NCBI GenBank assembly: GCA_947496235.1
Contig: CANMCE010000010.1
Span: forward strand, 62,001 to 126,000
Source of the DNA: an uncultured Glaciecola sp.
Lineage (GTDB): Bacteria; Pseudomonadota; Gammaproteobacteria; Enterobacterales; Alteromonadaceae
Direction: 5' to 3'
DNA length: 64,000 bases
Every line of letters starts with the position of its first letter. Within the stretch, counting starts at the first letter, position 1. The notes beneath the pieces were generated by a model. It was not told the DNA's origin and ran no database searches. It was given only the letters and a program-made list of their open reading frames with translations. Shown piece after piece: positions 1 to 64,000 of the stretch. The position numbers were made by a program, and so were the translations under genes.

Positions 1-1
1 T

Positions 2-178
2 GAAAATGTAAATAATGTGTTTAAAGATGTGGGCGTTGATGCTATTTTTATCTCTGATACTTTGCACAACGTTGTGCTCTCTTATCCTGTGACACAGGAT
101 AAAGATCAAGCCATTATGGATAGTCGGGACATTCTTGCCGATTTGCGAAAGCTGTTAAAACTATCACGCATTGGTTAG
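2..178 (+). CDS. 3' end of a hypothetical protein upstream of ctaA
   Basis: An open frame runs in from the left edge and stops with TAG at 176-178, giving the last 58 residues of a protein. The visible part is soluble and mixed-charge, ending in ...RKLLKLSRIG. I do not recognise a domain in it. The stop lies 15 bp before the ctaA ATG, so the two are probably co-transcribed. In related bacteria an uncharacterised protein often sits between the SURF1-like gene and ctaA; assigning this fragment to that protein rests on position only. Confidence 0.6.
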   Translation, partial: ENVNNVFKDVGVDAIFISDTLHNVVLSYPVTQDKDQAIMDSRDILADLRKLLKLSRIG

Positions 179-193
179 TTGAAGGGAATAAGA

Positions 194-1177
194 ATGAAAA
201 AACTAACGCTGGTAAGCATTTTTCTCGCTTTGTTGGTTATTGTATTGGGTGCTTATACTCGACTAACCGATGCCGGCTTAGGCTGCCCTGATTGGCCGGG
301 ATGCTACGGCCACCTCATTGTACCGCAAGCAGAACATCACATAGAAGCAGCCAATGAGGCCTATCCGGATCGACCAGTAGAAGCACATAAAGCATGGAAT
401 GAAATGATCCATCGCTATTTTGCGGCTACCTTGGGCTTTTTCATTCTAATTATATTTATTACCAGTTTTTTCAAAAAATTCCGCAATGCGAATACGCCAT
501 TTTTTCTTCCTTTGATCCTATTCTTGATGGTCTGTTTCCAAGGCGCCTTAGGAATGTGGACAGTGACATTAAATCTCTTGCCGATAGTTGTTATGGGACA
601 TTTACTCGGTGGTTTTACTGTCCTCACATTACTATTTCTACTCTATTTGCGCCTTACGCCTTACCGCATTCCTGGCGGGGATCCACAGATAAGAAAATTT
701 GCCAAATACAGCAGTATCGGCATCTTTTTACTTGTGGTGCAAATAGGATTAGGTGGATGGACCTCCGCTAATTATGCGTCACTTGCTTGTACCGAATTAC
801 CCATATGTGAAGGCGAATGGGCGTCACAACTTGATGTGATGGGGGCGTTTTCTATCCCTGCTGCTGATAACTATGAATTTGGTGTTCATCCTTATGAGGA
901 ACGCATGACAATGCATGTATTTCATAGGTTTGGTGCCTTGGTGCTTATTGTGTATTTAAGTTGGCTTGGGGTCGGAATTTTACGCAAAGCAAATTCAGGT
1001 TTAATGAAACAACTAAGTTGGTTAATGCTATTTATTTTAAGTGTGCAAGTAGGATTGGGTGTGAGTAATGTAGTTTATTCACTGCCTTTAATTGTCGCTA
1101 CTTTACACAATGCAGTAGCCGCATGTCTTTTATTGGTGCTGGTGATGATGACCTACACCATATATCGAAAATATTAA
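194..1177 (+). CDS. ctaA: heme A synthase (COX15/CtaA)
   Basis: Integral membrane enzyme that oxidises the C8 methyl of heme O to a formyl group, giving heme A for aa3-type cytochrome c oxidase. About 327 residues with roughly eight hydrophobic segments. Family features seen: an N-terminal membrane anchor followed by the loop [12 protein letters not shown] (residues about 28-39), [13 protein letters not shown] with its heme-ligand histidine in the first half, a second-half cysteine pair in [13 protein letters not shown], and HVFHRFGA. The ATG at 194 is chosen because GAAGGG at 181-186 is a good ribosome site; an in-frame TTG at 179 lies upstream of it. It is followed after 14 bp by ctaB, then a SCO gene, so this is the assembly end of a cox cluster. 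Confidence 0.93.
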
Positions 1178-1191
1178 GAAGGATTCAGTGG

Positions 1192-2094
1192 ATGGCCAAG
1201 CAAGCAATATTAAAAAAGCCGATCACGCAAACTGCTAATTGGCGCGACTATTATGAATTAACCAAACCGCGCGTTGTGATGTTGCTATTACTTACAGCTC
1301 TGGTTGGTATGTGTTTGGCAACGCCGGGATGGATACCTTTGCAAACATTATTTGCAGGCATCTTGGGTATAGGCATGTTGTCTTCATCGGCAGCGGTAAT
1401 CAATCACGTGGTAGATCATAAAATAGACAGTGTTATGGCACGTACCTTTAATCGTCCCGTGGCTAAAGGAAAGGTCTCCCCGCAAAAAGCGTTAATCTTT
1501 GCTTTTTTACTCGCAGTAGCAGGTTTTGCGTTATTAGCTTTCTACGTCAATATGATAACGGCTTGGTTAACACTAGCAAGTTTAGTGGGTTATGCAGTGA
1601 TTTACACCATGTATCTTAAGCGTGCAACACCACAAAATATCGTAATCGGTGGCCTAGCTGGGGCCGCTCCTCCTTTATTAGGTTGGACTGCGGTTACTGG
1701 TGAGATTCATGCATACGGATTACTATTGGTGCTGATTATATTCACATGGACGCCACCACATTTTTGGGCATTGGCTATTCATCGTGAAAAAGATTATGCA
1801 AAAGCTAACATTCCCATGTTACCCAATACCCATGGCATTGAATTTACCAAAACTTGTGCCCTGCTTTACACCTTCTTATTGTGTTTGGTCTGTTTGTTAC
1901 CCTATTTAGTGGGTATGAGTGGTTTAATCTATTTGGTTGGATCTTCGGTGTTGAATGCTTGGTTCTTGTATTTAACTTGGAAACTTAAGTTCAACCCAAG
2001 ATCTACAACGGCTATGCAGACATTTAAATTCTCAATTATTCATTTAATGGTGTTATTTATCGTTCTGCTGGTAGATCACTATGTTAGTATTTAA
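1192..2094 (+). CDS. ctaB: protoheme IX farnesyltransferase (heme O synthase)
   Basis: UbiA-family prenyltransferase that adds farnesyl to heme B to make heme O, the substrate of the preceding CtaA. About 300 residues, polytopic. The first aspartate-rich motif is visible as [19 protein letters not shown], followed by [17 protein letters not shown] and a second conserved stretch [11 protein letters not shown]. The ATG at 1192 is preferred over an upstream in-frame start inside ctaA because AAGGA lies just before it and the protein then starts [10 protein letters not shown]. Also called cyoE in enterobacteria. Confidence 0.94.
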
Positions 2095-2132
2095 TCTATA
2101 AATAGATAAAGAGTGGGTTAACGGTTGTCTTT

Positions 2133-2792
2133 ATGCAGAACAAATGGGTTGTTTTATTAGCGGTTTTTGCTATTAGTTTAGGGGTGATTCTAGCTATATA
2201 TATTGCACCACCTTCGACAAACGATGGTCAATCTTTACACCAACAGACTCAATATATTAGCTGGTACCCTGAGCCTCGGAAATTGTCAGATTTTGAGGTC
2301 ACCCAACACACTGGCGAAGCAATGACAAACCAAGATCTTCAAAATAAGTGGACCTTGGCATTTGTTGGCTACACGTTTTGCCCAGATATTTGTCCCACTA
2401 CGTTGGCCGAATTAAACAGCGTTTATCCACAATTGACCGAAAAAGTGCAGGATGTGCCGTTGCAAGTATGGTTTTTATCTGTGGATCCTAAAAGAGACAC
2501 TGTGGAACGTCTTAATGAATATGTAAATTACTTCAATACGGATTTTATAGCGACTACAGCAACCCACGATGTTTTATTTCCTTTAGTGCGAAGTATGGGA
2601 ATGATGTATTCATTATCTGAAAGTACGGAGAACCCAAACTATTTGGTAGATCACAGTGCTTCAGTGGTATTGATTAACCCTCAAGGTTATATCGTCGGAC
2701 GATTTAAACCTAAACACATTCCAGGCGAACTGGCGGTAAGTGATATGCAACAAGTACTTGCCGACATGTCTGTTATTTTGGGGCATGGCTGA
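2133..2792 (+). CDS. SCO1/SenC copper chaperone for cytochrome oxidase
   Basis: Membrane-anchored thioredoxin-fold protein that delivers copper to, or reduces, the CuA site of cytochrome c oxidase. 219 residues: one N-terminal transmembrane anchor (about residues 5-24), then the thioredoxin-like domain with the metal/redox motif CPDIC (Cys83 and Cys87) and the third copper ligand, the histidine of YLVDHSASV. Third gene of the ctaA-ctaB-sco string. Its end overlaps the next start by 8 bp, suggesting translational coupling. Confidence 0.92.
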   Translation: MQNKWVVLLAVFAISLGVILAIYIAPPSTNDGQSLHQQTQYISWYPEPRKLSDFEVTQHTGEAMTNQDLQNKWTLAFVGYTFCPDICPTTLAELNSVYPQLTEKVQDVPLQVWFLSVDPKRDTVERLNEYVNYFNTDFIATTATHDVLFPLVRSMGMMYSLSESTENPNYLVDHSASVVLINPQGYIVGRFKPKHIPGELAVSDMQQVLADMSVILGHG

Positions 2793-3387
2793 ACTTAGGC
2801 AAGGGAGCCCAGAATTCGCCGAAGCTCTGGGACCTCTCATTTACTCGGCCGCACCAGAGTTGTTAAATTTTATTTTTAAATCTGAGCGTGAAGCGCTAAA
2901 TTTCTTTGCTCTGGCTTTGCCTGAGTCTGATGGACAATTCAGTGCTTATCGTCATCAAATTGCAGTACATGATGATAAATGTATAGGTTGTATTAGTTTT
3001 TGGTATGAAGAACTACCCCAGTCTTTTCATTTGGCCACTATCGATAGTTTACAGAATCACCTTAGTTTAGAAGCTCTACAGCATTTATTATCGGTCAATC
3101 CCTACTTAGTTGCTTTATTTCCCCCACCTATTGATTCAGAGTTATGCATAGGACATTTAGCTGTTTTATCTGAACAAAGAGGACGAGGCATTGGTAAGAG
3201 CTTACTTAATTTTGCAAAGCAACAAGCGATGGCTTTGCAAAAACAACGCTTGGTATTAGATGTGAATGCAGCCAATACTCAAGCATTAGCGTTTTATCAA
3301 GAATTTGGTTTTACTTGTGTTAAGCAAACCGAGTTTACTCACACTGGAGATAAATTTGTGCGTATGCACTTTGACCTCACTAGCTAA
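2785..3387 (+). CDS. GNAT family N-acetyltransferase
   Basis: Predicted cytosolic acetyl-CoA-dependent acetyltransferase of unknown substrate, about 200 residues. The acetyl-CoA binding signature is RGRGIGKSLLNFAKQQA, preceded by the LGHLAVLSEQ strand, and the C-terminal ALAFYQEFGF helix-strand is typical of the family. The start at 2785 (MAELRQG) overlaps the SCO stop by 8 bp; an earlier ATG at 2740 would overlap it by more than 50 bp and adds unlikely sequence. Its 3' end overlaps the convergent deacetylase gene by 4 bp. Confidence 0.82.
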   Translation: MAELRQGSPEFAEALGPLIYSAAPELLNFIFKSEREALNFFALALPESDGQFSAYRHQIAVHDDKCIGCISFWYEELPQSFHLATIDSLQNHLSLEALQHLLSVNPYLVALFPPPIDSELCIGHLAVLSEQRGRGIGKSLLNFAKQQAMALQKQRLVLDVNAANTQALAFYQEFGFTCVKQTEFTHTGDKFVRMHFDLTS

Positions 3388-4463
3388 TCGGGGTAGTTTC
3401 CGTTTTTGTTTGGCGTGAAGTAGGGAACGCTATACCAGAAGAAACGCCCATTAAGATGTTCACTGGGCGCAGTGCAATTAATGCGGATGCGCCCAGGTGA
3501 GAATTGATGATTTAGCGCTACCTTTATTTGCTCGTTTTCGGTTTGGGTTGCTAAAAGGTTACCTTGGAAATAACAGGTAGCTTGATTAAGGCGGATGTCT
3601 CGACTGTGTTTAAGGTTAATTTCAATACTGTTAAGCTTATCAGACAGCGCTTGTTCAGTGGCAAACGGGGAATACGTATCCACTGACATGGGTAAACTTT
3701 CAAGCTTAACTTTTAAGGTGTTCAAATTGGCATATATGCCAGCTGCGGGAAAGCGTGGAATGGCACCCATATCTGTATCAACGCCTACAGCACCAGAATG
3801 TTGAGCAAAGCCAAGAAAACCTTGTTGCAAAAGGGCTTGTTTCAATTTGTGATTAAATTCACCAAAGGGGTAGGCCAACCACTTTTTTGAGTATCCGAGT
3901 TTTTCATTGAGAAGATTCTCTGCTTCTATAATGTTGTTCATTACTCGTGAGAGCCACTGGTTTTCCGTTTCGTTTTGCTGTTTGTTAAGAAGGTGAATGT
4001 GTCCGATAGTATGATTAGCATAAGTCGCTAATGAGGACATCTCTTCTAATTGTTGCCAACTTAATTGACTACTAGTGGTTCCAATGGTGTCTGGATTTAC
4101 AAAAATAGTGAAAGGAAAGTTGTATTTTTTTAATAACGGAAAACCATTTTCGTAGATGTTTGCATAACCATCATCAAAGGTAATGGCAACGGCATTATCA
4201 GGTAATTTGGTTTTCTCCTTAATCGCCTTAACACCCTGTTCCAAACTGATAACATTATGATTAGCGGCCAAATGAGCCAAGTGTTTCTCTAATTGGGACG
4301 CAGAGATACTTGTGACTGGTGGCGTGTTTTCACTTACATGATGATACTGCAAGATGGTAAAAGTTGGAGATTGCTCAACGGAACTGGCGACGTCTTGATT
4401 AGCCTTGGCTAGAGTAAACGTAAAAAGTAACCCGAAAAGAGCAAAGGCTTGGTATAATTTCAT
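3384..4463 (-). CDS. secreted polysaccharide deacetylase family protein
   Basis: NodB-homology (carbohydrate esterase 4 type) protein of about 359 residues. From 4463 it starts with a clear signal peptide, MKLYQAFALFGLLFTFTLAKA, so it is exported. Metal-binding motif 1 is ITFDDGY and motif 2 is NHTIGHIHL, with LAYPFGEF as motif 3. The roughly 120 C-terminal residues after the NodB fold are not recognised. Upstream in-frame codons to 4517 would spoil the signal peptide and overlap the divergent MATE gene, so the later ATG is preferred. The substrate (peptidoglycan or an exopolysaccharide) cannot be told from sequence. Confidence 0.85.
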   Translation of the reverse strand: MKLYQAFALFGLLFTFTLAKANQDVASSVEQSPTFTILQYHHVSENTPPVTSISASQLEKHLAHLAANHNVISLEQGVKAIKEKTKLPDNAVAITFDDGYANIYENGFPLLKKYNFPFTIFVNPDTIGTTSSQLSWQQLEEMSSLATYANHTIGHIHLLNKQQNETENQWLSRVMNNIIEAENLLNEKLGYSKKWLAYPFGEFNHKLKQALLQQGFLGFAQHSGAVGVDTDMGAIPRFPAAGIYANLNTLKVKLESLPMSVDTYSPFATEQALSDKLNSIEINLKHSRDIRLNQATCYFQGNLLATQTENEQIKVALNHQFSPGRIRINCTAPSEHLNGRFFWYSVPYFTPNKNGNYPD

Positions 4464-4485
4464 CTGGACGTCAATCTCCCTGTTT

Positions 4486-4499
4486 AGGATTGTATTATT
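4486..4499 (+). promoter_or_regulatory. ribosome binding site and ATT start codon of the MATE gene
   Basis: AGGA at 4486-4489 stands 7 nt before ATT at 4497-4499. The frame from this ATT reads MNLFERQKRLLGLAFPLIF, matching the usual N-terminus of DinF-type MATE proteins. The frame has no ATG, GTG or TTG until the TTG at 4575, which lies inside the first transmembrane segment. An in-frame TAG closes it just upstream, so the gene needs ATT (or CTG at 4503). Confidence 0.6.
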
Positions 4500-5816
4500 A
4501 ATCTGTTTGAACGACAAAAACGCTTACTTGGATTAGCCTTTCCGTTAATTTTCGCCAATATTACTACTCCTCTTTTGGGCTTGGTGGATACTGCCATCTT
4601 AGGGCGTATGGACGGTATACATTATCTTGCCGGCGCCTCTGTGGCTAGTTTAATTATCACCCAAGTGTATTGGATTTGCGGCTTCTTAAAAATGTCATTA
4701 ACTGGTTTGAGTGCGCAAGCACCACCGGACAATGCACAGCAAAAGGTCAATGTATTAGTTCAAGGATTAGTTGCTAGTACTTTGATTGCCTCTTTCATTT
4801 TACTCGTGCAAAGCTGGATTTTAACTGGCGGACTCTGGTTTGTGGGCAATAGTAATGATACCGCTTTGGTCACCGAATCTTATTTTTCAACCCGCATTTG
4901 GGGTGCACCTGCGGCTTTGGCCAACATGGTGTTTGTTGGTTGGTTAATTGGGCAGCAAATGACAACTTCAGTGTTAGTCGTGCAGGTGTTATTAAATCTG
5001 GTAAACATTGCGGCTAGTCTAGTCTTGGTATATGGACTGGGTATGGGAGTAACTGGCGTTGCTCTTGGAACTTTGTTCGCTGAATATGCAGGGGCTGTGG
5101 CTAGTTTTTATTTAGTGGCGAAGTCATTAAAAGGTAAGGATTATCAAACAAAATTGCCATTAGTGAGTGAGTTACAGGTGTTAGCTAAGCTAAACTCCGA
5201 CATTTTTATTCGAAATATTGCGCTACAAGTCACTTTGGCATTTGTGACCTTGATTGGAGTGTCATTTGGATCTCAAGCAGCTGCTATCAATGCGGTAATT
5301 TTACAATTTTTCGCGCTTATCGCCCTAGGCTTAGATGGTATCGCGAATGCCGTCGAATCAATGGTTGGAAGGGCTAAAGGCAAACATCAATTTGATGGTT
5401 TAATTGCTGATGTTAAAGCGGGTTTGTTTTGGTCGAGCTTGGTTGCTATTGGTTACGCAGTTACTTTTCTGGTGTTTGGTAATGATATCGTACGTTTGTT
5501 AACTGACATTCCTGCTATACATCATGCCTATGAAGATTACTTTTGGATTGTGGTGGCACTGCCACTTATCGCCCATTGGTGTTTTTTATTCGACGGTATC
5601 TATGTGGGACTAACAGCCAGTGCAGCAATGCGAAACTCGATGCTAATAAGTTCTTTGCTCGGCTTTTTTCCCATTTATTGGTTATTTGCTGACAGTTTTG
5701 AAAATATGGCGTTGTGGTTCGCCATGCTCAGTTTCTTGGCTTGGCGCGGAATTTTGTTGGCTGAACATTTCGTTCGTCATGTGCGGCGCTATCCAAACAC
5801 TCAACTATTTGGATAG
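4497..5816 (+). CDS. MATE family efflux transporter (DinF-like)
   Basis: Multidrug/toxin extrusion-type cation antiporter of the inner membrane, 439 residues and about twelve hydrophobic segments in two homologous halves. The signature ITTPLLGLVDTAILGRMDG near the N-terminus is characteristic of the DinF subgroup. The best start is a rare ATT at 4497 with AGGA 7 nt upstream; the first conventional start (TTG at 4575) would remove half of transmembrane helix 1. Divergent from the deacetylase gene with only 33 bp between the two starts. Substrate unknown. Confidence 0.85.
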   Translation: MNLFERQKRLLGLAFPLIFANITTPLLGLVDTAILGRMDGIHYLAGASVASLIITQVYWICGFLKMSLTGLSAQAPPDNAQQKVNVLVQGLVASTLIASFILLVQSWILTGGLWFVGNSNDTALVTESYFSTRIWGAPAALANMVFVGWLIGQQMTTSVLVVQVLLNLVNIAASLVLVYGLGMGVTGVALGTLFAEYAGAVASFYLVAKSLKGKDYQTKLPLVSELQVLAKLNSDIFIRNIALQVTLAFVTLIGVSFGSQAAAINAVILQFFALIALGLDGIANAVESMVGRAKGKHQFDGLIADVKAGLFWSSLVAIGYAVTFLVFGNDIVRLLTDIPAIHHAYEDYFWIVVALPLIAHWCFLFDGIYVGLTASAAMRNSMLISSLLGFFPIYWLFADSFENMALWFAMLSFLAWRGILLAEHFVRHVRRYPNTQLFG

Positions 5817-5842
5817 CTTTTATATGCTAGTTTCAGTGGCTT

Positions 5843-6421
5843 TTAATAATATGAATGTTCGCCAGCTTGGTGTTCAGTAGCATCTTTTACAGCGGTAATC
5901 TCACCTTTAAATTGCTCTAGCATTTGTTTTTCAATGCCATCTTTAAGCGTAACGTCAACCATAGAACAACCATTGCAGCCGCCACCAAACTGTAATACAG
6001 CTTCGCCACTTTGCGTAATCTCGACAAGCATTACCTGCCCGCCATGACTAGCCAAACCTGGATTAATATCCGTTTCTATCATGTAATTCACTCGCTCCAC
6101 CAAAGATGCATCATCAGCAAGTTTCTTGGCTTTTGCGTTAGGGGCTTTTAATGTTAACTGAGAACCCATTTGATCGGTTACAAAGTCAATTTCCGCTTCG
6201 TCTAGATAGGGCGCGCTTTCAGCATCAACCACAGCATCGAAGCCATTAAATGGAATTTTGATGTCGGTATCTTCCACTGCGTCAGGAGGACAGTAAGAAA
6301 CACCGCATTCTGCTTTTGAAGTACCTGGATTTACGACAAACACCCGTATATTGGTACCTTCTTGTTGTTGCGCCAACAGTTTAACAAAATGTTGTTCTGC
6401 CGGTTCAGAAATCGTAATCAT
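5843..6421 (-). CDS. nfuA: Fe-S biogenesis protein NfuA
   Basis: Fe-S cluster carrier that receives [4Fe-4S] clusters from the Isc/Suf scaffold and passes them to apo-enzymes such as lipoyl synthase. 192 residues: an N-terminal A-type (IscA-like, degenerate) domain, about 1-95, and a C-terminal NifU-like domain with the cluster-binding [14 protein letters not shown], Cys149 and Cys152, the same positions as in the E. coli protein. It lies close to comF and bioH, a neighbourhood conserved across gammaproteobacteria. Confidence 0.95.
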
Positions 6422-6565
6422 ATAACACCTCTATTTAACTTATGGGCATAGTATAACAGTAATTACCCGACTAAAACACTCAAGTATTAGGAAGTTTTTT
6501 TCTAATTGATACAAATTTGGGTATTATTGGTATTTACAACAATAATAACAGAAAGAAGAGAGCCC

Positions 6566-9133
6566 ATGATTCATCGAAACCTTCAGATTTTATTGAGTAT
6601 TGTCTTACTCGCTTTAAGCATGCCTGGACTGTCCAAGCAAGTTACTTCAGATAAAGATTATTTACCTGATGTCAGTTATGACCCCAAGATACCCACTCCG
6701 GAATCTGTACTCGGATACCCAGTAGGTACTTGGCATGTTAGGCATGACCAACTTGTGCGTTACATGCATGTGCTGGCAGAATCGTCAGACAGAGTAAGTA
6801 TCGAAGTCACCGGCTATACTCATGAACAGCGCCCACTTTTACTGCTTACTATTACGGGTACTGAGAATAGAAAAAACTTAGAACAAATTAGACAGTCGCA
6901 CATACAACAGATTAAGACTGGCGAAGCGGCTTCTTCAACTGCGCCCCTTATTATTAATATGGGGTACAGCGTGCATGGCAATGAGCCATCTGGCGCGAAT
7001 GCGTCTCTTTTAGTGGCTTATTATCTAGCCGCAGCGCAAGACGAAAGAGTCAACAGACTGCTAGAAGAAACTGTGATTTTATTAGACCCATCACTAAACC
7101 CAGATGGTCTGTCTAGGTTTGCACAATGGGCAAACATGCACAAAGGCTATAATTTAGTTTCAGACCCTGATCACCGAGAACATAAAGAGCATTGGCCTTC
7201 AGGACGAACCAATCATTATTGGTTTGACTTGAATCGAGATTGGTTATTACTTACGCATCCAGAATCAAGAGCGAGAATCGCCCAATTCCATAAATGGCGC
7301 CCGCACTTGTTGACCGATTTCCATGAAATGGGCACCAATAATACTTATTTCTTTCAACCTGGAGTGCCAAGTCGCAAAAATCCTTGGACACCAGATACTA
7401 ATGTTACACTCACTAATGAGTTAGCTAAATTTCATGCCAAAGCACTGGATACAGCGGGACAAATGTACTATTCCCAAGAAGGCTTTGATGATTTTTACTT
7501 AGGTAAAGGCTCAACTTATCCAGATGCCCATGGAAGTGTTGGAATTTTATTTGAGCAGGCCAGTAGCCGTGGTCATGTGCAAGACTCAATTAACGGCGAA
7601 GTGGCGTTCCCACAAACCATTCAAAATCAATTTACCACTTCAATGTCATCTTTCGATGGTGCTCTGGCAAACAAACAGGCCATGCTTGCCTATCAACGTC
7701 AGTTCTATAGAGATACTAAAAAGCTAATTGATGATGAAGATGTGTTCGGATACGTGTTACCGCAACCTAAAGACAAAACGCGTTTTGCTCGCATGCTGAG
7801 TATTTTAGATGCTCATCAAGTTAAATATGAGTACCTGACTGAAGACGTGAAAGTGGATAATAAGAGTTACCGTGCAGGCAGTATTTTTATTCCAGTGGAT
7901 CAAGCACAATATCGATTAGTAAAGTCAATTTTCAGTGAACGTAAGAGCTTTGTTGATAACACTTTCTATGACGTTAGTAACTGGAATCTAGGGTTTGCAT
8001 TTAATATTGATTATTCGGCTGTAGAATCTTCTTCACGTCGTAAGTTAAAGCTTGGCTCAACTTACGAGTCTGCAACGGCGCCCGCGTTATCCGCAGTTGA
8101 CCAAAGCACTGTTGCATTAGCTTACGAATGGTTTGATTATAATGCGCCTAAACTGACTCAAGCACTACTTGAAGCCGGCATAAAATTACGCGTATCGGGT
8201 AAAGCATTTTCAGCAAAAACTTTACAAGGTGACTATGCATTTGCGCAAGGAACTGTGATAGCGTCAGCCGCACAAAATGACCTTCAACAGGTTGTAGATG
8301 TGATCAATCAACAGGAATTTCTGACCTCTTCTAAGTACCTAAAACAAATTACTTCTGGCTTGAGTTTGCAAGGGGTTGACTTGGGTAGTCCATCGATTTC
8401 ACCTTTATCTGAGCCTTCGGTACTCTTAGTCGGTGGAAAAGGCACTTCTCAATATGAAGTTGGTGAGATTTGGCATTATTTGGATACCAGAATTGGTTTA
8501 CCCGTTACCTTGGTCGATTTAGATCGACTAGATGAGGTTGAACTAGACAGCTATTCGCACATAATTTTCGCTTCGGGTTACTACAATAGTGTGTCAACAA
8601 TGCTTGTTGATAAATTATCCGCTTGGGTTAAGAAGGGCGGGACCTTGATCGGGCAGCGAACGGCTGTGCGTTGGTTCGATAAAAACGATTGGATCGCTAA
8701 CGAAGTCTTATCTCAAGATTCTTTAGATAGTGCGTTTGACACTAAAGGAATGTCGTTTGGAGATAAAGGTGCCTTGAGAGCTAAAAAGTTAGTCGCTGGT
8801 GCTGCTTTTGAAACTGAAATTGATTTGAGTCACCCATTATTTTTCGGTTATGAGGATAGCCGTTTACCTATGTTTAAAACGACGAATTTAGTGCTATTAA
8901 AAACGGATAACCCGTTTGAAGATATTGCCCATTATACTGATGCTTCCTTGTTGGGTGGCTACGCTGCAGCTGAAACGCAAGGGCTTATTAATGGAACAGT
9001 AGCGGTCAGTGTTAGCCCTACAGGACGAGGCAAAGTCATTGCCTTTGTGGATAATATTCATTTCAGAGGTTATTGGGATGGCACTAATAAGCTAATGGCC
9101 AATGCTATCTTTATGTCACCCTTGATGAACTAA
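6566..9133 (+). CDS. secreted M14-family zinc carboxypeptidase
   Basis: About 855 residues with a signal peptide (MIHRNLQILLSIVLLALSMP). The M14 catalytic domain shows the zinc ligands in VHGNEPSG (His137, Glu140) and TDFHEMG (His253), the substrate-binding DLNRDW, and the general-base Glu330 in ILFEQASS. The C-terminal third resembles a glutamine-amidotransferase-like fold (LLVGGKGTSQYEVGEIWHYL...) seen in large bacterial M14 proteins. The start at 6566 has AGAAGAGAG before it. A copy of the dispersed palindrome (6624-6636) encodes PGLSKQ at the end of the signal peptide. The stop overlaps the convergent comF stop by 4 bp. Confidence 0.88.
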   Translation: MIHRNLQILLSIVLLALSMPGLSKQVTSDKDYLPDVSYDPKIPTPESVLGYPVGTWHVRHDQLVRYMHVLAESSDRVSIEVTGYTHEQRPLLLLTITGTENRKNLEQIRQSHIQQIKTGEAASSTAPLIINMGYSVHGNEPSGANASLLVAYYLAAAQDERVNRLLEETVILLDPSLNPDGLSRFAQWANMHKGYNLVSDPDHREHKEHWPSGRTNHYWFDLNRDWLLLTHPESRARIAQFHKWRPHLLTDFHEMGTNNTYFFQPGVPSRKNPWTPDTNVTLTNELAKFHAKALDTAGQMYYSQEGFDDFYLGKGSTYPDAHGSVGILFEQASSRGHVQDSINGEVAFPQTIQNQFTTSMSSFDGALANKQAMLAYQRQFYRDTKKLIDDEDVFGYVLPQPKDKTRFARMLSILDAHQVKYEYLTEDVKVDNKSYRAGSIFIPVDQAQYRLVKSIFSERKSFVDNTFYDVSNWNLGFAFNIDYSAVESSSRRKLKLGSTYESATAPALSAVDQSTVALAYEWFDYNAPKLTQALLEAGIKLRVSGKAFSAKTLQGDYAFAQGTVIASAAQNDLQQVVDVINQQEFLTSSKYLKQITSGLSLQGVDLGSPSISPLSEPSVLLVGGKGTSQYEVGEIWHYLDTRIGLPVTLVDLDRLDEVELDSYSHIIFASGYYNSVSTMLVDKLSAWVKKGGTLIGQRTAVRWFDKNDWIANEVLSQDSLDSAFDTKGMSFGDKGALRAKKLVAGAAFETEIDLSHPLFFGYEDSRLPMFKTTNLVLLKTDNPFEDIAHYTDASLLGGYAAAETQGLINGTVAVSVSPTGRGKVIAFVDNIHFRGYWDGTNKLMANAIFMSPLMN
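6624..6636 (-). repeat. dispersed palindrome copy in the M14 signal-peptide region
   Basis: CTGGACTGTCCAA, which on the minus strand is TTGGACAGTCCAG, one mismatch from the family consensus CTGGACAGTCYAG. It is followed on the minus strand by GCA, as in most copies. Read in frame it gives PGLSK. No DnaA-box-like 9-mer sits at the usual distance. Confidence 0.7.
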
Positions 9134-9840
9134 TCTTTTCCAATTTCTGCTACCGCCATGCACCAGATAGAGACCTTAATATCTGGTGTTTTGGCTTTGA
9201 TTGTTTCTACTGCTGACGATAGCGTAGCACCCGTGGTAACAACGTCGTCGATAAGGCATACATGTTTGTATGGTAACGGCTTAACTAGTTTAAACGCGTC
9301 AAAAAGGTTATCGAGTCTGGCTTCTTTGCCTAGGCTAGATTGTTGGCGAGTATGTTTATGCCGTTTCAAGGCATGCATGACGGGAATCTTGGCTATTTTA
9401 CCTATGTCTTCAGCCAGTAGTGCTGCTTGATTGAATCCACGTTTGAATAAGCGTATTTCGGATAAAGGTATGGGTATAAGCTTTTCCGGTAATTTTTCAG
9501 TTTGCATGATGCGGCGTAATACATAGGCTTCGAAAAGTAGCGTGAGTGCAGCACTAGCAATGGGTTGCTTGGAGAACTTAAGCTTTTTAATTAACCCGGC
9601 AAGTATATCTGAGTAAGTCCCTATGGATCTAAGGGATTCATAGTTGATATTGTACAAATGTTTTGCGATGACTGGATATTCTAAAAGGTCGGTTCCTGGC
9701 ACCGGGAATCTTTCAAATTCGGCATCTGATAGGCAATAATCGCATATTAATTTTTCATTAGCACAATGGCATAGGTAACAATGCTGATGATTAAGTTTCT
9801 TTTCTATTTGGCGGCAAAGCTTGTAGAATTTATCCAACAT
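9130..9840 (-). CDS. comF: ComF/GntX family phosphoribosyltransferase-like protein
   Basis: 236 residues. The N-terminal four-cysteine zinc site is CYLCHCANEKLICDYC (Cys21, 24, 33, 36) and the C-terminal phosphoribosyltransferase domain carries the PRPP loop VCLIDDVVTTGATLSSA. ComF proteins are needed for DNA uptake in competent bacteria; E. coli GntX is the homologue, with unclear function. Divergent from bioH with 38 bp between starts, the classical comF/bioH arrangement. Confidence 0.9.
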   Translation of the reverse strand: MLDKFYKLCRQIEKKLNHQHCYLCHCANEKLICDYCLSDAEFERFPVPGTDLLEYPVIAKHLYNINYESLRSIGTYSDILAGLIKKLKFSKQPIASAALTLLFEAYVLRRIMQTEKLPEKLIPIPLSEIRLFKRGFNQAALLAEDIGKIAKIPVMHALKRHKHTRQQSSLGKEARLDNLFDAFKLVKPLPYKHVCLIDDVVTTGATLSSAVETIKAKTPDIKVSIWCMAVAEIGKD

Positions 9841-9878
9841 GGTGCTTAGTACATAGTTAGTTTTTTATCCATCTTATT

Positions 9879-10679
9879 ATGAGTTCAAAAGAGAATCTGC
9901 TGATCGAAGGATCAGAATTAAACCTAATATTTATTCATGGTTGGGGAATGAATTCTGGTGTCTGGCGATCGTTTCAACCTTTCCTGGACAGTCTAGACAT
10001 TCCTAAAGGTATAACTGCCAACTGTCATTTTTTAGATTTACCCGGCTATGGGAATTCTAAACATGTGTCCTTGGATCACTACAATCTGGCTGCATTGAGT
10101 GAGCACGTGGAAAGTTTGCTACCCACAAATACTCTGTTGATCGGCTGGTCCTTAGGGGGCTTAGTAGCCACTGCAATTGCGCTATCTGCTAGCCAAAAAG
10201 TAGTTGGTTTAATAAACCTGTGTTCATCACCAAAGTTTATGCAAGAAGGAAATTGGCCAGGAATAAAACCAGACGTCATTGCGGCATTTGAGTCCCAGTT
10301 GGTAGGTGAATATGCTCAATTAATGAAACGTTTCGTTGGCATTCAATTTATGGGTGTTGAATCTCAACGGACTAACAGTAAAGAAGTGTTAAATAACATT
10401 TTGGATTATCCAGCGCCTGACAAAGAGGTATTGGCGGCTGGACTAGAGATCCTCAAAAATACCGATTTTCGTGAGCGATTGGGCAAGTTGGATATTCCGC
10501 AACTAAATATCTTTGGTCGTCTCGATAGTCTTGTACCAATAAAAGTTGTCGATGAAATTCAGCAACTAAGTGCATTGTCTTGCCATCAGGTAATTGCAAA
10601 AGCATCACACGCACCGTTTATTTCCCATCCTCAAGAGGTCTTAAAGGCTATCAATGGTTTTATCACTGAAAGCTTGTAA
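9879..10679 (+). CDS. bioH: pimeloyl-ACP methyl ester esterase BioH
   Basis: Alpha/beta hydrolase that removes the methyl ester from pimeloyl-ACP methyl ester in biotin synthesis. 266 residues: oxyanion region FIHGWGMNSGVW, nucleophile elbow GWSLGG (Ser91), acid in GRLDSLVP and base in ASHAPF. Its position opposite comF and near nfuA supports BioH over other hydrolases. A dispersed palindrome copy at 9984-9996 encodes FLDSLD (residues about 35-40), a surface-type region just after the first helix. Confidence 0.88.
   Translation: MSSKENLLIEGSELNLIFIHGWGMNSGVWRSFQPFLDSLDIPKGITANCHFLDLPGYGNSKHVSLDHYNLAALSEHVESLLPTNTLLIGWSLGGLVATAIALSASQKVVGLINLCSSPKFMQEGNWPGIKPDVIAAFESQLVGEYAQLMKRFVGIQFMGVESQRTNSKEVLNNILDYPAPDKEVLAAGLEILKNTDFRERLGKLDIPQLNIFGRLDSLVPIKVVDEIQQLSALSCHQVIAKASHAPFISHPQEVLKAINGFITESL
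9984..9996 (+). repeat. dispersed palindrome copy inside bioH
   Basis: Exact CTGGACAGTCTAG followed by ACA, read as LDSLD in BioH. The 9-mer expected 9 bp downstream is degenerate (5 of 9 matches to TGTGGATAA). Confidence 0.85.
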
Positions 10680-10682
10680 ACG

Positions 10683-10764
10683 TTATTCAATAAAAAATGC
10701 CTAGACTGTCCAGTCATTTTTTAAACGAACTTGTTGTTCACAAAAAACTGCCTGGACTGTCCAG
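10683..10764 (-). repeat. two composite palindrome/DnaA-box-like units, bioH downstream gap
   Basis: Two minus-oriented copies, at 10701-10713 (CTAGACTGTCCAG) and 10752-10764 (CTGGACTGTCCAG), 51 bp apart. Each has, exactly 9 bp away on the expected side, a 9-mer resembling TTATCCACA: TTGTTCACA at 10734-10742 (7 of 9) and TTATTCAAT at 10683-10691 (6 of 9). Spacers are A-rich and end in TGC. The pair fills most of the 152-bp gap between bioH and the small rod-like gene and could also act as a weak terminator. Confidence 0.85.
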
Positions 10765-10831
10765 CAAAAGCTAAAGGTTAATTTTCATCAGCCGATAATA
10801 TGAGTTGGTAGACTGTATTTGAGGTGCTCCA

Positions 10832-11077
10832 ATGGTAGATAGTATTTCGTCAAATGGCTTGCAATCAGCCTTGTATAGCGGTGTTCAAGGTTATAACCGC
10901 GGTCAACAAATGGTCAACGACGCCAGTGCTAACCTCGCCCAATCAAATAGACAAAACATAGATTTAAATTCATCCGTGATACAAATGACAGTAGGTCAAC
11001 TGCAAGCAGAGGCGTCAGTAGAGGTCATTCAACGCACTCAGGGAATGATAGGCACCATAATAGACACCTACGCTTAA
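10832..11077 (+). CDS. small conserved protein with flagellar-rod-like ends
   Basis: 81 residues, no signal peptide or membrane segment. The N-terminal half is polar and Asn/Gln/Ser-rich (GVQGYNRGQQMVNDASANLA). The end, VIQRTQGMIGTIIDTYA, resembles the C-terminal helix of flagellar rod and hook proteins, and the heptad pattern is compatible with a coiled coil. GAGGTG lies before the ATG. It sits just ahead of a SprA-like gene with 12 bp between them, so the two are probably co-transcribed. Function unknown; the rod similarity is my reading, not a tested homology. Confidence 0.7.
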   Translation: MVDSISSNGLQSALYSGVQGYNRGQQMVNDASANLAQSNRQNIDLNSSVIQMTVGQLQAEASVEVIQRTQGMIGTIIDTYA

Positions 11078-11089
11078 CTTAATATTTTT

Positions 11090-11719
11090 ATGCTTATTAC
11101 TTCTTCTTTTTATCAACCAGCGATTCCTTTGACATACTCAGAGGCGTCAACTGCGGATGATAGAAAAGAGCATCAAAATAAAGATAACTCCCAAGATACG
11201 GTTAACATAAAAGGTGAAAAGTCTTCCGAATCTGATACCTATAAAAAACCAACTTCAACCACCAATGCATCAGAGCAATTAACTGACGAAGAACAAAAGC
11301 AAGTAACGGATCTTAAGCGCAGAGATACTGAAGTACGGGCTCATGAACAAGCTCATGCAAGTGTTGGAGGGCAATATGCGGGAGCGCCTTCCTACGAATT
11401 TCAAACCGGCCCCGATGGGAAGAAATACGCGGTAGGTGGTGAGGTTTCAATCGATGTTAGTGAGGCTAAGGATGCTCAAGCAACTATTCAAAAAATGCAG
11501 ATTGTTCGACGAGCAGCAATGGCGCCAGCTGAACCTTCTTCACAAGATTTTAAAGTAGCAGCAGAAGCGACTCAAAAAGAACAAGCTGCTAGAGCTGAGC
11601 TTAATAAAGGCTCAGAAGATACAGAATCAACGGCTATAAAAGAAAATCAAAATAAATTAGCGCAGTACGCAGAAGTGGAATCAGTAATCACTGATCCCAC
11701 AATTAACATAAGCGCTTAA
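11090..11719 (+). CDS. SprA-related putative metalloprotease
   Basis: 209 residues. The central block RDTEVRAHEQAHASVGG is the hallmark of the SprA-related / CJM1_0395 family of putative metalloproteases (HExxH-like HEQAHA), followed by GAPSYEFQTGPDGKKYAVGGEVSIDVS and the alpha-helical AQATIQKMQIVRRAAMAPAEPS. The N-terminal 75 residues are low-complexity and highly charged; the C-terminal 50 are helical. No signal peptide is evident. The molecular function of the family is not established. Confidence 0.83.
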   Translation: MLITSSFYQPAIPLTYSEASTADDRKEHQNKDNSQDTVNIKGEKSSESDTYKKPTSTTNASEQLTDEEQKQVTDLKRRDTEVRAHEQAHASVGGQYAGAPSYEFQTGPDGKKYAVGGEVSIDVSEAKDAQATIQKMQIVRRAAMAPAEPSSQDFKVAAEATQKEQAARAELNKGSEDTESTAIKENQNKLAQYAEVESVITDPTINISA

Positions 11720-11720
11720 T

Positions 11721-14018
11721 TTACTTTTTTGCTTTAGCAAAAGCTTCTGCAAAGGCATTCCCCATGGCCGCATTAGCATTCACAGGCTTGGCTTTTTGAG
11801 GGGGAGACTTTTTGCCTTTTTGGCTTTTTGCCGGAGCAGATTTAGGAGCAGAGACTTCATCGTCTAAACGCATGGTTAAAGAAATACGCTTACGTTGTAC
11901 ATCAACTTCAGTCACTTTGACTTTAACCACGTCCCCAGTTTTTACCACTTCTCTTGGGTCTTTGATAAATTTATTAGTCATCGCGGAAATGTGTACCAAA
12001 CCGTCTTGATGCACCCCAATATCAACAAAAGCGCCAAAATTCGCTACGTTACTGACCACTCCTTCTAGCGTCATGCCAACTTTAAGGTCCTGAATTTCAG
12101 ATACCCCTTCTTTAAACACGGCGGTTTTAAATTCTGGACGGGGATCGCGGCCGGGCTTTTCTAATTCTTTAACGATATCCCGTAAAGTCGGTAGTCCAAA
12201 TTCATCGGAAACGAGATCTTTTAACTCGATTTTGCCAAGAATTTCAGAATTTCCAATCATCTGTGCAATGTCTACCTTTGCACTGGTCGCAATTTTATCA
12301 ACGACTTCGTAAGCTTCTGGGTGAACGGCACTGGCATCAAGAGGATTTGTACCATTCATTACCCGTAAAAAACCAGCCGCCTGTTCAAATGCTTTTGGAC
12401 CTAGGCGCTCTACTTTTTTCAACGCTGAACGACTATCAAAGGCACCGTTCTGATCGCGGTACATGACGATATTGTATGCCAATGTTTTATTGAGCCCCGA
12501 TACATGAGTTAATAACGCAGGAGAGGCGGTATTTAAATCTACACCCACGGCATTTACGCAATCTTCGATGACATTGTCTAACGATTGTGCTAACTGGCTT
12601 TGATTAACATCATGCTGATACTGGCCAACCCCAATAGCTTTGGGTTCGATTTTAACCAATTCTGCCAGAGGATCTTGTAACCTGCGAGCTATAGATACCG
12701 CACCTCGTAAAGACACGTCAAGATCAGGAAGTTCGTTCGAAGCTAGCTCAGAAGCTGAATACACAGATGCGCCTGCTTCGCTAATCATGATTTTTTGTAC
12801 TTTTAATTCAGGTGCAGCCTTCATCATATCTGCAACTAATTTATCGGTTTCTCGGGATCCTGTTCCATTGCCAATACTGATCAAATCAACCTTGTGTTGT
12901 TTGCATAAAGTAGCAAGAGTTCGCATGGATTTTTCCCATTGATTCTGCGGCGCATGAGGAAAAATGGTCGCGGTACCTACTACCTTACCTGTTGCATCCA
13001 CTATGGCTACTTTTACACCAGTACGTAGACCTGGATCTAATCCCATAGTCACTTGCGGACCAGCGGGCGCAGCCATTAACAGATCTTTTAAGTTCTTGGC
13101 AAACACGTTAATCGCTTCAGTTTCTGAGCGTTCACGCAATTGCGAAAATAGTTCTGTTTCTAAATGTAGTGCTAGTTTAATTTTCCATGTCCACTGGATA
13201 ACAGTTGTTAACCAACGATCTCTTGGTGTTGCGGCTAATCTTAGTCCAAGTGCTTGTTTAATTAATTCTTCACATACCTGGCTTTTGTTTTCACTCGTTT
13301 CAGGTGATGGATCTAGAGATAAATTCAATATGCCTTCATTTCTGCCTCTAAATACCGCCAACGCTCTATGGCTTGGGATACTGGCGTACTTTTCTGAATA
13401 ATCAAAATAGTCTGAATACTTCTCACCTTTGGTCTCCATGCCTTCAATGACTTGGCTTGTGACATGAGCACTTTGAGATAAATGTTGTCTGACTTTTTGT
13501 AATACATCAGCATTTTCAGCAAAGCGTTCCATAAGTATGAATTTAGCGCCATCCAAGGCTGCTTTGGTATCCTCTATACCTGCCTCTGAATTAAGGAAGG
13601 CTTGAGCTGCAGTTTCTGGGTCTACTTGAGCATCATCGAGTAATTCGTCAGCTAATGGCAGCAGTCCCGCTTCAATAGCAATTTGGCCTTTGGTTCTACG
13701 TCTAGGTTTATAAGGTAAATATAAGTCTTCTAAGCTAGTCTTATTTTCTGCATCGACGATTTTCTGTTGCAGAGAATCGGTTAACTTCCCTTGTTCATCA
13801 ATGGATTTGAGGATGACCTTTTTGCGGTCTTCTAATTCTCTCAGATATGTAAGGCGTTGTTCTAAATGTCGTAATTGGGTGTCGGTAAGCCCCTGAGTCG
13901 CTTCTTTTCGATAGCGCGCAATAAAGGGTACGGTAGAGCCACTATCTAGAAGTTCAATGGCTGCATTGATTTGTTGTTCATTGGCATTTAGTTCGTTTGC
14001 AATGATAGTTTGAATCAT
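11721..14018 (-). CDS. tex: Tex-family transcription accessory protein
   Basis: 765-residue RNA-binding protein with the Tex layout: N-terminal helical Tex_N domain beginning [20 protein letters not shown], a YqgF/RNase H-like domain ([18 protein letters not shown]), helix-hairpin-helix repeats ([31 protein letters not shown]) and a C-terminal S1 domain ([21 protein letters not shown]). The last 40 residues are Lys/Ala/Pro-rich. Tex influences transcription and toxin expression in several pathogens, with the mechanism still debated. Tandem with greB upstream, a common arrangement. Confidence 0.96.
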
Positions 14019-14136
14019 TAAATTTTGGTCTCTTTAGAATTAAAAGGAGTGCTACATGGTGTATTTTAAGGGGGCAGAGTATAGCCCCTTATGGCAGTTT
14101 TCAATACATTTTTGGTCTAAAAATTAGATTCTTTCA

Positions 14137-14610
14137 CTACTTATCATAGTCAATTTTAGTGACATACCAATAAAAGGTACCCGCTTCGGTTTTTACAATC
14201 ACTTCATCCCCGACTTCTTTCTTTAATAATGCACGGGCCATGGGAGAGTCTATAGAAATTACATCTTTTCGCTTAAATATTTCATCATAACCGACTATCT
14301 GAAAACTGCGTTTTTCTGATGCGTCATTTTCAATCTCAACGTGGGCACCAAAAAATACCTTTCCGTTTTGAGAGGGATGATATTGAACGACTTTTATCCG
14401 CTCTAAGGTTTTAGTTAAATAACGAACCCGTCTGTCTATTTCTCTTAGACGTCTTTTGTTGTACTGATAATCAGCATTTTCACTTCGATCACCTAAACTA
14501 GCAGCCCAGGTTACTTTTTTCGTAATTTCTGGTCTTTCTTCTTTCCATAGGTAATCGAGTTCCGTTTTTAACTTATGATAGCCAGAAGGTGTAATTAAAG
14601 GGGTTGGCAT
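14137..14610 (-). CDS. greB: transcription elongation factor GreB
   Basis: Binds the RNA polymerase secondary channel and stimulates cleavage of backtracked transcripts. 157 residues: N-terminal coiled coil (about 1-77, starting MPTPLITPSGYHKLKTELDYLW) with the acidic tip sequence GDRSENADYQYNKRRLREIDRR, then the FKBP-like domain. The RRLREIDRRVRYL region and overall length favour GreB over GreA. Upstream of tex on the same strand. Confidence 0.93.
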   Translation of the reverse strand: MPTPLITPSGYHKLKTELDYLWKEERPEITKKVTWAASLGDRSENADYQYNKRRLREIDRRVRYLTKTLERIKVVQYHPSQNGKVFFGAHVEIENDASEKRSFQIVGYDEIFKRKDVISIDSPMARALLKKEVGDEVIVKTEAGTFYWYVTKIDYDK

Positions 14611-14725
14611 GTTTAACGTTTACCGTCTTTTTGAATAAATAAATGAACCATTTACAGGGGGTTAAGTCTATAAAAAAGCAAGCAACTAAACTAGCAGTAT
14701 TGTTTATTTTAATTTGGAGGCTCTA

Positions 14726-14986
14726 ATGGCGTTTTCAAAAACAAATAGCATGCAAGTTAGGCAAGCATCATGGCTATCAATGTTGGTCAGCCTTGTATTA
14801 ATAAACACCTTTATTTTGGGCACACTAGGCTTGGCATTGTGCTTTTTGTCGGTGTTAACTGATACTCAGGATGCATGGCTGGGTAATGCGTTTGTCCTTA
14901 GTATCGGTAGTATTCTTTTCGGTTATATGTTGTTAGCAATTCGAAGAAAGAGACGCCGAAAGTATCAACAGGTTACTGTTAAGTAA
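14726..14986 (+). CDS. small two-helix membrane protein, function unknown
   Basis: 86 residues. Two hydrophobic segments (about 17-45 and 55-75) are followed by a strongly basic tail, RRKRRRKYQQ, so the positive-inside rule puts the tail in the cytoplasm. Start at ATG 14726, with TTTGGAGG at 14713-14720 as ribosome site; an in-frame TTG at 14714 is part of that site rather than a start. No family recognised. The last codons overlap a 12-bp inverted repeat. Confidence 0.65.
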   Translation: MAFSKTNSMQVRQASWLSMLVSLVLINTFILGTLGLALCFLSVLTDTQDAWLGNAFVLSIGSILFGYMLLAIRRKRRRKYQQVTVK

Positions 14987-14993
14987 CCTGTTG
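14966..14993. terminator. hairpin between the small membrane gene and fkpA-type gene
   Basis: Perfect 12-bp inverted repeat, CAACAGGTTACT / AGTAACCTGTTG, with the 4-nt loop GTTA, overlapping the stop codon of the + strand gene and ending 10 bp before the end of the convergent lipoprotein gene. There is no long T run on either side, so termination is likely but not proven. Confidence 0.55.
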
Positions 14994-15002
14994 CTGATCA
15001 TT

Positions 15003-15794
15003 TTACTGTTCTAAAACTTCTAACAATTCCACTTCAAAAATTAGCGTAGAGTTAGGTGTGATTTTACCTTGGGCTCTGGATCTGTAGGCTAATTCAGCTG
15101 GGATATAAAACTTAAATTTGGCGCCTTCTTGCATCAGCTGAAGGCCTTCTGTCCAGCCGGAAATTACCTGATTTAAACGGAATGTGGCAGGTGCATTTCG
15201 CGAATAAGATGAATCGAACTCAGTACCATCTAGTAAAGTTCCTCTATAGTGGACTTTGACTCTATCTTGCGCAGATGGGCTCTTGCCTTCACCCTCGGTT
15301 AATACCTCATACTGCAGACCGGATTCAGTTACTTTTACACCTTCTTTGGTCGCATTTTCAGCGAGGAAAGTTTTACCTTCAACAATATTTTTTTCCGCAG
15401 CGATTTTATTTGCTTCCATTTGTGCGCTTTGTAAAAGGGCATCTGCTTCTTGGGAAAGGCGCTGTAATTCTTGTTGAGAGAAGCGCGGTTTACTGGCGAG
15501 CATTTCGGTAAATCCAGCAAGTAATGCATCTCGGTCAACGCCAAGATTTACTTTCTCTTGTTCAATTAATTTGTTATTAGCGTAATAGCCCAAACTCGCA
15601 CCCAAAGCATAACTATACTTTTGTGCATCAGTAGTGTATTCGTTGGTTTGGGATGTCGCTTCCGTTTCTTGAGCTGGCGCTGTTTCAGATGTTGCTGGTG
15701 CTTCAGTCGTGGATTTTTCTTCTTCTTTTGCACCGCCACAAGCTGTAACGATTAATGCAGAAGCTAATATTGTGGCTATATAAGCCTGTTTCAT
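15003..15794 (-). CDS. fkpA: FkpA-type FKBP peptidyl-prolyl isomerase, lipoprotein
   Basis: Periplasmic folding catalyst, about 263 residues. The start at 15794 gives MKQAYIATILASALIVTACGG, a lipoprotein signal with lipobox VTAC, so it is probably lipid-anchored, unlike soluble E. coli FkpA. Then come an acidic Thr/Glu linker, the FKBP N-terminal dimerisation domain (YTTDAQKYSYALGASLGYYA onward) and the FKBP catalytic domain (VKVHYRGTLLDGTEFDSSY, VISGWTEGLQLM, YRSRAQGKITPNSTLIFEVEL). Neighbouring slyX and yheV match the enterobacterial fkpA-slyX-yheV region. Confidence 0.9.
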   Translation of the reverse strand: MKQAYIATILASALIVTACGGAKEEEKSTTEAPATSETAPAQETEATSQTNEYTTDAQKYSYALGASLGYYANNKLIEQEKVNLGVDRDALLAGFTEMLASKPRFSQQELQRLSQEADALLQSAQMEANKIAAEKNIVEGKTFLAENATKEGVKVTESGLQYEVLTEGEGKSPSAQDRVKVHYRGTLLDGTEFDSSYSRNAPATFRLNQVISGWTEGLQLMQEGAKFKFYIPAELAYRSRAQGKITPNSTLIFEVELLEVLEQ

Positions 15795-15887
15795 AGGATT
15801 CTCCGATTTATAATGGATCAACTTAAGGTTGTATTGATATATTCCGATACATGGTAAACACCTAGCCCTTAAAGTTAAACCTATTTG

Positions 15888-16859
15888 ATGAAAAGCGTAA
15901 TAAAAAGTTCGATTTTACTGTTGGCTACCCTAATAGTGGGGTGCAGTATTCCAGAATCAACACCCACTAATAGGATTATGTTGTCCGAAAGTGGTGTATA
16001 TGATGCCCATATCAATGAAGAAGGGTCTTTGGCAATAGTTACGGCAGTGGATGGTGCGATTAATGTTTGGGATTTACAGACAAATCAAATACGTTACACC
16101 TGGCAGCACCAAGGGGAAGGTACGAACCTAGTCGATGCAGTTAGGTTTTCTCCAGATAGTTCAGTCGCTGTAACCTCAGATAGTGAAGCCTTTGCCTTGT
16201 GGAATATGGAAAATGGTGAGCCTATAGGATTTTGGCGAATCGACGAAGATACTACGGTCAGAGATATCGCGGTTGCCAATAATGGTGATGCAATTCTTGT
16301 TGGCCGAGCCAATGGTCATGTATTATTTTTTGAACCTTACTCGGGGCGAAGATTAGAATTTTTAGGACATGAAGAGAAAGTAAATACGGTCGATCTCTCT
16401 GCCAATGGCCGCTACGCAATAACGGGCGGCAATGACTATAGAGCCTATCTTTGGGACACCCAAACCGGACAAATCATTCACGTTTTTGCGCACCCTCACC
16501 GAGTCAGTATGGTGCTAATGGATCAACAAGCTAGGTTTGTTTTTACCGCCGATAGCCAAGACAATGCACAAATTTGGGACGCCCAAACCGGCAAAGCCAT
16601 TAGCCAGCTAAGATTCATTGAGCGACAGATTATATTCACAAGCGCAAGGTTCTCTAAAGATGGTAAGTGGTTACTTACAGGGTCTCCATCAAAAAGAATG
16701 CGGCTGTGGGATGTGGCCAGTGGAGAAGAAATTAAGCAGTGGAGAGTAAAAGCAAATTCAGGCCCAGCACCTCAATCAGCAGTAGTTTACGCAGTTGGTT
16801 TCAGGCAAAATACACCCATGTCTATCGCTAGTAGCGGTTATCTAGCCTATTGGGAGTAA
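15888..16859 (+). CDS. WD40-repeat lipoprotein
   Basis: About 323 residues. The start at 15888 gives MKSVIKSSILLLATLIVGC, with lipobox LIVGC, so the protein is predicted to be lipidated and in the periplasm. The rest is a beta-propeller: repeated units ending in ...xxWD/LW, such as INVWDLQTNQI, FALWNMENGEP, AYLWDTQTGQI, AQIWDAQTGKA and MRLWDVASGEE, about six or seven blades. Propellers of this kind are scaffolds, and no enzyme motif is seen. It stops 3 bp before slyX, so they are coupled. I know of no established role. Confidence 0.82.
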   Translation: MKSVIKSSILLLATLIVGCSIPESTPTNRIMLSESGVYDAHINEEGSLAIVTAVDGAINVWDLQTNQIRYTWQHQGEGTNLVDAVRFSPDSSVAVTSDSEAFALWNMENGEPIGFWRIDEDTTVRDIAVANNGDAILVGRANGHVLFFEPYSGRRLEFLGHEEKVNTVDLSANGRYAITGGNDYRAYLWDTQTGQIIHVFAHPHRVSMVLMDQQARFVFTADSQDNAQIWDAQTGKAISQLRFIERQIIFTSARFSKDGKWLLTGSPSKRMRLWDVASGEEIKQWRVKANSGPAPQSAVVYAVGFRQNTPMSIASSGYLAYWE

Positions 16860-16862
16860 ACA

Positions 16863-17087
16863 GTGGCAAACACAATTCAAGACGCGGAAGAGCGCATCGA
16901 TTATTTAGAAATTAAGGTCGCTTATCAAGAAGACACCATAGAGCAATTAAATCAGACAATTATCAAGCAACAACTATTGCTTAATGAACTAACAGAAAGA
17001 ATGCAATTTTTAGGTGAAAAGTTAGCATCTATTCAAGTCAGCAATTTGGCTTCAGGGGATCAGGTTGAAATTCCGCCTCATTACTAA
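16863..17087 (+). CDS. slyX: SlyX family protein
   Basis: 74 residues, GTG start with GGAG about 8 nt before it. Almost entirely helical with a heptad pattern (ERIDYLEIKVAYQEDTIEQL), then the family tail ending in the Pro-Pro-His-Tyr motif EIPPHY. SlyX is a small coiled-coil protein of unknown function, usually beside fkpA or slyD. Confidence 0.92.
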   Translation: MANTIQDAEERIDYLEIKVAYQEDTIEQLNQTIIKQQLLLNELTERMQFLGEKLASIQVSNLASGDQVEIPPHY

Positions 17088-17110
17088 AAGGTAGAAAGGC
17101 TTTAATAGCA

Positions 17111-17314
17111 CTATTCAGGTTTAAATAGTCCAATAACATTGGCACTACCCTTACTTGCCTGAGTCGCCTGGTCGTCAGTTTGCGTTTGGGTGTGGCCACA
17201 ATTGACACATTCTACTTTTTCAACGTTATTTTCCATAAACAACATAAGCGTATCCATTGACTTGCATTTTGGACAGGTGGCGCCGGCAATAAATCGTTTC
17301 TTTTTGCGTGTCAT
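17111..17314 (-). CDS. yheV: YheV-family zinc-ribbon protein
   Basis: 67 residues. Zinc ribbon CPKC (Cys14, Cys17) and CVNC (Cys36, Cys39), preceded by the basic start MTRKKKRFIAGA and ending GLFKPE, both typical of the family. Function unknown. Opposite strand to slyX and yheS, but in the same conserved neighbourhood as in E. coli. Confidence 0.9.
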   Translation of the reverse strand: MTRKKKRFIAGATCPKCKSMDTLMLFMENNVEKVECVNCGHTQTQTDDQATQASKGSANVIGLFKPE

Positions 17315-17434
17315 AGAGTTTAAACAGGTTTCTCTTATTGGATAAGGATATCATTATACACTTTGTTAAAAGCAAATGATCACTTAACGTGTTTTTGCTA
17401 TCCTTGCGCCACTTTTGAAAAGCAAAAAAAAATT

Positions 17435-19423
17435 ATGATTAAACTGCAAAATGTCAGTTTGCAACTGGGAACGAAATTTTTACTGGATCAAGCCAGCTTA
17501 GAAGTTTATCCACAACATAAAGTGGCGATCATTGGTCCCAACGGATGTGGTAAAACCTCCTTGTTTGGACTATTAACTGGAAAGCTACAGGCGGATGCTG
17601 GTGAATGGCAAATGCCGAAAGACTGGCGAATTGTTTCCGTTGAACAGCAAATTCTCGATACCCAAAGAACAGCAATTGATTATGTCATTGATGGTGATCG
17701 TCATTTGCGCTCTTTAGAAGCAAGGTTAGCAGAAGCAGAAAAGGAAGAAGATGGCAACAAGTTAGGCTTGCTTCATGATGCACTAGAACAAGCTGGGGCA
17801 TATGATGTTAAACCTAGGGCTGCCACTATCCTTAATGGATTAGGTTTTACTCAAGACAAGCATACTGAACTCGTCAGTAGTTTTTCAGGCGGTTGGCAAA
17901 TGCGTTTGAATCTTGCTAGAGCATTATTATGTCCTTCAGACTTGCTTTTGTTGGACGAACCGACAAACCACCTTGATTTGGATGCAGTGCTTTGGTTAGA
18001 AAACTGGTTACAGGATTATGCAGGAACCTTGTTGCTGATATCCCATGATCAGGCCTTTATTGACAGCATCGCCAAACAAATCGTGAGTTTTGAACAACAA
18101 AAACTTATCAGTTATAGCGGCGGTTATTCAGACTACGAGAAGCAAAAGGCTATGCGATTATCCTTAGCCGCTTCTGAGTTTGAAAAGCAACAGAAAAAGC
18201 GAGCCCATTTAGAAAGCTTTATAAATCGATTTAAAGCTAAGGCTAGTAAAGCTAAACAGGCTCAGTCGCGGGTTAAGCAACTCGAAAAAATGCAAGAGTT
18301 GATGCCTGTTCGACAATCCAACCCCTTCAACTTTGAATTTTTTGAACCTGAAAAATTACCCAATCCATTGGTGGTAATGGATGACATAAAAGTGGGCTAT
18401 GGGGAGCTTGTGATTCTGGCTGATGTGAAGCTTAATTTGGTGCCTGGCAGTCGTATCGGGTTGTTGGGACGCAATGGTGCGGGTAAGTCTACCTTTATAA
18501 AATTGCTGGCGGAAGAATTAGCTCCCTTATCTGGAAAGTACTTACCTTCGGCGGGATTAAAGATTGGCTACTTTGCACAGCATCAAGTGGACAGCCTAGA
18601 CATGCAGGCTTCTCCGCTATTGCATCTGCAACGGTTAGATAAAGGGGCAACGGAACAAACTCTTCGCAATTATTTGGGCGGATTCGGTTTTCATGGGGAC
18701 AACGCATTAGATCCTGTTGCTCCTATGTCTGGCGGCGAAAAAGCCCGCTTGGTTTTAGCCATTTTGGTGTATCAAAAACCTAATTTGCTGTTACTGGATG
18801 AACCGACTAACCACTTAGATATTGAGGTCCGTCAAGCACTCAACTTCGCCTTGCAGACTTATCAGGGGGCAATAGTTTTGGTATCTCATGACCGTAGTTT
18901 GTTGGAGTCGGTGTGTGACGATTTCTATTTAGTGGATAGTGCTCAGGTTGCGCCTTTCAGTGGCAATTTGGATGATTATAAAAAGTGGATGTTGCAGGGC
19001 GCTAAAAAACTGTCTGGACAGTCTAGTCAATCTAATGTGGATAACAATAATGCTGGACAGTCTAGCCAATTGCCTGTGGATAACGCTAATTCAAGTGAAA
19101 CGGCAGCTGATCGTAAACTACAGAAGCGGCTCGAAGCTGAATTTAGACAGGCTATAAAACCTTTAAAAATCAAGTTGTCAGCGAGTGAGCAGAAAATGGC
19201 AGATTTGAACAAAGGTTTATCAGACTGTGAAACAAAAATGTCTAACCCCGAAATTTATAACGATGAGAATAAAGCTGAACTTAAGCAATTGTTGCAAACC
19301 CAAGGGGATTTAAAATCTGAACTTGAAGAAGTTGAAATGGAATGGATGGAAGTCGTCGAGCAAATTGAAGCAAAAGAGCAAGCATTCAATCAATCTTTGA
19401 ATAAGCAAATAGGTAACAGCTAA
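17435..19423 (+). CDS. yheS: ABC-F ATPase YheS
   Basis: Ribosome-associated tandem ATPase of the ABC-F class, about 662 residues, cytosolic. Domain 1: Walker A GPNGCGKTS, signature SFSGGWQMR, Walker B LLLLDEPTNHLD. The inter-domain linker (SEFEKQQKKRAHLESFINRF) is characteristic. Domain 2: GRNGAGKST, MSGGEKARL, LLLLDEPTNHLD. A C-terminal coiled coil follows. ATG 17435 is used because translation then begins MIKLQNVSLQ. Followed by yheT and yheU, so YheS rather than Uup. The linker between domain 2 and the coiled coil holds two in-frame composite repeats (19014-19083) encoding SGQSSQSNVD and AGQSSQLPVDN. Confidence 0.94.
   Translation: MIKLQNVSLQLGTKFLLDQASLEVYPQHKVAIIGPNGCGKTSLFGLLTGKLQADAGEWQMPKDWRIVSVEQQILDTQRTAIDYVIDGDRHLRSLEARLAEAEKEEDGNKLGLLHDALEQAGAYDVKPRAATILNGLGFTQDKHTELVSSFSGGWQMRLNLARALLCPSDLLLLDEPTNHLDLDAVLWLENWLQDYAGTLLLISHDQAFIDSIAKQIVSFEQQKLISYSGGYSDYEKQKAMRLSLAASEFEKQQKKRAHLESFINRFKAKASKAKQAQSRVKQLEKMQELMPVRQSNPFNFEFFEPEKLPNPLVVMDDIKVGYGELVILADVKLNLVPGSRIGLLGRNGAGKSTFIKLLAEELAPLSGKYLPSAGLKIGYFAQHQVDSLDMQASPLLHLQRLDKGATEQTLRNYLGGFGFHGDNALDPVAPMSGGEKARLVLAILVYQKPNLLLLDEPTNHLDIEVRQALNFALQTYQGAIVLVSHDRSLLESVCDDFYLVDSAQVAPFSGNLDDYKKWMLQGAKKLSGQSSQSNVDNNNAGQSSQLPVDNANSSETAADRKLQKRLEAEFRQAIKPLKIKLSASEQKMADLNKGLSDCETKMSNPEIYNDENKAELKQLLQTQGDLKSELEEVEMEWMEVVEQIEAKEQAFNQSLNKQIGNS
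19014..19083 (+). repeat. tandem dimer of the palindrome plus DnaA-box unit, inside yheS
   Basis: Two exact palindromes CTGGACAGTCTAG at 19014-19026 and 19053-19065 (period 39). Each is followed after exactly 9 bp by a perfect TGTGGATAA, at 19036-19044 and 19075-19083. The reverse complement TTATCCACA is the canonical DnaA box. The whole block is in frame and stop-free in yheS. Confidence 0.92.
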
Positions 19424-19425
19424 AA

Positions 19426-19929
19426 GTGGACTTGATTTGTTCTCAACATTTCTGGCAATACTCTATCAATAGGTACTCGTTAGAGACGGTCAAAAATGCC
19501 TTAATAAACCTTCAAGATGAATTTGGAATAAACGTAAATCTAGTTCTTTTTATTATGTACTTAAGTCATCAAGGGGTTTTTATTACTGAACGGCTCGTAT
19601 TGGAATTGCGCCAAGCAATAGAGGAACTGGACAGTCTAGTCACAATCCAAAGGCATAAAAGAAGAGCGTTAAAAAACCTAGATAAACTGAAATATCAGCA
19701 AGCTTTGGCAGAAGAACTGGACATGGAAAAAGCTATCCAAGCAACCTTGGTAAACAGTTTTAATGATCTCATTGATAATAAAAACAAGGCATTACAAGAT
19801 CCACTGGACAGTCTAGCTTGTTTATCTACGGGTGATTTAGCAAAAATGCCTAGACTGTCCAGCTTACTCCCTAGACTGTCCAGCTTACTCAAACTGCTGG
19901 CGGAGAACACCACTGCCCATGACCTTTAA
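19426..19929 (+). CDS. TIGR02444 / DUF2390 family protein
   Basis: 167 residues from a GTG start 2 bp after the yheS stop. The N-terminal part (FWQYSINRYSLETVKNALIN, then INVNLVLFIMYLS) matches the TIGR02444 family, which commonly lies between yheS and yheT. Function unknown. The C-terminal half is helical and contains four copies of the dispersed palindrome, read as LDSL twice and PRLSSLLPRLSSLL near the end, so much of the tail derives from repeat sequence. Overlaps yheT by 11 bp. Confidence 0.82.
   Translation: MDLICSQHFWQYSINRYSLETVKNALINLQDEFGINVNLVLFIMYLSHQGVFITERLVLELRQAIEELDSLVTIQRHKRRALKNLDKLKYQQALAEELDMEKAIQATLVNSFNDLIDNKNKALQDPLDSLACLSTGDLAKMPRLSSLLPRLSSLLKLLAENTTAHDL
19627..19639 (+). 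repeat. dispersed palindrome copy in the TIGR02444 gene
   Basis: Exact CTGGACAGTCTAG followed by TCA, read as ELDSLV. No box-like 9-mer follows at 9 bp. Confidence 0.85.
19804..19883. repeat. three palindrome copies in the tail of the TIGR02444 gene
   Basis: CTGGACAGTCTAG at 19804-19816 (plus orientation), then CTAGACTGTCCAG at 19850-19862 and 19871-19883 (minus orientation). The last two lie in a perfect 21-bp tandem period read as PRLSSLL twice. A DnaA-box-like TTATCTACG (7 of 9) at 19822-19830 stands 19 bp from the second copy, which is 9 bp plus about one helical turn. Confidence 0.85.
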
Positions 19930-20908
19930 TACGCAATTTGGAAAGCTTAGCCAGGCAGGGTTTGAGGTGCCTAACTGGGCTAGAAATTCTCATATACAAA
20001 CAATTTGGCCAAAATATTTTGTTAAACAACCACAAGTAAAGACGGTAAATGAAAGAATCAACACCCCAGACGGTGATTTTCTCGACTTAGCTTGGTACCT
20101 TCCAACAAAGCCAAAAGCACTAGTAGTTGCATTTCACGGCCTAGAGGGGTCGATAAATTCTCATTACATCAAGTTCGTCTTTGAAAACCTCTATCAACAG
20201 GGATTTGGTTGTGTATTAATGCATTTTCGAGGATGCTCTGGAGAAATAAATCTAACGTCCAGAGCCTATCATTCTGGTGAAACTACTGATCCCTTGCATG
20301 TCATTAATCTGCTTGAAAAAAAGTATCCAGACCTACCTTTATTTGCTGTTGGCTTTTCTCTCGGTGGCAATATGCTGTTAAAGCTTATTGCAAATCAGAA
20401 GACGCATCTAAAAGCAGCAGTGGCAGTATCAGCGCCAATAAACTTACAAGCCAGTGCAGATGCAATAAACCAAGGGTTTGCCAAGGTCTATCAAAAACAC
20501 TTATTAAAAACCATGAAGCAAAATATGCTCAAAAAATTTGCCAACATGGATATGAGCTCGGAACTGTCAATAACGCCAAATGAGATAAAACAACTATCCA
20601 GCTTTTGGCAATTTGATCAGCATATCACTTCAAAATTACATGGTTACAAGAATGCAATTGATTATTATGAAAAGGCCAGCGCATTGCCAGATTTGCATAA
20701 GATCAAAGCACCTAGTTTAATCATACATGCTAAAGACGATCCCTTTATGAATGATAAGGTCATTCCCACGAGTCAGCAGCTATCATCTTCTGTGGCCTAT
20801 GAGTTGAGTCAACATGGCGGCCATGTCGGATTTATGCGTGGTACTATTACCAGTCCCAAAATGTGGTTACCACAGAGAATCAGTGCATTTTTTCAGGAGC
20901 AACTATGA
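19919..20908 (+). CDS. yheT: YheT-family alpha/beta hydrolase
   Basis: 329 residues. Nucleophile elbow GFSLGGNML, oxyanion-region [12 protein letters not shown], acidic residue in HAKDDPFM and histidine in QHGGHVGF complete the triad. The N-terminal [12 protein letters not shown] is a family hallmark. Homologues are linked to ester hydrolysis, with natural substrate unclear. Start ATG 19919 overlaps the preceding gene by 11 bp and the stop overlaps yheU by 4 bp (ATGA), so the operon is translationally coupled. Confidence 0.92.
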
Positions 20909-21129
20909 TAATTCCTTATCAGGAAATACAGCAAGATACTTTGATAAACCTTATCGAGAGTTTTGTATTGCGTGAGGGGACTGACTACGGTGAGGATGAA
21001 AAATCGCTAGAAGAAAAAGTGCAGGATATTTTAACCCAACTGCAACGCAAAGAAGTGGTGATTCAATATTCAGAAGAGTATGAATCTATCAATATAGTGC
21101 CAAAAGACCATCTTAAACACAGTGAATAA
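20905..21129 (+). CDS. yheU: UPF0270 family protein YheU
   Basis: 74 residues, acidic, no membrane segment. It starts [20 protein letters not shown] and contains [10 protein letters not shown], both diagnostic of UPF0270. The ATG overlaps the yheT stop codon and AGGAG lies just upstream. Function unknown. Confidence 0.93.
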
Positions 21130-21157
21130 CGCCCTTACAGGTTAGGCCTAAAGGGCG
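21130..21157. terminator. inverted repeat between convergent yheU and yceI
   Basis: CGCCCTT at 21130-21136 and AAGGGCG at 21151-21157 form a 7-bp stem around a 14-nt loop that contains the palindrome AGGCCT. It lies in the 38-bp gap between convergent genes, where a shared terminator is expected. No long T run is present. Confidence 0.5.
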
Positions 21158-21167
21158 CATGTATCAA

Positions 21168-21752
21168 TTATTCAAATACCACGTAAAACGTTAAAGGCAC
21201 AGTTTCTGAGATAGCTTTTAAGCCAGCCACTTCACGTAAAGCTTCAATCCCCTTATCCAACCCAAATTCACTAGCTTTAATCACTGTTGGTTTTACAGTA
21301 GCTGCTGCAACTTTGCCGTCTTCCAATCCGGTAATTACCACGTCAAAGCTATATGCTTGGGTTTGACCACTAATGGTAAGGTCACCAGAGACGGTAGCTA
21401 GCGTGCTTTCACCTGATTCAAGAGCGAGCAACGATTTATCCAAATCGGCGCTAAACGTTGCTTTGGCAAAATCGGCGACATTAAACAGCATTTTTTGCAT
21501 GCGTTCGTTTCGAATGGGGATCATGGTTTCAACAGAGGCTAAATCGATGTTTAACGTTAATTTACCTTGCTCATCTATTACGCCATCAAACTGTTTAAAT
21601 GAATGCGTTTCAGTAATATTGGTATTTTTAGTTGAGAGAAAGTTTACTGAGCTCACAGATGGATTTAATGTGAGTTGAGCAAAAGCATTACTGCTGATAA
21701 AAGCAAGACTTAGTAATATAGCTTTTGCAGTGAAATTAGATAGCAAGCGCAT
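21168..21752 (-). CDS. YceI-family periplasmic lipid-binding-type protein
   Basis: 194 residues with signal peptide MRLLSNFTAKAILLSLAFISSNAFA. The mature part follows the YceI/lipocalin-like barrel pattern: SSVNFLSTKNTNITETHSFKQ, LTLNIDLASVETMIPIRNERM, ATVSGDLTISGQTQAYSFDV. YceI proteins bind isoprenoid-like ligands. The ligand here is unknown. Confidence 0.88.
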   Translation of the reverse strand: MRLLSNFTAKAILLSLAFISSNAFAQLTLNPSVSSVNFLSTKNTNITETHSFKQFDGVIDEQGKLTLNIDLASVETMIPIRNERMQKMLFNVADFAKATFSADLDKSLLALESGESTLATVSGDLTISGQTQAYSFDVVITGLEDGKVAAATVKPTVIKASEFGLDKGIEALREVAGLKAISETVPLTFYVVFE

Positions 21753-21774
21753 AGTTAACCTTAGATTTTGATTA

Positions 21775-22593
21775 TTAGTATTCTATTATACTGCGCCAAT
21801 TGACCCGTTGATCACCTAGCACCACAAAATCTGGGTTTGTCACAATATCTCTTTGATTGTAAGTCAATTCATCAAAGGTTGCGGCGCGGATTTCTCCGCC
21901 AGCTTCATTTATGATGCACTGGGAAGCACCTGTATCCCATTCTCCGGTAACGCCTAGGCGCATAAATACATCGGCTTTGCCTTCGGCGATAAAACAGGCT
22001 TTCAACGAACAACTACCAGTGGGCAATGTTTGGAATTCGCGCTTGCTAGTAAGCTTGTTCAGTACTTTTTCTCTAGACTGTCTACGACTTATTGCGATCA
22101 CGATAACGTCTTCAGTTGGTACTGAAAATTCACGCACTTTAATGGGTTTAGTTTCAATTGGGCATCGCTTATACGCGCCTTCATTATCGCTTGCAAAATA
22201 AAGAGACTGTCCACAAGGCCAGTAAATCACCCCGACCACAGGACGGTTATTTTCGATAAGCGCAATATTTACGGTGAAATCGCCAGAGCGAGCGATAAAC
22301 TCTTGGGTCCCGTCGATAGGATCAATCAACCAATAGCGTTGCCATTGTGACCGTTCAGCAAGCGGTGGAATCGACGTTTCCTCTGACATTATAGGGATTT
22401 CAGGGGTCAGTCTTTGTAGCGCCTCAACGATAATCTCGTTGGCTTTATAATCCGCTGTAGTAACAGGAGATTCATCTTCTTTTTCGTATGCTTCAAAATC
22501 ACCTTTATCGTATATATCTAAGATTTCCTGACCCGCTTTAACAGCAATTTCTTTAGCTATTTCTAACAACTCAGCCTGTGATTTTGACATCAT
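21775..22593 (-). CDS. cysQ: 3'(2'),5'-bisphosphate nucleotidase CysQ
   Basis: Mg-dependent, Li-sensitive phosphatase of the inositol monophosphatase superfamily that recycles PAP/PAPS from sulfate assimilation. 272 residues. Motifs: SPVTTADYKANEII, PIMSEETS, metal-binding WLIDPIDGTQEFI, and GEWDTGASQCIINEAGGEI. The start at 22593 (MMSKSQAELLE) uses GGAG 9 nt upstream and overlaps the nudE stop by 4 bp. The cysQ-nudE pairing is common in gammaproteobacteria. Confidence 0.92.
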   Translation of the reverse strand: MMSKSQAELLEIAKEIAVKAGQEILDIYDKGDFEAYEKEDESPVTTADYKANEIIVEALQRLTPEIPIMSEETSIPPLAERSQWQRYWLIDPIDGTQEFIARSGDFTVNIALIENNRPVVGVIYWPCGQSLYFASDNEGAYKRCPIETKPIKVREFSVPTEDVIVIAISRRQSREKVLNKLTSKREFQTLPTGSCSLKACFIAEGKADVFMRLGVTGEWDTGASQCIINEAGGEIRAATFDELTYNQRDIVTNPDFVVLGDQRVNWRSIIEY

Positions 22594-23153
22594 TGATTTT
22601 TTCTCCATCTGTCTAACATCAATAACGCTGCGACGCTTCGCGCTTCTGAAAAATCTGGTAGTGCAAGCAAGGCGTCTATCTCATCTATTGGCCAAGGCAC
22701 TACTTCAAGAGGTTCGGGTTCATCACCTTCTAATTGGGAAGGATATAAATCCTGAGCAATTATAATATGCATACCCGCATTAAAAAATGTAGGTGCCATA
22801 AGTACCTGTTTCAACGCCGTAAATTCCTTAGCCGCATAACCAACTTCTTCTTGTAACTCTCGATTTGCAGCTTGGTCAGGAGACTCTCCTGGATCTATCA
22901 AACCTTTGGGGAATCCTAGTTGATAAGAATGGGTACCCGCGGCATATTCACGGATTAACAACATAGTGTTGGCATCTAATAAGGGAATGATCATCACAGC
23001 ACCCCGGCCACCGCCGGCCATGCGTTCAAAAATGCGCGTAGCGCCATTACTGAATTCTAAATCGACTTCTTCAATGCGAAAAAAGCGGCTTTTCGCTACT
23101 TCTCGGGTTTGATGAATTATTGGGACAGCTTTTTGTTTATCTTCTTTGCTCAT
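22590..23153 (-). CDS. nudE: ADP compounds hydrolase NudE (Nudix)
   Basis: Nudix hydrolase acting on ADP-ribose, NADH and related dinucleotides. The Nudix box is complete: GLIDPGESPDQAANRELQEEVGY, here listed by its key residues Gly, the first Glu, and REL-EEVG. The N-terminal ARSRFF-type strand (VAKSRFFRIEEVDLEFSNG) matches E. coli NudE. Start at 23153 (MSKEDKQK) is chosen by that similarity; an in-frame ATG at 23183 is an alternative, and neither has a strong ribosome site. 187 residues. Confidence 0.9.
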   Translation of the reverse strand: MSKEDKQKAVPIIHQTREVAKSRFFRIEEVDLEFSNGATRIFERMAGGGRGAVMIIPLLDANTMLLIREYAAGTHSYQLGFPKGLIDPGESPDQAANRELQEEVGYAAKEFTALKQVLMAPTFFNAGMHIIIAQDLYPSQLEGDEPEPLEVVPWPIDEIDALLALPDFSEARSVAALLMLDRWRKNQ

Positions 23154-23218
23154 GGTGTTAACACAAGATACACTAATGCTCATTCATATTGTTGCTACAG
23201 TACCATAAGGAAAACAGA

Positions 23219-23923
23219 TTGGCACTCTTCCCCTGGCATAACATAGAAACAGTTTTGTTAGATATGGACGGTACTTTATTGGACCTCAATTTCGATAATA
23301 AGTTTTGGTTAGAACATTTACCACAAAAACTTGCTGAACAAACTAACAAACCCTTACAAGACTGCATGGATGAAATGATGCAGGCATATTCGGAAGTTAA
23401 AGGGCAATTGCAATGGTATTGCCTGGATTATTGGGAACAGCGTTTGCAGTTGGATATTATGGATGCCAAACAAGATCTGAAACATCTGATCCGATTTAGA
23501 GACGATGCCATTCCATTTTTAGATGCTCTTCATCAGTCCGGTAGAGAGGTTGCGTTAGTCACCAATGCCCACCCTGGTACTTTGCGATTGAAAGTAGAGC
23601 AAACTGCCTTGGATCAACATATAGATACGCTTATCTCGACCCATGAATTTGGTGTTAGCAAGGAATCTCAGTTACTTTGGCAACGACTGCAAGAAAGATT
23701 AGAATTTGACCCTGCTCACACATTATTTGTCGATGATAGCCAAGTCATTTTGGATGCTGCTAAAGAGTTTGGTATAGCCTACACCTTAGGTATAACCAAC
23801 CCCGATAGCCAGTTACCGGAAAATGAAATCCATGGGCATCAACACACCAATAATTATCACGATCTTTTGGATGCGATTATCCAAGATAATTTTTCAGCAG
23901 GTTCTACAGGGAAAAATAAGTGA
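23219..23923 (+). CDS. yrfG: GMP/IMP nucleotidase YrfG (HAD family)
   Basis: HAD-superfamily 5'-nucleotidase for purine monophosphates, 234 residues. Motif I is VLLDMDGTLLDLNFDN, motif II ALVTNAH, motif III/IV KESQLLWQRL and LFVDDSQVILDAA. The start is a TTG at 23219 with AAGGA 7 nt upstream (23207-23211), giving MALFPWHNIETVLLDMDG. Divergent from nudE as in E. coli; overlaps yjjX by 4 bp. Confidence 0.9.
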   Translation: MALFPWHNIETVLLDMDGTLLDLNFDNKFWLEHLPQKLAEQTNKPLQDCMDEMMQAYSEVKGQLQWYCLDYWEQRLQLDIMDAKQDLKHLIRFRDDAIPFLDALHQSGREVALVTNAHPGTLRLKVEQTALDQHIDTLISTHEFGVSKESQLLWQRLQERLEFDPAHTLFVDDSQVILDAAKEFGIAYTLGITNPDSQLPENEIHGHQHTNNYHDLLDAIIQDNFSAGSTGKNK

Positions 23924-24453
23924 GTAGTTTAAAAATCAATGTGGGCTCTAACAACCCAGTTAAAATCAATGCCGCTAGGGTAGCTTTTGAGCAGGTTTTT
24001 CCGAATCAGGAAATTGTTACCTTAGGTGTAAGTGTTGATTCTGGTGTAGCCGACCAACCTATGGATTATGAAGCAACCCGTTTGGGTGCGCAAAATCGTG
24101 TTGAAGCCCTAATAAAAAATAGCGAAGCGGACTATTACATCGCTTACGAAGGTGGTGTGGATGTATTTGAAGATGGACCTAAAACCTTTGCTGTGATTTG
24201 TATTTCAAATGGTGATAAGACCTATTTGGGACAAACATCTACATTACCTATTCCTACTTCAGTTTATGAGCAATTGTTGTCGGGTATTGAGTTAGGAACG
24301 GCTATAGATGCACTGTTTGATACTCAGAACATCAAGCAAAAAGGTGGAGCCATCGGACAATTCACCCAAGGGATAGAAACCCGTCAGTCTATTTACCAAA
24401 GCGCGACTGTTTTGGCGCTGGCGCCTTTCGTTCATAGCACACTTTTTGATTGA
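23920..24453 (+). CDS. yjjX: inosine/xanthosine triphosphatase YjjX
   Basis: House-cleaning NTPase that removes ITP and XTP. 177 residues, DUF84 fold. Visible motifs: INVGSNNPVKINAARVAFEQ at the N-terminus, VSVDSGVADQPMDYEATRLGAQNR, AYEGGVD, and KGGAIGQFTQG. GTG start overlapping the yrfG stop (GTGA). Placed with a purine nucleotidase, so the two may act together in nucleotide clean-up (inference). Confidence 0.92.
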   Translation: MSSLKINVGSNNPVKINAARVAFEQVFPNQEIVTLGVSVDSGVADQPMDYEATRLGAQNRVEALIKNSEADYYIAYEGGVDVFEDGPKTFAVICISNGDKTYLGQTSTLPIPTSVYEQLLSGIELGTAIDALFDTQNIKQKGGAIGQFTQGIETRQSIYQSATVLALAPFVHSTLFD

Positions 24454-24459
24454 GCCGAC

Positions 24460-25218
24460 TTACCAGGTTTTTTCAAAAATCTTGTATTCACCGCGCTGGG
24501 TTTCGCGTCCGAAATAAGGCGCCGCTTGTTTAATTTCAGGCGGTAAACTGGGATCTATAGTAAATGTGCCGGTAGGTGTAATTGCACCGGACGCCGATAT
24601 GCTAATTTGTGCATTAAGCTTAATTTCGTTGTCGCCAGCTATGGTTAAAAGGTAGTTATTTTGTTGGCAGGATAATTGGGCTTCAAAATCTCCCAATTCA
24701 ATCAATTTGTTATTCGCGGTAACAGAAGCGTTAGGCCAACTTCCGGTTCCCGAGAGTGAAATACAGCCATCTTCTTGGGTAAATTCGGTTAAATTAATAC
24801 GAATTCGACCGTCAGCAGTGATGACAACTGGAAGTTGACGTTGCGCAAGTATCTGTTTGATTGGTAAATACGCTTGAAAGTCTTCTGCATGCAGATATTT
24901 AGGGTTTAGCAAGCTAGTTTGTATTAAGCCTTTAATATAAATTTGGTCAGTATTACGCACATTGCCGGCATTTACATTGACTTGCGCATCTAACCATAGC
25001 AATGGCAAAGCAGACAGCGTCCATTCAACTTTCTCAATACTTATCCCATTGACAATAACTCGTTCTGCAACGCCGTTAAATAAGGTGCCTGTGGGCGTCA
25101 CAATTGCTAAATTTGGATTGTCCTTGGCTGCAAGTTGAATCAAAGAAGCTGGGGCATAAGCCACTAGAAATACCACGTAAACAATGATTGAAAACAAGAT
25201 CCACTGCCATGTTTTCAT
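24460..25218 (-). CDS. gspN: type II secretion protein GspN
   Basis: Last gene of the gsp operon, 252 residues. One N-terminal transmembrane anchor (WQWILFSIIVYVVFLVAYA) and a periplasmic beta-rich domain (VEWTLSALPLLWLDAQVN, GTGSWPNAS, PTGTFTIDP). GspN is not essential in all type II systems. The start overlaps the gspM stop by 1 bp, indicating coupling. Confidence 0.88.
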   Translation of the reverse strand: MKTWQWILFSIIVYVVFLVAYAPASLIQLAAKDNPNLAIVTPTGTLFNGVAERVIVNGISIEKVEWTLSALPLLWLDAQVNVNAGNVRNTDQIYIKGLIQTSLLNPKYLHAEDFQAYLPIKQILAQRQLPVVITADGRIRINLTEFTQEDGCISLSGTGSWPNASVTANNKLIELGDFEAQLSCQQNNYLLTIAGDNEIKLNAQISISASGAITPTGTFTIDPSLPPEIKQAAPYFGRETQRGEYKIFEKTW

Positions 25219-25694
25219 TACAGTTTCCCTAATTGCAGGCGTCTGACTTGCACTATGCCTTGTTCATCAGTTTCAGAAATATCCGATTGCACTATCACAA
25301 CGCCTCTTTGCTCAAGGTTATTTAGCCATTGCATTAGGTCATTAAAAGGGACGGCATCTATCCAAACCTGTAATTCCTCTCCTTGAGGTTGCATACGAGA
25401 AACAGAAATCCCAGCATTACGAGTAGTTTGGTTAATAACTTGAGTTAAAGAACCAGAGAAACTTTGCGACTGATTGCCTTGGCGCAATAATATCGCTCGG
25501 TTGGCTTGTTCCTCAAGCCAAGTGTTTAATTCACGATCACTATTAAGGCCGGCCCTATTGGTGTCAATTGCGTTATTTAATGGTGCCCATATCACAAGAT
25601 AAAACAATGCAACTAGGGTCATTATACCTGCCCCGATGACCAAATAACGTTCTCGTTCGCTGAGGTTTTTAAACCACTGCTTTAATCCGTCCAT
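25218..25694 (-). CDS. gspM: type II secretion protein GspM
   Basis: 158 residues, bitopic inner-membrane protein. Short cytoplasmic part with NLSERERYLVIGAG, one transmembrane helix (about 17-37), and a periplasmic ferredoxin-like domain. It partners GspL in the assembly platform. Four bp after gspL. Confidence 0.9.
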   Translation of the reverse strand: MDGLKQWFKNLSERERYLVIGAGIMTLVALFYLVIWAPLNNAIDTNRAGLNSDRELNTWLEEQANRAILLRQGNQSQSFSGSLTQVINQTTRNAGISVSRMQPQGEELQVWIDAVPFNDLMQWLNNLEQRGVVIVQSDISETDEQGIVQVRRLQLGKL

Positions 25695-25698
25695 ATGT

Positions 25699-26892
25699 TT
25701 AACCTTTTACTACTATTACGCCGACGACTTGATCACCGCGATTATTGATAGCGCCTTGTTCTACCGTAAGACCTAATGCGGATACTTCTCGTCTAAATCG
25801 TTCTAATGCTTCAAAATTATCAGCCACAGACTGCATCCGCAATTCTGTTCTTGAGCCGTTAAAACTTAAGGTTTGAGGGGTTACTCCAGAGCTTTTAAAG
25901 GCGTCTGACATTTGGGATAACATTGCTAGGAAACTTGCACCGCCACCTGTTGTCTCTAAACGTTGCATTTCTCGCGCTATCGTGCGTTTTAAGGTGTCTT
26001 TGCGAACACGTTGAATACTTGGAAATGCTTCTGATACGGTCTGAGTAATGCGTTGATTAATATCTGCCCGTTGTTGTTTAATTGAATTGAGCTCAACCGT
26101 CTTCATTACTAAGTTAACGGTTAAGGCTATCATGGCCAGCACTGCTGCCGCTTTCCATTTACTCCAAACAGGGTTCGTTTTGGCTTTTACCGAATATTCC
26201 CCTTGGAACAAGTTGATACTATTTGCGGAAATATTTTGTCGCAATAACTCTAGGGGCAGATGGTCATAGTTGTATTCAATAGATTCGGGTAAATCTTGGG
26301 CATCAAGTTCGCTATAGGCTACTAAGCTTTTTTGATCTTTTTGCGCTGCTTCCAATAAGGCAGGTAATAACCAAGATACTTCGCCTTGCACGCCATGATG
26401 GGCGTCTGTACGGACAATAAGGTCGTTATTGATTTTTACTACAGATATTTGATTATCTTGCGGGTTGGGCAACAAGAGGCAATCAGGTATCAATCGTTGG
26501 CAGAAAATTCCTGCGTCATCCAATAGCGTCCGCCAGAATGCTAATTTTCCTTTATCGACTACAGCAACGGGCAGCTGTGTTTCCTGCATATTACCTTTGG
26601 CTACAAACTGGGTATCCACATCAAAACACAGTTTGTCTTCTAACATGTACTGTACGGCAGATAACAACTTGCGATTTTGCTTTTTTGGTAAGCTAATATC
26701 TGTGACTAGAAGATCCGCACTTGGTGCTAACGCGATGACGGTGGCGTTGTGGCTGTGCTCTTGCAAGTTACTTAATTTGCTAGCGTCACTTAATTCACCA
26801 GAGGCTATGACTTCATTTTCATTGGTATCAAACCCAAGCCATTGTATAGGATCTTCAAATTGGCTACCTAGCCTGATCACAAGCTGCTGCAT
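25699..26892 (-). CDS. gspL: type II secretion protein GspL
   Basis: 397 residues. The N-terminal cytoplasmic actin-like domain (VIALAPSADLLVTDISLPKK and VQYMLEDKL) recruits the ATPase GspE; a transmembrane helix near residue 245-265 (WKAAAVLAMIALTVNLV) is followed by a periplasmic domain (FLAMLSQMSDAFKSSGVTPQ). Two bp after gspK. Confidence 0.92.
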   Translation of the reverse strand: MQQLVIRLGSQFEDPIQWLGFDTNENEVIASGELSDASKLSNLQEHSHNATVIALAPSADLLVTDISLPKKQNRKLLSAVQYMLEDKLCFDVDTQFVAKGNMQETQLPVAVVDKGKLAFWRTLLDDAGIFCQRLIPDCLLLPNPQDNQISVVKINNDLIVRTDAHHGVQGEVSWLLPALLEAAQKDQKSLVAYSELDAQDLPESIEYNYDHLPLELLRQNISANSINLFQGEYSVKAKTNPVWSKWKAAAVLAMIALTVNLVMKTVELNSIKQQRADINQRITQTVSEAFPSIQRVRKDTLKRTIAREMQRLETTGGGASFLAMLSQMSDAFKSSGVTPQTLSFNGSRTELRMQSVADNFEALERFRREVSALGLTVEQGAINNRGDQVVGVIVVKG

Positions 26893-26894
26893 CC

Positions 26895-27932
26895 TTACAT
26901 TCCTCCAAACTCTCGACTGACAATACTGATACTATTGCCTGAAGGTTCTATTTTAAACACTGTGACCATCTTAAATTGTGACCCTGATGTCATTTTAGTC
27001 AAAGTGGATAGCTTAAAGTATTTCGTGGTGACATCAAACCAATTAATGCGTATTGGAGACAATCCCAGCGCACTTATTTCTGGTTCCGCAAAGAAATCAT
27101 TGATATCGTCATATCCACCGGGCGGTCGGGAGTCAATTAAAGAACTGGCATCGTCAACAGAAAGCCCGGTTAGCGCGGATAGGATAATGGCATTCTCTTG
27201 AGTGACAGTGTTGACGTTGAGCTTATACTCTTGTTCTGGAATAGCGCACAGGTAAGGTAATATATTCGCCAGCCAACCTTGTCTTACGCCATCTTCGACA
27301 CCGTTAATTAAACGCAGCTCTGAAATATTGGCAATTAAGCTGTTAGCCGCCAAATAGGGTTGGGGGAGAGATTCATAATCTAGATCTTCGGCGCCGTAGT
27401 CAGATGGCCTGTCATCATCATCTAACCAATCCACAACGGAATCTCTTACGGTGTCGACTACCAACGAATCTTCAATGAAATGTTTAAGCAAGGTTTCAAA
27501 TGCGACTAATTCTTCGGGTTTTGTAGACTGTCCAGTTGGATTAGGGTTTGATGATTGATAAACACCGTTGATATTGAAACAGCTTTGCAAGTCAGTAATG
27601 CTTGCTTGGATTACGCCGCCTTCAACAGGGAATTCGAAGTTTTCAGCCCAAGGTTGTTCAAGATTTATATTGCCAGTGTTTAACGTTAACATTTCTCGCA
27701 ATGACTTTTTAGCAAAATGTTCCGCACCCAAGCTATACCAATAGGCTTGGTTGTTATCTTTTATATTGAGCGTGCGTGCGATATTCAGTTGAAGTCGAGC
27801 GGTCATTTGGGTGGCAAGTATGGAAATTAGTGCGACTATTAACAGCACTATAATGAGAGCTACACCAGATTGATGGGTTTTTGATTTATTTGCTGGACAG
27901 TCCAGGCATTTTTGGTGGATAAGCTGTTTCAT
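26895..27932 (-). CDS. gspK: type II secretion minor pseudopilin GspK
   Basis: 345 residues, tip pseudopilin. Prepilin signal SG/VALIIVLLIVALISILA, then the large domain with DWLDDDDRPSDYGAEDLDYE and the helix-hairpin-helix-like LSVDDASSLIDSRPPGGYDD. The Glu at +5 is absent, as is normal for GspK. The leader before the cleavage Gly is 23 residues, MKQLIHQKCLDCPANKSKT plus HQSG, of which IHQKCLDCPA is encoded by a composite repeat (27893-27922). Another palindrome variant lies at 27523-27535 (PTGQSTK). The start overlaps the gspJ stop by 4 bp. Confidence 0.92.
   Translation of the reverse strand: MKQLIHQKCLDCPANKSKTHQSGVALIIVLLIVALISILATQMTARLQLNIARTLNIKDNNQAYWYSLGAEHFAKKSLREMLTLNTGNINLEQPWAENFEFPVEGGVIQASITDLQSCFNINGVYQSSNPNPTGQSTKPEELVAFETLLKHFIEDSLVVDTVRDSVVDWLDDDDRPSDYGAEDLDYESLPQPYLAANSLIANISELRLINGVEDGVRQGWLANILPYLCAIPEQEYKLNVNTVTQENAIILSALTGLSVDDASSLIDSRPPGGYDDINDFFAEPEISALGLSPIRINWFDVTTKYFKLSTLTKMTSGSQFKMVTVFKIEPSGNSISIVSREFGGM
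27523..27535 (-). repeat. palindrome variant inside gspK
   Basis: GTAGACTGTCCAG, on the minus strand CTGGACAGTCTAC, one mismatch from consensus. Read as TGQST in GspK. No box at the usual distance. Confidence 0.65.
27893..27922 (+). repeat. composite palindrome/DnaA-box-like unit in the gspK leader
   Basis: Exact CTGGACAGTCCAG at 27893-27905, then GCATTTTT (8 bp), then GGTGGATAA at 27914-27922 (8 of 9 to TGTGGATAA). It lies 10 bp from the gspK ATG and is translated from the minus strand as IHQKCLDCPA inside the prepilin leader. Confidence 0.88.
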
Positions 27933-28615
27933 CTTATGGCCACCTGAAATATCCGCTCAATGGTGCCGAATCTATCTGTCTCTATTTCGACTTTAACCGC
28001 AATAGGTAATTCGGTATTTTCGATGTTTTCTTGCCAATCTAATTCATCATCTGAAAACTGAAATGCCGCTTCAAATTGTAAATTGGTAACTCCCTCGAAA
28101 AGGACTCTTATTTTAGGCTCAGTACCTATAACTGCATCCACATAGTTAGTGTGCAGGCGCTGGAGTTGATTGTCTTGCAAACGGTAGGTGACATTTTGTA
28201 AAGAAGATCGAGGTAACATCAATTGAGGGTTGTGCCAGCCATTGCGAACAAAGGCAATACCATCTTCATCGCTGTCAAATTCAAAGTTTCCACCGTTAAT
28301 TACCAATTGATTCTGTTGACCTTGTATTCTGGGTACCCTTGAAACCATTTGCAGCATGTCTCGTTCCATAACAAGCATGGCTCTTTGCAGATCTTGAAGA
28401 TCTTTCAGTGCTTGTTCAGAGGTTTCGTTGCTATCACTGACAGTACTTAAAACAGCGCCTGTGGCAATGGCAATGATGGCAAAAATAGCAACTGCTATTA
28501 ACAATTCAATTAATGTAAACCCAAGCGATTTGGGTTGACTGGACAGTCTAGGCGGTTTCCTGTGGATAAAATTTACATGATGTCTGGACTGTCCAGCAAC
28601 GGGAAAATTTGACAT
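27929..28615 (-). CDS. gspJ: type II secretion minor pseudopilin GspJ
   Basis: 228 residues. Prepilin motif SLG/FTLIELLIAVAIFAIIA with Glu at +5, then the tip-pseudopilin domain (QRAMLVMERDMLQMVSR). The leader before the cleavage Gly is 32 residues, far longer than the usual 6-15, and most of it is encoded by two dispersed palindromes and one perfect DnaA-box 9-mer (28539-28596): VAGQSRHH, NFIHRKPPRLSSQ. Start 28615 is 2 bp after the gspI stop. No other ATG lies between it and the cleavage site. Confidence 0.92.
   Translation of the reverse strand: MSNFPVAGQSRHHVNFIHRKPPRLSSQPKSLGFTLIELLIAVAIFAIIAIATGAVLSTVSDSNETSEQALKDLQDLQRAMLVMERDMLQMVSRVPRIQGQQNQLVINGGNFEFDSDEDGIAFVRNGWHNPQLMLPRSSLQNVTYRLQDNQLQRLHTNYVDAVIGTEPKIRVLFEGVTNLQFEAAFQFSDDELDWQENIENTELPIAVKVEIETDRFGTIERIFQVAIR
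28539..28596. repeat. two palindromes flanking a perfect DnaA-box 9-mer in the gspJ leader
   Basis: CTGGACAGTCTAG at 28539-28551, then 9 bp, then perfect TGTGGATAA at 28561-28569, then 14 bp, then CTGGACTGTCCAG at 28584-28596 in the opposite orientation. The whole block is in frame in the first 28 codons of gspJ. Confidence 0.9.
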
Positions 28616-28617
28616 CG

Positions 28618-29007
28618 TTATTGCGTCTCGCGGGCGATAAAACTAGACACAGAGGTAATGGGCTGTTTACGCTGTTCATCTTCAAAGACAGTGACCGTTA
28701 CCTGATTCAACTCATCATCTTGGGTTTTACTGACAGTTTGTAGCCAATACCATTTGCGATTTGCCATTTCACTTTCACCGCGCAAATTGTTTTTGGCAGG
28801 CCATTGCCTTCGATTGAGTATGCTGGTGTTGGTAAGTTGATTGTTTGCCACCCAGGTTGCCACCGTTATATTTCTAAGCGCATTCACAGAGCGTAAATGC
28901 TCGCCTGCAGCTTTCACAATAGCGCCGCCGGCTAAGGCAAAAATCGCCACCGCCATTAATACTTCTAATAAGGTAAAACCTGATTGTTCGGTGAAAGTAC
29001 GCCTCAT
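28618..29007 (-). CDS. gspI: type II secretion minor pseudopilin GspI
   Basis: 129 residues. Short leader MRRTFTEQSG then FTLLEVLMAVAIFALAGGA with Glu at +5, and the GspI domain (ATWVANNQL). Part of the GspI-J-K tip complex. Overlaps gspH by 4 bp. Confidence 0.93.
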   Translation of the reverse strand: MRRTFTEQSGFTLLEVLMAVAIFALAGGAIVKAAGEHLRSVNALRNITVATWVANNQLTNTSILNRRQWPAKNNLRGESEMANRKWYWLQTVSKTQDDELNQVTVTVFEDEQRKQPITSVSSFIARETQ

Positions 29008-29615
29008 AAGGGTTCAGGTCCTATCAATTCAACAGGAATTGTATCCTTGCCTTGAAGTGCAAAATAAAAAGGCTCGGTTTCTCTGGATTCGTCTTGATGA
29101 ATCAGTCTTAACTCAAAGGGGGTAATATCACCACTGGACAATATAAAAATTTGCGGAGGAGGGGGCGGAAGATCTTCTTCATCACCTATGCTCACACCTT
29201 CATCGCGAATACTTAAATCTTCATCAAATATTTCACGATCAAAAAGCACGTCTTCATCTTGCCAGGGTAGACCATCGAGAGACAATTCAACCTTAATATC
29301 TTCTGGAAATTCACGTTTCACAAAAAACTTTTGATTCACAACTGGGACCCATTGTTCGTCTTCATCTAACGACAGAAATTCGTAGGTATTGTTTTCTAAA
29401 TCCAGATAGAGTCCCATTTGCAGTTGATTTAACACCGCAAAATCACTTGCCATGTCAATGAGGACTTGCAATCGGCGGGACTCTTCGTTGACTTCTTCTT
29501 TGGGGTCTACACCGAATGCGTTATAGGTTACCACAGAGACAACGATGCCAATGATGAAGACCACAACCATGATTTCAAGTAGCGTAAATCCTACTTGCCG
29601 TTTTAATGAAATCAT
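29004..29615 (-). CDS. gspH: type II secretion minor pseudopilin GspH
   Basis: 203 residues. Leader MISLKRQVG, then FTLLEIMVVVFIIGIVVSV with Glu at +5. The globular part has an extended acidic stretch (SIRDEGVSIGDEEDL followed by a run of six prolines), an insertion I do not recall in other GspH proteins. It links the tip complex to the GspG shaft. Confidence 0.92.
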   Translation of the reverse strand: MISLKRQVGFTLLEIMVVVFIIGIVVSVVTYNAFGVDPKEEVNEESRRLQVLIDMASDFAVLNQLQMGLYLDLENNTYEFLSLDEDEQWVPVVNQKFFVKREFPEDIKVELSLDGLPWQDEDVLFDREIFDEDLSIRDEGVSIGDEEDLPPPPPQIFILSSGDITPFELRLIHQDESRETEPFYFALQGKDTIPVELIGPEPL

Positions 29616-29627
29616 GGCTGAAACAAC

Positions 29628-30077
29628 TTATTGTAGATAGTCGTTGATGTTCCAAGTGCCGATATCATCGTCAGTACCATCAACTTGATCAGGGCCCATG
29701 GAATAAATATCAATCTTATCAACTTGACCTGGATTTAATAATATATAGTCATTGCCCCAAGGATCTTTGGGCAATCGCTTTATTATGCCGCCATCCGGAT
29801 AATTACGAGGAATGGGGTCAATTGTAGGTGCTGTAACCAAGGCTTCCAAACCTTGCTCAGTGGTAGGAATGCTATTTGTGCGTAATTGGTACATTTCAAG
29901 AGAACTTTCCAACTGTTGGATATCCACAGCGGCTTTTTTCAACTGAGCTTCTTCTCTATTACCTAATACTTGGGGTGCAACCACGGCTGCCATGATAGCG
30001 ATGATAAATAACACCACCATAATCTCAATAAGGGTGAAACCTTTTTGATTTCCACGATTTAATTTTTGCAAATTCAT
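29628..30077 (-). CDS. gspG: type II secretion major pseudopilin GspG
   Basis: 149 residues; polymerises into the pseudopilus that pushes substrates through the secretin. Leader MNLQKLNRGNQKG, then FTLIEIMVVLFIIAIMAAVV. The C-terminal calcium-site region DQVDGTDDDIGTWN and LPKDPWGNDYIL are intact. Start ATG 30077, 4 nt after the gspF stop with GGA upstream; an in-frame upstream start would overlap gspF. Confidence 0.95.
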   Translation of the reverse strand: MNLQKLNRGNQKGFTLIEIMVVLFIIAIMAAVVAPQVLGNREEAQLKKAAVDIQQLESSLEMYQLRTNSIPTTEQGLEALVTAPTIDPIPRNYPDGGIIKRLPKDPWGNDYILLNPGQVDKIDIYSMGPDQVDGTDDDIGTWNINDYLQ

Positions 30078-30081
30078 ATAG

Positions 30082-31296
30082 TTATCCAACAAGATTGTTT
30101 AATGCCAGTATTGGCAACAAGATCGCCATTACTATAAATAATACTATAGCGGCCATACTGATGATAAGTATCGGCTCAAATATTTTTAACGAAACGTTAA
30201 CCGTAGCCTCAAACTGACGTTCCTGATTATCAGCGGCACGTTTTAACATTTGTTGTAATTCCCCAGACTTTTCCCCTGAGGCTATCATATGCAACATCAT
30301 AGGAGGAAAAGCTTTGGTTTGTCCCAAAGCGGCTCTTAGGCTCGAACCTTCTTTTACTTTGACCGCAGCTTCACTTACTTGTGCACGTAAATATTGATTG
30401 GCCAATACGTCTGCGGAAATTTTCATTGCTTCAAGCAGAGGTACTGCGCTTGCAGACAAAATACTCAATGTCTGAGCGAATCTGGCGGTATTAGTACCCC
30501 GTGAAAGACGACCAATCAAGGGCATATTTAACAATCGTTTATGCCAAGCCAGCTTCATTCTTGGGATTGTTAACACGCGCTGAAAGGCAATGATCGCAAT
30601 GACTATGAAGATGCCCGCAAAAATACCGTATTCTCGCAGCCAATCGGAAACTGCAATCAAAATTCTGGTCATCAACGGAAGTTCTTGCCCCATAGTGTCA
30701 AATTGCCCAACAATTTGCGGCACTACCCAAGTCAGTAAAAGTACAACTACGGATATTGCCACCAACATCATGATGACCGGATATACCAGCGCTTGAGTTA
30801 CCTGACTTGCTGTTTGATGGCGCTTTTCGGTGTAATCTGCAAGTCGGCTCAGCACTGTATCTAAATGTCCTGATTTCTCACCAGCAGCAACCATGGCGCG
30901 ATACAGCGTATCAAATACATGGGGAAAATCTGCCATCGAATGGGCAAGTGTATGGCCTTCTACGACTTTACTGCGTACCGCCATCATCATGTTCTTTTGA
31001 CTCGGCTTTTCGCATTGATCCGCAACGGCCAGAAGTGCTTCTTCAATAGGCAGAGCGGCTTCTATTAGCGTGGCTAACTGTCGTGTAATAAGCGCTAAAT
31101 CGTTAGAGGATAATTTGCGTTTGAAAAGTGTAAAAGAACTCTTGGTATTCTCTTTTTCAACAACGGTTTCCACTTCTATGGGAATTAGAGCTTGTTCTCT
31201 CAGTTGTTGACGCACCTGCCTTGCAGTGTCGGCCTCAAGCACACCACTAACATTCTTACCTCTAGAATTTAATGCTTTGTAAGCAAACGCGGCCAT
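30082..31296 (-). CDS. gspF: type II secretion inner-membrane platform protein GspF
   Basis: 404 residues, two homologous T2SSF domains, each with an LTRQLATLIEAALPIEEAL / FAQTLSILSASAVPLLEAM signature, and three transmembrane helices. Begins [14 protein letters not shown], the family N-terminus. Overlaps gspE by 1 bp. Confidence 0.96.
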   Translation of the reverse strand: MAAFAYKALNSRGKNVSGVLEADTARQVRQQLREQALIPIEVETVVEKENTKSSFTLFKRKLSSNDLALITRQLATLIEAALPIEEALLAVADQCEKPSQKNMMMAVRSKVVEGHTLAHSMADFPHVFDTLYRAMVAAGEKSGHLDTVLSRLADYTEKRHQTASQVTQALVYPVIMMLVAISVVVLLLTWVVPQIVGQFDTMGQELPLMTRILIAVSDWLREYGIFAGIFIVIAIIAFQRVLTIPRMKLAWHKRLLNMPLIGRLSRGTNTARFAQTLSILSASAVPLLEAMKISADVLANQYLRAQVSEAAVKVKEGSSLRAALGQTKAFPPMMLHMIASGEKSGELQQMLKRAADNQERQFEATVNVSLKIFEPILIISMAAIVLFIVMAILLPILALNNLVG

Positions 31297-32855
31297 TATT
31301 CTTCCCTAGTGACCCGCAATACTTCTTCTAATGAAGTAACACCTAAAATCACCTTGTCGCAGCCGTCTTGTCGAATTGAAGGTGTAAATGCGCGAACATA
31401 TTTTTCAATAGCCTGCTCCCCCCGACTATCATGCATCATCTCTCTGACTTTCTCGTCAATGATCAATAATTCATGAATGCCAGTTCTGCCTCTATATCCA
31501 GTGTGGTTACATTCCACACAACCAGCAGGTCGATAGATAGTGCCACCAGCTTGCGCATGACCTAATATTTCAACTTCACGTTCAGTAGGTTGATGAGGTG
31601 TTTTGCAGTTATCGCAAAGGGTTCTTACTAGGCGTTGGGACAATACAGCTAACAGGCTTGAAGATAATAAAAAGGGCTCAATACCCATGTCTTGTAAACG
31701 CGTAATCGCGCCGGCAGCGGTATTGGTATGCAATGTCGATAATACCAAGTGACCAGTTAAACTGGCCTGTACAGAAATTTGCGCAGTTTCAACATCCCGA
31801 ATTTCACCTACCATTACTACATCAGGGTCCTGACGTAATATAGCTCGCAGTCCTCTCGCAAAGGTCATATCAACTTTTGGATTTACTTGGGTCTGGCCAA
31901 TCCCAGCAATGTCAAACTCAATGGGATCCTCGACTGTGAGTATATTGCGGTCTTTTGAGTTTATTTCACTTAAGCCCGCATATAAAGTGGTACTTTTACC
32001 AGACCCCGTAGGCCCAGTAACCAAGATAATGCCATGGGGTTTACGAATTAAACCATCAAAGTGCGCCCTGTTGGCTTCGGTCATACCAAGATCTTGTAGA
32101 TTTAAGCGAGCATTGTTCTTATCTAATAAACGTAGCACCACTCGCTCACCATGAGATGAGGGCATAGTGGACACCCTAACATCTACTGCTCGTCCGCCTA
32201 TGCGAAGACTAATACGGCCATCTTGGGGAACACGCTTCTCTGCGATGTCTAACTTTGCCATAACCTTAATACGAGACACCAGCATGGACGACATTTTGCG
32301 ATTGGGGCGTAAAATTTCCCGTAGAACGCCATCCACCCTGAATCTCACAATAAGTTGGTTTTCAAAGGTTTCGATATGGATATCCGAGGCGCCTTCTTTA
32401 ATCGCTTCTCCTAGCATTGCGTTGATTAATTTAATGATAGGCGCGTCGTCTTCGTTATCCAGCAAATCTTCTGTATCAGGTAGGTCTTCTGCTAAGGCAA
32501 ATAAATCTGACTCATTGCCAAGATCTTCCATTAGCTGCTTGGCTTCGGAAGAGTCTCGTTGATAAATTTTGGTGATAAGGCGCTCAAAGTCATCTACGCT
32601 GATATTTTGCATGGCAAATTCTTCGCCTAAAAAGCGTCTTACTTCAGCGATAGCTGCAAGTGGCGTTTCAGCGGTTTTATACAGCGTAACAGGATCAGTC
32701 GCTATATCGGCAACAAGCTTATTGTTCTTAGCAAATCCAAAGGGTACCAAGCGCTTACCTAGCCCATCGGTCCCGGCTAACTCGTCCCCCTCGCCTTGAT
32801 ATTCCATTTCGGCAGTTTCTACCATTTCTGCCAGTGCATCGTGCTGCTCAGACAT
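31296..32855 (-). CDS. gspE: type II secretion ATPase GspE
   Basis: 519 residues, hexameric cytoplasmic ATPase. N1E-type N-terminal domain, then the ATPase core: Walker [11 protein letters not shown], Asp box [10 protein letters not shown], Walker [15 protein letters not shown], His box [14 protein letters not shown], and a four-cysteine zinc motif (CDNC ... CVEC). The N-terminal 50 residues are acidic. Confidence 0.97.
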
Positions 32856-34874
32856 TTAATTGTCCTCTTTGTCTTGCTCTAGCAGGTACTCTTCGAATGT
32901 CGGCGGTAGGCTAAGCTTATCGTCCCATTGTGGCAAGCTTGGGGTAGTTTCAAATGGCATCAATGAAACGCCCTCTGACTGACGTTTAAGCTGCTGGGCT
33001 CGAATGTAATTATATTTGCGATGGCTAATGTCATTCATAGTCGCTGAATCACGCACAATCGTTGGACGTAAAAATACCATCAGGTTGCGTTTGCGTTTGT
33101 TTGTTGTAGTCGATTTGAACAAATGACCAAGTACCGGAATATCTCCTAAAAGAGGTACCTTTGAAACACTTTCTTGCACGTCTTCGTCGATAAGACCACC
33201 TAGAACAATAGTGCCGCCGTCGTCAACAATAACTGTCGTTTTAATCTCTCGTTTATTAATTGAGATATCCACTGAAGTAGCTCCACTGACACTTGAAACT
33301 TCTTGCTCTATGGTTAGTTGTACTGCATCACCTTCGTTGATTTGAGGCGTGACTTTGAGCTTTATACCTACTTCTTGTCTATCTACGGTTTGGAACGGAT
33401 TTGAATTGTTTGAACCCGTTGTAGTCCCTGTGATAATAGGGACTTCTTGACCAACAATAAAAAAGGCTTCTTCATTGTCCATTGTGGTTAAATGTGGCGT
33501 GGCTAATACATTAGAATTTGTATCATTACTCACCGCTTGTACCACAGCTCCCCAACCATTTTCTACAATACCTGCGATCATGCCATTGGCACCACCAAGT
33601 AATTGAGCTAAAGGCGTCAAATTACCTTCAATTGTCTCTTCAGTTTCAACCGGTACTCCATTTGCCGAAGTGGTAGAACGAGTCACAGTTCTATCTTCAG
33701 CTTGACGCAATGCGACGCCTAGCGCACCAACAGGCACTAAGCCATTATTAAACTGCGTACCGCCACCTTCTTCAGAGATAAATTGCACGCCAAGCTGCAC
33801 GCCATCACCTTGAAATACCTCGACTATGATAGCTTCAACTTGTACTTGAGCACGACGAATATCGAGTTGACGAATAACTTCTTCTAACGACCGCATCATG
33901 TCAGGTTCTGCAGTGATTACCAGGGCGTTACTGTCTTCAAATGAGTTAATACTTACTTCGCGGTTGCTAGAGGTGCGACGTTGCTGCTGATTGCCTTGAC
34001 CTTCAGCTTGAATAGAGGCGCTGACACCCTGTAATACATTCACGAGGTCTTCAGCTTTTGCGTAATTGAGGTAGATAACACGAGTGTTGCCACTGGTTTC
34101 TAATTCTTGGTCCATGCGCTGAATCAGATTTATTAGGCGTTGGCGAGCTTTAATATCGCCGCTTACAATCACACTGTTGGTTCTATCATCGGCGACCAAT
34201 CTGGGCGTGGCTTTTCCACCTGGCGCTTGTTTATTCGCGTTTTGATTGATGCTATCAACTATGCGCACCATTTCTGAGGCTGAAGCATATTTTAATTTTA
34301 CCACCTCAACTTCTTCATCACCGGCTTGGTCAACGCGTGCAATAATTTCTGCTAGCATGTTCACTGCAGCTGCTCGTCCCGTTAACATCATTACGTTTGA
34401 AGGCTCATGGGCAACTACGTTACCGCCGCCCGTTTGGTCATTTAACTGGCGTAAAATAGGGGCAAGCTCACGAACAGGAACGTTGTAAACCGGTATAACG
34501 CGCGTTATCATTTCATCGCCGTTAAATGAGTTATCTTCCACAACAGGAATATTCGATGATTTGGCATCCTTTGAGCGGACCACTTTTAAGATACCGTTTG
34601 GCATTTCAACTACTGCATAATCATAGACCTGAAGAACACTCAGGAAAAACTCGTAATAGACTTCTTCTGACATTGTGTCGTAACTGCGGATATTAATTTT
34701 TCCGCGAACGTTAGGATCAACAATGATGGTTTTTCGTAAATTTTGCCCAACGACATTAATAAATTCGGTGATTTCGGTATTTTTGAAATTTGGTTGATAC
34801 TCAGCGCCAGTTGCCTTTAACGACAAGCTTAACGAGAATAACAAAAAGAACGTGATGACACTGCGTGTTCTCAT
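32856..34874 (-). CDS. gspD: type II secretion secretin GspD
   Basis: Outer-membrane secretin, about 672 residues from the chosen start. Signal peptide MRTRSVITFFLLFSLSLSLKATGA, N0 domain (YQPNFKNTEITEFINVVGQ), N1-N3 repeats (GRAAAVNMLAEIIARVDQAG), and the secretin domain with VPLLGDIPVLGHLF and the NPFQTVDRQEVGIKLKV gate region. A longer frame from ATG 34931 overlaps the gspC stop but would put 19 residues before the signal peptide; ATG 34874 has AGGA upstream. Confidence 0.95.
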   Translation of the reverse strand: MRTRSVITFFLLFSLSLSLKATGAEYQPNFKNTEITEFINVVGQNLRKTIIVDPNVRGKINIRSYDTMSEEVYYEFFLSVLQVYDYAVVEMPNGILKVVRSKDAKSSNIPVVEDNSFNGDEMITRVIPVYNVPVRELAPILRQLNDQTGGGNVVAHEPSNVMMLTGRAAAVNMLAEIIARVDQAGDEEVEVVKLKYASASEMVRIVDSINQNANKQAPGGKATPRLVADDRTNSVIVSGDIKARQRLINLIQRMDQELETSGNTRVIYLNYAKAEDLVNVLQGVSASIQAEGQGNQQQRRTSSNREVSINSFEDSNALVITAEPDMMRSLEEVIRQLDIRRAQVQVEAIIVEVFQGDGVQLGVQFISEEGGGTQFNNGLVPVGALGVALRQAEDRTVTRSTTSANGVPVETEETIEGNLTPLAQLLGGANGMIAGIVENGWGAVVQAVSNDTNSNVLATPHLTTMDNEEAFFIVGQEVPIITGTTTGSNNSNPFQTVDRQEVGIKLKVTPQINEGDAVQLTIEQEVSSVSGATSVDISINKREIKTTVIVDDGGTIVLGGLIDEDVQESVSKVPLLGDIPVLGHLFKSTTTNKRKRNLMVFLRPTIVRDSATMNDISHRKYNYIRAQQLKRQSEGVSLMPFETTPSLPQWDDKLSLPPTFEEYLLEQDKEDN

Positions 34875-34927
34875 AACTGTCCTACTGGTTTGCCCATTTG
34901 TGTGATGTGCATTTAAAAACTTACTAA

Positions 34928-35851
34928 TCATTCCGTTGGTATCTCTATTGTCAGCGAAATTTCATCTCCATTTCGCAATAATTGTAAATCTAGCCATTCT
35001 TCGCTTTGTAGCAGCCTTACAGCTTCAATAGCTTCTTCAGGATTTGACAAATCTAGGCCATTTAGTTCGGTAATAATATCGCCATTTTCTAGCCCTACAG
35101 CTTCAAAAAACTCTGGTTTATTGCCGGGCGCTACTTTATAGCCAACCAAACCCTCATTATTTTGCTCAGGGGATAGTCGAATGAATTCAGAAAAGGATGC
35201 AGGGGAGGCTCTTACTTGATCACGAATATCTCTGACATCATCTTGGTCTAATTGTGGGTTTTGATTTCGTGATTGTTGAGTTTGTTGGCGGTTTTGTTCA
35301 ATTCGAGCGTTTGCTTCGTCATAATCTATCCCTTCTAGCATGAGGGTTTCTCGAACTTGGCGGTTCTTTATGATGACTCTGTCTTTATATATTTCTTCGA
35401 GGGTGACGTTTGTACCTTCTATGGTATCGCCAATGGCATAGGTCGCTTGATTGTTTCTGTAAGCTATTACGGCTGCACCTTTGCCTTGTTCTGAGCTTGC
35501 GACTACGCCAGATAACAATAAATTTAGTTGGGTTTCTGGAGCTTCGGTAATTTCTTCAACCTTTTGCTGTGGCGGCGCTTGTTCAACGTCCCCAAAAAGA
35601 TTTAAATCTAGTAGTGCATTGAGGTTGGTTTTTGTTTGATCCGTCCCGATATTCTGACCACTATTAACTGAGGGTTGAAAATTGGCTGATTGAACTTCTG
35701 GTTGCGGAATGAGTGACCAAGTAAGTTTGGCGAGTACGGATAGCAGATAAATACTCAATAAAATAACCACCAAGAGGACAAGTTTAGTATCATGTCTTCT
35801 GTAGATTTGTTGGATGGGTTCAACTATCTGGGTATTGATGGTGCTACTCAC
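34928..35851 (-). CDS. gspC: type II secretion protein GspC
   Basis: First gene of the gsp operon, 307 residues. One transmembrane helix (about 24-46), a periplasmic homology-region domain (LNLLLSGVVASSEQGKGAAV) that binds the secretin, a Gln-rich linker (QQTQQSRNQNPQ) and a C-terminal PDZ domain (GLENGDIITELNGLDLSNP). Divergent from hslR; the 110-bp gap should hold the operon promoter. Confidence 0.94.
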   Translation of the reverse strand: MSSTINTQIVEPIQQIYRRHDTKLVLLVVILLSIYLLSVLAKLTWSLIPQPEVQSANFQPSVNSGQNIGTDQTKTNLNALLDLNLFGDVEQAPPQQKVEEITEAPETQLNLLLSGVVASSEQGKGAAVIAYRNNQATYAIGDTIEGTNVTLEEIYKDRVIIKNRQVRETLMLEGIDYDEANARIEQNRQQTQQSRNQNPQLDQDDVRDIRDQVRASPASFSEFIRLSPEQNNEGLVGYKVAPGNKPEFFEAVGLENGDIITELNGLDLSNPEEAIEAVRLLQSEEWLDLQLLRNGDEISLTIEIPTE

Positions 35852-35947
35852 TGAATTTTGGCTAATTTCCTAAGACTGCTTATCATATCGACTCCGAGCG
35901 GTATGAACAATAGCAAGAACACAATTGTGATGAAAGTTTAACAAATA

Positions 35948-35964
35948 TTGGAGATTTTGATTTG
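35948..35964 (+). promoter_or_regulatory. ribosome binding site and TTG start of hslR
   Basis: TTGGAG at 35948-35953 stands 8 nt before TTG at 35962. The protein then starts MAGQSRKQKS. The frame offers no ATG before the conserved core, so TTG is needed. Confidence 0.7.
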
Positions 35965-36387
35965 GCTGGACAGTCCAGGAAACAAAAATCACCCGCTGAG
36001 GATAATAAGCAAGTTCGGCTTGATAAATGGCTCTGGGCGGCCCGTTTTTGTAAAACACGCTCGATAGCAAGAGATTGGGTTCAGGCGGGCAAAGTCCACT
36101 ATAATGGACAAAGAGCAAAAGCCAGTAAGGTTGTGGAAGTGGGCGCCCAAATTAAAATTCCAGCCGGTTTTGATCAAAAAGTGATAGTTGTAGATAAAAT
36201 TGCAGATAAGCGACTCAGCGCTGAATTCGCGGTCCAATTATACACTGAAACTCAAGAGAGTATTGAGCGTCGAGAAACGAATAAACAGGCTCGGCAACTT
36301 AGTGCTTTTCATAGTCCTCGCCCTGACCAGAGGCCGGATAAAAAACAACGAAGACAAATTATAAAGATTAAGCATCAGGATTCATAA
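35962..36387 (+). CDS. hslR: heat-shock S4-domain protein Hsp15
   Basis: 141 residues. S4 RNA-binding domain VRLDKWLWAARFCKTRSIARDWVQAG; Hsp15 rescues 50S subunits carrying a stalled nascent chain. The basic C-terminal tail (RPDQRPDKKQRRQIIKIK) is typical. TTG start; codons 2-6 (AGQSR) come from a dispersed palindrome at 35966-35978. The stop overlaps the hslO ATG by 1 bp, as in the conserved hslR-hslO pair. Confidence 0.93.
   Translation: MAGQSRKQKSPAEDNKQVRLDKWLWAARFCKTRSIARDWVQAGKVHYNGQRAKASKVVEVGAQIKIPAGFDQKVIVVDKIADKRLSAEFAVQLYTETQESIERRETNKQARQLSAFHSPRPDQRPDKKQRRQIIKIKHQDS
35966..36005 (+). repeat. palindrome with distant box-like 9-mer at the start of hslR
   Basis: Exact CTGGACAGTCCAG at 35966-35978, codons 2-6 of hslR. 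TGAGGATAA (8 of 9 to TGTGGATAA) follows at 35997-36005 after 18 bp, twice the usual 9. Confidence 0.75.
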
Positions 36388-37286
36388 TGACAGATAAATT
36401 AACGCGATTTTTGTTTGATAATCACTCTGTACGAGGTGAAATCGTGCAATTGGAAGATTCATTCCAACAAATATTAGCAGCAAGCCAATACCCAGAAATT
36501 ATCGGTAATCTACTGGGTGAATTAATGGCGGCTTGCAGCTTGTTGACTGCGACACTGAAGTTTGAAGGAGAAATAACCCTGCAATTACAAGGTGAGGGTT
36601 ATGTTAAGTATGCAGTAATTCATGGAACTCATAATCAGGCGCTTAAAGGTGTCGCGCGGTGGGATAAAGAACTTACAGATCCACCTAGTGAATTTTCAAA
36701 GATGTTTGAAAAGGGCTTTTTGGCAATAACCATAACGCCGAAAGAGGGAGAACGATATCAGGGGATTGTTGCCCTAGATAAGGACAATCTTGGTGCTTGC
36801 TTGGAAAGCTATTTTGAGCAATCCGAACAGTTGCCCACAAAAGTTGTTCTTTTTGCTGATGCTGGACAGTCCAGGAAAGCTGGTGGAATTCTTTTGCAAA
36901 TCATTCCTACCTCCAGTGAAACCAGCAGCGCGGAGGAAAATCCCTCATTTCAACATCTAAGTGTGTTAGCCAATACGTTAACTTCAGATGAGCTTTTGCA
37001 TTTATCAGATTTAGACATTTTGCATCGTTTATACCATGAAGAAGAAGTTCGGTTAGTCGGGGAGAAAGAAGTTTCTTTTCGATGTGACTGTTCCAAGGCT
37101 AGAAGTGCTGTAGCGCTGCGAAATATAGACAAAGTCGAACTTCTCAATATTGTAGAGGAGGATGGGGCCGTTCGAATGAATTGCCAATTCTGTCATACAG
37201 AGTATTTGTTCGATAGTTTTGATATCGAAAGTATTCACAACGACAGTTATGATTTTTCGGACACCGCAAAAGATTCTAAACATTAG
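36387..37286 (+). CDS. hslO: redox-regulated holdase Hsp33
   Basis: 299 residues. Cytosolic chaperone activated by oxidation of a zinc-bound four-cysteine site: CDC (in FRCDCSKARS) and CQFC (in MNCQFCHTEY). The N-terminal chaperone domain begins MTDKLTRFLFDNHSVRGEIV, with EQLPTKVVLF and AGGILLQIIP around residue 150. A palindrome copy at 36862-36874 encodes AGQSR in the loop before GGILLQ, a position variable among homologues. Confidence 0.95.
   Translation: MTDKLTRFLFDNHSVRGEIVQLEDSFQQILAASQYPEIIGNLLGELMAACSLLTATLKFEGEITLQLQGEGYVKYAVIHGTHNQALKGVARWDKELTDPPSEFSKMFEKGFLAITITPKEGERYQGIVALDKDNLGACLESYFEQSEQLPTKVVLFADAGQSRKAGGILLQIIPTSSETSSAEENPSFQHLSVLANTLTSDELLHLSDLDILHRLYHEEEVRLVGEKEVSFRCDCSKARSAVALRNIDKVELLNIVEEDGAVRMNCQFCHTEYLFDSFDIESIHNDSYDFSDTAKDSKH
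36862..36874 (+). repeat. dispersed palindrome copy inside hslO
   Basis: Exact CTGGACAGTCCAG read as AGQSR. A weak 9-mer GGTGGAATT (5 of 9) follows 7 bp later. Confidence 0.85.
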
Positions 37287-37309
37287 TTGTTTGTATGTTT
37301 AATCGATTG

Positions 37310-37425
37310 CTGGACAGTCTAGTCAGTTTGATATGAAAAGATATGTGCTCTTATCTGCTTAGACTGTCCAGATATTTACCTTGCTTGGACAGTCCAGACA
37401 TTATCAGTCATTTTCATGTGGAAAA
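37310..37425. repeat. three palindrome copies in the hslO-envZ gap
   Basis: CTGGACAGTCTAG at 37310-37322, TTAGACTGTCCAG (minus) at 37359-37371 and TTGGACAGTCCAG at 37385-37397. TGTGGAAAA (7 of 9) lies at 37417-37425, 19 bp after the last copy. The array occupies most of the 150-bp gap between the convergent hslO and envZ genes. Confidence 0.85.
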
Positions 37426-37436
37426 AATGTAATTAA

Positions 37437-38756
37437 CTAGTGCTTAGAAAGCTGTCGGTTAGACATAAAGACTGGCAACGTAAACCCTGCCTCTAAGCCA
37501 CCATCTGAATGATTTGAAAAGGCAATTTGACCGCCATGTCCTTCGACTATCCGTTTTATTATTGCTAGACCTAAGCCTGAACCTTGAGAACCCCTTGCTT
37601 TGTCACCTTGTTCAAACGGATTAAACAGTTTTTCCATTTCACTATCGGCAATTCCATTTCCAAAATCTTTTACTGCAACATACAAGGTCCGTGTCTTTTC
37701 TGAAAACCTGCTCTTAATGACTATATCTGGACTTCCATATCGAAAAGCATTCTCGATAAGATTTTCAATTACGCGCTTAATGCTGATGAGTCTCACTTTT
37801 ACTTTAGGGGAATCTCGAAGATCAAGGGTAATATTATGATTTTCATCGAATCTTCTTAGTTCTGCTAGCTCTTCGATAATATGGTTGATTGAGACTAACG
37901 TAAGTTTCTCTTCCCTGTCTTGGCGGGCAAAATCGATAAACTGGTCAATTATCGCATTCATATCTTCGATATCGTGCTCTATCCCTTCCTTTATCCAATT
38001 GTGTTCGTCCGGTAACATTTCACTGGAAAGCCGAATACGCGTCAAAGGTGTGCGTAAATCGTGGGATATGCCCGCAGTCATTAGGTTCCTATCGGCTTCT
38101 AATTGTCGGATGTTAGCCGACATTTTATTAAACGCTTGAGTAACAGCAACCATCTCAGAACTGCCTTCTAAAGGAAGCGGTTCAGGAAACTTGCCATGGC
38201 CAACGTTGATTGCTGCTTTTTGTAACGCTTGTAAAGGACGATTTAATCTGCGAACAAATAACCATCCGCCGAATACACTTAACGCGCCAATCACAATGAA
38301 ATACATACTGAGTGGGGATACGTCCGTTTCTGCTATCCCTTCCAATGGTATAGATAACCATGTGTCTTTAGATTCATATGGTTTAATCCACACCATGTAA
38401 TCTTTACCTGGCTTAATTCGCACTTCTATGTTTTTGTTAAGCTTTTCAGAAATCTCTTGGGACATGTAGTCGTAGTAGGTGGCATTACTGATACCAGCGT
38501 GCATGGCACTTAAATTGTCATGAAAATCAATACCACTAACTTGTTTTAACTTGTATTTTTCTTCGTTTGATAAGGTGTCGACCCCACTTACCAACAAAGA
38601 TGAAAGTTGATTGGCTACTAGACTATTAATTTGTGAATAACTTGGATTAATAAAATAATGTGTCACCGAAAGATATGAAACTAACTGATTTATAAGCAAC
38701 AAACCGCCTATTAACATGGCGGTTTGAGCAAAAGTACTTTTCGGTGAGAAACGCAT
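37437..38756 (-). CDS. envZ: osmosensor histidine kinase EnvZ
   Basis: 439 residues. Two transmembrane helices flank a periplasmic segment, then HAMP, the dimerisation domain with phospho-acceptor His in GISHDLRTPLTRIRL, and the ATPase domain with N, G1 and G2 boxes (LIENAFRYG, DFGNGI, GSGLGLAI). 6 bp after ompR, so this is the classical ompB operon. Confidence 0.93.
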   Translation of the reverse strand: MRFSPKSTFAQTAMLIGGLLLINQLVSYLSVTHYFINPSYSQINSLVANQLSSLLVSGVDTLSNEEKYKLKQVSGIDFHDNLSAMHAGISNATYYDYMSQEISEKLNKNIEVRIKPGKDYMVWIKPYESKDTWLSIPLEGIAETDVSPLSMYFIVIGALSVFGGWLFVRRLNRPLQALQKAAINVGHGKFPEPLPLEGSSEMVAVTQAFNKMSANIRQLEADRNLMTAGISHDLRTPLTRIRLSSEMLPDEHNWIKEGIEHDIEDMNAIIDQFIDFARQDREEKLTLVSINHIIEELAELRRFDENHNITLDLRDSPKVKVRLISIKRVIENLIENAFRYGSPDIVIKSRFSEKTRTLYVAVKDFGNGIADSEMEKLFNPFEQGDKARGSQGSGLGLAIIKRIVEGHGGQIAFSNHSDGGLEAGFTLPVFMSNRQLSKH

Positions 38757-38762
38757 GATGGG

Positions 38763-39488
38763 TTAACTTGCCATTTCTCCGTCGGGGACGAATACATAGC
38801 CTAACCCCCAAACAGTTTGAATATACCGAGGATTAGCAGGATCTTCTTCCAACATGCGACGCAAACGGGAGACTTGAACATCAATGCTTCTTTCTAACGC
38901 ACTATAATCACGACCTCTGGCTAAATTCATTAATTTATCCCGAGAAAGGGGCTCTCTTGGATGAGTCACCAAAGATTTTAGTACTGCAAATTCACCACTA
39001 GTTAATGACATGTTTTTTTCTCCGTCATTCATTTCTCTAGTAGCAAGATTTAAACTGTATGTCCCAAACCTAACGATTTGCTCCGCCTGACTTGGAGCGC
39101 CTGGCGCTTCAGACGTTTTTCGTCTGAGAACGGCTTTCACTCTTGCTAGTAACTCCCTTGGATTAAAGGGTTTGGGTAAATAATCATCTGCACCCATTTC
39201 TAAGCCAATGATTCTGTCAACCTCATCGCCTTTAGCCGTGAGCATTATGATGGGAATTTCGTTTTCTTGTTGGCGAAGTCGTCTACAAATAGAAAGTCCA
39301 TCTTCATCAGGAAGCATTAAATCCAGAACCAAAAGATGAAAGTTTTCTCTTTCTAACAGTCTGTCCATTTGTTCACTGTTAGCCGCACTTCGTACTTGAT
39401 AACTTTGCTCTTGTAAATAACGTTCAAGTAGAGAGCGTAATCTCATGTCATCATCAACAACTAAGATTTTGGTCGTTTCTTGTCTCAT
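38763..39488 (-). CDS. ompR: response regulator OmpR
   Basis: 241 residues. Receiver domain with Asp56 in LVLDLMLPDEDG, conserved Lys in LPKPFNPREL, and a C-terminal winged helix (SRDKLMNLARGRDYSALERS, VSRLRRMLEEDP, VWGLGYVFVPDG). The linker and RGRDYSALERSIDVQ sequence are diagnostic of OmpR rather than other members. Controls porin genes with EnvZ. Confidence 0.95.
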   Translation of the reverse strand: MRQETTKILVVDDDMRLRSLLERYLQEQSYQVRSAANSEQMDRLLERENFHLLVLDLMLPDEDGLSICRRLRQQENEIPIIMLTAKGDEVDRIIGLEMGADDYLPKPFNPRELLARVKAVLRRKTSEAPGAPSQAEQIVRFGTYSLNLATREMNDGEKNMSLTSGEFAVLKSLVTHPREPLSRDKLMNLARGRDYSALERSIDVQVSRLRRMLEEDPANPRYIQTVWGLGYVFVPDGEMAS

Positions 39489-39578
39489 CTATACAATATC
39501 CAACTTTTCCATGCTGTTACTATATGGCAAAAAGTATGCTTAAGCCAAGCAAGTGATTGTATCATTTTGTTTCTAATA

Positions 39579-40481
39579 TCAATTATCTGCAACCCAATCC
39601 ACTTGAAATCCCGCCCTGCGCTTCTTCTCCATGAGCTCTTCTATCAATGGTGTTAAAATCAACTCCATGGCGAGCCCCATTTTTCCGCCTGGCACTACTA
39701 GTGTATTGACTCTAGACATAAACGCCCCATCAATCATTTGTAGCAAATAAGGGAAATTCACATTTCTCATTTCACGACGAAACCTAACGACGACAAAGCT
39801 TTCATCTTGTGATGGAATTTCCCGTGCACTAAACGGGTTCGAAGTATCCACTGTTGGTACGCGTTGGAAATTTATGTGAGTGCGAGAAAATTGTGGAGTT
39901 ATATATTGAAAATAGTCGTCCAAGCTTCTAACAATACTGCTCATTACGGCATCTCTTGAATGACCTCTGTCCGTCGTATCTCTAACAATTTTTTGAATCC
40001 ATTCAAGATTTACAATAGGGACCATGCCTACAAGCAAGTCAACATGCGCTGCTACATCATTGGTTTCGGTTTTAACCCCACCGTGTAAGCCTTCATAGAA
40101 CAATAAATCAGTGTTTTCTGGTAACGCCTGCCATGGCGTAAATGTTCCTGGCATTTGATTAAAAGGAACGGCTTCATCAAAAGTATGTAAATATTGTCGA
40201 AATTGACCTTGTCCTGACTGGCTATATTGCTGAAATAATTGTTCTAGCAACTCAAAATCGTTAGCTTTAGGACCAAAGTAACTGATATGCCTTCCTTGCT
40301 CTCTTGCTTTACGGATTTCAACTTCCATCTCAGGGCGAGTGAATCGATGAAAGCTATCACCGCCGACGGTTGCCGCGACAATTTTTAAGTTTCTAAAAAT
40401 ATGACGAATAGCATTTGTGGTCGTTGTTGTGCCGGCGCCTGAGGACCCGGTTATAGCAATAATTGGATGTTTTACTGACAT
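39579..40481 (-). CDS. prkB: PrkB-type phosphoribulokinase-like kinase
   Basis: 300 residues. P-loop GSSGAGTTTT at about 12-21, then VGGDSFHRF, YEGLHGG and the C-terminal MGLAMELILTPLIEELM. It belongs to the PRK/uridine kinase family, but the gammaproteobacterial PrkB branch lacks a Calvin cycle and its substrate is not established. A separate gene from ompR, with 90 bp between them. Confidence 0.87.
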   Translation of the reverse strand: MSVKHPIIAITGSSGAGTTTTTNAIRHIFRNLKIVAATVGGDSFHRFTRPEMEVEIRKAREQGRHISYFGPKANDFELLEQLFQQYSQSGQGQFRQYLHTFDEAVPFNQMPGTFTPWQALPENTDLLFYEGLHGGVKTETNDVAAHVDLLVGMVPIVNLEWIQKIVRDTTDRGHSRDAVMSSIVRSLDDYFQYITPQFSRTHINFQRVPTVDTSNPFSAREIPSQDESFVVVRFRREMRNVNFPYLLQMIDGAFMSRVNTLVVPGGKMGLAMELILTPLIEELMEKKRRAGFQVDWVADN

Positions 40482-40615
40482 GGCATAAGTAGCTTTTTTT
40501 CTACTTTTATACGGCTTGAGTAAACAGAGGTCAAGGTTTTTGTCTGGCGAGCAAACCGCCTTTTGTCGATTATTAAGCGCTTAGAGTAAGTAGGAATAAG
40601 CCTCTTGTCAGTTGT

Positions 40616-40686
40616 TTGGACAGTCTAGAAAAACTAAATGGAGATCTATTTTAGTTACTACAGTAGATACTTTTTGGACTGTCCAA
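40616..40686. repeat. two variant palindromes upstream of the Y1 transposase
   Basis: TTGGACAGTCTAG at 40616-40628 and TTGGACTGTCCAA at 40674-40686; both carry T at the outer position where most copies have C. They lie 146 and 88 bp before the transposase ATG. The rest of the 292-bp gap between prkB and the transposase holds no ORF and no clear terminator. Confidence 0.8.
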
Positions 40687-40773
40687 GTTTTCTTATTTGT
40701 TTCTTTAAATGATAAAAAACCGTTCAAGGGTACAGTTACTCAAATTTTTTACTCTTGTTAATCTGAACCCATT

Positions 40774-41682
40774 ATGACGATTGCAAGAAAATACCTAATA
40801 TCACTAGAGGATACTCGCTACTACCATGTTATCTCTCGAGTAGCGAGGCAGTCCTTTTTACTTGGAAAAGACTATCTTTCTGGAAAGTCTTTTGAGCACA
40901 GACGTGCCTGGGTGGAAAACAGAATGTCAACCTTGGCAGATGTTTTTGCAATTGATGTTCTATCCTACAGTATTATGCACAATCACACCCATCAAGTGCT
41001 ACACGTAAATGTAGAAAAAGCCCTTGCGCTAAGCGATGTCGAAGTACTTAAAAGATGGTCTTTTATTGGTAAGCTAGATAAGCTTTGCAAACAATATTTA
41101 AATCCTGAAGCACGGATTAAATTAGATGAATTTCAAATTGCTCATGTTCTTGACTGTGTTGACAAGTTCAGAAGTCAAATGACCAGTATTAGTTGTTATA
41201 TGCGATATCTAAACGAGCATATTGCCAAAAAAGCGAATAAAGAAGATGGCTGCAAAGGGCATTTTTGGGACGGGAGATTCAAGTCTCAAGCTATTTTAGA
41301 CATTGAGACCTTATTTCACTGTATGGCCTATGTAGATTTGAATCCTGTCAGGGCTGGATTCGAAACGAGTTTCCATGAAGCAAAATTCACCGGGGTTTTT
41401 CATCGTTTATACAAACAGCCGCAGCAAAAAACACTGCTTCCACTCTTTACTGCCAATCTTGAATGCCTAGAGAAAATAATCTCCAAGGTTACGCTAACTG
41501 AATATATTGCAATTTTGCTTGAGAAATCAGCGAAGATTAAAAGTGAGAAAGGAGTACCGAGTTCAGACCCCAGTTTAAACTTTGAAAAAATCTATGGAAA
41601 CGTGGCTGGAAGAGAGGAGAAGGTAGATAAATTTTTGGCTAAAATGAAAAGTAGGAGGGCTAAAAAAAGCCCTCCCCATTAA
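40774..41682 (+). CDS. Y1 (HUH) transposase, RAYT-like
   Basis: 302 residues, tyrosine transposase of the IS200/REP-associated superfamily. N-terminal YYHVISRVARQSFLLGKDY, HUH-type motif NHTHQVLHV (His71, His73), GHFWDGRFKSQAIL, and the putative catalytic Tyr186 in MAYVDLNPVRAG. In close relatives the motif is NHYH; here Thr replaces Tyr between the histidines. No left or right ends of a full IS200 element were found, so it looks like a stationary domesticated copy, as RAYTs are. The last codons overlap a GC-rich hairpin. Full length with no frameshift, so probably functional. Confidence 0.85.
   Translation: MTIARKYLISLEDTRYYHVISRVARQSFLLGKDYLSGKSFEHRRAWVENRMSTLADVFAIDVLSYSIMHNHTHQVLHVNVEKALALSDVEVLKRWSFIGKLDKLCKQYLNPEARIKLDEFQIAHVLDCVDKFRSQMTSISCYMRYLNEHIAKKANKEDGCKGHFWDGRFKSQAILDIETLFHCMAYVDLNPVRAGFETSFHEAKFTGVFHRLYKQPQQKTLLPLFTANLECLEKIISKVTLTEYIAILLEKSAKIKSEKGVPSSDPSLNFEKIYGNVAGREEKVDKFLAKMKSRRAKKSPPH
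41654..41675. terminator. hairpin at the end of the transposase gene
   Basis: GGAGGGC (41654-41660), an 8-nt A-rich loop, and GCCCTCC (41669-41675) form a 7-bp GC-only stem spanning codons before the stop at 41680. It lies 20 bp beyond the purD stop, so on the minus strand it may terminate purHD; there the stem is followed by TACTTTTC. Confidence 0.55.
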
Positions 41683-41694
41683 ATTATTAATAGC

Positions 41695-42990
41695 CTAACT
41701 ATTGTCAGACTTTTCTCTTGCGATGGCTCGGTAACCTATGTCAGTTCTACAAAACATGTTGTGCCAAGAAATTTTCTTTATTTCCGCGTAAGCGCGCGCT
41801 TGAGCTTCAGTTACTGTATCTCCCAAGCTTGTGACACATAAAACTCGACCACCATTGGTTAATAAACCTTCTTCTCGCATGATTGTTGCAGCGTGGAAGA
41901 CCTTAGTATTGGTTTCGTCAACATCTTCAAGACCAGAAATCAATTTACCTGTAGGATAATCCCAAGGATATCCACCTGCTGCGAGCACAACACCCACAGC
42001 TGCTCTTGGATCAAATTCAATTTCGCATTCATCTAATTTGCCTTGGCAAGCCTTCAGACATAACTCCGCAAGATCTGATTTTAATCGCATCATAATAGGC
42101 TGAGTTTCAGGATCACCACATCGACAATTAAATTCTATGACTTTAGGATCTCCATTCTGATCAATCATTAGACCCGCATATAGAAACCCTTTATACGGGG
42201 TTCCTTCGGAAATCATTCCTTCCATCGTAGGTAGGATAACTTGCTGCATAATCTTGTCATGTATTTCCGGAGTGACCACAGGGGCAGGAGAATAAGCGCC
42301 CATTCCACCCGTGTTAGGTCCTTTGTCTTGATTGTAAGCACGCTTATGATCTTGACTTGTTGCTAGAGGCAATACATTTTGGCCATCACACATAACAATG
42401 AAACTAGCTTCTTCGCCTTCCAAAAATTCTTCAACAACGACCCTGCTACCTGCATCACCGAATTTATTTTCGGACAACATATCTTGAATAGCATCGATTG
42501 CTTCTTTTTCAGTCATAGCAACGATTACGCCCTTTCCTGCAGCCAATCCATCCGCTTTTATAACGATGGGAGCCCCTTTTATTTTCACATAATTGATGGC
42601 TTTTTCTTCGTCGTCAAAGGTCTGGTATTCAGCTGTTGGAATTTTATATTTTGCAAGAAAATCCTTACAAAATGACTTTGAGGATTCTAGTTGAGCAGCT
42701 GCCTGAGTTGGTCCAAAAATTAAAGCATCATTTTCTTCGAAGTAATCGACGATTCCGCGGGCAAGGGGATCTTCTGGTCCAACAACGGTTAGTTCTATGC
42801 CTAGCTCTTTTACTTGTTTGAGAAGAGTTTCTTTGTCATATTCAAAAAGTCTAATGCGAGTTACTTTTGGTTCTTGTTCAATCCCCGAATTTGCGAATGC
42901 TACATAAACTTGCTCTACATTAGGTGATTTGGCAAGACTGTAGGCTAATGCATGTTCCCGCCCACCACGGCCGATGACCAAAACTTTCAT
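41695..42990 (-). CDS. purD: phosphoribosylamine-glycine ligase PurD
   Basis: Second step of purine synthesis (GAR synthetase). 431 residues, ATP-grasp fold: MKVLVIGRGGREHALAY at the start, ATP-binding VIKADGLAAGKGVIVA, DHKRAYNQDKGPNTGGMGAY, and metal site EFNCRCGDPETQ. GGAG lies before the ATG. 15 bp after purH, one operon. Confidence 0.97.
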   Translation of the reverse strand: MKVLVIGRGGREHALAYSLAKSPNVEQVYVAFANSGIEQEPKVTRIRLFEYDKETLLKQVKELGIELTVVGPEDPLARGIVDYFEENDALIFGPTQAAAQLESSKSFCKDFLAKYKIPTAEYQTFDDEEKAINYVKIKGAPIVIKADGLAAGKGVIVAMTEKEAIDAIQDMLSENKFGDAGSRVVVEEFLEGEEASFIVMCDGQNVLPLATSQDHKRAYNQDKGPNTGGMGAYSPAPVVTPEIHDKIMQQVILPTMEGMISEGTPYKGFLYAGLMIDQNGDPKVIEFNCRCGDPETQPIMMRLKSDLAELCLKACQGKLDECEIEFDPRAAVGVVLAAGGYPWDYPTGKLISGLEDVDETNTKVFHAATIMREEGLLTNGGRVLCVTSLGDTVTEAQARAYAEIKKISWHNMFCRTDIGYRAIAREKSDNS

Positions 42991-43005
42991 CTGTGATTCT
43001 CCATA

Positions 43006-44607
43006 TTAATGTTTGAAGTGGCGCATGCCGGTAAATACCATAGCGATGCCGTGTTCGTCTGCAGCTGCAATAACTTCGTTGTCCCGCATTGAGCCACCTG
43101 GTTGGATTATTGCTTTAATGCCAGCTTCAGCTGCTGCGTCTATACCGTCTCTAAACGGGAAAAATGCGTCAGAAGCCATGACACATCCTTCAACGGTCAA
43201 TTTTTCATCCTGTGCTTTGATACCAGCAATTTTTGCTGAATAAACTCGGCTCATTTGACCCGCACCAATTCCGATTGTCATTTGACCCTTGGCATAAACT
43301 ATTGCATTTGATTTGACATATTTCGCCACTTTCCAAGTGAACAATAAGTCAGAAAGTTGCTCTTTTGTCGGTGCTACCTTTGTTACCACCTCAAGATCAG
43401 ATTCTTCTATCATGCCAAAATCACGTTCTTGAACCAAAAGCCCGCCATTTACACGCTTCATGTCAAATCCATCAGTTAACTGACCTTGCCAGTTTCCGCA
43501 TGTTAATAAACGAACGTTGGGCTTTTGTTTACAACTTTCAATGGCTTCTGGTGTAGCTTCAGGAGCAATAATTACTTCGACAAATTGACGCTGGATAATT
43601 GCTTCCAAGGTGTCTTTATCAAGGGTTTGATTGAATGCAATTATACCGCCGAATGCTGACGTAGGGTCTGTTTTAAATGCGTTATTGTAAGCTTCTAAGA
43701 TAGAGCTTCCTACGGCAACACCGCAGGGGTTAGCGTGTTTTACGATAACACATGCAGGGGACTCAAACTCTTTTACACATTCTAGAGCAGCATCAGTGTC
43801 GGCAATATTGTTAAACGACAACTCTTTGCCTTGATGTTGAATAGAGGATGAGACAGATGCTTCTTGAATGTCGTGTTCAACATAAAATGCGGCGTCTTGA
43901 TGACTATTTTCACCATAACGTAAATCTTGTTTTTTCTGGAACTGTAAATTGAATGTTCTTGGAAATTGTGAGGCTGTATCTTCATTGCTGGACTGTCCAG
44001 CTTCGTTTGAATCCACCATGGTGCCAAAATAATTAGCAATCATGCCATCATAGTTTGCAGTATGCTCGAAAGCTTTTATAGCTAAATCAAATCTTTTCTC
44101 GTAGGACAATGCCGCTTCATTTTCCGACATTTCTTTTATTACTGATTCGTAGTCGGACGGATTTACGATAATGGTGACATCATTGTGATTTTTGGCCGCA
44201 GCTCTAACCATAGTTGGTCCACCAATATCGATGTTTTCGATAGCATCTTCCAACGTACAGTCATCATTTTTTATTGTGTTAGCAAACGGGTATAGGTTTA
44301 CCACGACTAAATCAATGGGCAATATTTCATGACGCTCCATGATATTACTGTCAATATCGCGTCTGCCTAATATTCCACCATGAATCTTAGGATGTAACGT
44401 TTTTACTCTACCATCCATTATTTCCGGATGACCAGTATGCTCACTAACATCTTTTACTTTAATCCCTTCTTTCCGTAATAATGAAGCTGTGCCACCTGTT
44501 GACAATATTTCGATGCCTAGACTGTCCAGGAAGGTTGCAAACTCAACAATGCCAGATTTGTCTGATACGCTTAGAAGCGCTCGTTTAATAACTTTTAATT
44601 GTTCCAT
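43006..44607 (-). CDS. purH: bifunctional AICAR transformylase / IMP cyclohydrolase PurH
   Basis: Last two steps of IMP synthesis, 533 residues. N-terminal IMP cyclohydrolase domain ([38 protein letters not shown]), C-terminal transformylase domain ([32 protein letters not shown]). Two palindromes are read in frame: [10 protein letters not shown] near residue 30 (44517-44529) and EAGQSSNED near residue 205 (43988-44000). The first is in a well-conserved core helix, the second in a surface loop. Confidence 0.97.
43988..44000 (-). repeat. palindrome copy in the purH inter-domain loop
   Basis: Exact CTGGACTGTCCAG, read as AGQSS from the minus strand. From memory the E. coli loop between the conserved GxMV and FPRT is about 3 residues shorter, consistent with a small in-frame gain here. 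Confidence 0.8.
44517..44529 (-). repeat. palindrome copy in the purH N-terminal domain
   Basis: Exact CTAGACTGTCCAG followed by GCA on the minus strand, read as LDSLG. Aligned by eye with E. coli PurH (...ALSARGVELLSTGG), no length change is seen, so this copy replaced rather than added sequence. Confidence 0.8.
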
Positions 44608-44680
44608 CTTGGTTGATGTTTCCCAAAATTAGTGTTGAAAAGAAAGAGATGAATAATATTAGAGTAGTGTAAATAAAACG

Positions 44681-44707
44681 AAAAAGAGCGCAAATTTGCG
44701 CCCTTTA
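44681..44707 (-). terminator. intrinsic terminator after fis
   Basis: Perfect 14-bp palindrome GCGCAAATTTGCGC at 44688-44701, flanked on the minus strand by AAAGG before and TCTTTTTC after, 6-20 bp beyond the fis stop. GC stem followed by a U-rich tail fits a terminator for dusB-fis. Confidence 0.75.
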
Positions 44708-44713
44708 TCAGAA

Positions 44714-45007
44714 TTAACCTAAACCGTACATTTTTAGTTTCTTACGCAGAGTACCTCTGTTGATACCCATTAGATTAGCTGCTCGAGTTTGATTTCCTCT
44801 AGTGTAAGTCATCACTTCCTCAAGTAAAGGCGCTTCGATTTCAGCCATTACTAATTCATAAAGGTTATCAATGTCTTGGTTATTAAGTTCTTTTAAATAC
44901 TTATTAACCGCTTGCTTTACAGAAGAGCGTAAAGGTTTTTGAGCCTGAGATTGGCTAGGTGTTGAAACTATTGTCGTAAAAGGTGAAGTTAAATTTTGAT
45001 CGAACAT
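44714..45007 (-). CDS. fis: DNA-binding protein Fis
   Basis: Nucleoid-associated growth-phase regulator, 97 residues (E. coli 98). The C-terminal helix-turn-helix [20 protein letters not shown] is nearly identical to other Fis proteins and the preceding [19 protein letters not shown] forms the dimer core. Second gene of the conserved dusB-fis operon. Confidence 0.98.
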
Positions 45008-45037
45008 AAAATGCTGCTCTCTTTTGATTTCATAAGA

Positions 45038-46030
45038 CTAAGCTACAGAAGTCAAGTCAGGCTTGCTTTGTAACAATGAAAAATAATGCGTTAATGCGCT
45101 TATTTGTTCCGAGGCTTTTTCAATAGCGTTAAAAATACGCTTGAATTCCGTGCCATTTTTTTGTTGGTTTACATACCAACCAACATGTTTGCGTGCAATT
45201 CTGACTCCTGTCATATCACCGTAAAGTTCGTGCACACCATTTATGTGTTGAATTAGTACTGACTCTTGTTCTTCTAAACTTGGTTTTTTCAATTTTTGTC
45301 CAGTTTCCAAAAAATAATTGACCTGTTTAAATATCCAAGGATTTCCCTGTGCTGCTCGCCCTATCATCAAAGCATCAGCACTTGTATAGTCCAACACATG
45401 TTTTGCTTGCGTTTCATCAGATATATCGCCGTTCGCTACAACCGGAATGTCTATAGCGTTTTTTATCTCAGCGATGGTGTCGTATTCAGCGTTCCCCTTA
45501 AACATACATGAGCGAGTTCTCCCATGCACTGCCAATGCCTGAATACCACAATCTTGCGCTATTTTAGCGATATCAACACCGTTTCTGTTGTCGATGTCCC
45601 ATCCTGTTCGGATTTTCAACGTGACGGGTACTTCAACGGCGTCAACAACCGATTTTAGTATTTTTGCTACTAATAAAGGCTCTTTCAATAGCGCTGAACC
45701 AGCAAGTTTTTTGTTAACTTTTTTGGCTGGACAGCCCATATTAATGTCAATTATTTGGGCTCCATTACTGACATTAAATATAGCCGCTTCAGCCATAAGT
45801 TCGGGTTCATTCCCAGCAATTTGAACACTTCGAAGACCGGTTTCTCCGGTGTGATTCATTCTTGCTAGAGATTTTGCTGTCTTCCAAACTTTCGGATTAC
45901 TCGAAAGCATTTCCGATACAGCTAACCCCGCACCCATCTTCCTGCAAAGCTCTCTAAATGGGCGGTCAGTTATTCCAGCCATTGGCGCTAAAATCAAATT
46001 GTTCGCTAATTTGTAGGGACCAATCTGCAC
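45038..46030 (-). CDS. dusB: tRNA-dihydrouridine synthase B
   Basis: FMN-dependent reduction of uridine 17 in tRNA. 330 residues: LILAPMAGITDRPFRELC, INMGCPAKKVNKKLAGSAL with the catalytic cysteine, KIRTGWD, HGRTRSCMFKG and VVANGDI. The start is a GTG at 46030 (MQIGPYKLANN) with GGAG 8 nt upstream; longer in-frame starts add 13 residues with no homology. Confidence 0.95.
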   Translation of the reverse strand: MQIGPYKLANNLILAPMAGITDRPFRELCRKMGAGLAVSEMLSSNPKVWKTAKSLARMNHTGETGLRSVQIAGNEPELMAEAAIFNVSNGAQIIDINMGCPAKKVNKKLAGSALLKEPLLVAKILKSVVDAVEVPVTLKIRTGWDIDNRNGVDIAKIAQDCGIQALAVHGRTRSCMFKGNAEYDTIAEIKNAIDIPVVANGDISDETQAKHVLDYTSADALMIGRAAQGNPWIFKQVNYFLETGQKLKKPSLEEQESVLIQHINGVHELYGDMTGVRIARKHVGWYVNQQKNGTEFKRIFNAIEKASEQISALTHYFSLLQSKPDLTSVA

Positions 46031-46146
46031 TAAACAAGCTCCAAAGGTAAAATATAAACAGACAACCAAATCGGCGGCGTATACTACGTGTTTTTGAAGG
46101 ATTTGAAAAGTTTATTTTTTAAACAATTTAAAGAAAAAACGCTTGA

Positions 46147-47031
46147 CTAATTTCCTTTCTTTTGACCAACCAACCTTACCCAATCTCCATCAATTAAGTC
46201 GTCTGCGAATGAAAATTGATGTGCGTAATGTTTCTTTACAGATTCAGCTTGTTCTTCCAGAATGCCAGACATAATTAGCCATCCTCTCGGTTTACAGTGG
46301 CTACTAATCACATCGCTTAACTCGCCTAACGGGCCTGCTAGTATATTGGCAACTACTACATCTGCTTGAATTTTTGGTTGATGTTCAGCTAGATAGAGAG
46401 TCAAGTTTGAATCAACGCCATTTTTTTCAGCGTTAGCTTTGCTGGCAATTAATGCTTGGGGGTCAATGTCTATTCCGATCGCTTCTGAAGCGCCTAATTT
46501 AAGAGCTGCAATTGCAAGAACTCCACTTCCACATCCAAAATCAATGACCGAATTATTATCTAGTATATGACCGTCTAGCCATTTTAGACACATAGATGTA
46601 GTAGGATGAGTGCCGGTGCCAAATGCTAACCCAGGATCTAGTAGAACATTAACCGCAGATTCATCAGGTGCCGTTCTCCAACTTGGGCATATCCAAAGAC
46701 GGTTGCCAAATTGCATTGGATGAAAATCATCCATCCAAGCTCTAGTCCAATCTTTATCCTCAAGCTGGTCAACGGTATACAAAAACTCATTTTGGAATAG
46801 TTTTGCTTTACTTAACCTTTGTATCACTGGTTCGAGATTAAACTTTGCCTCATACAATCCTATGACTTGTGTATCTGGCCAAAGCATAACTTCACCAGGT
46901 TTAGGTTCATACATGGGGGTATCTTTTGCATCAACAAAAGTGACAGCTTGGGCTGCATTGGCAGTAAGCATATCGCCAACTGCTTCTGCATATTCGGCTT
47001 TAACGTGGATTTTAAGTTGTTGCCAAGGCAT
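46147..47031 (-). CDS. prmA: ribosomal protein L11 methyltransferase PrmA
   Basis: SAM-dependent trimethylation of L11. 294 residues: N-terminal substrate domain MPWQQLKIHVKAEYAE, linker DWTRAWMDDFHPMQFG, LDPGLAFGTGTHPTT, SAM motif VIDFGCGSGVLAIAALKLGA and NILAGPL. Member of the aroQ-accBC-prmA-dusB-fis cluster. Confidence 0.96.
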   Translation of the reverse strand: MPWQQLKIHVKAEYAEAVGDMLTANAAQAVTFVDAKDTPMYEPKPGEVMLWPDTQVIGLYEAKFNLEPVIQRLSKAKLFQNEFLYTVDQLEDKDWTRAWMDDFHPMQFGNRLWICPSWRTAPDESAVNVLLDPGLAFGTGTHPTTSMCLKWLDGHILDNNSVIDFGCGSGVLAIAALKLGASEAIGIDIDPQALIASKANAEKNGVDSNLTLYLAEHQPKIQADVVVANILAGPLGELSDVISSHCKPRGWLIMSGILEEQAESVKKHYAHQFSFADDLIDGDWVRLVGQKKGN

Positions 47032-47159
47032 TAAAAACTCTCATTATGTTTTAGTACAAAGCAATTCTCTCACGTACTTACTTGGATTGGCTAGTAGTGA
47101 AAGATGAATATCTAGTTTACCGCGCCTTTTGGTATATCGAAGCATGGATTCGATTTTGA

Positions 47160-47230
47160 CTGGACAGTCCAGGCAAAAAGATGTGGATATGAAATAATGC
47201 TGGACAGTCCAGGCAAAAAATTGTGGGTAA
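47160..47230 (+). repeat. tandem dimer of palindrome plus DnaA-box-like unit, accC-prmA gap
   Basis: CTGGACAGTCCAG at 47160-47172 and 47200-47212 (period 40). Each is followed by GCAAAAA and, exactly 9 bp after the palindrome, a box-like 9-mer: TGTGGATAT (47182-47190) and TGTGGGTAA (47222-47230), each 8 of 9. The AATAATG before the second palindrome is shared with the dimer in yheS. Confidence 0.92.
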
Positions 47231-47232
47231 AA

Positions 47233-47270
47233 CTGGCGCTAACATCAAATTCACTTGATGTTAGCGCCAG
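47233..47270 (-). terminator. terminator hairpin after accC
   Basis: Perfect 16-bp stem, CTGGCGCTAACATCAA with TTGATGTTAGCGCCAG, and a 6-nt loop. On the minus strand it lies 15 bp beyond the accC stop and is followed by TTTTACC, so it should terminate the accBC transcript. It directly abuts the repeat dimer. Confidence 0.8.
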
Positions 47271-47285
47271 CAGGATGTGGTCAAA

Positions 47286-48632
47286 TTAATCTTCCGCGTC
47301 TAATTTCTTTTCTAGATAGTGGATGTTAGTACCACCATTAAAGAAGTTTTCGTCCGCCATGATTTTTTGTTGTAAGGGGATATTGGTTTTAATTCCGTCA
47401 ATCACCAACTCATTTAACGCGTGTCGCATGCGGGCTATAGCTTCATCACGACTCTCACCAAAGGTAATCAACTTTCCAATCATCGAATCATAATAAGGAG
47501 GTACTCGATAACCCGTGTAAATATGAGATTCCCAACGTACACCTAAACCACCAGGAGAATGAAACATCTTTATCTCACCAGGACTTGGAATGAAGGTCTT
47601 AGGATCTTCAGCATTAATGCGGCATTCAATGGCATGGCCATTAACTTTAACCTGAGATTGGTCAACAGAAAGTGGTTGTCCTGCAGCAATACGTAACTGT
47701 TCTTTAATCAAGTCAACACCTGTTACCATTTCGGTCACCGGATGTTCTACCTGAATACGCGTATTCATTTCGATGAAATAAAACTCACCGTTTTCATACA
47801 AAAACTCGAAAGTACCCGCGCCTCTGTACCCAATTTCAATACAAGCACGTCGACAACGTTCACCTATTTTCTCACGCATACTTTGAGTAATGCCGGGTGC
47901 TGGTGCTTCTTCAACAACTTTTTGATGTTTGCGTTGCATGGAGCAATCACGCTCGCCTAAATGAATCGCATTTCCTTGGCCATCTGACAACACTTGTATT
48001 TCAACGTGTCTTGGATTTTCAAGAAATTTTTCCATATAAACGATGTCGTTATTAAACGCGGCACCGGCCTCACTTTTGGTGGTAGAAATGGCAGAAGCTA
48101 ACTCACTTTCACTTCTCACTACGCGCATTCCGCGTCCACCACCGCCACCGGCAGCTTTAACGATGATTGGGTAACCTATGCGTTTTGCAATCACGCGGTT
48201 TTTTTCCATATCATCGCCCAAAGGACCATCTGAACCGGGAACACAAGGGACGCCAGCTTTACGCATCGCTGCGATGGCAGACACTTTATCTCCCATTAAA
48301 TTGATAGTTTCAGCTCTAGGACCGATGAACACGAAACCGCTCTTTTCAACGGCCTCTGCAAAATCGGCATTTTCAGATAAGAAACCATAACCAGGGTGAA
48401 TGGCGATAGAATTTGTGACTTCAGCCGCTGCAATTATGCGCGGAATATTAAGATAACTCTCGCTTGCAGGTGCATTGCCAATACAAATAGACTCATCTGC
48501 TAGTAGTACGTGCTTCAAATTTCTATCGGCTGTGGAGTGTGCCGCAACGGTTTTAATCCCGAGCTCTTTACATGCGCGTAATATACGCAAGGCGATTTCG
48601 CCTCGATTTGCAATTAAGACTTTATCAAGCAT
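47286..48632 (-). CDS. accC: acetyl-CoA carboxylase, biotin carboxylase subunit
   Basis: ATP-dependent carboxylation of biotin on AccB, the first step of fatty-acid synthesis. 448 residues: [23 protein letters not shown]-grasp [14 protein letters not shown], catalytic [14 protein letters not shown] and [13 protein letters not shown]. Follows accB by 11 bp. Confidence 0.98.
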
Positions 48633-48643
48633 ATGAATACGCC

Positions 48644-49102
48644 TTATTCGATGATAAAGAGTGGCTGATCAAACTCAACAGGTTCTTGATTATCAACCAA
48701 AATTTCCTTAATAACCCCGTCTGCATCTGATTCAATTTGATTCATCATTTTCATCGCTTCAACGATGCATAAGGTATCGCCTTTCTTAACCTTTTGACCC
48801 ACTTCTACAAAAGCTTGTGCTTCAGGAGAAGATGCGCGATAGAAGGTACCTACCATTGGCGATTTTAAGACATGTCCAGAAACCACTGGCGCTGCTTCAA
48901 CTGGCGCAGCTGCAGGTTGGGCTGCAGGAGCTGCTGGTGCCGCTGGCACTGGCTGCTGCGGCATATGTTGAACATATTGTACAGGTTGATGAGAAACACC
49001 GCGGTTGATGCGTACTGATTCTTCACCTTCGGTAATTTCTAATTCTGAAATGCCTGATTCTTCAACTAACTCAATCAGTTTCTTAATTTTTCTGATATCC
49101 AT
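48644..49102 (-). CDS. accB: biotin carboxyl carrier protein
   Basis: 152 residues. N-terminal [20 protein letters not shown], an Ala/Pro-rich flexible linker (about 45-75), and the biotinyl domain with the acceptor lysine in [13 protein letters not shown]. The thumb sequence and operon with accC confirm the ACC subunit. Confidence 0.97.
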
Positions 49103-49135
49103 AAACTGTCCTTTAAATGCTGTGATCTATAATTT

Positions 49136-49573
49136 TTATTTTTGTAAGTGATGCATCATTGCATCTATCGCGAGTTCATATCCTTTTGTACCGCAGCCTA
49201 CAATAACGCCTGCAGCAATGTCCGATAGATAGGAATGATGACGAAAAGATTCTCTTGCGAACACATTCGAAAGATGAATTTCAATAAAAGGGATACCGGT
49301 CCCTAGAAAAGCATCTCTAATGGCTACGCTAGTATGTGTAAAGGCCGCTGGATTGATGACAACCCCATCGACTTTTCCCATACTTTGTTGGATTTGGTCC
49401 ACAATCAAATGTTCGGCATTTGATTGAAAATGGTTTAATTCGGCACCTTTATCTTTAGCATAAGAGGTCAGTGCCGATACAAGGTCATTCAAAGACGCCT
49501 TACCATAAATTTCAGGTTCACGTTTACCTAATAAATTTAGGTTGGGTCCGTTAATAAGCAATAAATTCATCAA
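49136..49573 (-). CDS. aroQ: type II 3-dehydroquinate dehydratase
   Basis: Third step of the shikimate pathway. 145 residues: [20 protein letters not shown] with the catalytic tyrosine, [50 protein letters not shown]. Upstream, 260 bp to cheB contain no gene; only AT-rich sequence suitable for a promoter is seen. Confidence 0.97.
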
Positions 49574-49833
49574 TACTTAGCTAAGTTTGCATATAAAATG
49601 CGTGGAAAAACCTCGAAGTGGCAAAAGTGCCAATTTAATTGAGTGTTTTTCCGTTGATTTTGTCATGGTGTAGAAAATAACACAGATCTATGCAAGTTTT
49701 CAGCAATTTACTGGTCTAATCACCGAAGATTGGTTATTTTCTTTTCAATGACATAAATTAGAAGCATCTTCCTTGAATTGCTCGCTGTAATTAATAATAG
49801 CAAAAAAATGACTTTTTTCTTCTTGAACGGTCT

Positions 49834-50883
49834 CTATAGACGAGTTCCTGCGCCTTTTTTCTCTACAGCTTTTGAAAGGTATTGACTCATTTGATCAAGC
49901 GTCACTATGGTATCAGTTGCGCCGACTTCAATAGCAACTCTAGGCATACCAAAGACTACACAAGATTTTTCGTCTTGCGCCATGGTGCTAGCACCCGCAT
50001 TTTTAAGGGCTAATAAACCTTCAGCGCCATCTTTGCCCATACCCGTTAAAATAGTCGCCACTACATTGTTGCCAACGGTATCGGCCAATGAGTTAAACAT
50101 GACATCGACAGAAGGCTTGTGGCCACTGACTAAAGGACCATTTTCGAGTAAGATTCGATAATCCGCACCGCTACGCTTTACTTTTAAATGTCTATCGCCA
50201 GGTGCAATATAGGCATTCCCCGGTAGCAAACGTTCGCCGTCTTCTGCTTCCTTTACTCGTATTGCACAGCAACTATCGAGGCGTTTGGCAAAAGATTTTG
50301 TGAAATTGGGTGGCATATGTTGGGTTATCACAGTTGCAGGAAAGGCAGGTGAAAGTCCCTGAAGTACTTCTCGTATTGCCTCTGTGCCGCCGGTGGATGC
50401 ACCTATTCCTACAATTAGTTCAGTTCCTTTGTAGGCTAGGGGAATTGCAGCTGTTTTACTAACGCTGCTAGAGCGGCGACGGGGTGTTGCCTTGGCCGCC
50501 ATTCTGATTTTACTGACAATTTCCGCTTGATAGGCATCAATTCCTTTGGCTACATCGATCTTGGGTTTGGCAATAAAATCAATTGCACCTAGTTCCATAG
50601 AACGAATTGTAGCGTCAGCGCCTTTCTCTGTTAGCGTCGATATCATTAAAACCGGGGTGGGTTTGGCTTTCATTAGCCTATCAAGAAATGTCAATCCATC
50701 GACGCGCGGCATTTCAATGTCGAGAGTAATTACGTCTGGTTGCAAACGAATTACCATTTCCTTTGCTACATAGGCATCAGGAGCTGAACCCACTAATGTC
50801 ATTCCAGGGGCTTGATTGATGATTTCTCCGAGTAATCGGCGAATCAACGCCGAGTCATCAATAACAAGTACTTTAATGGTCAC
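49834..50883 (-). CDS. cheB: chemotaxis methylesterase/glutaminase CheB
   Basis: 349 residues. Receiver domain with Asp55 in DVITLDIEMPRVDG, a linker (TPRRRSSSVSKT), and the esterase domain with catalytic Ser in VGIGASTGGTEAI, His in VITQHMPPNFT and Asp in TGMGKDGAEG. Last gene of the chemotaxis operon. Demethylates receptors when phosphorylated by CheA. Confidence 0.96.
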   Translation of the reverse strand: MTIKVLVIDDSALIRRLLGEIINQAPGMTLVGSAPDAYVAKEMVIRLQPDVITLDIEMPRVDGLTFLDRLMKAKPTPVLMISTLTEKGADATIRSMELGAIDFIAKPKIDVAKGIDAYQAEIVSKIRMAAKATPRRRSSSVSKTAAIPLAYKGTELIVGIGASTGGTEAIREVLQGLSPAFPATVITQHMPPNFTKSFAKRLDSCCAIRVKEAEDGERLLPGNAYIAPGDRHLKVKRSGADYRILLENGPLVSGHKPSVDVMFNSLADTVGNNVVATILTGMGKDGAEGLLALKNAGASTMAQDEKSCVVFGMPRVAIEVGATDTIVTLDQMSQYLSKAVEKKGAGTRL

Positions 50884-50891
50884 AAATTACC

Positions 50892-51500
50892 TCAATCAAA
50901 CAAGTCAACATCACCTGATGCTGGCTGACGATTAACCTTAACTCTGTATTCGCTTTCACGGTCGAGAATTGTGGAGTTATGCATAGATTTAAGTTTGCGA
51001 ATTTTAACTTCGCCCGTTAGCGGGAAGAAATACACTTTTCTTGGAAATTCGCCCAGCAAATCCTTAGCTGTTATGGGAATGTTTTCGGTTTTTAAATATT
51101 CAAGAATAAAGGCTGAATTTTGTTCGCCAACGGTATTAATTCTTAGCTGCTTTAAGACATTCCCGCCACCAAATACTTTGGCTTCCAATCGATGTTTAGG
51201 TGCGCCTAACTTGATCATATGGTTTATCAAGACTTCCATTGCATAAACACCATATCGTGCAGAATCAGAATCGAAATTTACCGTATCTTTATTCGCAGGT
51301 AATAAAAAATGGTTCATGCCTGCAATACGAGTAATAGGGTCACGTAGGCACACGGAAACACAAGAACCTAAGACAGTAACAATTAGGGTATTCTCCTTGG
51401 TGGCGTAATACTCGCCAGGAAGAATTTTGACCGCATTCATGTTGAAGTTTTTATCAAAATAGCGATTTGGAGCTAGATGCTCTGAAAATACACCTGACAT
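50892..51500 (-). CDS. cheD: receptor deamidase CheD
   Basis: 202 residues. Catalytic Cys in VTVLGSCVSVCLRDP and His in GMNHFLLPA, then YAMEVLINHMIKLGAP and KVFGGGNV. CheD deamidates receptor glutamines and can bind CheC-type phosphatases; no cheC is seen here. 8 bp from cheB. Confidence 0.94.
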   Translation of the reverse strand: MSGVFSEHLAPNRYFDKNFNMNAVKILPGEYYATKENTLIVTVLGSCVSVCLRDPITRIAGMNHFLLPANKDTVNFDSDSARYGVYAMEVLINHMIKLGAPKHRLEAKVFGGGNVLKQLRINTVGEQNSAFILEYLKTENIPITAKDLLGEFPRKVYFFPLTGEVKIRKLKSMHNSTILDRESEYRVKVNRQPASGDVDLFD

Positions 51501-52328
51501 TTATTGCACCCTAGGTGAATACACAGTTTTTCCCATAGGCTTCAATAGAGCGCTAACGTGAGAAAAATTTTCAGAATGTCCAGCAAAATATAAACCGTTA
51601 GGTTTCATATGCTGAAGAATCTTCCCTAAAATCTGAAGTTGCGTTTGTTTATCAAAGTAGATCATTACATTACGACAAAAAACAATGTCGAAATCTGATG
51701 GCACATCATATTTGTCATCCATCAAATTGATCCGTTTAAAAGTAATTAATTTGCGCAGTTCTGGTACTACTCGAGCAAATCCTTGATTTGCACCTTTGCC
51801 TTTGTGAAAGAACTGTTTTTTTTGCGAAATGGGCAAACCATCGAGTTCTTTCAACGGGTAGACACCCCTACCTGCTTTACTTAATACGTTGCTGTCGATA
51901 TCAGAAGCGATAATTTCAACAGGTGCATCGAATCTGTTAAACGCTTCCACTACCGTCATGGCAATTGAATAAGGCTCTTCACCAGTTGAAGATGCTGCAC
52001 ACCAAATTTTCATCGGACGGCGATTTGCCTGTATGTGCTGTTTCAAGGTTTCAAAGTGATGCATTTCGCGAAAGAAAGAAGTTAAGTTTGTAGTAAGTGC
52101 ATTTACAAACTCTTCGTGTTCACTCTGAGTTTTATCTAAATAGCTAAGGTATTGCTCAAAATTGGTAAATTTCAAGGCTCGGATACGTCTAGAGAGTCGG
52201 CTATACACCATACTGTCTTTGCTATCAGCCAGATTTATCCCAGTTAAACGTTTGAGTCTCACCCGAACGGCTTCAAAATCGCTCGGATGATACCCAAATT
52301 CTTTCTTCTCAACTTTCGCTGTTGTCAT
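51501..52328 (-). CDS. cheR: chemotaxis methyltransferase CheR
   Basis: 275 residues. N-terminal helical domain (FEAVRVRLKRLTGINL), SAM domain with WCAASSTGEEPYSIAM, SDIDSNVLSKAGRGVYP, DIVFCRNVMIYFD and the C-terminal LYFAGHSENFS. Methylates the MCP whose gene is directly upstream. Confidence 0.96.
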   Translation of the reverse strand: MTTAKVEKKEFGYHPSDFEAVRVRLKRLTGINLADSKDSMVYSRLSRRIRALKFTNFEQYLSYLDKTQSEHEEFVNALTTNLTSFFREMHHFETLKQHIQANRRPMKIWCAASSTGEEPYSIAMTVVEAFNRFDAPVEIIASDIDSNVLSKAGRGVYPLKELDGLPISQKKQFFHKGKGANQGFARVVPELRKLITFKRINLMDDKYDVPSDFDIVFCRNVMIYFDKQTQLQILGKILQHMKPNGLYFAGHSENFSHVSALLKPMGKTVYSPRVQ

Positions 52329-52331
52329 AAA

Positions 52332-55300
52332 TTAGAAGCTTTCCCATTCATCATCGTCAGCTAATGCTGGTATGGCATTAAGGGATGCTTTTGGTGCTGC
52401 CGGAAGCTCTTTCTTTTTACTACTAGTTGTGGTTGTTACGGAAGGCAGTTCTTCAAACTGTTGAGACAACATATCTGGCTCAGATTCCTTCACTTTAGTG
52501 ATAACATCACTGTTATTTAGTTTAAACGCGCCTACCCGTTGATTTAAGTCAGATGCCTGAGAGCGCATGCTTTCTGCCGCGGCTGCTGCCTCTTCTACAA
52601 GTGCTGCGTTTTGCTGCGTCATTTCATCCATTTGACTAACGGCTTTACTGACTTCATCGATACCTGTAGCTTGCTCAGCTGACGCGGCGGCGATTTCGCT
52701 CATAATGTCGTTAACGCGCTGGATTGAAACGACGATTTCTTTCATAGTTTCACCAGACTTTCTAACCAACTCGTTTCCGCTTTCAACTTTGGTAACAGAG
52801 TCAGAAATAAGGTCTTTAATGTCTTTTGCAGCGTTTGCAGAGCGCTGAGCCAAGGTTCTCACCTCAGATGCAACCACCGCGAATCCGCGACCTTGTTCAC
52901 CTGCTCTGGCTGCTTCAACCGCTGCGTTAAGCGCAAGGATGTTAGTTTGGAAAGCGATGCCATCAATTACCCCAATGATATCTGAGATTTTCTGCGCAGA
53001 TTCATTAATGGAACCCATGGTTACCACCACTTCTTGAATCAATTCACCACCGTTACTGGCCACAGTCGTTGCTTGAGATGCTAAGCCATTTGCCTGGTTC
53101 GCATTTTCCGCATTCAATCTTACGGTGCTGGTAAGCTCTTCCATGCTTGAAGCGGTTTCTTCAAGACTGGAGGCTTGTTGTTCTGTTCTGGTCGACAAAT
53201 CAGCATTGCCAGAGGCGATCTCTGAAGATGCATTATTAATGGTGTCACTGGCTTCACGAATTTTGCTGATAACACTGACTAAGTTGTCTGATGTGGTGTT
53301 ACAGTAATTTTTAAGCTTATCAAATGTCCCTTTATAGTGACTGTCGATACGTTTGGTTAAATCGCCCTCAGAAATGGCCATCAACACGTCAGCAACTTCA
53401 TTTAGTCCTGTTTCAGTGGTGGTCATTAATTGATTTAACCCTTGTGCCATTGCCAGCATAAAGCCTTCTTTACCCTGTTCTTTCACACGTTTTTCGAAGT
53501 TACCTTCAAGACTGGCTTGAACTAATTCGCCAATTTCACGTTCAGCTTCAACTTCTTTAGTGCGATCTAACCATTCAACAACATAGCCAATTTTTTCACC
53601 ATCATTACCAACAATAGGATTAGCTATTAGGCGGAATACTCTTGAGCCAACGTTTATTTGTGTGGTGTGAGTTGATGACAATCTTTCAAGCATAGATTTT
53701 TGATGGCTTGGATCTTTATGGAATCTATCCATATTTTGACCTTCGATAGCATCCGCATTAAAGTGTGGTAACACCTTTTTCAAATCTGCTTCCGCTGCTT
53801 TCAACATGGTTTTTACTGAGCGGTTAAGATAAGTAATTTCTCGATCTGCATTGGCAATCATTACGTTTGTACTTGTGCATTCTAGCGCTTCTAGCATACG
53901 TTTTATGCGGCGTTCTTCGCTAAATACTTCAGTCATATCATGCCATTCGAGGCTACAACCAATAGTTTGTCTGCTGTCATCTAAAATTGGGCATACTGTT
54001 ACGCGGTAAGTTCTTTTGCCTAGTTCTAAACGTAAATCCTCTCCCTTACCATTTCTGCTTAATAATGCATTTTGTAATGCACTATTGTTGCTGATAGTAC
54101 TAATTCGAGAGCCAAGTAGAGTTTCAACATTAAATTGAGCAGACGTTTCGCGAATATCGTCTTCGCCTGCTTTTAGCATCTTGTACACGGCGTCATTCAT
54201 GTAAGTTACTAAGCCGTCTTTATCGGTCATCATGAAAGCAGCAGAACTAGCATCGAGGGCTTGTTTTACTTTAGATGCTTCCACAGCAACTTCAGCCGAT
54301 ACTTTAAGTTTGTCTGTTAAATTTGACAGTTCAGATTCTAAAATACCCATTTCATCAGTACGATGGGTATTAAATTCCAAATCAAATTTGTTGTCTGAAA
54401 TGCTTTGAAATCTGCCGATTAGTTTGTTCGCAGAGGTTTGAATTGAGCGAATAATCACAAAGCCAATGACACAGCTTATGATCAATAAACCCAAGATTAT
54501 GCTCAAGGTAGTAAATCGACTAGAACCAATATTGCTGATGCGCTCGTCAATCACCATTTTCAAGCTGTCGACATTATTGGCTTTTTGATCAAGTAATTGC
54601 ACAATTAGTCCATTAACCTCATTGAAATACGAGCTACTGGGGTAGGTTTGAACTTCTTTATTGATGATTTCTTGACGCGTCAAATCAGTTAAGCGTTGTA
54701 TGCTATTTTGCAAATCTGAAGCTGCTTTGGCGCCAGAAGTAAACCTATTGTCAGCATCAGCGGCTGCTGACATATTCAATGTATAATCTTGCAATGGTGC
54801 AGTAAGGTTGCGCAGATAACCATCAATAGTGATTTTATCCGCAGCGCTCGGATTGCCATTACTCAAAGCTTGCGTACCTGTCGCTCTGACTTTGCTCAAC
54901 GAATCTGCCAAGCGAGGAAGATTCTGCAAGTTTGCGATAATTAAGTGGTAGCTCGAAGCCTCGGGATCATAGCTAAGTCCAGAAGTGTTTAGGATTTGAG
55001 ATAATAACAAATCCAAGTCACTGATGAGGCTTGAATGGGCGACTAAAGATTCACTCACAGACATATTTCGAGAACTTACTGAACGCTGTAAGGATTCCCA
55101 ACTACTATTTAATTTTGCTAGTTCATTGGATAAGCCATTACCTAATCCAGATGCATTTATTGAACTTTGGATGCGGTCGAACATTTGGTCAACATCCTTG
55201 GCACTTGAAGATAGACCAGAGTTTGCACTTGAGTCACCTAGAAGTAAGTTTGATGCAAATCCACGATGTTCAGCAACTGCAATTTGTAACTGAATAGTTT

Positions 55301-55469
55301 GACTCGCAGGTTCAATCCCAACTTCTTCTAGTTCAGCGGAGCTTTGGTTAGAATAAGACAGTTCTGTGTAGTAATAGGTAGGTAGCGCTAGACCTGCAAA
55401 AGATAGTAGCGCGAAAATACCCATCTTTACGGGTAATTTAATATTGTCGAACAGTTTTAGAACATTCAT
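52332..55469 (-). CDS. large PAS-containing methyl-accepting chemotaxis protein
   Basis: About 1045 residues from ATG 55469, 1 bp after the cheW stop. Transmembrane helix, a long periplasmic domain (about 30-320), second helix, HAMP, two PAS-type units (TDKDGLVTYMNDAVYKML and NADREITYLNRSVKTMLK), another HAMP-like segment, and the signalling domain with the hairpin tip AFQTNILALNAAVEAARAGE. It ends DDDEWESF; EWESF fits the xWxxF tether that binds CheR/CheB in some receptors. Ligand unknown. Confidence 0.92.
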   Translation of the reverse strand: MNVLKLFDNIKLPVKMGIFALLSFAGLALPTYYYTELSYSNQSSAELEEVGIEPASQTIQLQIAVAEHRGFASNLLLGDSSANSGLSSSAKDVDQMFDRIQSSINASGLGNGLSNELAKLNSSWESLQRSVSSRNMSVSESLVAHSSLISDLDLLLSQILNTSGLSYDPEASSYHLIIANLQNLPRLADSLSKVRATGTQALSNGNPSAADKITIDGYLRNLTAPLQDYTLNMSAAADADNRFTSGAKAASDLQNSIQRLTDLTRQEIINKEVQTYPSSSYFNEVNGLIVQLLDQKANNVDSLKMVIDERISNIGSSRFTTLSIILGLLIISCVIGFVIIRSIQTSANKLIGRFQSISDNKFDLEFNTHRTDEMGILESELSNLTDKLKVSAEVAVEASKVKQALDASSAAFMMTDKDGLVTYMNDAVYKMLKAGEDDIRETSAQFNVETLLGSRISTISNNSALQNALLSRNGKGEDLRLELGKRTYRVTVCPILDDSRQTIGCSLEWHDMTEVFSEERRIKRMLEALECTSTNVMIANADREITYLNRSVKTMLKAAEADLKKVLPHFNADAIEGQNMDRFHKDPSHQKSMLERLSSTHTTQINVGSRVFRLIANPIVGNDGEKIGYVVEWLDRTKEVEAEREIGELVQASLEGNFEKRVKEQGKEGFMLAMAQGLNQLMTTTETGLNEVADVLMAISEGDLTKRIDSHYKGTFDKLKNYCNTTSDNLVSVISKIREASDTINNASSEIASGNADLSTRTEQQASSLEETASSMEELTSTVRLNAENANQANGLASQATTVASNGGELIQEVVVTMGSINESAQKISDIIGVIDGIAFQTNILALNAAVEAARAGEQGRGFAVVASEVRTLAQRSANAAKDIKDLISDSVTKVESGNELVRKSGETMKEIVVSIQRVNDIMSEIAAASAEQATGIDEVSKAVSQMDEMTQQNAALVEEAAAAAESMRSQASDLNQRVGAFKLNNSDVITKVKESEPDMLSQQFEELPSVTTTTSSKKKELPAAPKASLNAIPALADDDEWESF

Positions 55470-55470
55470 T

Positions 55471-55962
55471 TTACTCAAGCTCCACTTTTGCACTTGTATC
55501 GTAAAGGGCTAGTTCGTCACTAGTGATTAACTTTTGAATATTCACTAGTATGATCATCTGTTCCTTGATGGTGGTTAATCCGTGAAGGTATGAACTATCA
55601 AATGCCACACCAAACTCCGGTGGCGGTTTAATTTCCGAGCTTCCTACTTTGATAACATCGCTGACTTCATCGACAACAATGCCGACAATACGATCGCCAA
55701 TCATTAACATAATCACTATGGTAAATTCATCGTAAGTTGCTTTACCGACATTAAATTTGATTCGCAAATCCACGATGGGGACAATGTCACCACGCAAATT
55801 CAGGACACCTTTAATGTACTTGGGCGCGTTAGCTATTTTGGTTACCTGCTCATAGCCACGAATTTCTTTTACTGTCATTATGTCTAGGGCGTAATTCTCA
55901 TCGCCTAGCACAAAGGTTAAAAACTCTTTCTTTTCTTCGTTTTCGGTCTGCTGTTCAGACAC
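55471..55962 (-). CDS. cheW: chemotaxis coupling protein CheW
   Basis: About 163 residues: FLTFVLGDENYALDIMTVKEI, YIKGVLNLRGDIVPIVDLR, IVGIVVDEVSDVI. Bridges receptors and CheA. The GTG at 55962 (MSEQQTENEEKK) is preferred because it clears the cheA stop at 55970; an ATG at 56034 would overlap cheA by 65 bp and adds no family sequence. The ribosome site is weak, so the start is uncertain. Confidence 0.92.
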   Translation of the reverse strand: MSEQQTENEEKKEFLTFVLGDENYALDIMTVKEIRGYEQVTKIANAPKYIKGVLNLRGDIVPIVDLRIKFNVGKATYDEFTIVIMLMIGDRIVGIVVDEVSDVIKVGSSEIKPPPEFGVAFDSSYLHGLTTIKEQMIILVNIQKLITSDELALYDTSAKVELE

Positions 55963-55969
55963 TTTTTCT

Positions 55970-57982
55970 TTAACTGACAACTGACACCTCCTGATCTGCT
56001 GGCGACTTAACTTCATTTGCGATTGATTCAACATCTAAGATCATAGCTACACTGCCATCACCCATAATGGTTGCGCCTGCAACCCCAGGTACTCGTCTGA
56101 AGTGTTGTTCTAAGCTCTTAATGACAACTTGTTGTTGGCCTTCAAGGTTATCCACTAGAATGCCAAAACGTTTACGACTAGTTTCCACTAACACCACAAT
56201 GGCATCGGAAGGTTCTGCGATGGCATTTTCGATGCCCATCATTTTATGTAAATGCACCAAGGGCCAATATTCTCCGCGCACCCACAACAGATGATCGTTG
56301 GATAAACGTTTCAATTGGTCTGGGGTTGGTTGCATGGATTCAACAATATTAGTTAGGGGAACCACAAAGGTTTGGCCCGCTACGGATACGCACATGCCAT
56401 CAACGATAGCAAGCGTGAGCGGCAAACGAATGGTGATCACTGAACCTTCTCCGGCATGACTTTCGATTTCTACCGAACCACCGATAGATTCGATATTTCT
56501 GCGCACCACGTCCATTCCAACGCCTCTACCTGAGACATCGGTAACAGCTTCGGCTGTAGAAAATCCAGGCTCAAAAATCAAACGCCATACTGCACTATCT
56601 GGCATATCATCTGATACATCAAGACCGTTTGACTTAGCTTTCTCTAAAATACGTTCACGGTTTAGACCTGCGCCGTCATCGGTGATGGTAATTAAAATAC
56701 TTCCACCGCGCTGTTCTGCACCTAGGATGACGGTACCTTGTTTGACTTTACCTCTGCTTTCACGGACATCGGGCATTTCGATACCATGGTCGACACTATT
56801 GCGAACCAAATGGGTTAGCGGATCGACCAATTTCTCAATTAGCCCTTTATCAATCTCTGTGCCGCCACCTTCGATGACTAGATTGACGTCTTTCTTCAAT
56901 TTATCCGCAAGATCACGCACAACACGAGGGAAGCGGTTAAAGGCAAAAGACATTGGCAGCATGCGCATGGACATAACAGCTTCTTGAATTTCACGAATGT
57001 TTCGCGATAACTCACCGATGGCGCCTTCAAGCTTTTCTTCGGTTTCGCCATGCACTTCTTTACCCACGATTTTTATCATGGATTGGGTAATAACTAACTC
57101 GCCAACTAGGTTAACCAATGAGTCGATTTTGTTGGTGTCGACCCGAATAGAGCTGGATTCTTTGCTGTCAGCTCTGGGTTTTTTGGCTACAGTGCTAGAC
57201 TGTCCAGCAACGCCTCTAGACTGTCCAGCAACGTCTGGTTTCGCACTTTTAGTAGCTGCTGGGGCAGCAGGTTTTTGCTCATTTGCGGCTGGTTTTGCTG
57301 GCGCTTTTTCAGCTGCTGGGGCTTGTTCATCCCCTTCGTTTTTGGTTTCAGCTACTTTATCGCTGCCTGGCTCATCATCAAAGAAACCAAATGCCGCGCC
57401 GTCATCTTCAGTTTCTGCAGAAGTTTTGGTTGCTTGATCTTGATCTTTTTCGTCGTAGAAACCATAAGCGGTCTCCTCTTCAACTGTTTCTTCATTTTCG
57501 AAAAATCCAAAGGCTTCATCTTCACTTTCGCCTTCTATGGGATTTTCATAAAATCCAAAACCATCTTCTTGCGCAGCGGACTCACCAGTTTCTTCATTTT
57601 TCAATAAAGCTTCTAGGGCTTGAGTACCTTGTTCAATTGCTTCCCAATCGATTTCTTCTTCGGTTTGATAGCAATGCAAAATATTCTTTAGAGTGTCAAC
57701 TGTGGTCAACAACTGATCAACAATGGGTTTGCTAATTACCAACTGCTGTTGACGTGCTAGATCAAGAATATTTTCCATAACATGGGTTAGGCCTGTTAGG
57801 GCGTCAAAACCAAAAACGCCGCTACCCCCTTTGATGGAGTGAGCAGCTCGGAAAATGCTATTGAGATCTTCAATGTCTGGATTGTCTAAGGACATCTCCA
57901 TCAAGAGATGTTCCATTTCATCCAAATGTTCTTGGCTTTCTTCAAAGAAGACGCCATAGAATTGACTCATGTCTATGGACAT
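55970..57982 (-). CDS. cheA: chemotaxis histidine kinase CheA
   Basis: 670 residues. P1 phosphotransfer domain with His48 in AAHSIKGGSGVFGF; a long acidic linker with repeated GFxFxE motifs (about 145-215) and a Pro/Ala-rich part holding two palindromes (57195-57228) read as AGQSRGVAGQSS; dimerisation domain; ATPase domain (LVRNSVDHGIE, DDGAGLNRERI, GRGVGMDVVRR); C-terminal CheW-like domain. It has no recognisable P2 domain. Confidence 0.97.
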   Translation of the reverse strand: MSIDMSQFYGVFFEESQEHLDEMEHLLMEMSLDNPDIEDLNSIFRAAHSIKGGSGVFGFDALTGLTHVMENILDLARQQQLVISKPIVDQLLTTVDTLKNILHCYQTEEEIDWEAIEQGTQALEALLKNEETGESAAQEDGFGFYENPIEGESEDEAFGFFENEETVEEETAYGFYDEKDQDQATKTSAETEDDGAAFGFFDDEPGSDKVAETKNEGDEQAPAAEKAPAKPAANEQKPAAPAATKSAKPDVAGQSRGVAGQSSTVAKKPRADSKESSSIRVDTNKIDSLVNLVGELVITQSMIKIVGKEVHGETEEKLEGAIGELSRNIREIQEAVMSMRMLPMSFAFNRFPRVVRDLADKLKKDVNLVIEGGGTEIDKGLIEKLVDPLTHLVRNSVDHGIEMPDVRESRGKVKQGTVILGAEQRGGSILITITDDGAGLNRERILEKAKSNGLDVSDDMPDSAVWRLIFEPGFSTAEAVTDVSGRGVGMDVVRRNIESIGGSVEIESHAGEGSVITIRLPLTLAIVDGMCVSVAGQTFVVPLTNIVESMQPTPDQLKRLSNDHLLWVRGEYWPLVHLHKMMGIENAIAEPSDAIVVLVETSRKRFGILVDNLEGQQQVVIKSLEQHFRRVPGVAGATIMGDGSVAMILDVESIANEVKSPADQEVSVVS
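57195..57228 (-). repeat. two palindromes with 21-bp period in the cheA linker
   Basis: CTAGACTGTCCAG at 57195-57207 and 57216-57228, exactly 21 bp apart, read as AGQSRGV and AGQSSTV in CheA. The same 21-bp period occurs in the TIGR02444 gene (19850/19871). No box-like 9-mer nearby. Confidence 0.88.
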
Positions 57983-57994
57983 AAGAAGCCTGCC

Positions 57995-58360
57995 TTAGTT
58001 AAGTACTTTTGCAGCGACAGCTAGGAGTTTCTGAGGATCAAATGGCTTCACCATCCACCCAGTAGCCCCAGCCGCTCTTCCTTGGGCTTTCATGCTATCG
58101 CTAGCTTCAGTGGTTAACACAACAATCGGAGTTGAACGGTAAGACCCTAAACCTCTTAACGACTTGATTAGCGTTAATCCGTCCATTCGTGGCATGTTTT
58201 GATCAGTGATAACGAAATCAAATTGCATACGTTTACACATATCAAGCGCGGCCTGCCCATCTTCGGCAGTGGTAACTTGATAGCTTGCCGATTTTAGTGT
58301 CACTTGAACCATTTGACGAATCGATGGTGAATCATCAACTACTAAAATATGCTTACTCAT
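57995..58360 (-). CDS. cheY: CheY-type response regulator
   Basis: 121 residues, single receiver domain: MSKHILVVDDSPSIRQMV, phospho-acceptor Asp53 in FVITDQNMPRMDG, Thr in VLTTEAS, Lys in MVKPFDPQ. 12 bp upstream of cheA. It may drive motility or act as a phosphate sink; sequence alone cannot tell. Confidence 0.93.
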   Translation of the reverse strand: MSKHILVVDDSPSIRQMVQVTLKSASYQVTTAEDGQAALDMCKRMQFDFVITDQNMPRMDGLTLIKSLRGLGSYRSTPIVVLTTEASDSMKAQGRAAGATGWMVKPFDPQKLLAVAAKVLN

Positions 58361-58363
58361 TCA

Positions 58364-60028
58364 CTAAAACTCTCTTTTTAACGTAACTTCAGTTTTGTTT
58401 CCGGGAGGGGAAACTATTACTGAGCTACATAGTTTATTAATTAATGAAAGACCACGACCTGATAGGGACGCGTCTTTCATTTCACTTTTTGCTTTTACTT
58501 CATAACCGCTTCCGGTATCTGAAATCGAAAACGAAATATGGTTAGTGCTTGGCTCATACTCAAACGACATTTTGAGAGCATCTACTTCTTTAACGGCAGC
58601 AAGTCGTTCTTCTTTTGCAATTAAATATTCTGCAAACCCTGACATGTCATTTTTTAGCTTTGAATCTAAACCTAAAACACCATGATCTAATGCATTACTG
58701 ATAAGTTCGGCGAATACGGTGAAAGCACGTTGACGCAGATCGCCAATTACATCGACACAGCGCATTAAGCTGTCAAAGCAGCCAATAATGTCAGCTGACG
58801 CCATTAAACCGCCGTTCATTTCGATGGATGCAGAAAGCTTGCCAGATTTCTTTACCTCACTAAAATCTCGCTCGTACAGATGCTTCTCGAAAAGTGCATC
58901 TACCTGAAGATCACAGAGTGATAAATCGTCGGTCAATTCTTGAATTTCATTAAACACGGTAAAGTCATTGATGATGCGAGATACCAGTGACTCGTTGTTC
59001 TTATTCTTTTTAATGCAATTAAGTAGACGTTCTAAACCAAACTCTTCCCCTGATTTATTGCACTGCTCGATAATGCCGTCACTGTATAAAACGAAGTTTT
59101 TATAAGGATGACTTTCGCAAGTGGTAATAGATGGGTCAAAATCGTCGGGATCTAAAATTCCAAGCGCCATAGTATTTGATGAGAATCTATCTATCTTTCC
59201 ATCATGTCTAAGGGCGATGATGTCGGGCATACCACCATTAAAAATCATGCATTGGCGAGAATTAAAGTTTATTTCTATACCCGCTAATGCTACAAATTTA
59301 TCATCGGGTAATTCTTTACCAAGTTTAGAGTTTCCTTCATGTACTATGTGTGCCAGAGAAAGCCCTTTTCTGATCATGGCTTTTATAGTGGTTACTAAGG
59401 GTAGAATACTGATTGCGGCTGCCAAACCATGGCCTGTTGCATCGGCTAATATTATGATGCGGTTTCCATTAGGTGCGGTTTCGCTGATAAATACATCGCC
59501 ATTAAAAGTACTGGATGACTGCAGGTAAGTGTCAATACATTTTTCTTCATGTACTAAAGATGCAGCTACATGTTCGTAAACATATCTAGCCAAAGACTCT
59601 TCTTGCTCACGTTGATCTATCAATTTTTCCAATCGTTGGGTTTGTTCTTCCAATTCAGCTTCTTTGGAATACAGCGCTCTCACACGTTGCATTTTTTGCC
59701 ATAACAAATCTAAGGATATAGGCTTTATTAAAAAATCATCGGCACCTCTGACAAAAGCATCGGCCATCACATTCTGATTGTCTTCAGCAGTGATCATCAT
59801 GACAGGTGTAGGTGTGCTTAATAAATCCGTAATTTCAGAAATAAAGGTCAAACCATTACCATCAGGTAATTGGTTATCTAACAATATGAAATTGAATACA
59901 GAAGTGGAGAGATGCGCACGGGCTGCTGCTAAGGTATTTGCAACAATAGTTTGACAGTCGTGATCTTCTAAAAACGTCTGTAAAATTTCAGAAAATAAGC
60001 TGTCATCTTCTATGATCAGAGTACGCAT
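58364..60028 (-). CDS. receiver-PP2C phosphatase-serine kinase fusion (HsbR-like)
   Basis: 554 residues in three parts: receiver (1-120, Asp51 in FILLDNQLPDGNG), a coiled-coil linker (about 128-155), a SpoIIE/PP2C phosphatase (NGDVFISETAPNGNRIIILADATGHG, ending NIHSDG-type YSDGIIEQ), and a C-terminal HATPase of the anti-sigma kinase type (FAELISNALDHG, FSISDTGSGYE, GRGLSLINKLC). This architecture matches partner-switching regulators such as Pseudomonas HsbR. The adjacent STAS gene is the likely substrate. Confidence 0.88.
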   Translation of the reverse strand: MRTLIIEDDSLFSEILQTFLEDHDCQTIVANTLAAARAHLSTSVFNFILLDNQLPDGNGLTFISEITDLLSTPTPVMMITAEDNQNVMADAFVRGADDFLIKPISLDLLWQKMQRVRALYSKEAELEEQTQRLEKLIDQREQEESLARYVYEHVAASLVHEEKCIDTYLQSSSTFNGDVFISETAPNGNRIIILADATGHGLAAAISILPLVTTIKAMIRKGLSLAHIVHEGNSKLGKELPDDKFVALAGIEINFNSRQCMIFNGGMPDIIALRHDGKIDRFSSNTMALGILDPDDFDPSITTCESHPYKNFVLYSDGIIEQCNKSGEEFGLERLLNCIKKNKNNESLVSRIINDFTVFNEIQELTDDLSLCDLQVDALFEKHLYERDFSEVKKSGKLSASIEMNGGLMASADIIGCFDSLMRCVDVIGDLRQRAFTVFAELISNALDHGVLGLDSKLKNDMSGFAEYLIAKEERLAAVKEVDALKMSFEYEPSTNHISFSISDTGSGYEVKAKSEMKDASLSGRGLSLINKLCSSVIVSPPGNKTEVTLKREF

Positions 60029-60042
60029 ATTTAAAGGATCTT

Positions 60043-60324
60043 TTAGCTAATATCGAAGAGTCGATCGAAGTTTGCGATCTGTAGAATCTCCTTGGCACTG
60101 TCTCTTGCGCCTCTTATTCTCACTGAAATGTTTTTACTTTTTGCTTTTTTTTGAAACAGCACCATCATGCCTAAAGCAGAGCTGTCCAAATAGCCTACTT
60201 TACTGAAATCTAAAGCGATTTCAGACACAGTACCATCATTTAAAATGGTCTGATACTGTTCAGTAAAATCTTTGTGATAACTAAAATCAAACCTTTCAGG
60301 GATTTGTAATGCTCTTTCACTCAT
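60043..60324 (-). CDS. STAS-domain anti-sigma factor antagonist
   Basis: 93 residues, single STAS domain, IALDFSKVGYLDSSALGMMV with candidate phospho-acceptor Ser48 or Ser49, and VRIRGARDSAKEILQIANFDRLF. The start at 60324 uses GAGGAAC upstream; an in-frame GTG at 60339 is the ribosome site itself. Expected to be phosphorylated and dephosphorylated by the neighbouring fusion protein. Confidence 0.88.
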   Translation of the reverse strand: MSERALQIPERFDFSYHKDFTEQYQTILNDGTVSEIALDFSKVGYLDSSALGMMVLFQKKAKSKNISVRIRGARDSAKEILQIANFDRLFDIS

Positions 60325-60348
60325 GGAATAGTTCCTCACTACCTAGTA

Positions 60349-61512
60349 TTAGAATAAATCGATGTCACCGGCTTGCATGCTGGTGGCAGAAACAGGGTTA
60401 TGCATGCTTTGGCGACGCTCTTCAATAGAGGCCAAATGTGCTTGTACTTGTTGTAAAACGTCGTTAATGTTTTGCGTATCTATAGCTGCCAGTTTTTCGC
60501 GAACAAAGGCGATTGATTCCATGGTATAAGTAAGGTTCTGTCCATTGATGTCGCCGAATTGAAGTCCTCTTATTGCGCTAGATAACGCCGCTTCCAAGTC
60601 GTTAGAAACCTTTTCTAAGCCTGAGGTAACGCGCGAATCCGATTCGGCTTTCAAGATGATGCTGTTCAAAGCTTCATTAATGTCTTTTTTTGCATCTATA
60701 ACATAGCTAACGTCATAACTGGCGAGCTCGCCTACTTCGGTAGTCAAACCTTCTATCTGTGAAGACATTGTTTTTAGTTTGGCTTGAATTTGATCACTAA
60801 ATTCAGATGATCGATTGGATAGAGATCTCACCTCATCAGCGACTACCGCAAAACCTCGACCATGTTCACCAGCACGTGCAGCTTCAATTGCCGCATTAAG
60901 TGCCAAAAGATTAGTCTGATCAGAAATACTATCGATATCTTTCACAGCTTTTAGAACCGCTGGTACTGATTCGTAGATAGTGGTTACTTGGTCAAGCAAA
61001 GCCATAGAAGATGCAGACATATCCACAGTAGATTTAATAAATTTATCTAAGGTTTCCGCCGTATTATCGGCAAAGATACGCATTTTTTCGCTGTAAAGGG
61101 TTTCACCGCTTGCATCTGCGCTAATGAGATCTTGAATAGTTTGCGCCTGGATATGCACTAATTCCTGTAGCTCATTAAAGCTGGTACTTAGTGTTGATAC
61201 CGCGTCATCTTGGGTTTTCTTGATTCCATCGATATTCGATTCGCATTCGATCAGCGTAGGAACAAACTCATCGATTAACGGCCGAATATCACCAACGCTT
61301 GACGCAGGAGCGTCATGGGCTTCATTTGAAACTTCAACAGGTGACACGTCTGGCGCAGATTCAAACGTGCTCGCTTGAAAATACAGGAGGCCGAAAAGTC
61401 CACCTAACAAGGCGACAAATGCGACAATTTCCGACATGCTCACAAATATCACTGAAGCAACAACTGCTAAGGACACTGCATATATTAAAATTTTAGGAGG
61501 CACTGATAGCAT
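60349..61512 (-). CDS. short membrane-bound MCP-like protein
   Basis: About 387 residues. Two close hydrophobic segments at the N-terminus ([18 protein letters not shown] and [17 protein letters not shown]) have almost no periplasmic loop between them; the rest is cytoplasmic coiled coil with the MCP tip [20 protein letters not shown]. No sensory domain and no HAMP are visible. Start 61512 (MLSVPPKIL) is the first ATG; a TTG at 61572 is an alternative. First gene of the che/STAS block. Confidence 0.8.
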
Positions 61513-61727
61513 AAACAATTTACTCAATGGACCCGCAAAATATATACTGAATTTAGCAATTGACAACGACAAAGGTTTGACACAAGCGACAGCAGATTGA
61601 CGACTTGCTGCTAAGTCATTGAAACTTGCCTAATCAGAACATTTTTACTCAGTTAGGTATAAAGAGTTATCGTTTATATTTTTAAAAAGTTTAACCTTTT
61701 GAGATAATTTATTGGTAATTTTTCTGC

Positions 61728-63611
61728 TTATTTATCCAATGCTTGGTTAACATGAGAAGCAAAATCATCAGCTTGCATAAAGCCGGTCACTCTAGCTCTC
61801 TGTAATTCGTTACCTTGGGCATCAAAAAACAAAATGGTGGGAAGACCTAAAATATCAAAATGATCTTGAAATTCGAGGTTTATCGGCGTGTTATGGGTTA
61901 AATCAATTTGCATCCATTGAGTGTTATCAAGTGCTTGAATAACCTCAGGATCTACAAAGGTATACTTTTCAAATTCTTTACAGGCAACACACCAATCTGC
62001 ATAGAGATCAACCATCACTGATTTACCTTCGGCATTTGCCGCAGCCAACTTTTGTTGAAAATCCGCTAGATCTTTTACTACCATAAACTCTGGATGCTCT
62101 AAATGATTAGCAGCAACTGAATTATTGCCGGCCAACCCTAGTTCAAATGGCAGTAGAGCATTTTTCTGTAGACTTTGAAGTCCATACAGGCTCGAAGCGA
62201 CCAATGCAAAAGCTAACACTGTAGTACGAACGCCCTTGGCAAAAGAAGCTTGAGTAGTTTGATTCACTGTAAACAAGTAACCAAATAAGCTAATGAACAA
62301 GGCGCCCCAAAGCAAGCTGGTAAGCGGAGTTACGTAAATACGTTCGATGAACAATACCGCTACAGTGAGCATCATGAAACCAAAGGTCACTTTTACCACA
62401 TTCATCCAATTCCCAGCTTTTGGTAAAAGTTTACCACCAGTCATTGCAAATAATATGAGCGGTATACCCATCCCCAATGAAAGGGCGTATAAGGCGGAGA
62501 AACCAAAGACTAAAGAGTCAGATTGCGCTACAACCAACAATACTGCGGTCAAGGGCGCGGTGGTGCAAGGAGAGGCGACTAGGCCCGAAATAATACCCAT
62601 CACAAACACGCCAACAAGGTTACCGCGTTTTTGTTCGTTGCTAAGTCCGTTGAGCTTTTCTTGCCATTTGCTTGGTAGTTGGATTTCATACAGACCAAAC
62701 ATGGCCAATGCTAATAATACAAATAAAACGATAAATATGGTCAGCAAGACTGGATGCTGTAGCATGGCTTGAAATTGCACACCAGCAGAAGCAACAACCA
62801 AGCCCAACACGCTGTAGGTAATTGCCATACCTTGCACATAAATAAAGGCAAGTAAAAATGCGTGTTGTAAGCTAACTTCGCGCTGACCTTTACCAATGAC
62901 GATACTCGAAATAATCGGATACATGGGATAAACGCAAGGGGTAAAGGCTAAGCCAATACCCAACAATAACAAGACGCCTAGACTAATGATCATGCTTTGA
63001 TCGGACAAAAGCTGTTCTGCCAAGGTAAATTGTTGTGACACCACTTGAGAATCTGCGCCGCTATTATCTTCAAGGGTGCTTTGTGATGACAGTGGATTTT
63101 GGCCGCTGCCTGTCACCGCATCTAAATAAATCACTTTGGTCGTGGGCGGATAACATAAGCCCGCTTCGGCACAGCCTTGGAAGCGCAAACTGACCGAACC
63201 GTCTTGTTGCGCCTGTAAAATAGGATAACTGATTACAATGTCTTCAAAATAGACATCAGACTCCCCAAAAAATTCGTCTTCTATCTGTACCGCTTCAGGG
63301 TAAACTGGTTCACCCAAGGAGACGCCTTTGCCATTGGTTTTAAACTGTTTTTTATACAGATAATAACCGTCGGTTATTTGCCATTTGATGATGAGCTCAT
63401 TTTGACGTTGTTCGTAGTCAAACCCAAAAGCTTCATCCACTTTTAAAAATTCAGGAACATCGTCGAACAAAGATTCAGGGGTGCTCTGAGCATGGCTGAT
63501 GGAAAATGGAATTACTATGCTAAAAAGCACAAAAAATAATAACTTGGACTTTGCCAATCCCGTTTTAGCAAGTTCTAGTAAACCACAAATTTTCCACTGC
63601 ATAGCGCTCAT
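61728..63611 (-). CDS. dsbD: thiol:disulfide interchange protein DsbD
   Basis: Carries electrons from thioredoxin across the inner membrane to DsbC and others. 627 residues: signal peptide ending ISHA, periplasmic domain with the cysteine pair of CAEAGLCYPP, eight-helix membrane domain with its own cysteines (LAFTPCVYPMYP and VASPCTTAPL), and C-terminal thioredoxin domain with DWCVACKEFE. AGGAAA lies 7 nt before the ATG. Opposite orientation to fxsA. Confidence 0.96.
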   Translation of the reverse strand: MSAMQWKICGLLELAKTGLAKSKLLFFVLFSIVIPFSISHAQSTPESLFDDVPEFLKVDEAFGFDYEQRQNELIIKWQITDGYYLYKKQFKTNGKGVSLGEPVYPEAVQIEDEFFGESDVYFEDIVISYPILQAQQDGSVSLRFQGCAEAGLCYPPTTKVIYLDAVTGSGQNPLSSQSTLEDNSGADSQVVSQQFTLAEQLLSDQSMIISLGVLLLLGIGLAFTPCVYPMYPIISSIVIGKGQREVSLQHAFLLAFIYVQGMAITYSVLGLVVASAGVQFQAMLQHPVLLTIFIVLFVLLALAMFGLYEIQLPSKWQEKLNGLSNEQKRGNLVGVFVMGIISGLVASPCTTAPLTAVLLVVAQSDSLVFGFSALYALSLGMGIPLILFAMTGGKLLPKAGNWMNVVKVTFGFMMLTVAVLFIERIYVTPLTSLLWGALFISLFGYLFTVNQTTQASFAKGVRTTVLAFALVASSLYGLQSLQKNALLPFELGLAGNNSVAANHLEHPEFMVVKDLADFQQKLAAANAEGKSVMVDLYADWCVACKEFEKYTFVDPEVIQALDNTQWMQIDLTHNTPINLEFQDHFDILGLPTILFFDAQGNELQRARVTGFMQADDFASHVNQALDK

Positions 63612-63803
63612 TCAATTTCCTAAATATTAATCTTCGGCAGTATACTGACCTAAACACCCCGTATTTTCTTTCAAGTTTAAAGCTTTTTCCACGGAGGCTT
63701 CGTATGTTCAATAACTAGAGAGTATTTATCATCAAACTTAACACAAACTTAAGTCTTTATGTGCAAACATCTGGTTTGATTATACTAATCTTGTTTTAAA
63801 TAA

Positions 63804-63825
63804 GATTGAATAATCTGGTTCAATC
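63804..63825. other. inverted repeat upstream of fxsA
   Basis: GATTGAA (63804-63810) and TTCAATC (63819-63825) form a perfect 7-bp inverted repeat with an 8-nt spacer in the 258-bp gap between dsbD and fxsA. It could be an operator or an RNA hairpin; nothing else distinct is seen in this AT-rich gap. Confidence 0.4.
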
Positions 63826-63869
63826 CCAATGTATAAAATTCGAGCCTATGTTCAGTGTGAGGAATTCCT

Positions 63870-64000
63870 TTGCTATTTTTATTTATTTTATTTGTGGTTT
63901 TACCCATCACCGAAATCATGGTGATTATAAATGTGTCTGACAGCATTGGCGGCTGGAATACTTTTGCACTCGTGGTATTTACTGCTTTCTTGGGCGCTTT
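63870..64000 (+). CDS. fxsA: FxsA family membrane protein (5' part)
   Basis: Partial, running off the right edge: about 43 residues, beginning MLFLFILFVVLPITEIMVII, matching the first helix of FxsA (Pro-Ile-x-Glu-Ile motif). FxsA overproduction relieves F-plasmid exclusion of phage T7 in E. coli. TTG start at 63870 with GAGGA 7 nt upstream. Confidence 0.8.
   Translation, partial: MLFLFILFVVLPITEIMVIINVSDSIGGWNTFALVVFTAFLGA

What the first reader, a model, noticed from the sequence alone, without database searches (positions are those of the whole stretch)
6624..57228. A 13-bp directional palindrome, CTGGACAGTCYAG, repeated at least 27 times in 51 kb
Seen in sequence: 21 exact copies (either strand) and 6 with one or two mismatches, at 6624, 9984, 10701, 10752, 19014, 19053, 19627, 19804, 19850, 19871, 27523, 27893, 28539, 28584, 35966, 36862, 37310, 37359, 37385, 40616, 40674, 43988, 44517, 47160, 47200, 57195 and 57216. 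Exact copies expected by chance in 64 kb are about 0.004 (hand estimate, equal base frequencies). The motif is directional: read with A in the centre, position 3 is always G and only position 11 varies C/T, and in about 16 of 27 copies the next bases are NCA. No repeat family or regulator I know has this sequence. Inference: a genome-wide dispersed element or a protein-binding site.
Basis: seen in the sequence. Interest (0 to 1): 0.92.

Follow-up and report, generated by a model that had tools for sequence, protein, structure and literature searches.

The report
Transposase surrounded by its own repeats
A single-strand DNA-cutting transposase gene in a marine bacterium sits among about 27 copies of what is very probably its own 13-letter recognition site, scattered over 50 kb of neighbouring genes with no exact copy elsewhere in the genome, although this class of transposase was thought to have no such repeats.

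Summary
In detail: all 27 listed copies are there, 21 exact, against about 1 match expected by chance even with two mismatches allowed. The reading 'genome-wide dispersed element' is wrong: all 21 exact copies in the 4.42 Mb genome lie in this window. Among them lies an unreported gene (40774-41682) for a TnpA_Y1 / REP-associated tyrosine transposase. It resembles subclass 2.3 of Quentin 2018, which that paper says has no associated repeats. Homologues carry inverted RGACASNC flanks (upstream in 88 of 118 loci, downstream in 66, both in 56; both wrongly oriented in 0). A minority also have a wider local cloud: 26 of 121, including all 10 Glaciecola genes tested. Four Glaciecola genomes without the gene at the syntenic place have no cloud there. 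Two genomes with two such genes each show two motifs, each gathered at its own gene. So the motif is very probably the transposase's own end/recognition site, spread locally. How copies spread is inferred: short tandem duplications touch solo copies 13 times more often than random places. Local build-up of classical REPs near rayt genes is known (Nunvar 2010): a new variant of a known kind.

The parts
40774..41682 (+). tnpA_Y1 / rayt gene, subclass 2.3-like, 302 aa; HuH = H71-T-H73, catalytic Y186 in YVDLNP
   Evidence: Pfam Y1_Tnp E 0.0014 and NCBIfam NF047646 E 4e-8, both under the curated cut-offs; all 11 members of A1 match both at the E-values allowed (0.1 and 0.01). AlphaFold model pLDDT 85.6; best PDB match 4er8 (RAYT bound to a REP hairpin), prob 1.00, E 4e-4
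40616..40628 (+). motif copy (1 mismatch) pointing at the gene, about 150 bp before its start
40674..40686 (-). motif copy (2 mismatches), inverted partner of 40616
6624..6636 (-). motif copy (1 mismatch) near the N-terminus of a large peptidase-like gene (gene name by eye)
9984..9996 (+). motif copy in bioH
10701..10713 (-). motif copy, intergenic, after bioH
10752..10764 (-). motif copy, intergenic
19014..19065 (+). two direct motif copies (19014, 19053), starts 39 bp apart, in the linker of an ABC-F gene, each followed by TGTGGATAA
19627..19639 (+). motif copy in DUF2390 gene; local protein length unchanged against 5 orthologues
19804..19816 (+). motif copy in the C-terminal part of the DUF2390 gene
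19850..19883 (-). two motif copies (19850, 19871), an exact in-frame 21-bp tandem repeat
27523..27535 (-). motif copy (1 mismatch) in a variable stretch of gspK
27893..27905 (+). motif copy at the gspK N-terminus
28539..28596 (.). inverted pair (28539 +, 28584 -) at the gspJ N-terminus
35966..35978 (+). motif copy at the extreme N-terminus of hsp15 (TTG start)
36862..36874 (+). motif copy in an hsp33 loop; same length as in 3 of 8 orthologues (G006, G011, G005)
37310..37397 (.). three intergenic motif copies (37310 +, 37359 - with 1 mismatch, 37385 + with 1 mismatch)
43988..44000 (-). motif copy in a variable loop of purH
44517..44529 (-). motif copy in purH; same local length as in 7 orthologues
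47160..47212 (+). two direct motif copies (47160, 47200), intergenic, prmA-accC (gene names by eye)
57195..57228 (-). two motif copies (57195, 57216), a 21-bp tandem repeat with one mismatch, in the cheA linker

Best explanation
The 13-mer is the recognition/terminal-repeat sequence of the TnpA_Y1 (REP-associated tyrosine) transposase encoded at 40774-41682. The enzyme is, by fold and motifs, a HuH single-strand nuclease. Genes of its kind usually carry inverted copies of their site at their flanks; here, over time, solo copies have been laid down at many places within roughly 35 kb on one side and 16 kb on the other. SHOWN by comparison: genes have their own site variants; site variant and protein change together; copies thin out with distance; copies are missing where the gene is missing. 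INFERRED: the enzyme nicks ssDNA within RGACA and passes the strand to nearby exposed ssDNA (for example the lagging strand), which copies or rewrites short stretches around the site, acting mainly near its own gene. Selection removes copies that break genes, leaving those in spacers, linkers, loops and N-termini.
For: (1) Locality: 21 of 21 exact copies in the genome are in the window; in the one-contig genome G003, 38 of 38 copies of its motif lie within 215 kb and 29 within 50 kb of its gene. (2) Specificity: the own genome has two genes and two motifs; 15 of 17 GGACACGCAAA copies lie at C7:75162-108857 around the second gene at C7:85502. In G035, 19 of 20 GGACAGACACT copies lie around one gene and 12 of 16 AAGACACCCA around the other (this 10-mer read backwards occurs 6 times). 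(3) Presence/absence in syntenic stretches: the commonest RGACASNC variant counts 24 in the window (52.8 kb) and 22 in G002 (45 kb), which have the gene there, and 2 each in G001, G006, G011 and G012 (45 kb), which do not. (4) Second set of loci: RGACASNC enriched in 23 of 73, against 0-2 of 73 for each of 20 permuted decoys; first set 24 of 48 against 0 of 30 control regions. (5) Terminal-repeat arrangement, 118 loci: up 88, down 66, both 56; wrong orientation 11, 9, 0. (6) With the gene +-600 bp masked, the far cloud's variant equals a flanking variant in 17 of the 20 cloud loci that have one; shuffled mean 4.5, max 11. (7) The flank variant (99 of 125 genes) follows the protein tree: 37 changes, shuffled mean 61.8, min 55. 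(8) Scars: a tandem duplication touches 29 of 246 solo copies against 10 of 1139 random places. (9) 0 copies of the cloud variant inside the gene in 47 loci with a cloud.
Against: No cleavage was assayed. Outside Glaciecola most homologues have no cloud beyond their own flanks within about 10 kb: 16 of 111 do, and 20 of 118 loci have no flank copy on either side. Of the 10 Glaciecola genes, 4 have a cloud but no flank copy in the zones searched, and in a fifth (G008) flank and cloud differ in one base. The window gene is divergent (35-43% identity to relatives in alignment, long branch), has T at the HuH 'u' position and lies below the family cut-offs. At three coding sites the motif stands in place of other sequence at constant length against 5 of 5, 3 of 8 and 7 of 7 orthologues, which simple insertion does not explain. 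Scars end at +1 to +7 of the motif with no single junction, and the random places were not matched for intergenic position or base composition. No copy lies close downstream of the window gene (nearest 43988). In G007, 9 of 27 copies are on contigs other than the gene's. The distance decay is broken by the last bin (0.62 per kb at 9-10 kb, 24 flanks).
Confidence: 0.8

Rival explanations
1. Scars of local hopping: the whole element jumped repeatedly within the region, and each excision or one-ended event left one end behind.
For: Copies within 2.5 kb point towards the gene (123:20 under 600 bp, 71:19 at 600-2500 bp), as nested ends would; ends and cloud mostly share one variant.
Against: The gene lies between the prkB-like gene and purD in both the window and G002, and about 6 kb beyond gspD in G005 as in the window; G003, G007 and G008 align with G009 through the gene while some sites differ. 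The inward bias is not seen beyond 2.5 kb (69:57 and 35:26).
Confidence: 0.12
2. A binding-site array kept by selection (partition, nucleoid or regulatory sites) for some chromosomal protein; the transposase gene is a bystander.
For: Sites in genes at constant length, many exact copies, no long flank shared by all copies, gapless coding sites kept across 3-4 Glaciecola species.
Against: Presence follows the transposase gene at one syntenic place; the motif differs between two genes of one genome; motif and transposase co-vary across genera.
Confidence: 0.05
3. Classical REP/BIME elements of the GTAG type, dispersed and only by chance seen in one window.
For: Palindromic unit, some inverted pairs, a RAYT-type gene nearby.
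Against: No GT[AG]G head in the consensus; not dispersed; 18 of 27 copies intragenic.
Confidence: 0.02

Closest known systems
TnpA_Y1 subclass 2.3 (Quentin et al. 2018, PMC6006769; abstract, sections 12, 17, 20, 22 and 31, and search passages seen)
   Same: NHxH, YVDLNP, median length 325 there and in the family here, HuH-Y distance median 110 there and 112 here, Alteromonadales/Chromatiales, several copies in many genomes
   Different: [quoted passage not shown] here most have inverted RGACASNC flanks and some a local cloud
TIRYT / TIRtron (Di Nocera et al. 2013, PMC3733652; passages seen)
   Same: Tyrosine transposase gene flanked by inverted repeats that are not REPs, some repeated in the genome; the consensus GGGGWSAS overlaps forms such as GGGGACAG
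   Different: Quentin 2018 assigns its 26 examples to subclasses 2.1, 2.2 and 2.5, none to 2.3; the passages seen do not describe confinement to the gene's surroundings (one S. [quoted passage not shown]
REPs gathered near rayt genes (Nunvar et al. 2010, PMC2817692; passages seen)
   Same: In three marine gammaproteobacteria and Thauera, palindromic repeats flanking rayt genes accumulate near the gene, in regions of at most two hundred kb; preferential local formation is proposed there
   Different: Those are described as inverted palindromic REPs; here the unit is an 8-13 bp motif with no GT[AG]G head, mostly inside genes in this window, with what looks like another transposase subclass. Which subclass their three examples belong to I could not see
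REPIN-RAYT populations (recalled; search listings only)
   Same: Non-autonomous short elements served by one RAYT
   Different: Recalled as spread genome-wide; here confined

Membership tests
TnpA_Y1 class 2 (RAYT) | HuH + Y---NP and the HuH/Y1 fold | tested here: met
   H71-T-H73, Y186VDLNP; 48 of 48 first-set genes have NHxH and Y...NP; the model's best solved match is 4er8. The u residue is T here, outside the listed L/V/I/F/Y/M
TnpA_Y1 subclass 2.3 | YVDLNP, HuH-Y distance ~110, ~325 aa, extra stretch, specific C-terminal domain | tested here: inconclusive
   Motif, spacing (115 in the window, family median 112) and family median length 325 agree; the paper's subclass profiles were not available, and the window C-terminus is short and divergent
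TnpA_Y1 subclass 2.3 | No associated repeats (as reported) | tested here: not met
   RGACASNC flanks and clouds
REP / BIME | GT[AG]G head at the foot of a hairpin, mostly extragenic, dispersed | tested here: not met
   Consensus, 18 of 27 intragenic, one locus; hairpin folding itself was not run
TIRYT-type terminal repeats | Inverted repeats on both sides of the gene | tested here: met
   Both sides in 56 of 118 loci; the window gene itself has an upstream inverted pair but no close downstream copy
TIRYT-type terminal repeats | GGGGWSAS | tested here: inconclusive
   GGGGACAG-like forms occur (e.g. G002), but the class here is RGACASNC
DNA uptake sequence / Chi / KOPS / parS-like sites (features recalled) | Genome-wide or origin/terminus-wide distribution independent of a transposase | tested here: not met

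The most novel reading that the evidence does not exclude
A HuH nuclease that stays at a fixed chromosomal place and rewrites its surroundings: it overwrites 8-13 bp stretches, in genes such as purH too, with its own recognition site at constant length (ssDNA strand exchange or conversion rather than insertion). This would make a locally confined DNA-editing system whose reach is set by distance from its gene.
Probability: 0.22. Interest if true: 0.85.

Novelty: new variant of a known kind. Interest (0 to 1): 0.62.

Why it matters
It gives a widespread transposase subclass, described as having no cognate repeats, a candidate recognition sequence that can be tested at once in vitro. It also supplies natural replicates (genes with their own site variant and their own cloud) for the open question how RAYT-type enzymes multiply short sequences without being ordinary insertion sequences. 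The distance decay and the one-place presence/absence series in Glaciecola make 'local spread' measurable, and the intragenic, in-frame copies show such elements shaping protein linkers and loops.

Tried and rejected
Genome-wide repeat or DNA uptake sequence: rejected. GTAG-type REP: no such head. Partition/terminus array: GC skew changes sign inside the window, which first suggested a terminus, but the motif follows the transposase. Subclass 2.1 was my first label; Table 1 of PMC6006769 moved it to 2.3.

Age of residence: the ten longest end branches all belong to genes with a significant cloud, but overall the correlation is weak (Spearman 0.18, p 0.055, 120 genes; 0.13, p 0.17, 110 genes without Glaciecola); not used as evidence. 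A fixed cleavage point was not found. DNA-level empty sites against other Glaciecola were too diverged (about 63-76% identity in most pieces) except the G008/G009 pair (92-95% over the long pieces). Sequence search of solved structures gave nothing useful; fold search did. A paper search for six repeat 9- and 10-mers held 1,559 papers; the 20 listed are unrelated by title. Searches for RAYT/TIRYT/REPIN terms showed no description of a subclass 2.3 repeat in the listings; subscription papers are mostly not held, and Bertels 2017 itself did not appear.

Limits of the counts. RGACASNC was read off the first set, so one search is partly circular; one search is the test on fresh loci (80 returned; 5 under 10 kb and 2 already seen, L167 and L187, dropped; by eye no other contig length is shared with the first set; whether some of their genomes are also G genomes cannot be told; L215/L217 are near-identical copies in one genome). 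In one search GRACASNC, meant as a decoy, shares GGACASNC with the motif and scored 17 of 48 and 0 of 30; the reversed pattern scored 1 of 48 and 1 of 30, RGTCASNC 1 of 48 and 0 of 30. In the scan for any enriched 9-mer, 3 of 30 control regions (L146, L153, L159) also had a strongly enriched 9-mer (p below 1e-9), none of the motif class. Flank zones were set; 118 of 126 loci had enough flank.

Full report
CHECK. The motif CTGGACAGTCYAG occurs at all 27 stated places (21 exact), against a shuffled mean of 1.36 strand-matches at <=2 mismatches (54 observed). The consensus extends to CTGGACAGTCYAGNCA. By my gene starts 18 of 27 copies are intragenic where 92.8% of the region is coding, so genes are under-used (binomial p 8e-5 on 27 copies; 6e-4 on 16 spaced clusters, of which I entered 10 as intragenic).

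NOT GENOME-WIDE. The whole genome (4.42 Mb) holds 21 exact copies, all in this window. Of 32 copies of the 11-mer, 27 are in the window and 5 elsewhere. Of 117 related genomes searched, 12 have any exact copy; 11 of these have a single one, and G005, of the same genus, has 7.

THE GENE IN THE CLUSTER. Window 40774-41682 encodes a 302-aa TnpA_Y1 protein. NCBIfam REP_Tyr_transpos E 4e-8 and Pfam Y1_Tnp E 0.0014 are both below cut-off; all 11 aligned relatives match both models at the E-values allowed. The predicted structure (pLDDT 85.6, pTM 0.86) has as its best solved match 4er8, the RAYT-REP complex (prob 1.00, E 4e-4). NHTH and YVDLNP are present. Family length (median 325) and HuH-Y distance (median 112) agree with subclass 2.3 of Quentin 2018, for which the paper found no repeats. 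Motif copies 40616(+) and 40674(-) lie just upstream.

GENES HAVE THEIR OWN MOTIFS. The own genome has a second gene on contig 7, with its own motif GGACACGCAAA: 15 of 17 copies lie at C7:75162-108857. Four congeners share AARGACACACCT: 38 of 38 on the one contig of G003 within 215 kb of the gene, 29 within 50 kb; G009 28 of 29 and G008 24 of 27 on the gene's contig; G007 only 18 of 27, with 6 on one other contig and 3 elsewhere. In G035 two genes have two motifs, 19 of 20 and 12 of 16 copies near their own gene.

PRESENCE AND ABSENCE AT ONE PLACE. Between the prkB-like gene and purD the window and G002 carry the gene, and G005 carries one about 6 kb beyond gspD, as the window does. G001, G006 and G011 have no match in the genome and G012 only one on another contig. 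In the syntenic stretch the commonest RGACASNC variant counts 24 (window, 52.8 kb) and 22 (G002, 45 kb), against 2 in each of the four without. G002 has two copies of one of its own motifs in the same Hsp33 loop in which the window has one.

GENERALITY. In the first set, a RGACASNC variant was enriched in 24 of 48 gene neighbourhoods (10 of 10 Glaciecola, 14 of 38 others) and 0 of 30 control regions. In fresh named loci, 23 of 73, against 0-2 of 73 for 20 permuted decoys. Flanks in 118 loci: inward copy upstream 88, downstream 66, both 56, neither 20; wrong orientation 11, 9 and 0. With gene +-600 bp masked, 26 of 121 loci keep a cloud (10 of 10 Glaciecola, 16 of 111 others). Of the 20 of these that have a flank copy, the cloud variant equals a flank variant in 17 (shuffled mean 4.5, max 11). 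The flank variant, for 99 of 125 genes, follows the protein tree (37 changes; 200 shuffles mean 61.8, min 55). So most homologues have flanks but no wide cloud; a wide cloud is the rule only in Glaciecola.

HOW IT MAY SPREAD. Over 47 loci with a cloud, density falls from 1.87 per kb in the first kb (flank copies included) to 0.14-0.20 at 6-9 kb; the last bin, seen in 24 flanks only, is 0.62. Inward orientation holds within 2.5 kb and is not seen beyond; no copy lies inside the gene. Solo copies touch a short tandem duplication in 29 of 246 cases, random places (not matched for intergenic position) in 10 of 1139. Of the 29, 19 have a span that ends at bases +1 to +7 of the motif. TnpA_REP enzymes are reported to cut at CT or CA (PMC8266576, passages), and RGACA contains a CA; that this is the cut site is inference. 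Two window pairs are 21-bp in-frame repeats, 19850/19871 exact and 57195/57216 with one mismatch.

INSERTION OR REPLACEMENT. Coding copies lie mostly in linkers, loops and termini. At three (19627 in DUF2390, 36862 in hsp33, 44517 in purH) the local protein length equals that of 5 of 5, 3 of 8 and 7 of 7 orthologues; in hsp33 four others are one codon longer and G002 carries its own copies. For 19627 and 44517 together the motif bases agree with orthologues at 63 of 156 positions, their flanks at 473 of 864. That looks like in-place replacement rather than a clean insertion, but orthologues are only about 70% identical, so an insertion with an equal deletion is not excluded. In the G008/G009/G007/G003 alignment several coding sites differ only by point changes without gaps, while spacers show short duplications.

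VERDICT. The motif-gene link is well shown by comparison. The mode of spread is inferred. Precedents are local REP build-up (Nunvar 2010) and TIRYT repeats (Di Nocera 2013). New, as far as the papers seen go, are the repeat for this subclass, its variation gene by gene, its locality with a same-place absence control, and its largely intragenic placing here. In checking I corrected small statements (identity range, hsp33 length comparison, L127 orientation, controls with other enriched 9-mers); none required a change of odds.

Noticed in passing
window 19036, 19075, 28561 (- strand): 3 of the window's 6 exact DnaA-box-like 9-mers (TTATCCACA) lie ~9-10 bp after a motif copy; looser forms follow 27893, 47160 and 47200. 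Perhaps part of a longer copied unit; unexplained.
   Followed up: partly
window ~20000-28000: Cumulative GC skew peaks here and skew turns mostly negative to the right, as at a replication terminus or a recent inversion.
   Followed up: no
window 35962-35978: The hsp15 reading frame seems to start at a TTG directly before a motif copy, while several orthologues show an ATG-type start (M) in the alignment.
   Followed up: no
L146:1478-1501, 1668-1691 and 9379-9402: A perfect 24-bp palindrome GGGGTCAGAACATGTTCTGACCCC occurs three times in 20 kb of G023; no Y1-type frame was found in the stretch by a motif scan. It fits the TIRYT consensus GGGGWSAS.
   Followed up: partly
L139: Around one of 34 matches in G092 a different 9-mer, CCAGGCATA, occurs 12 times; a control region of this genome (L159) is repeat-rich too.
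   Followed up: no
L127: 25 spaced copies of GGACAGAC in 16 kb; of those more than 600 bp from the gene 18 point to it and 2 away, like nested ends.
   Followed up: no
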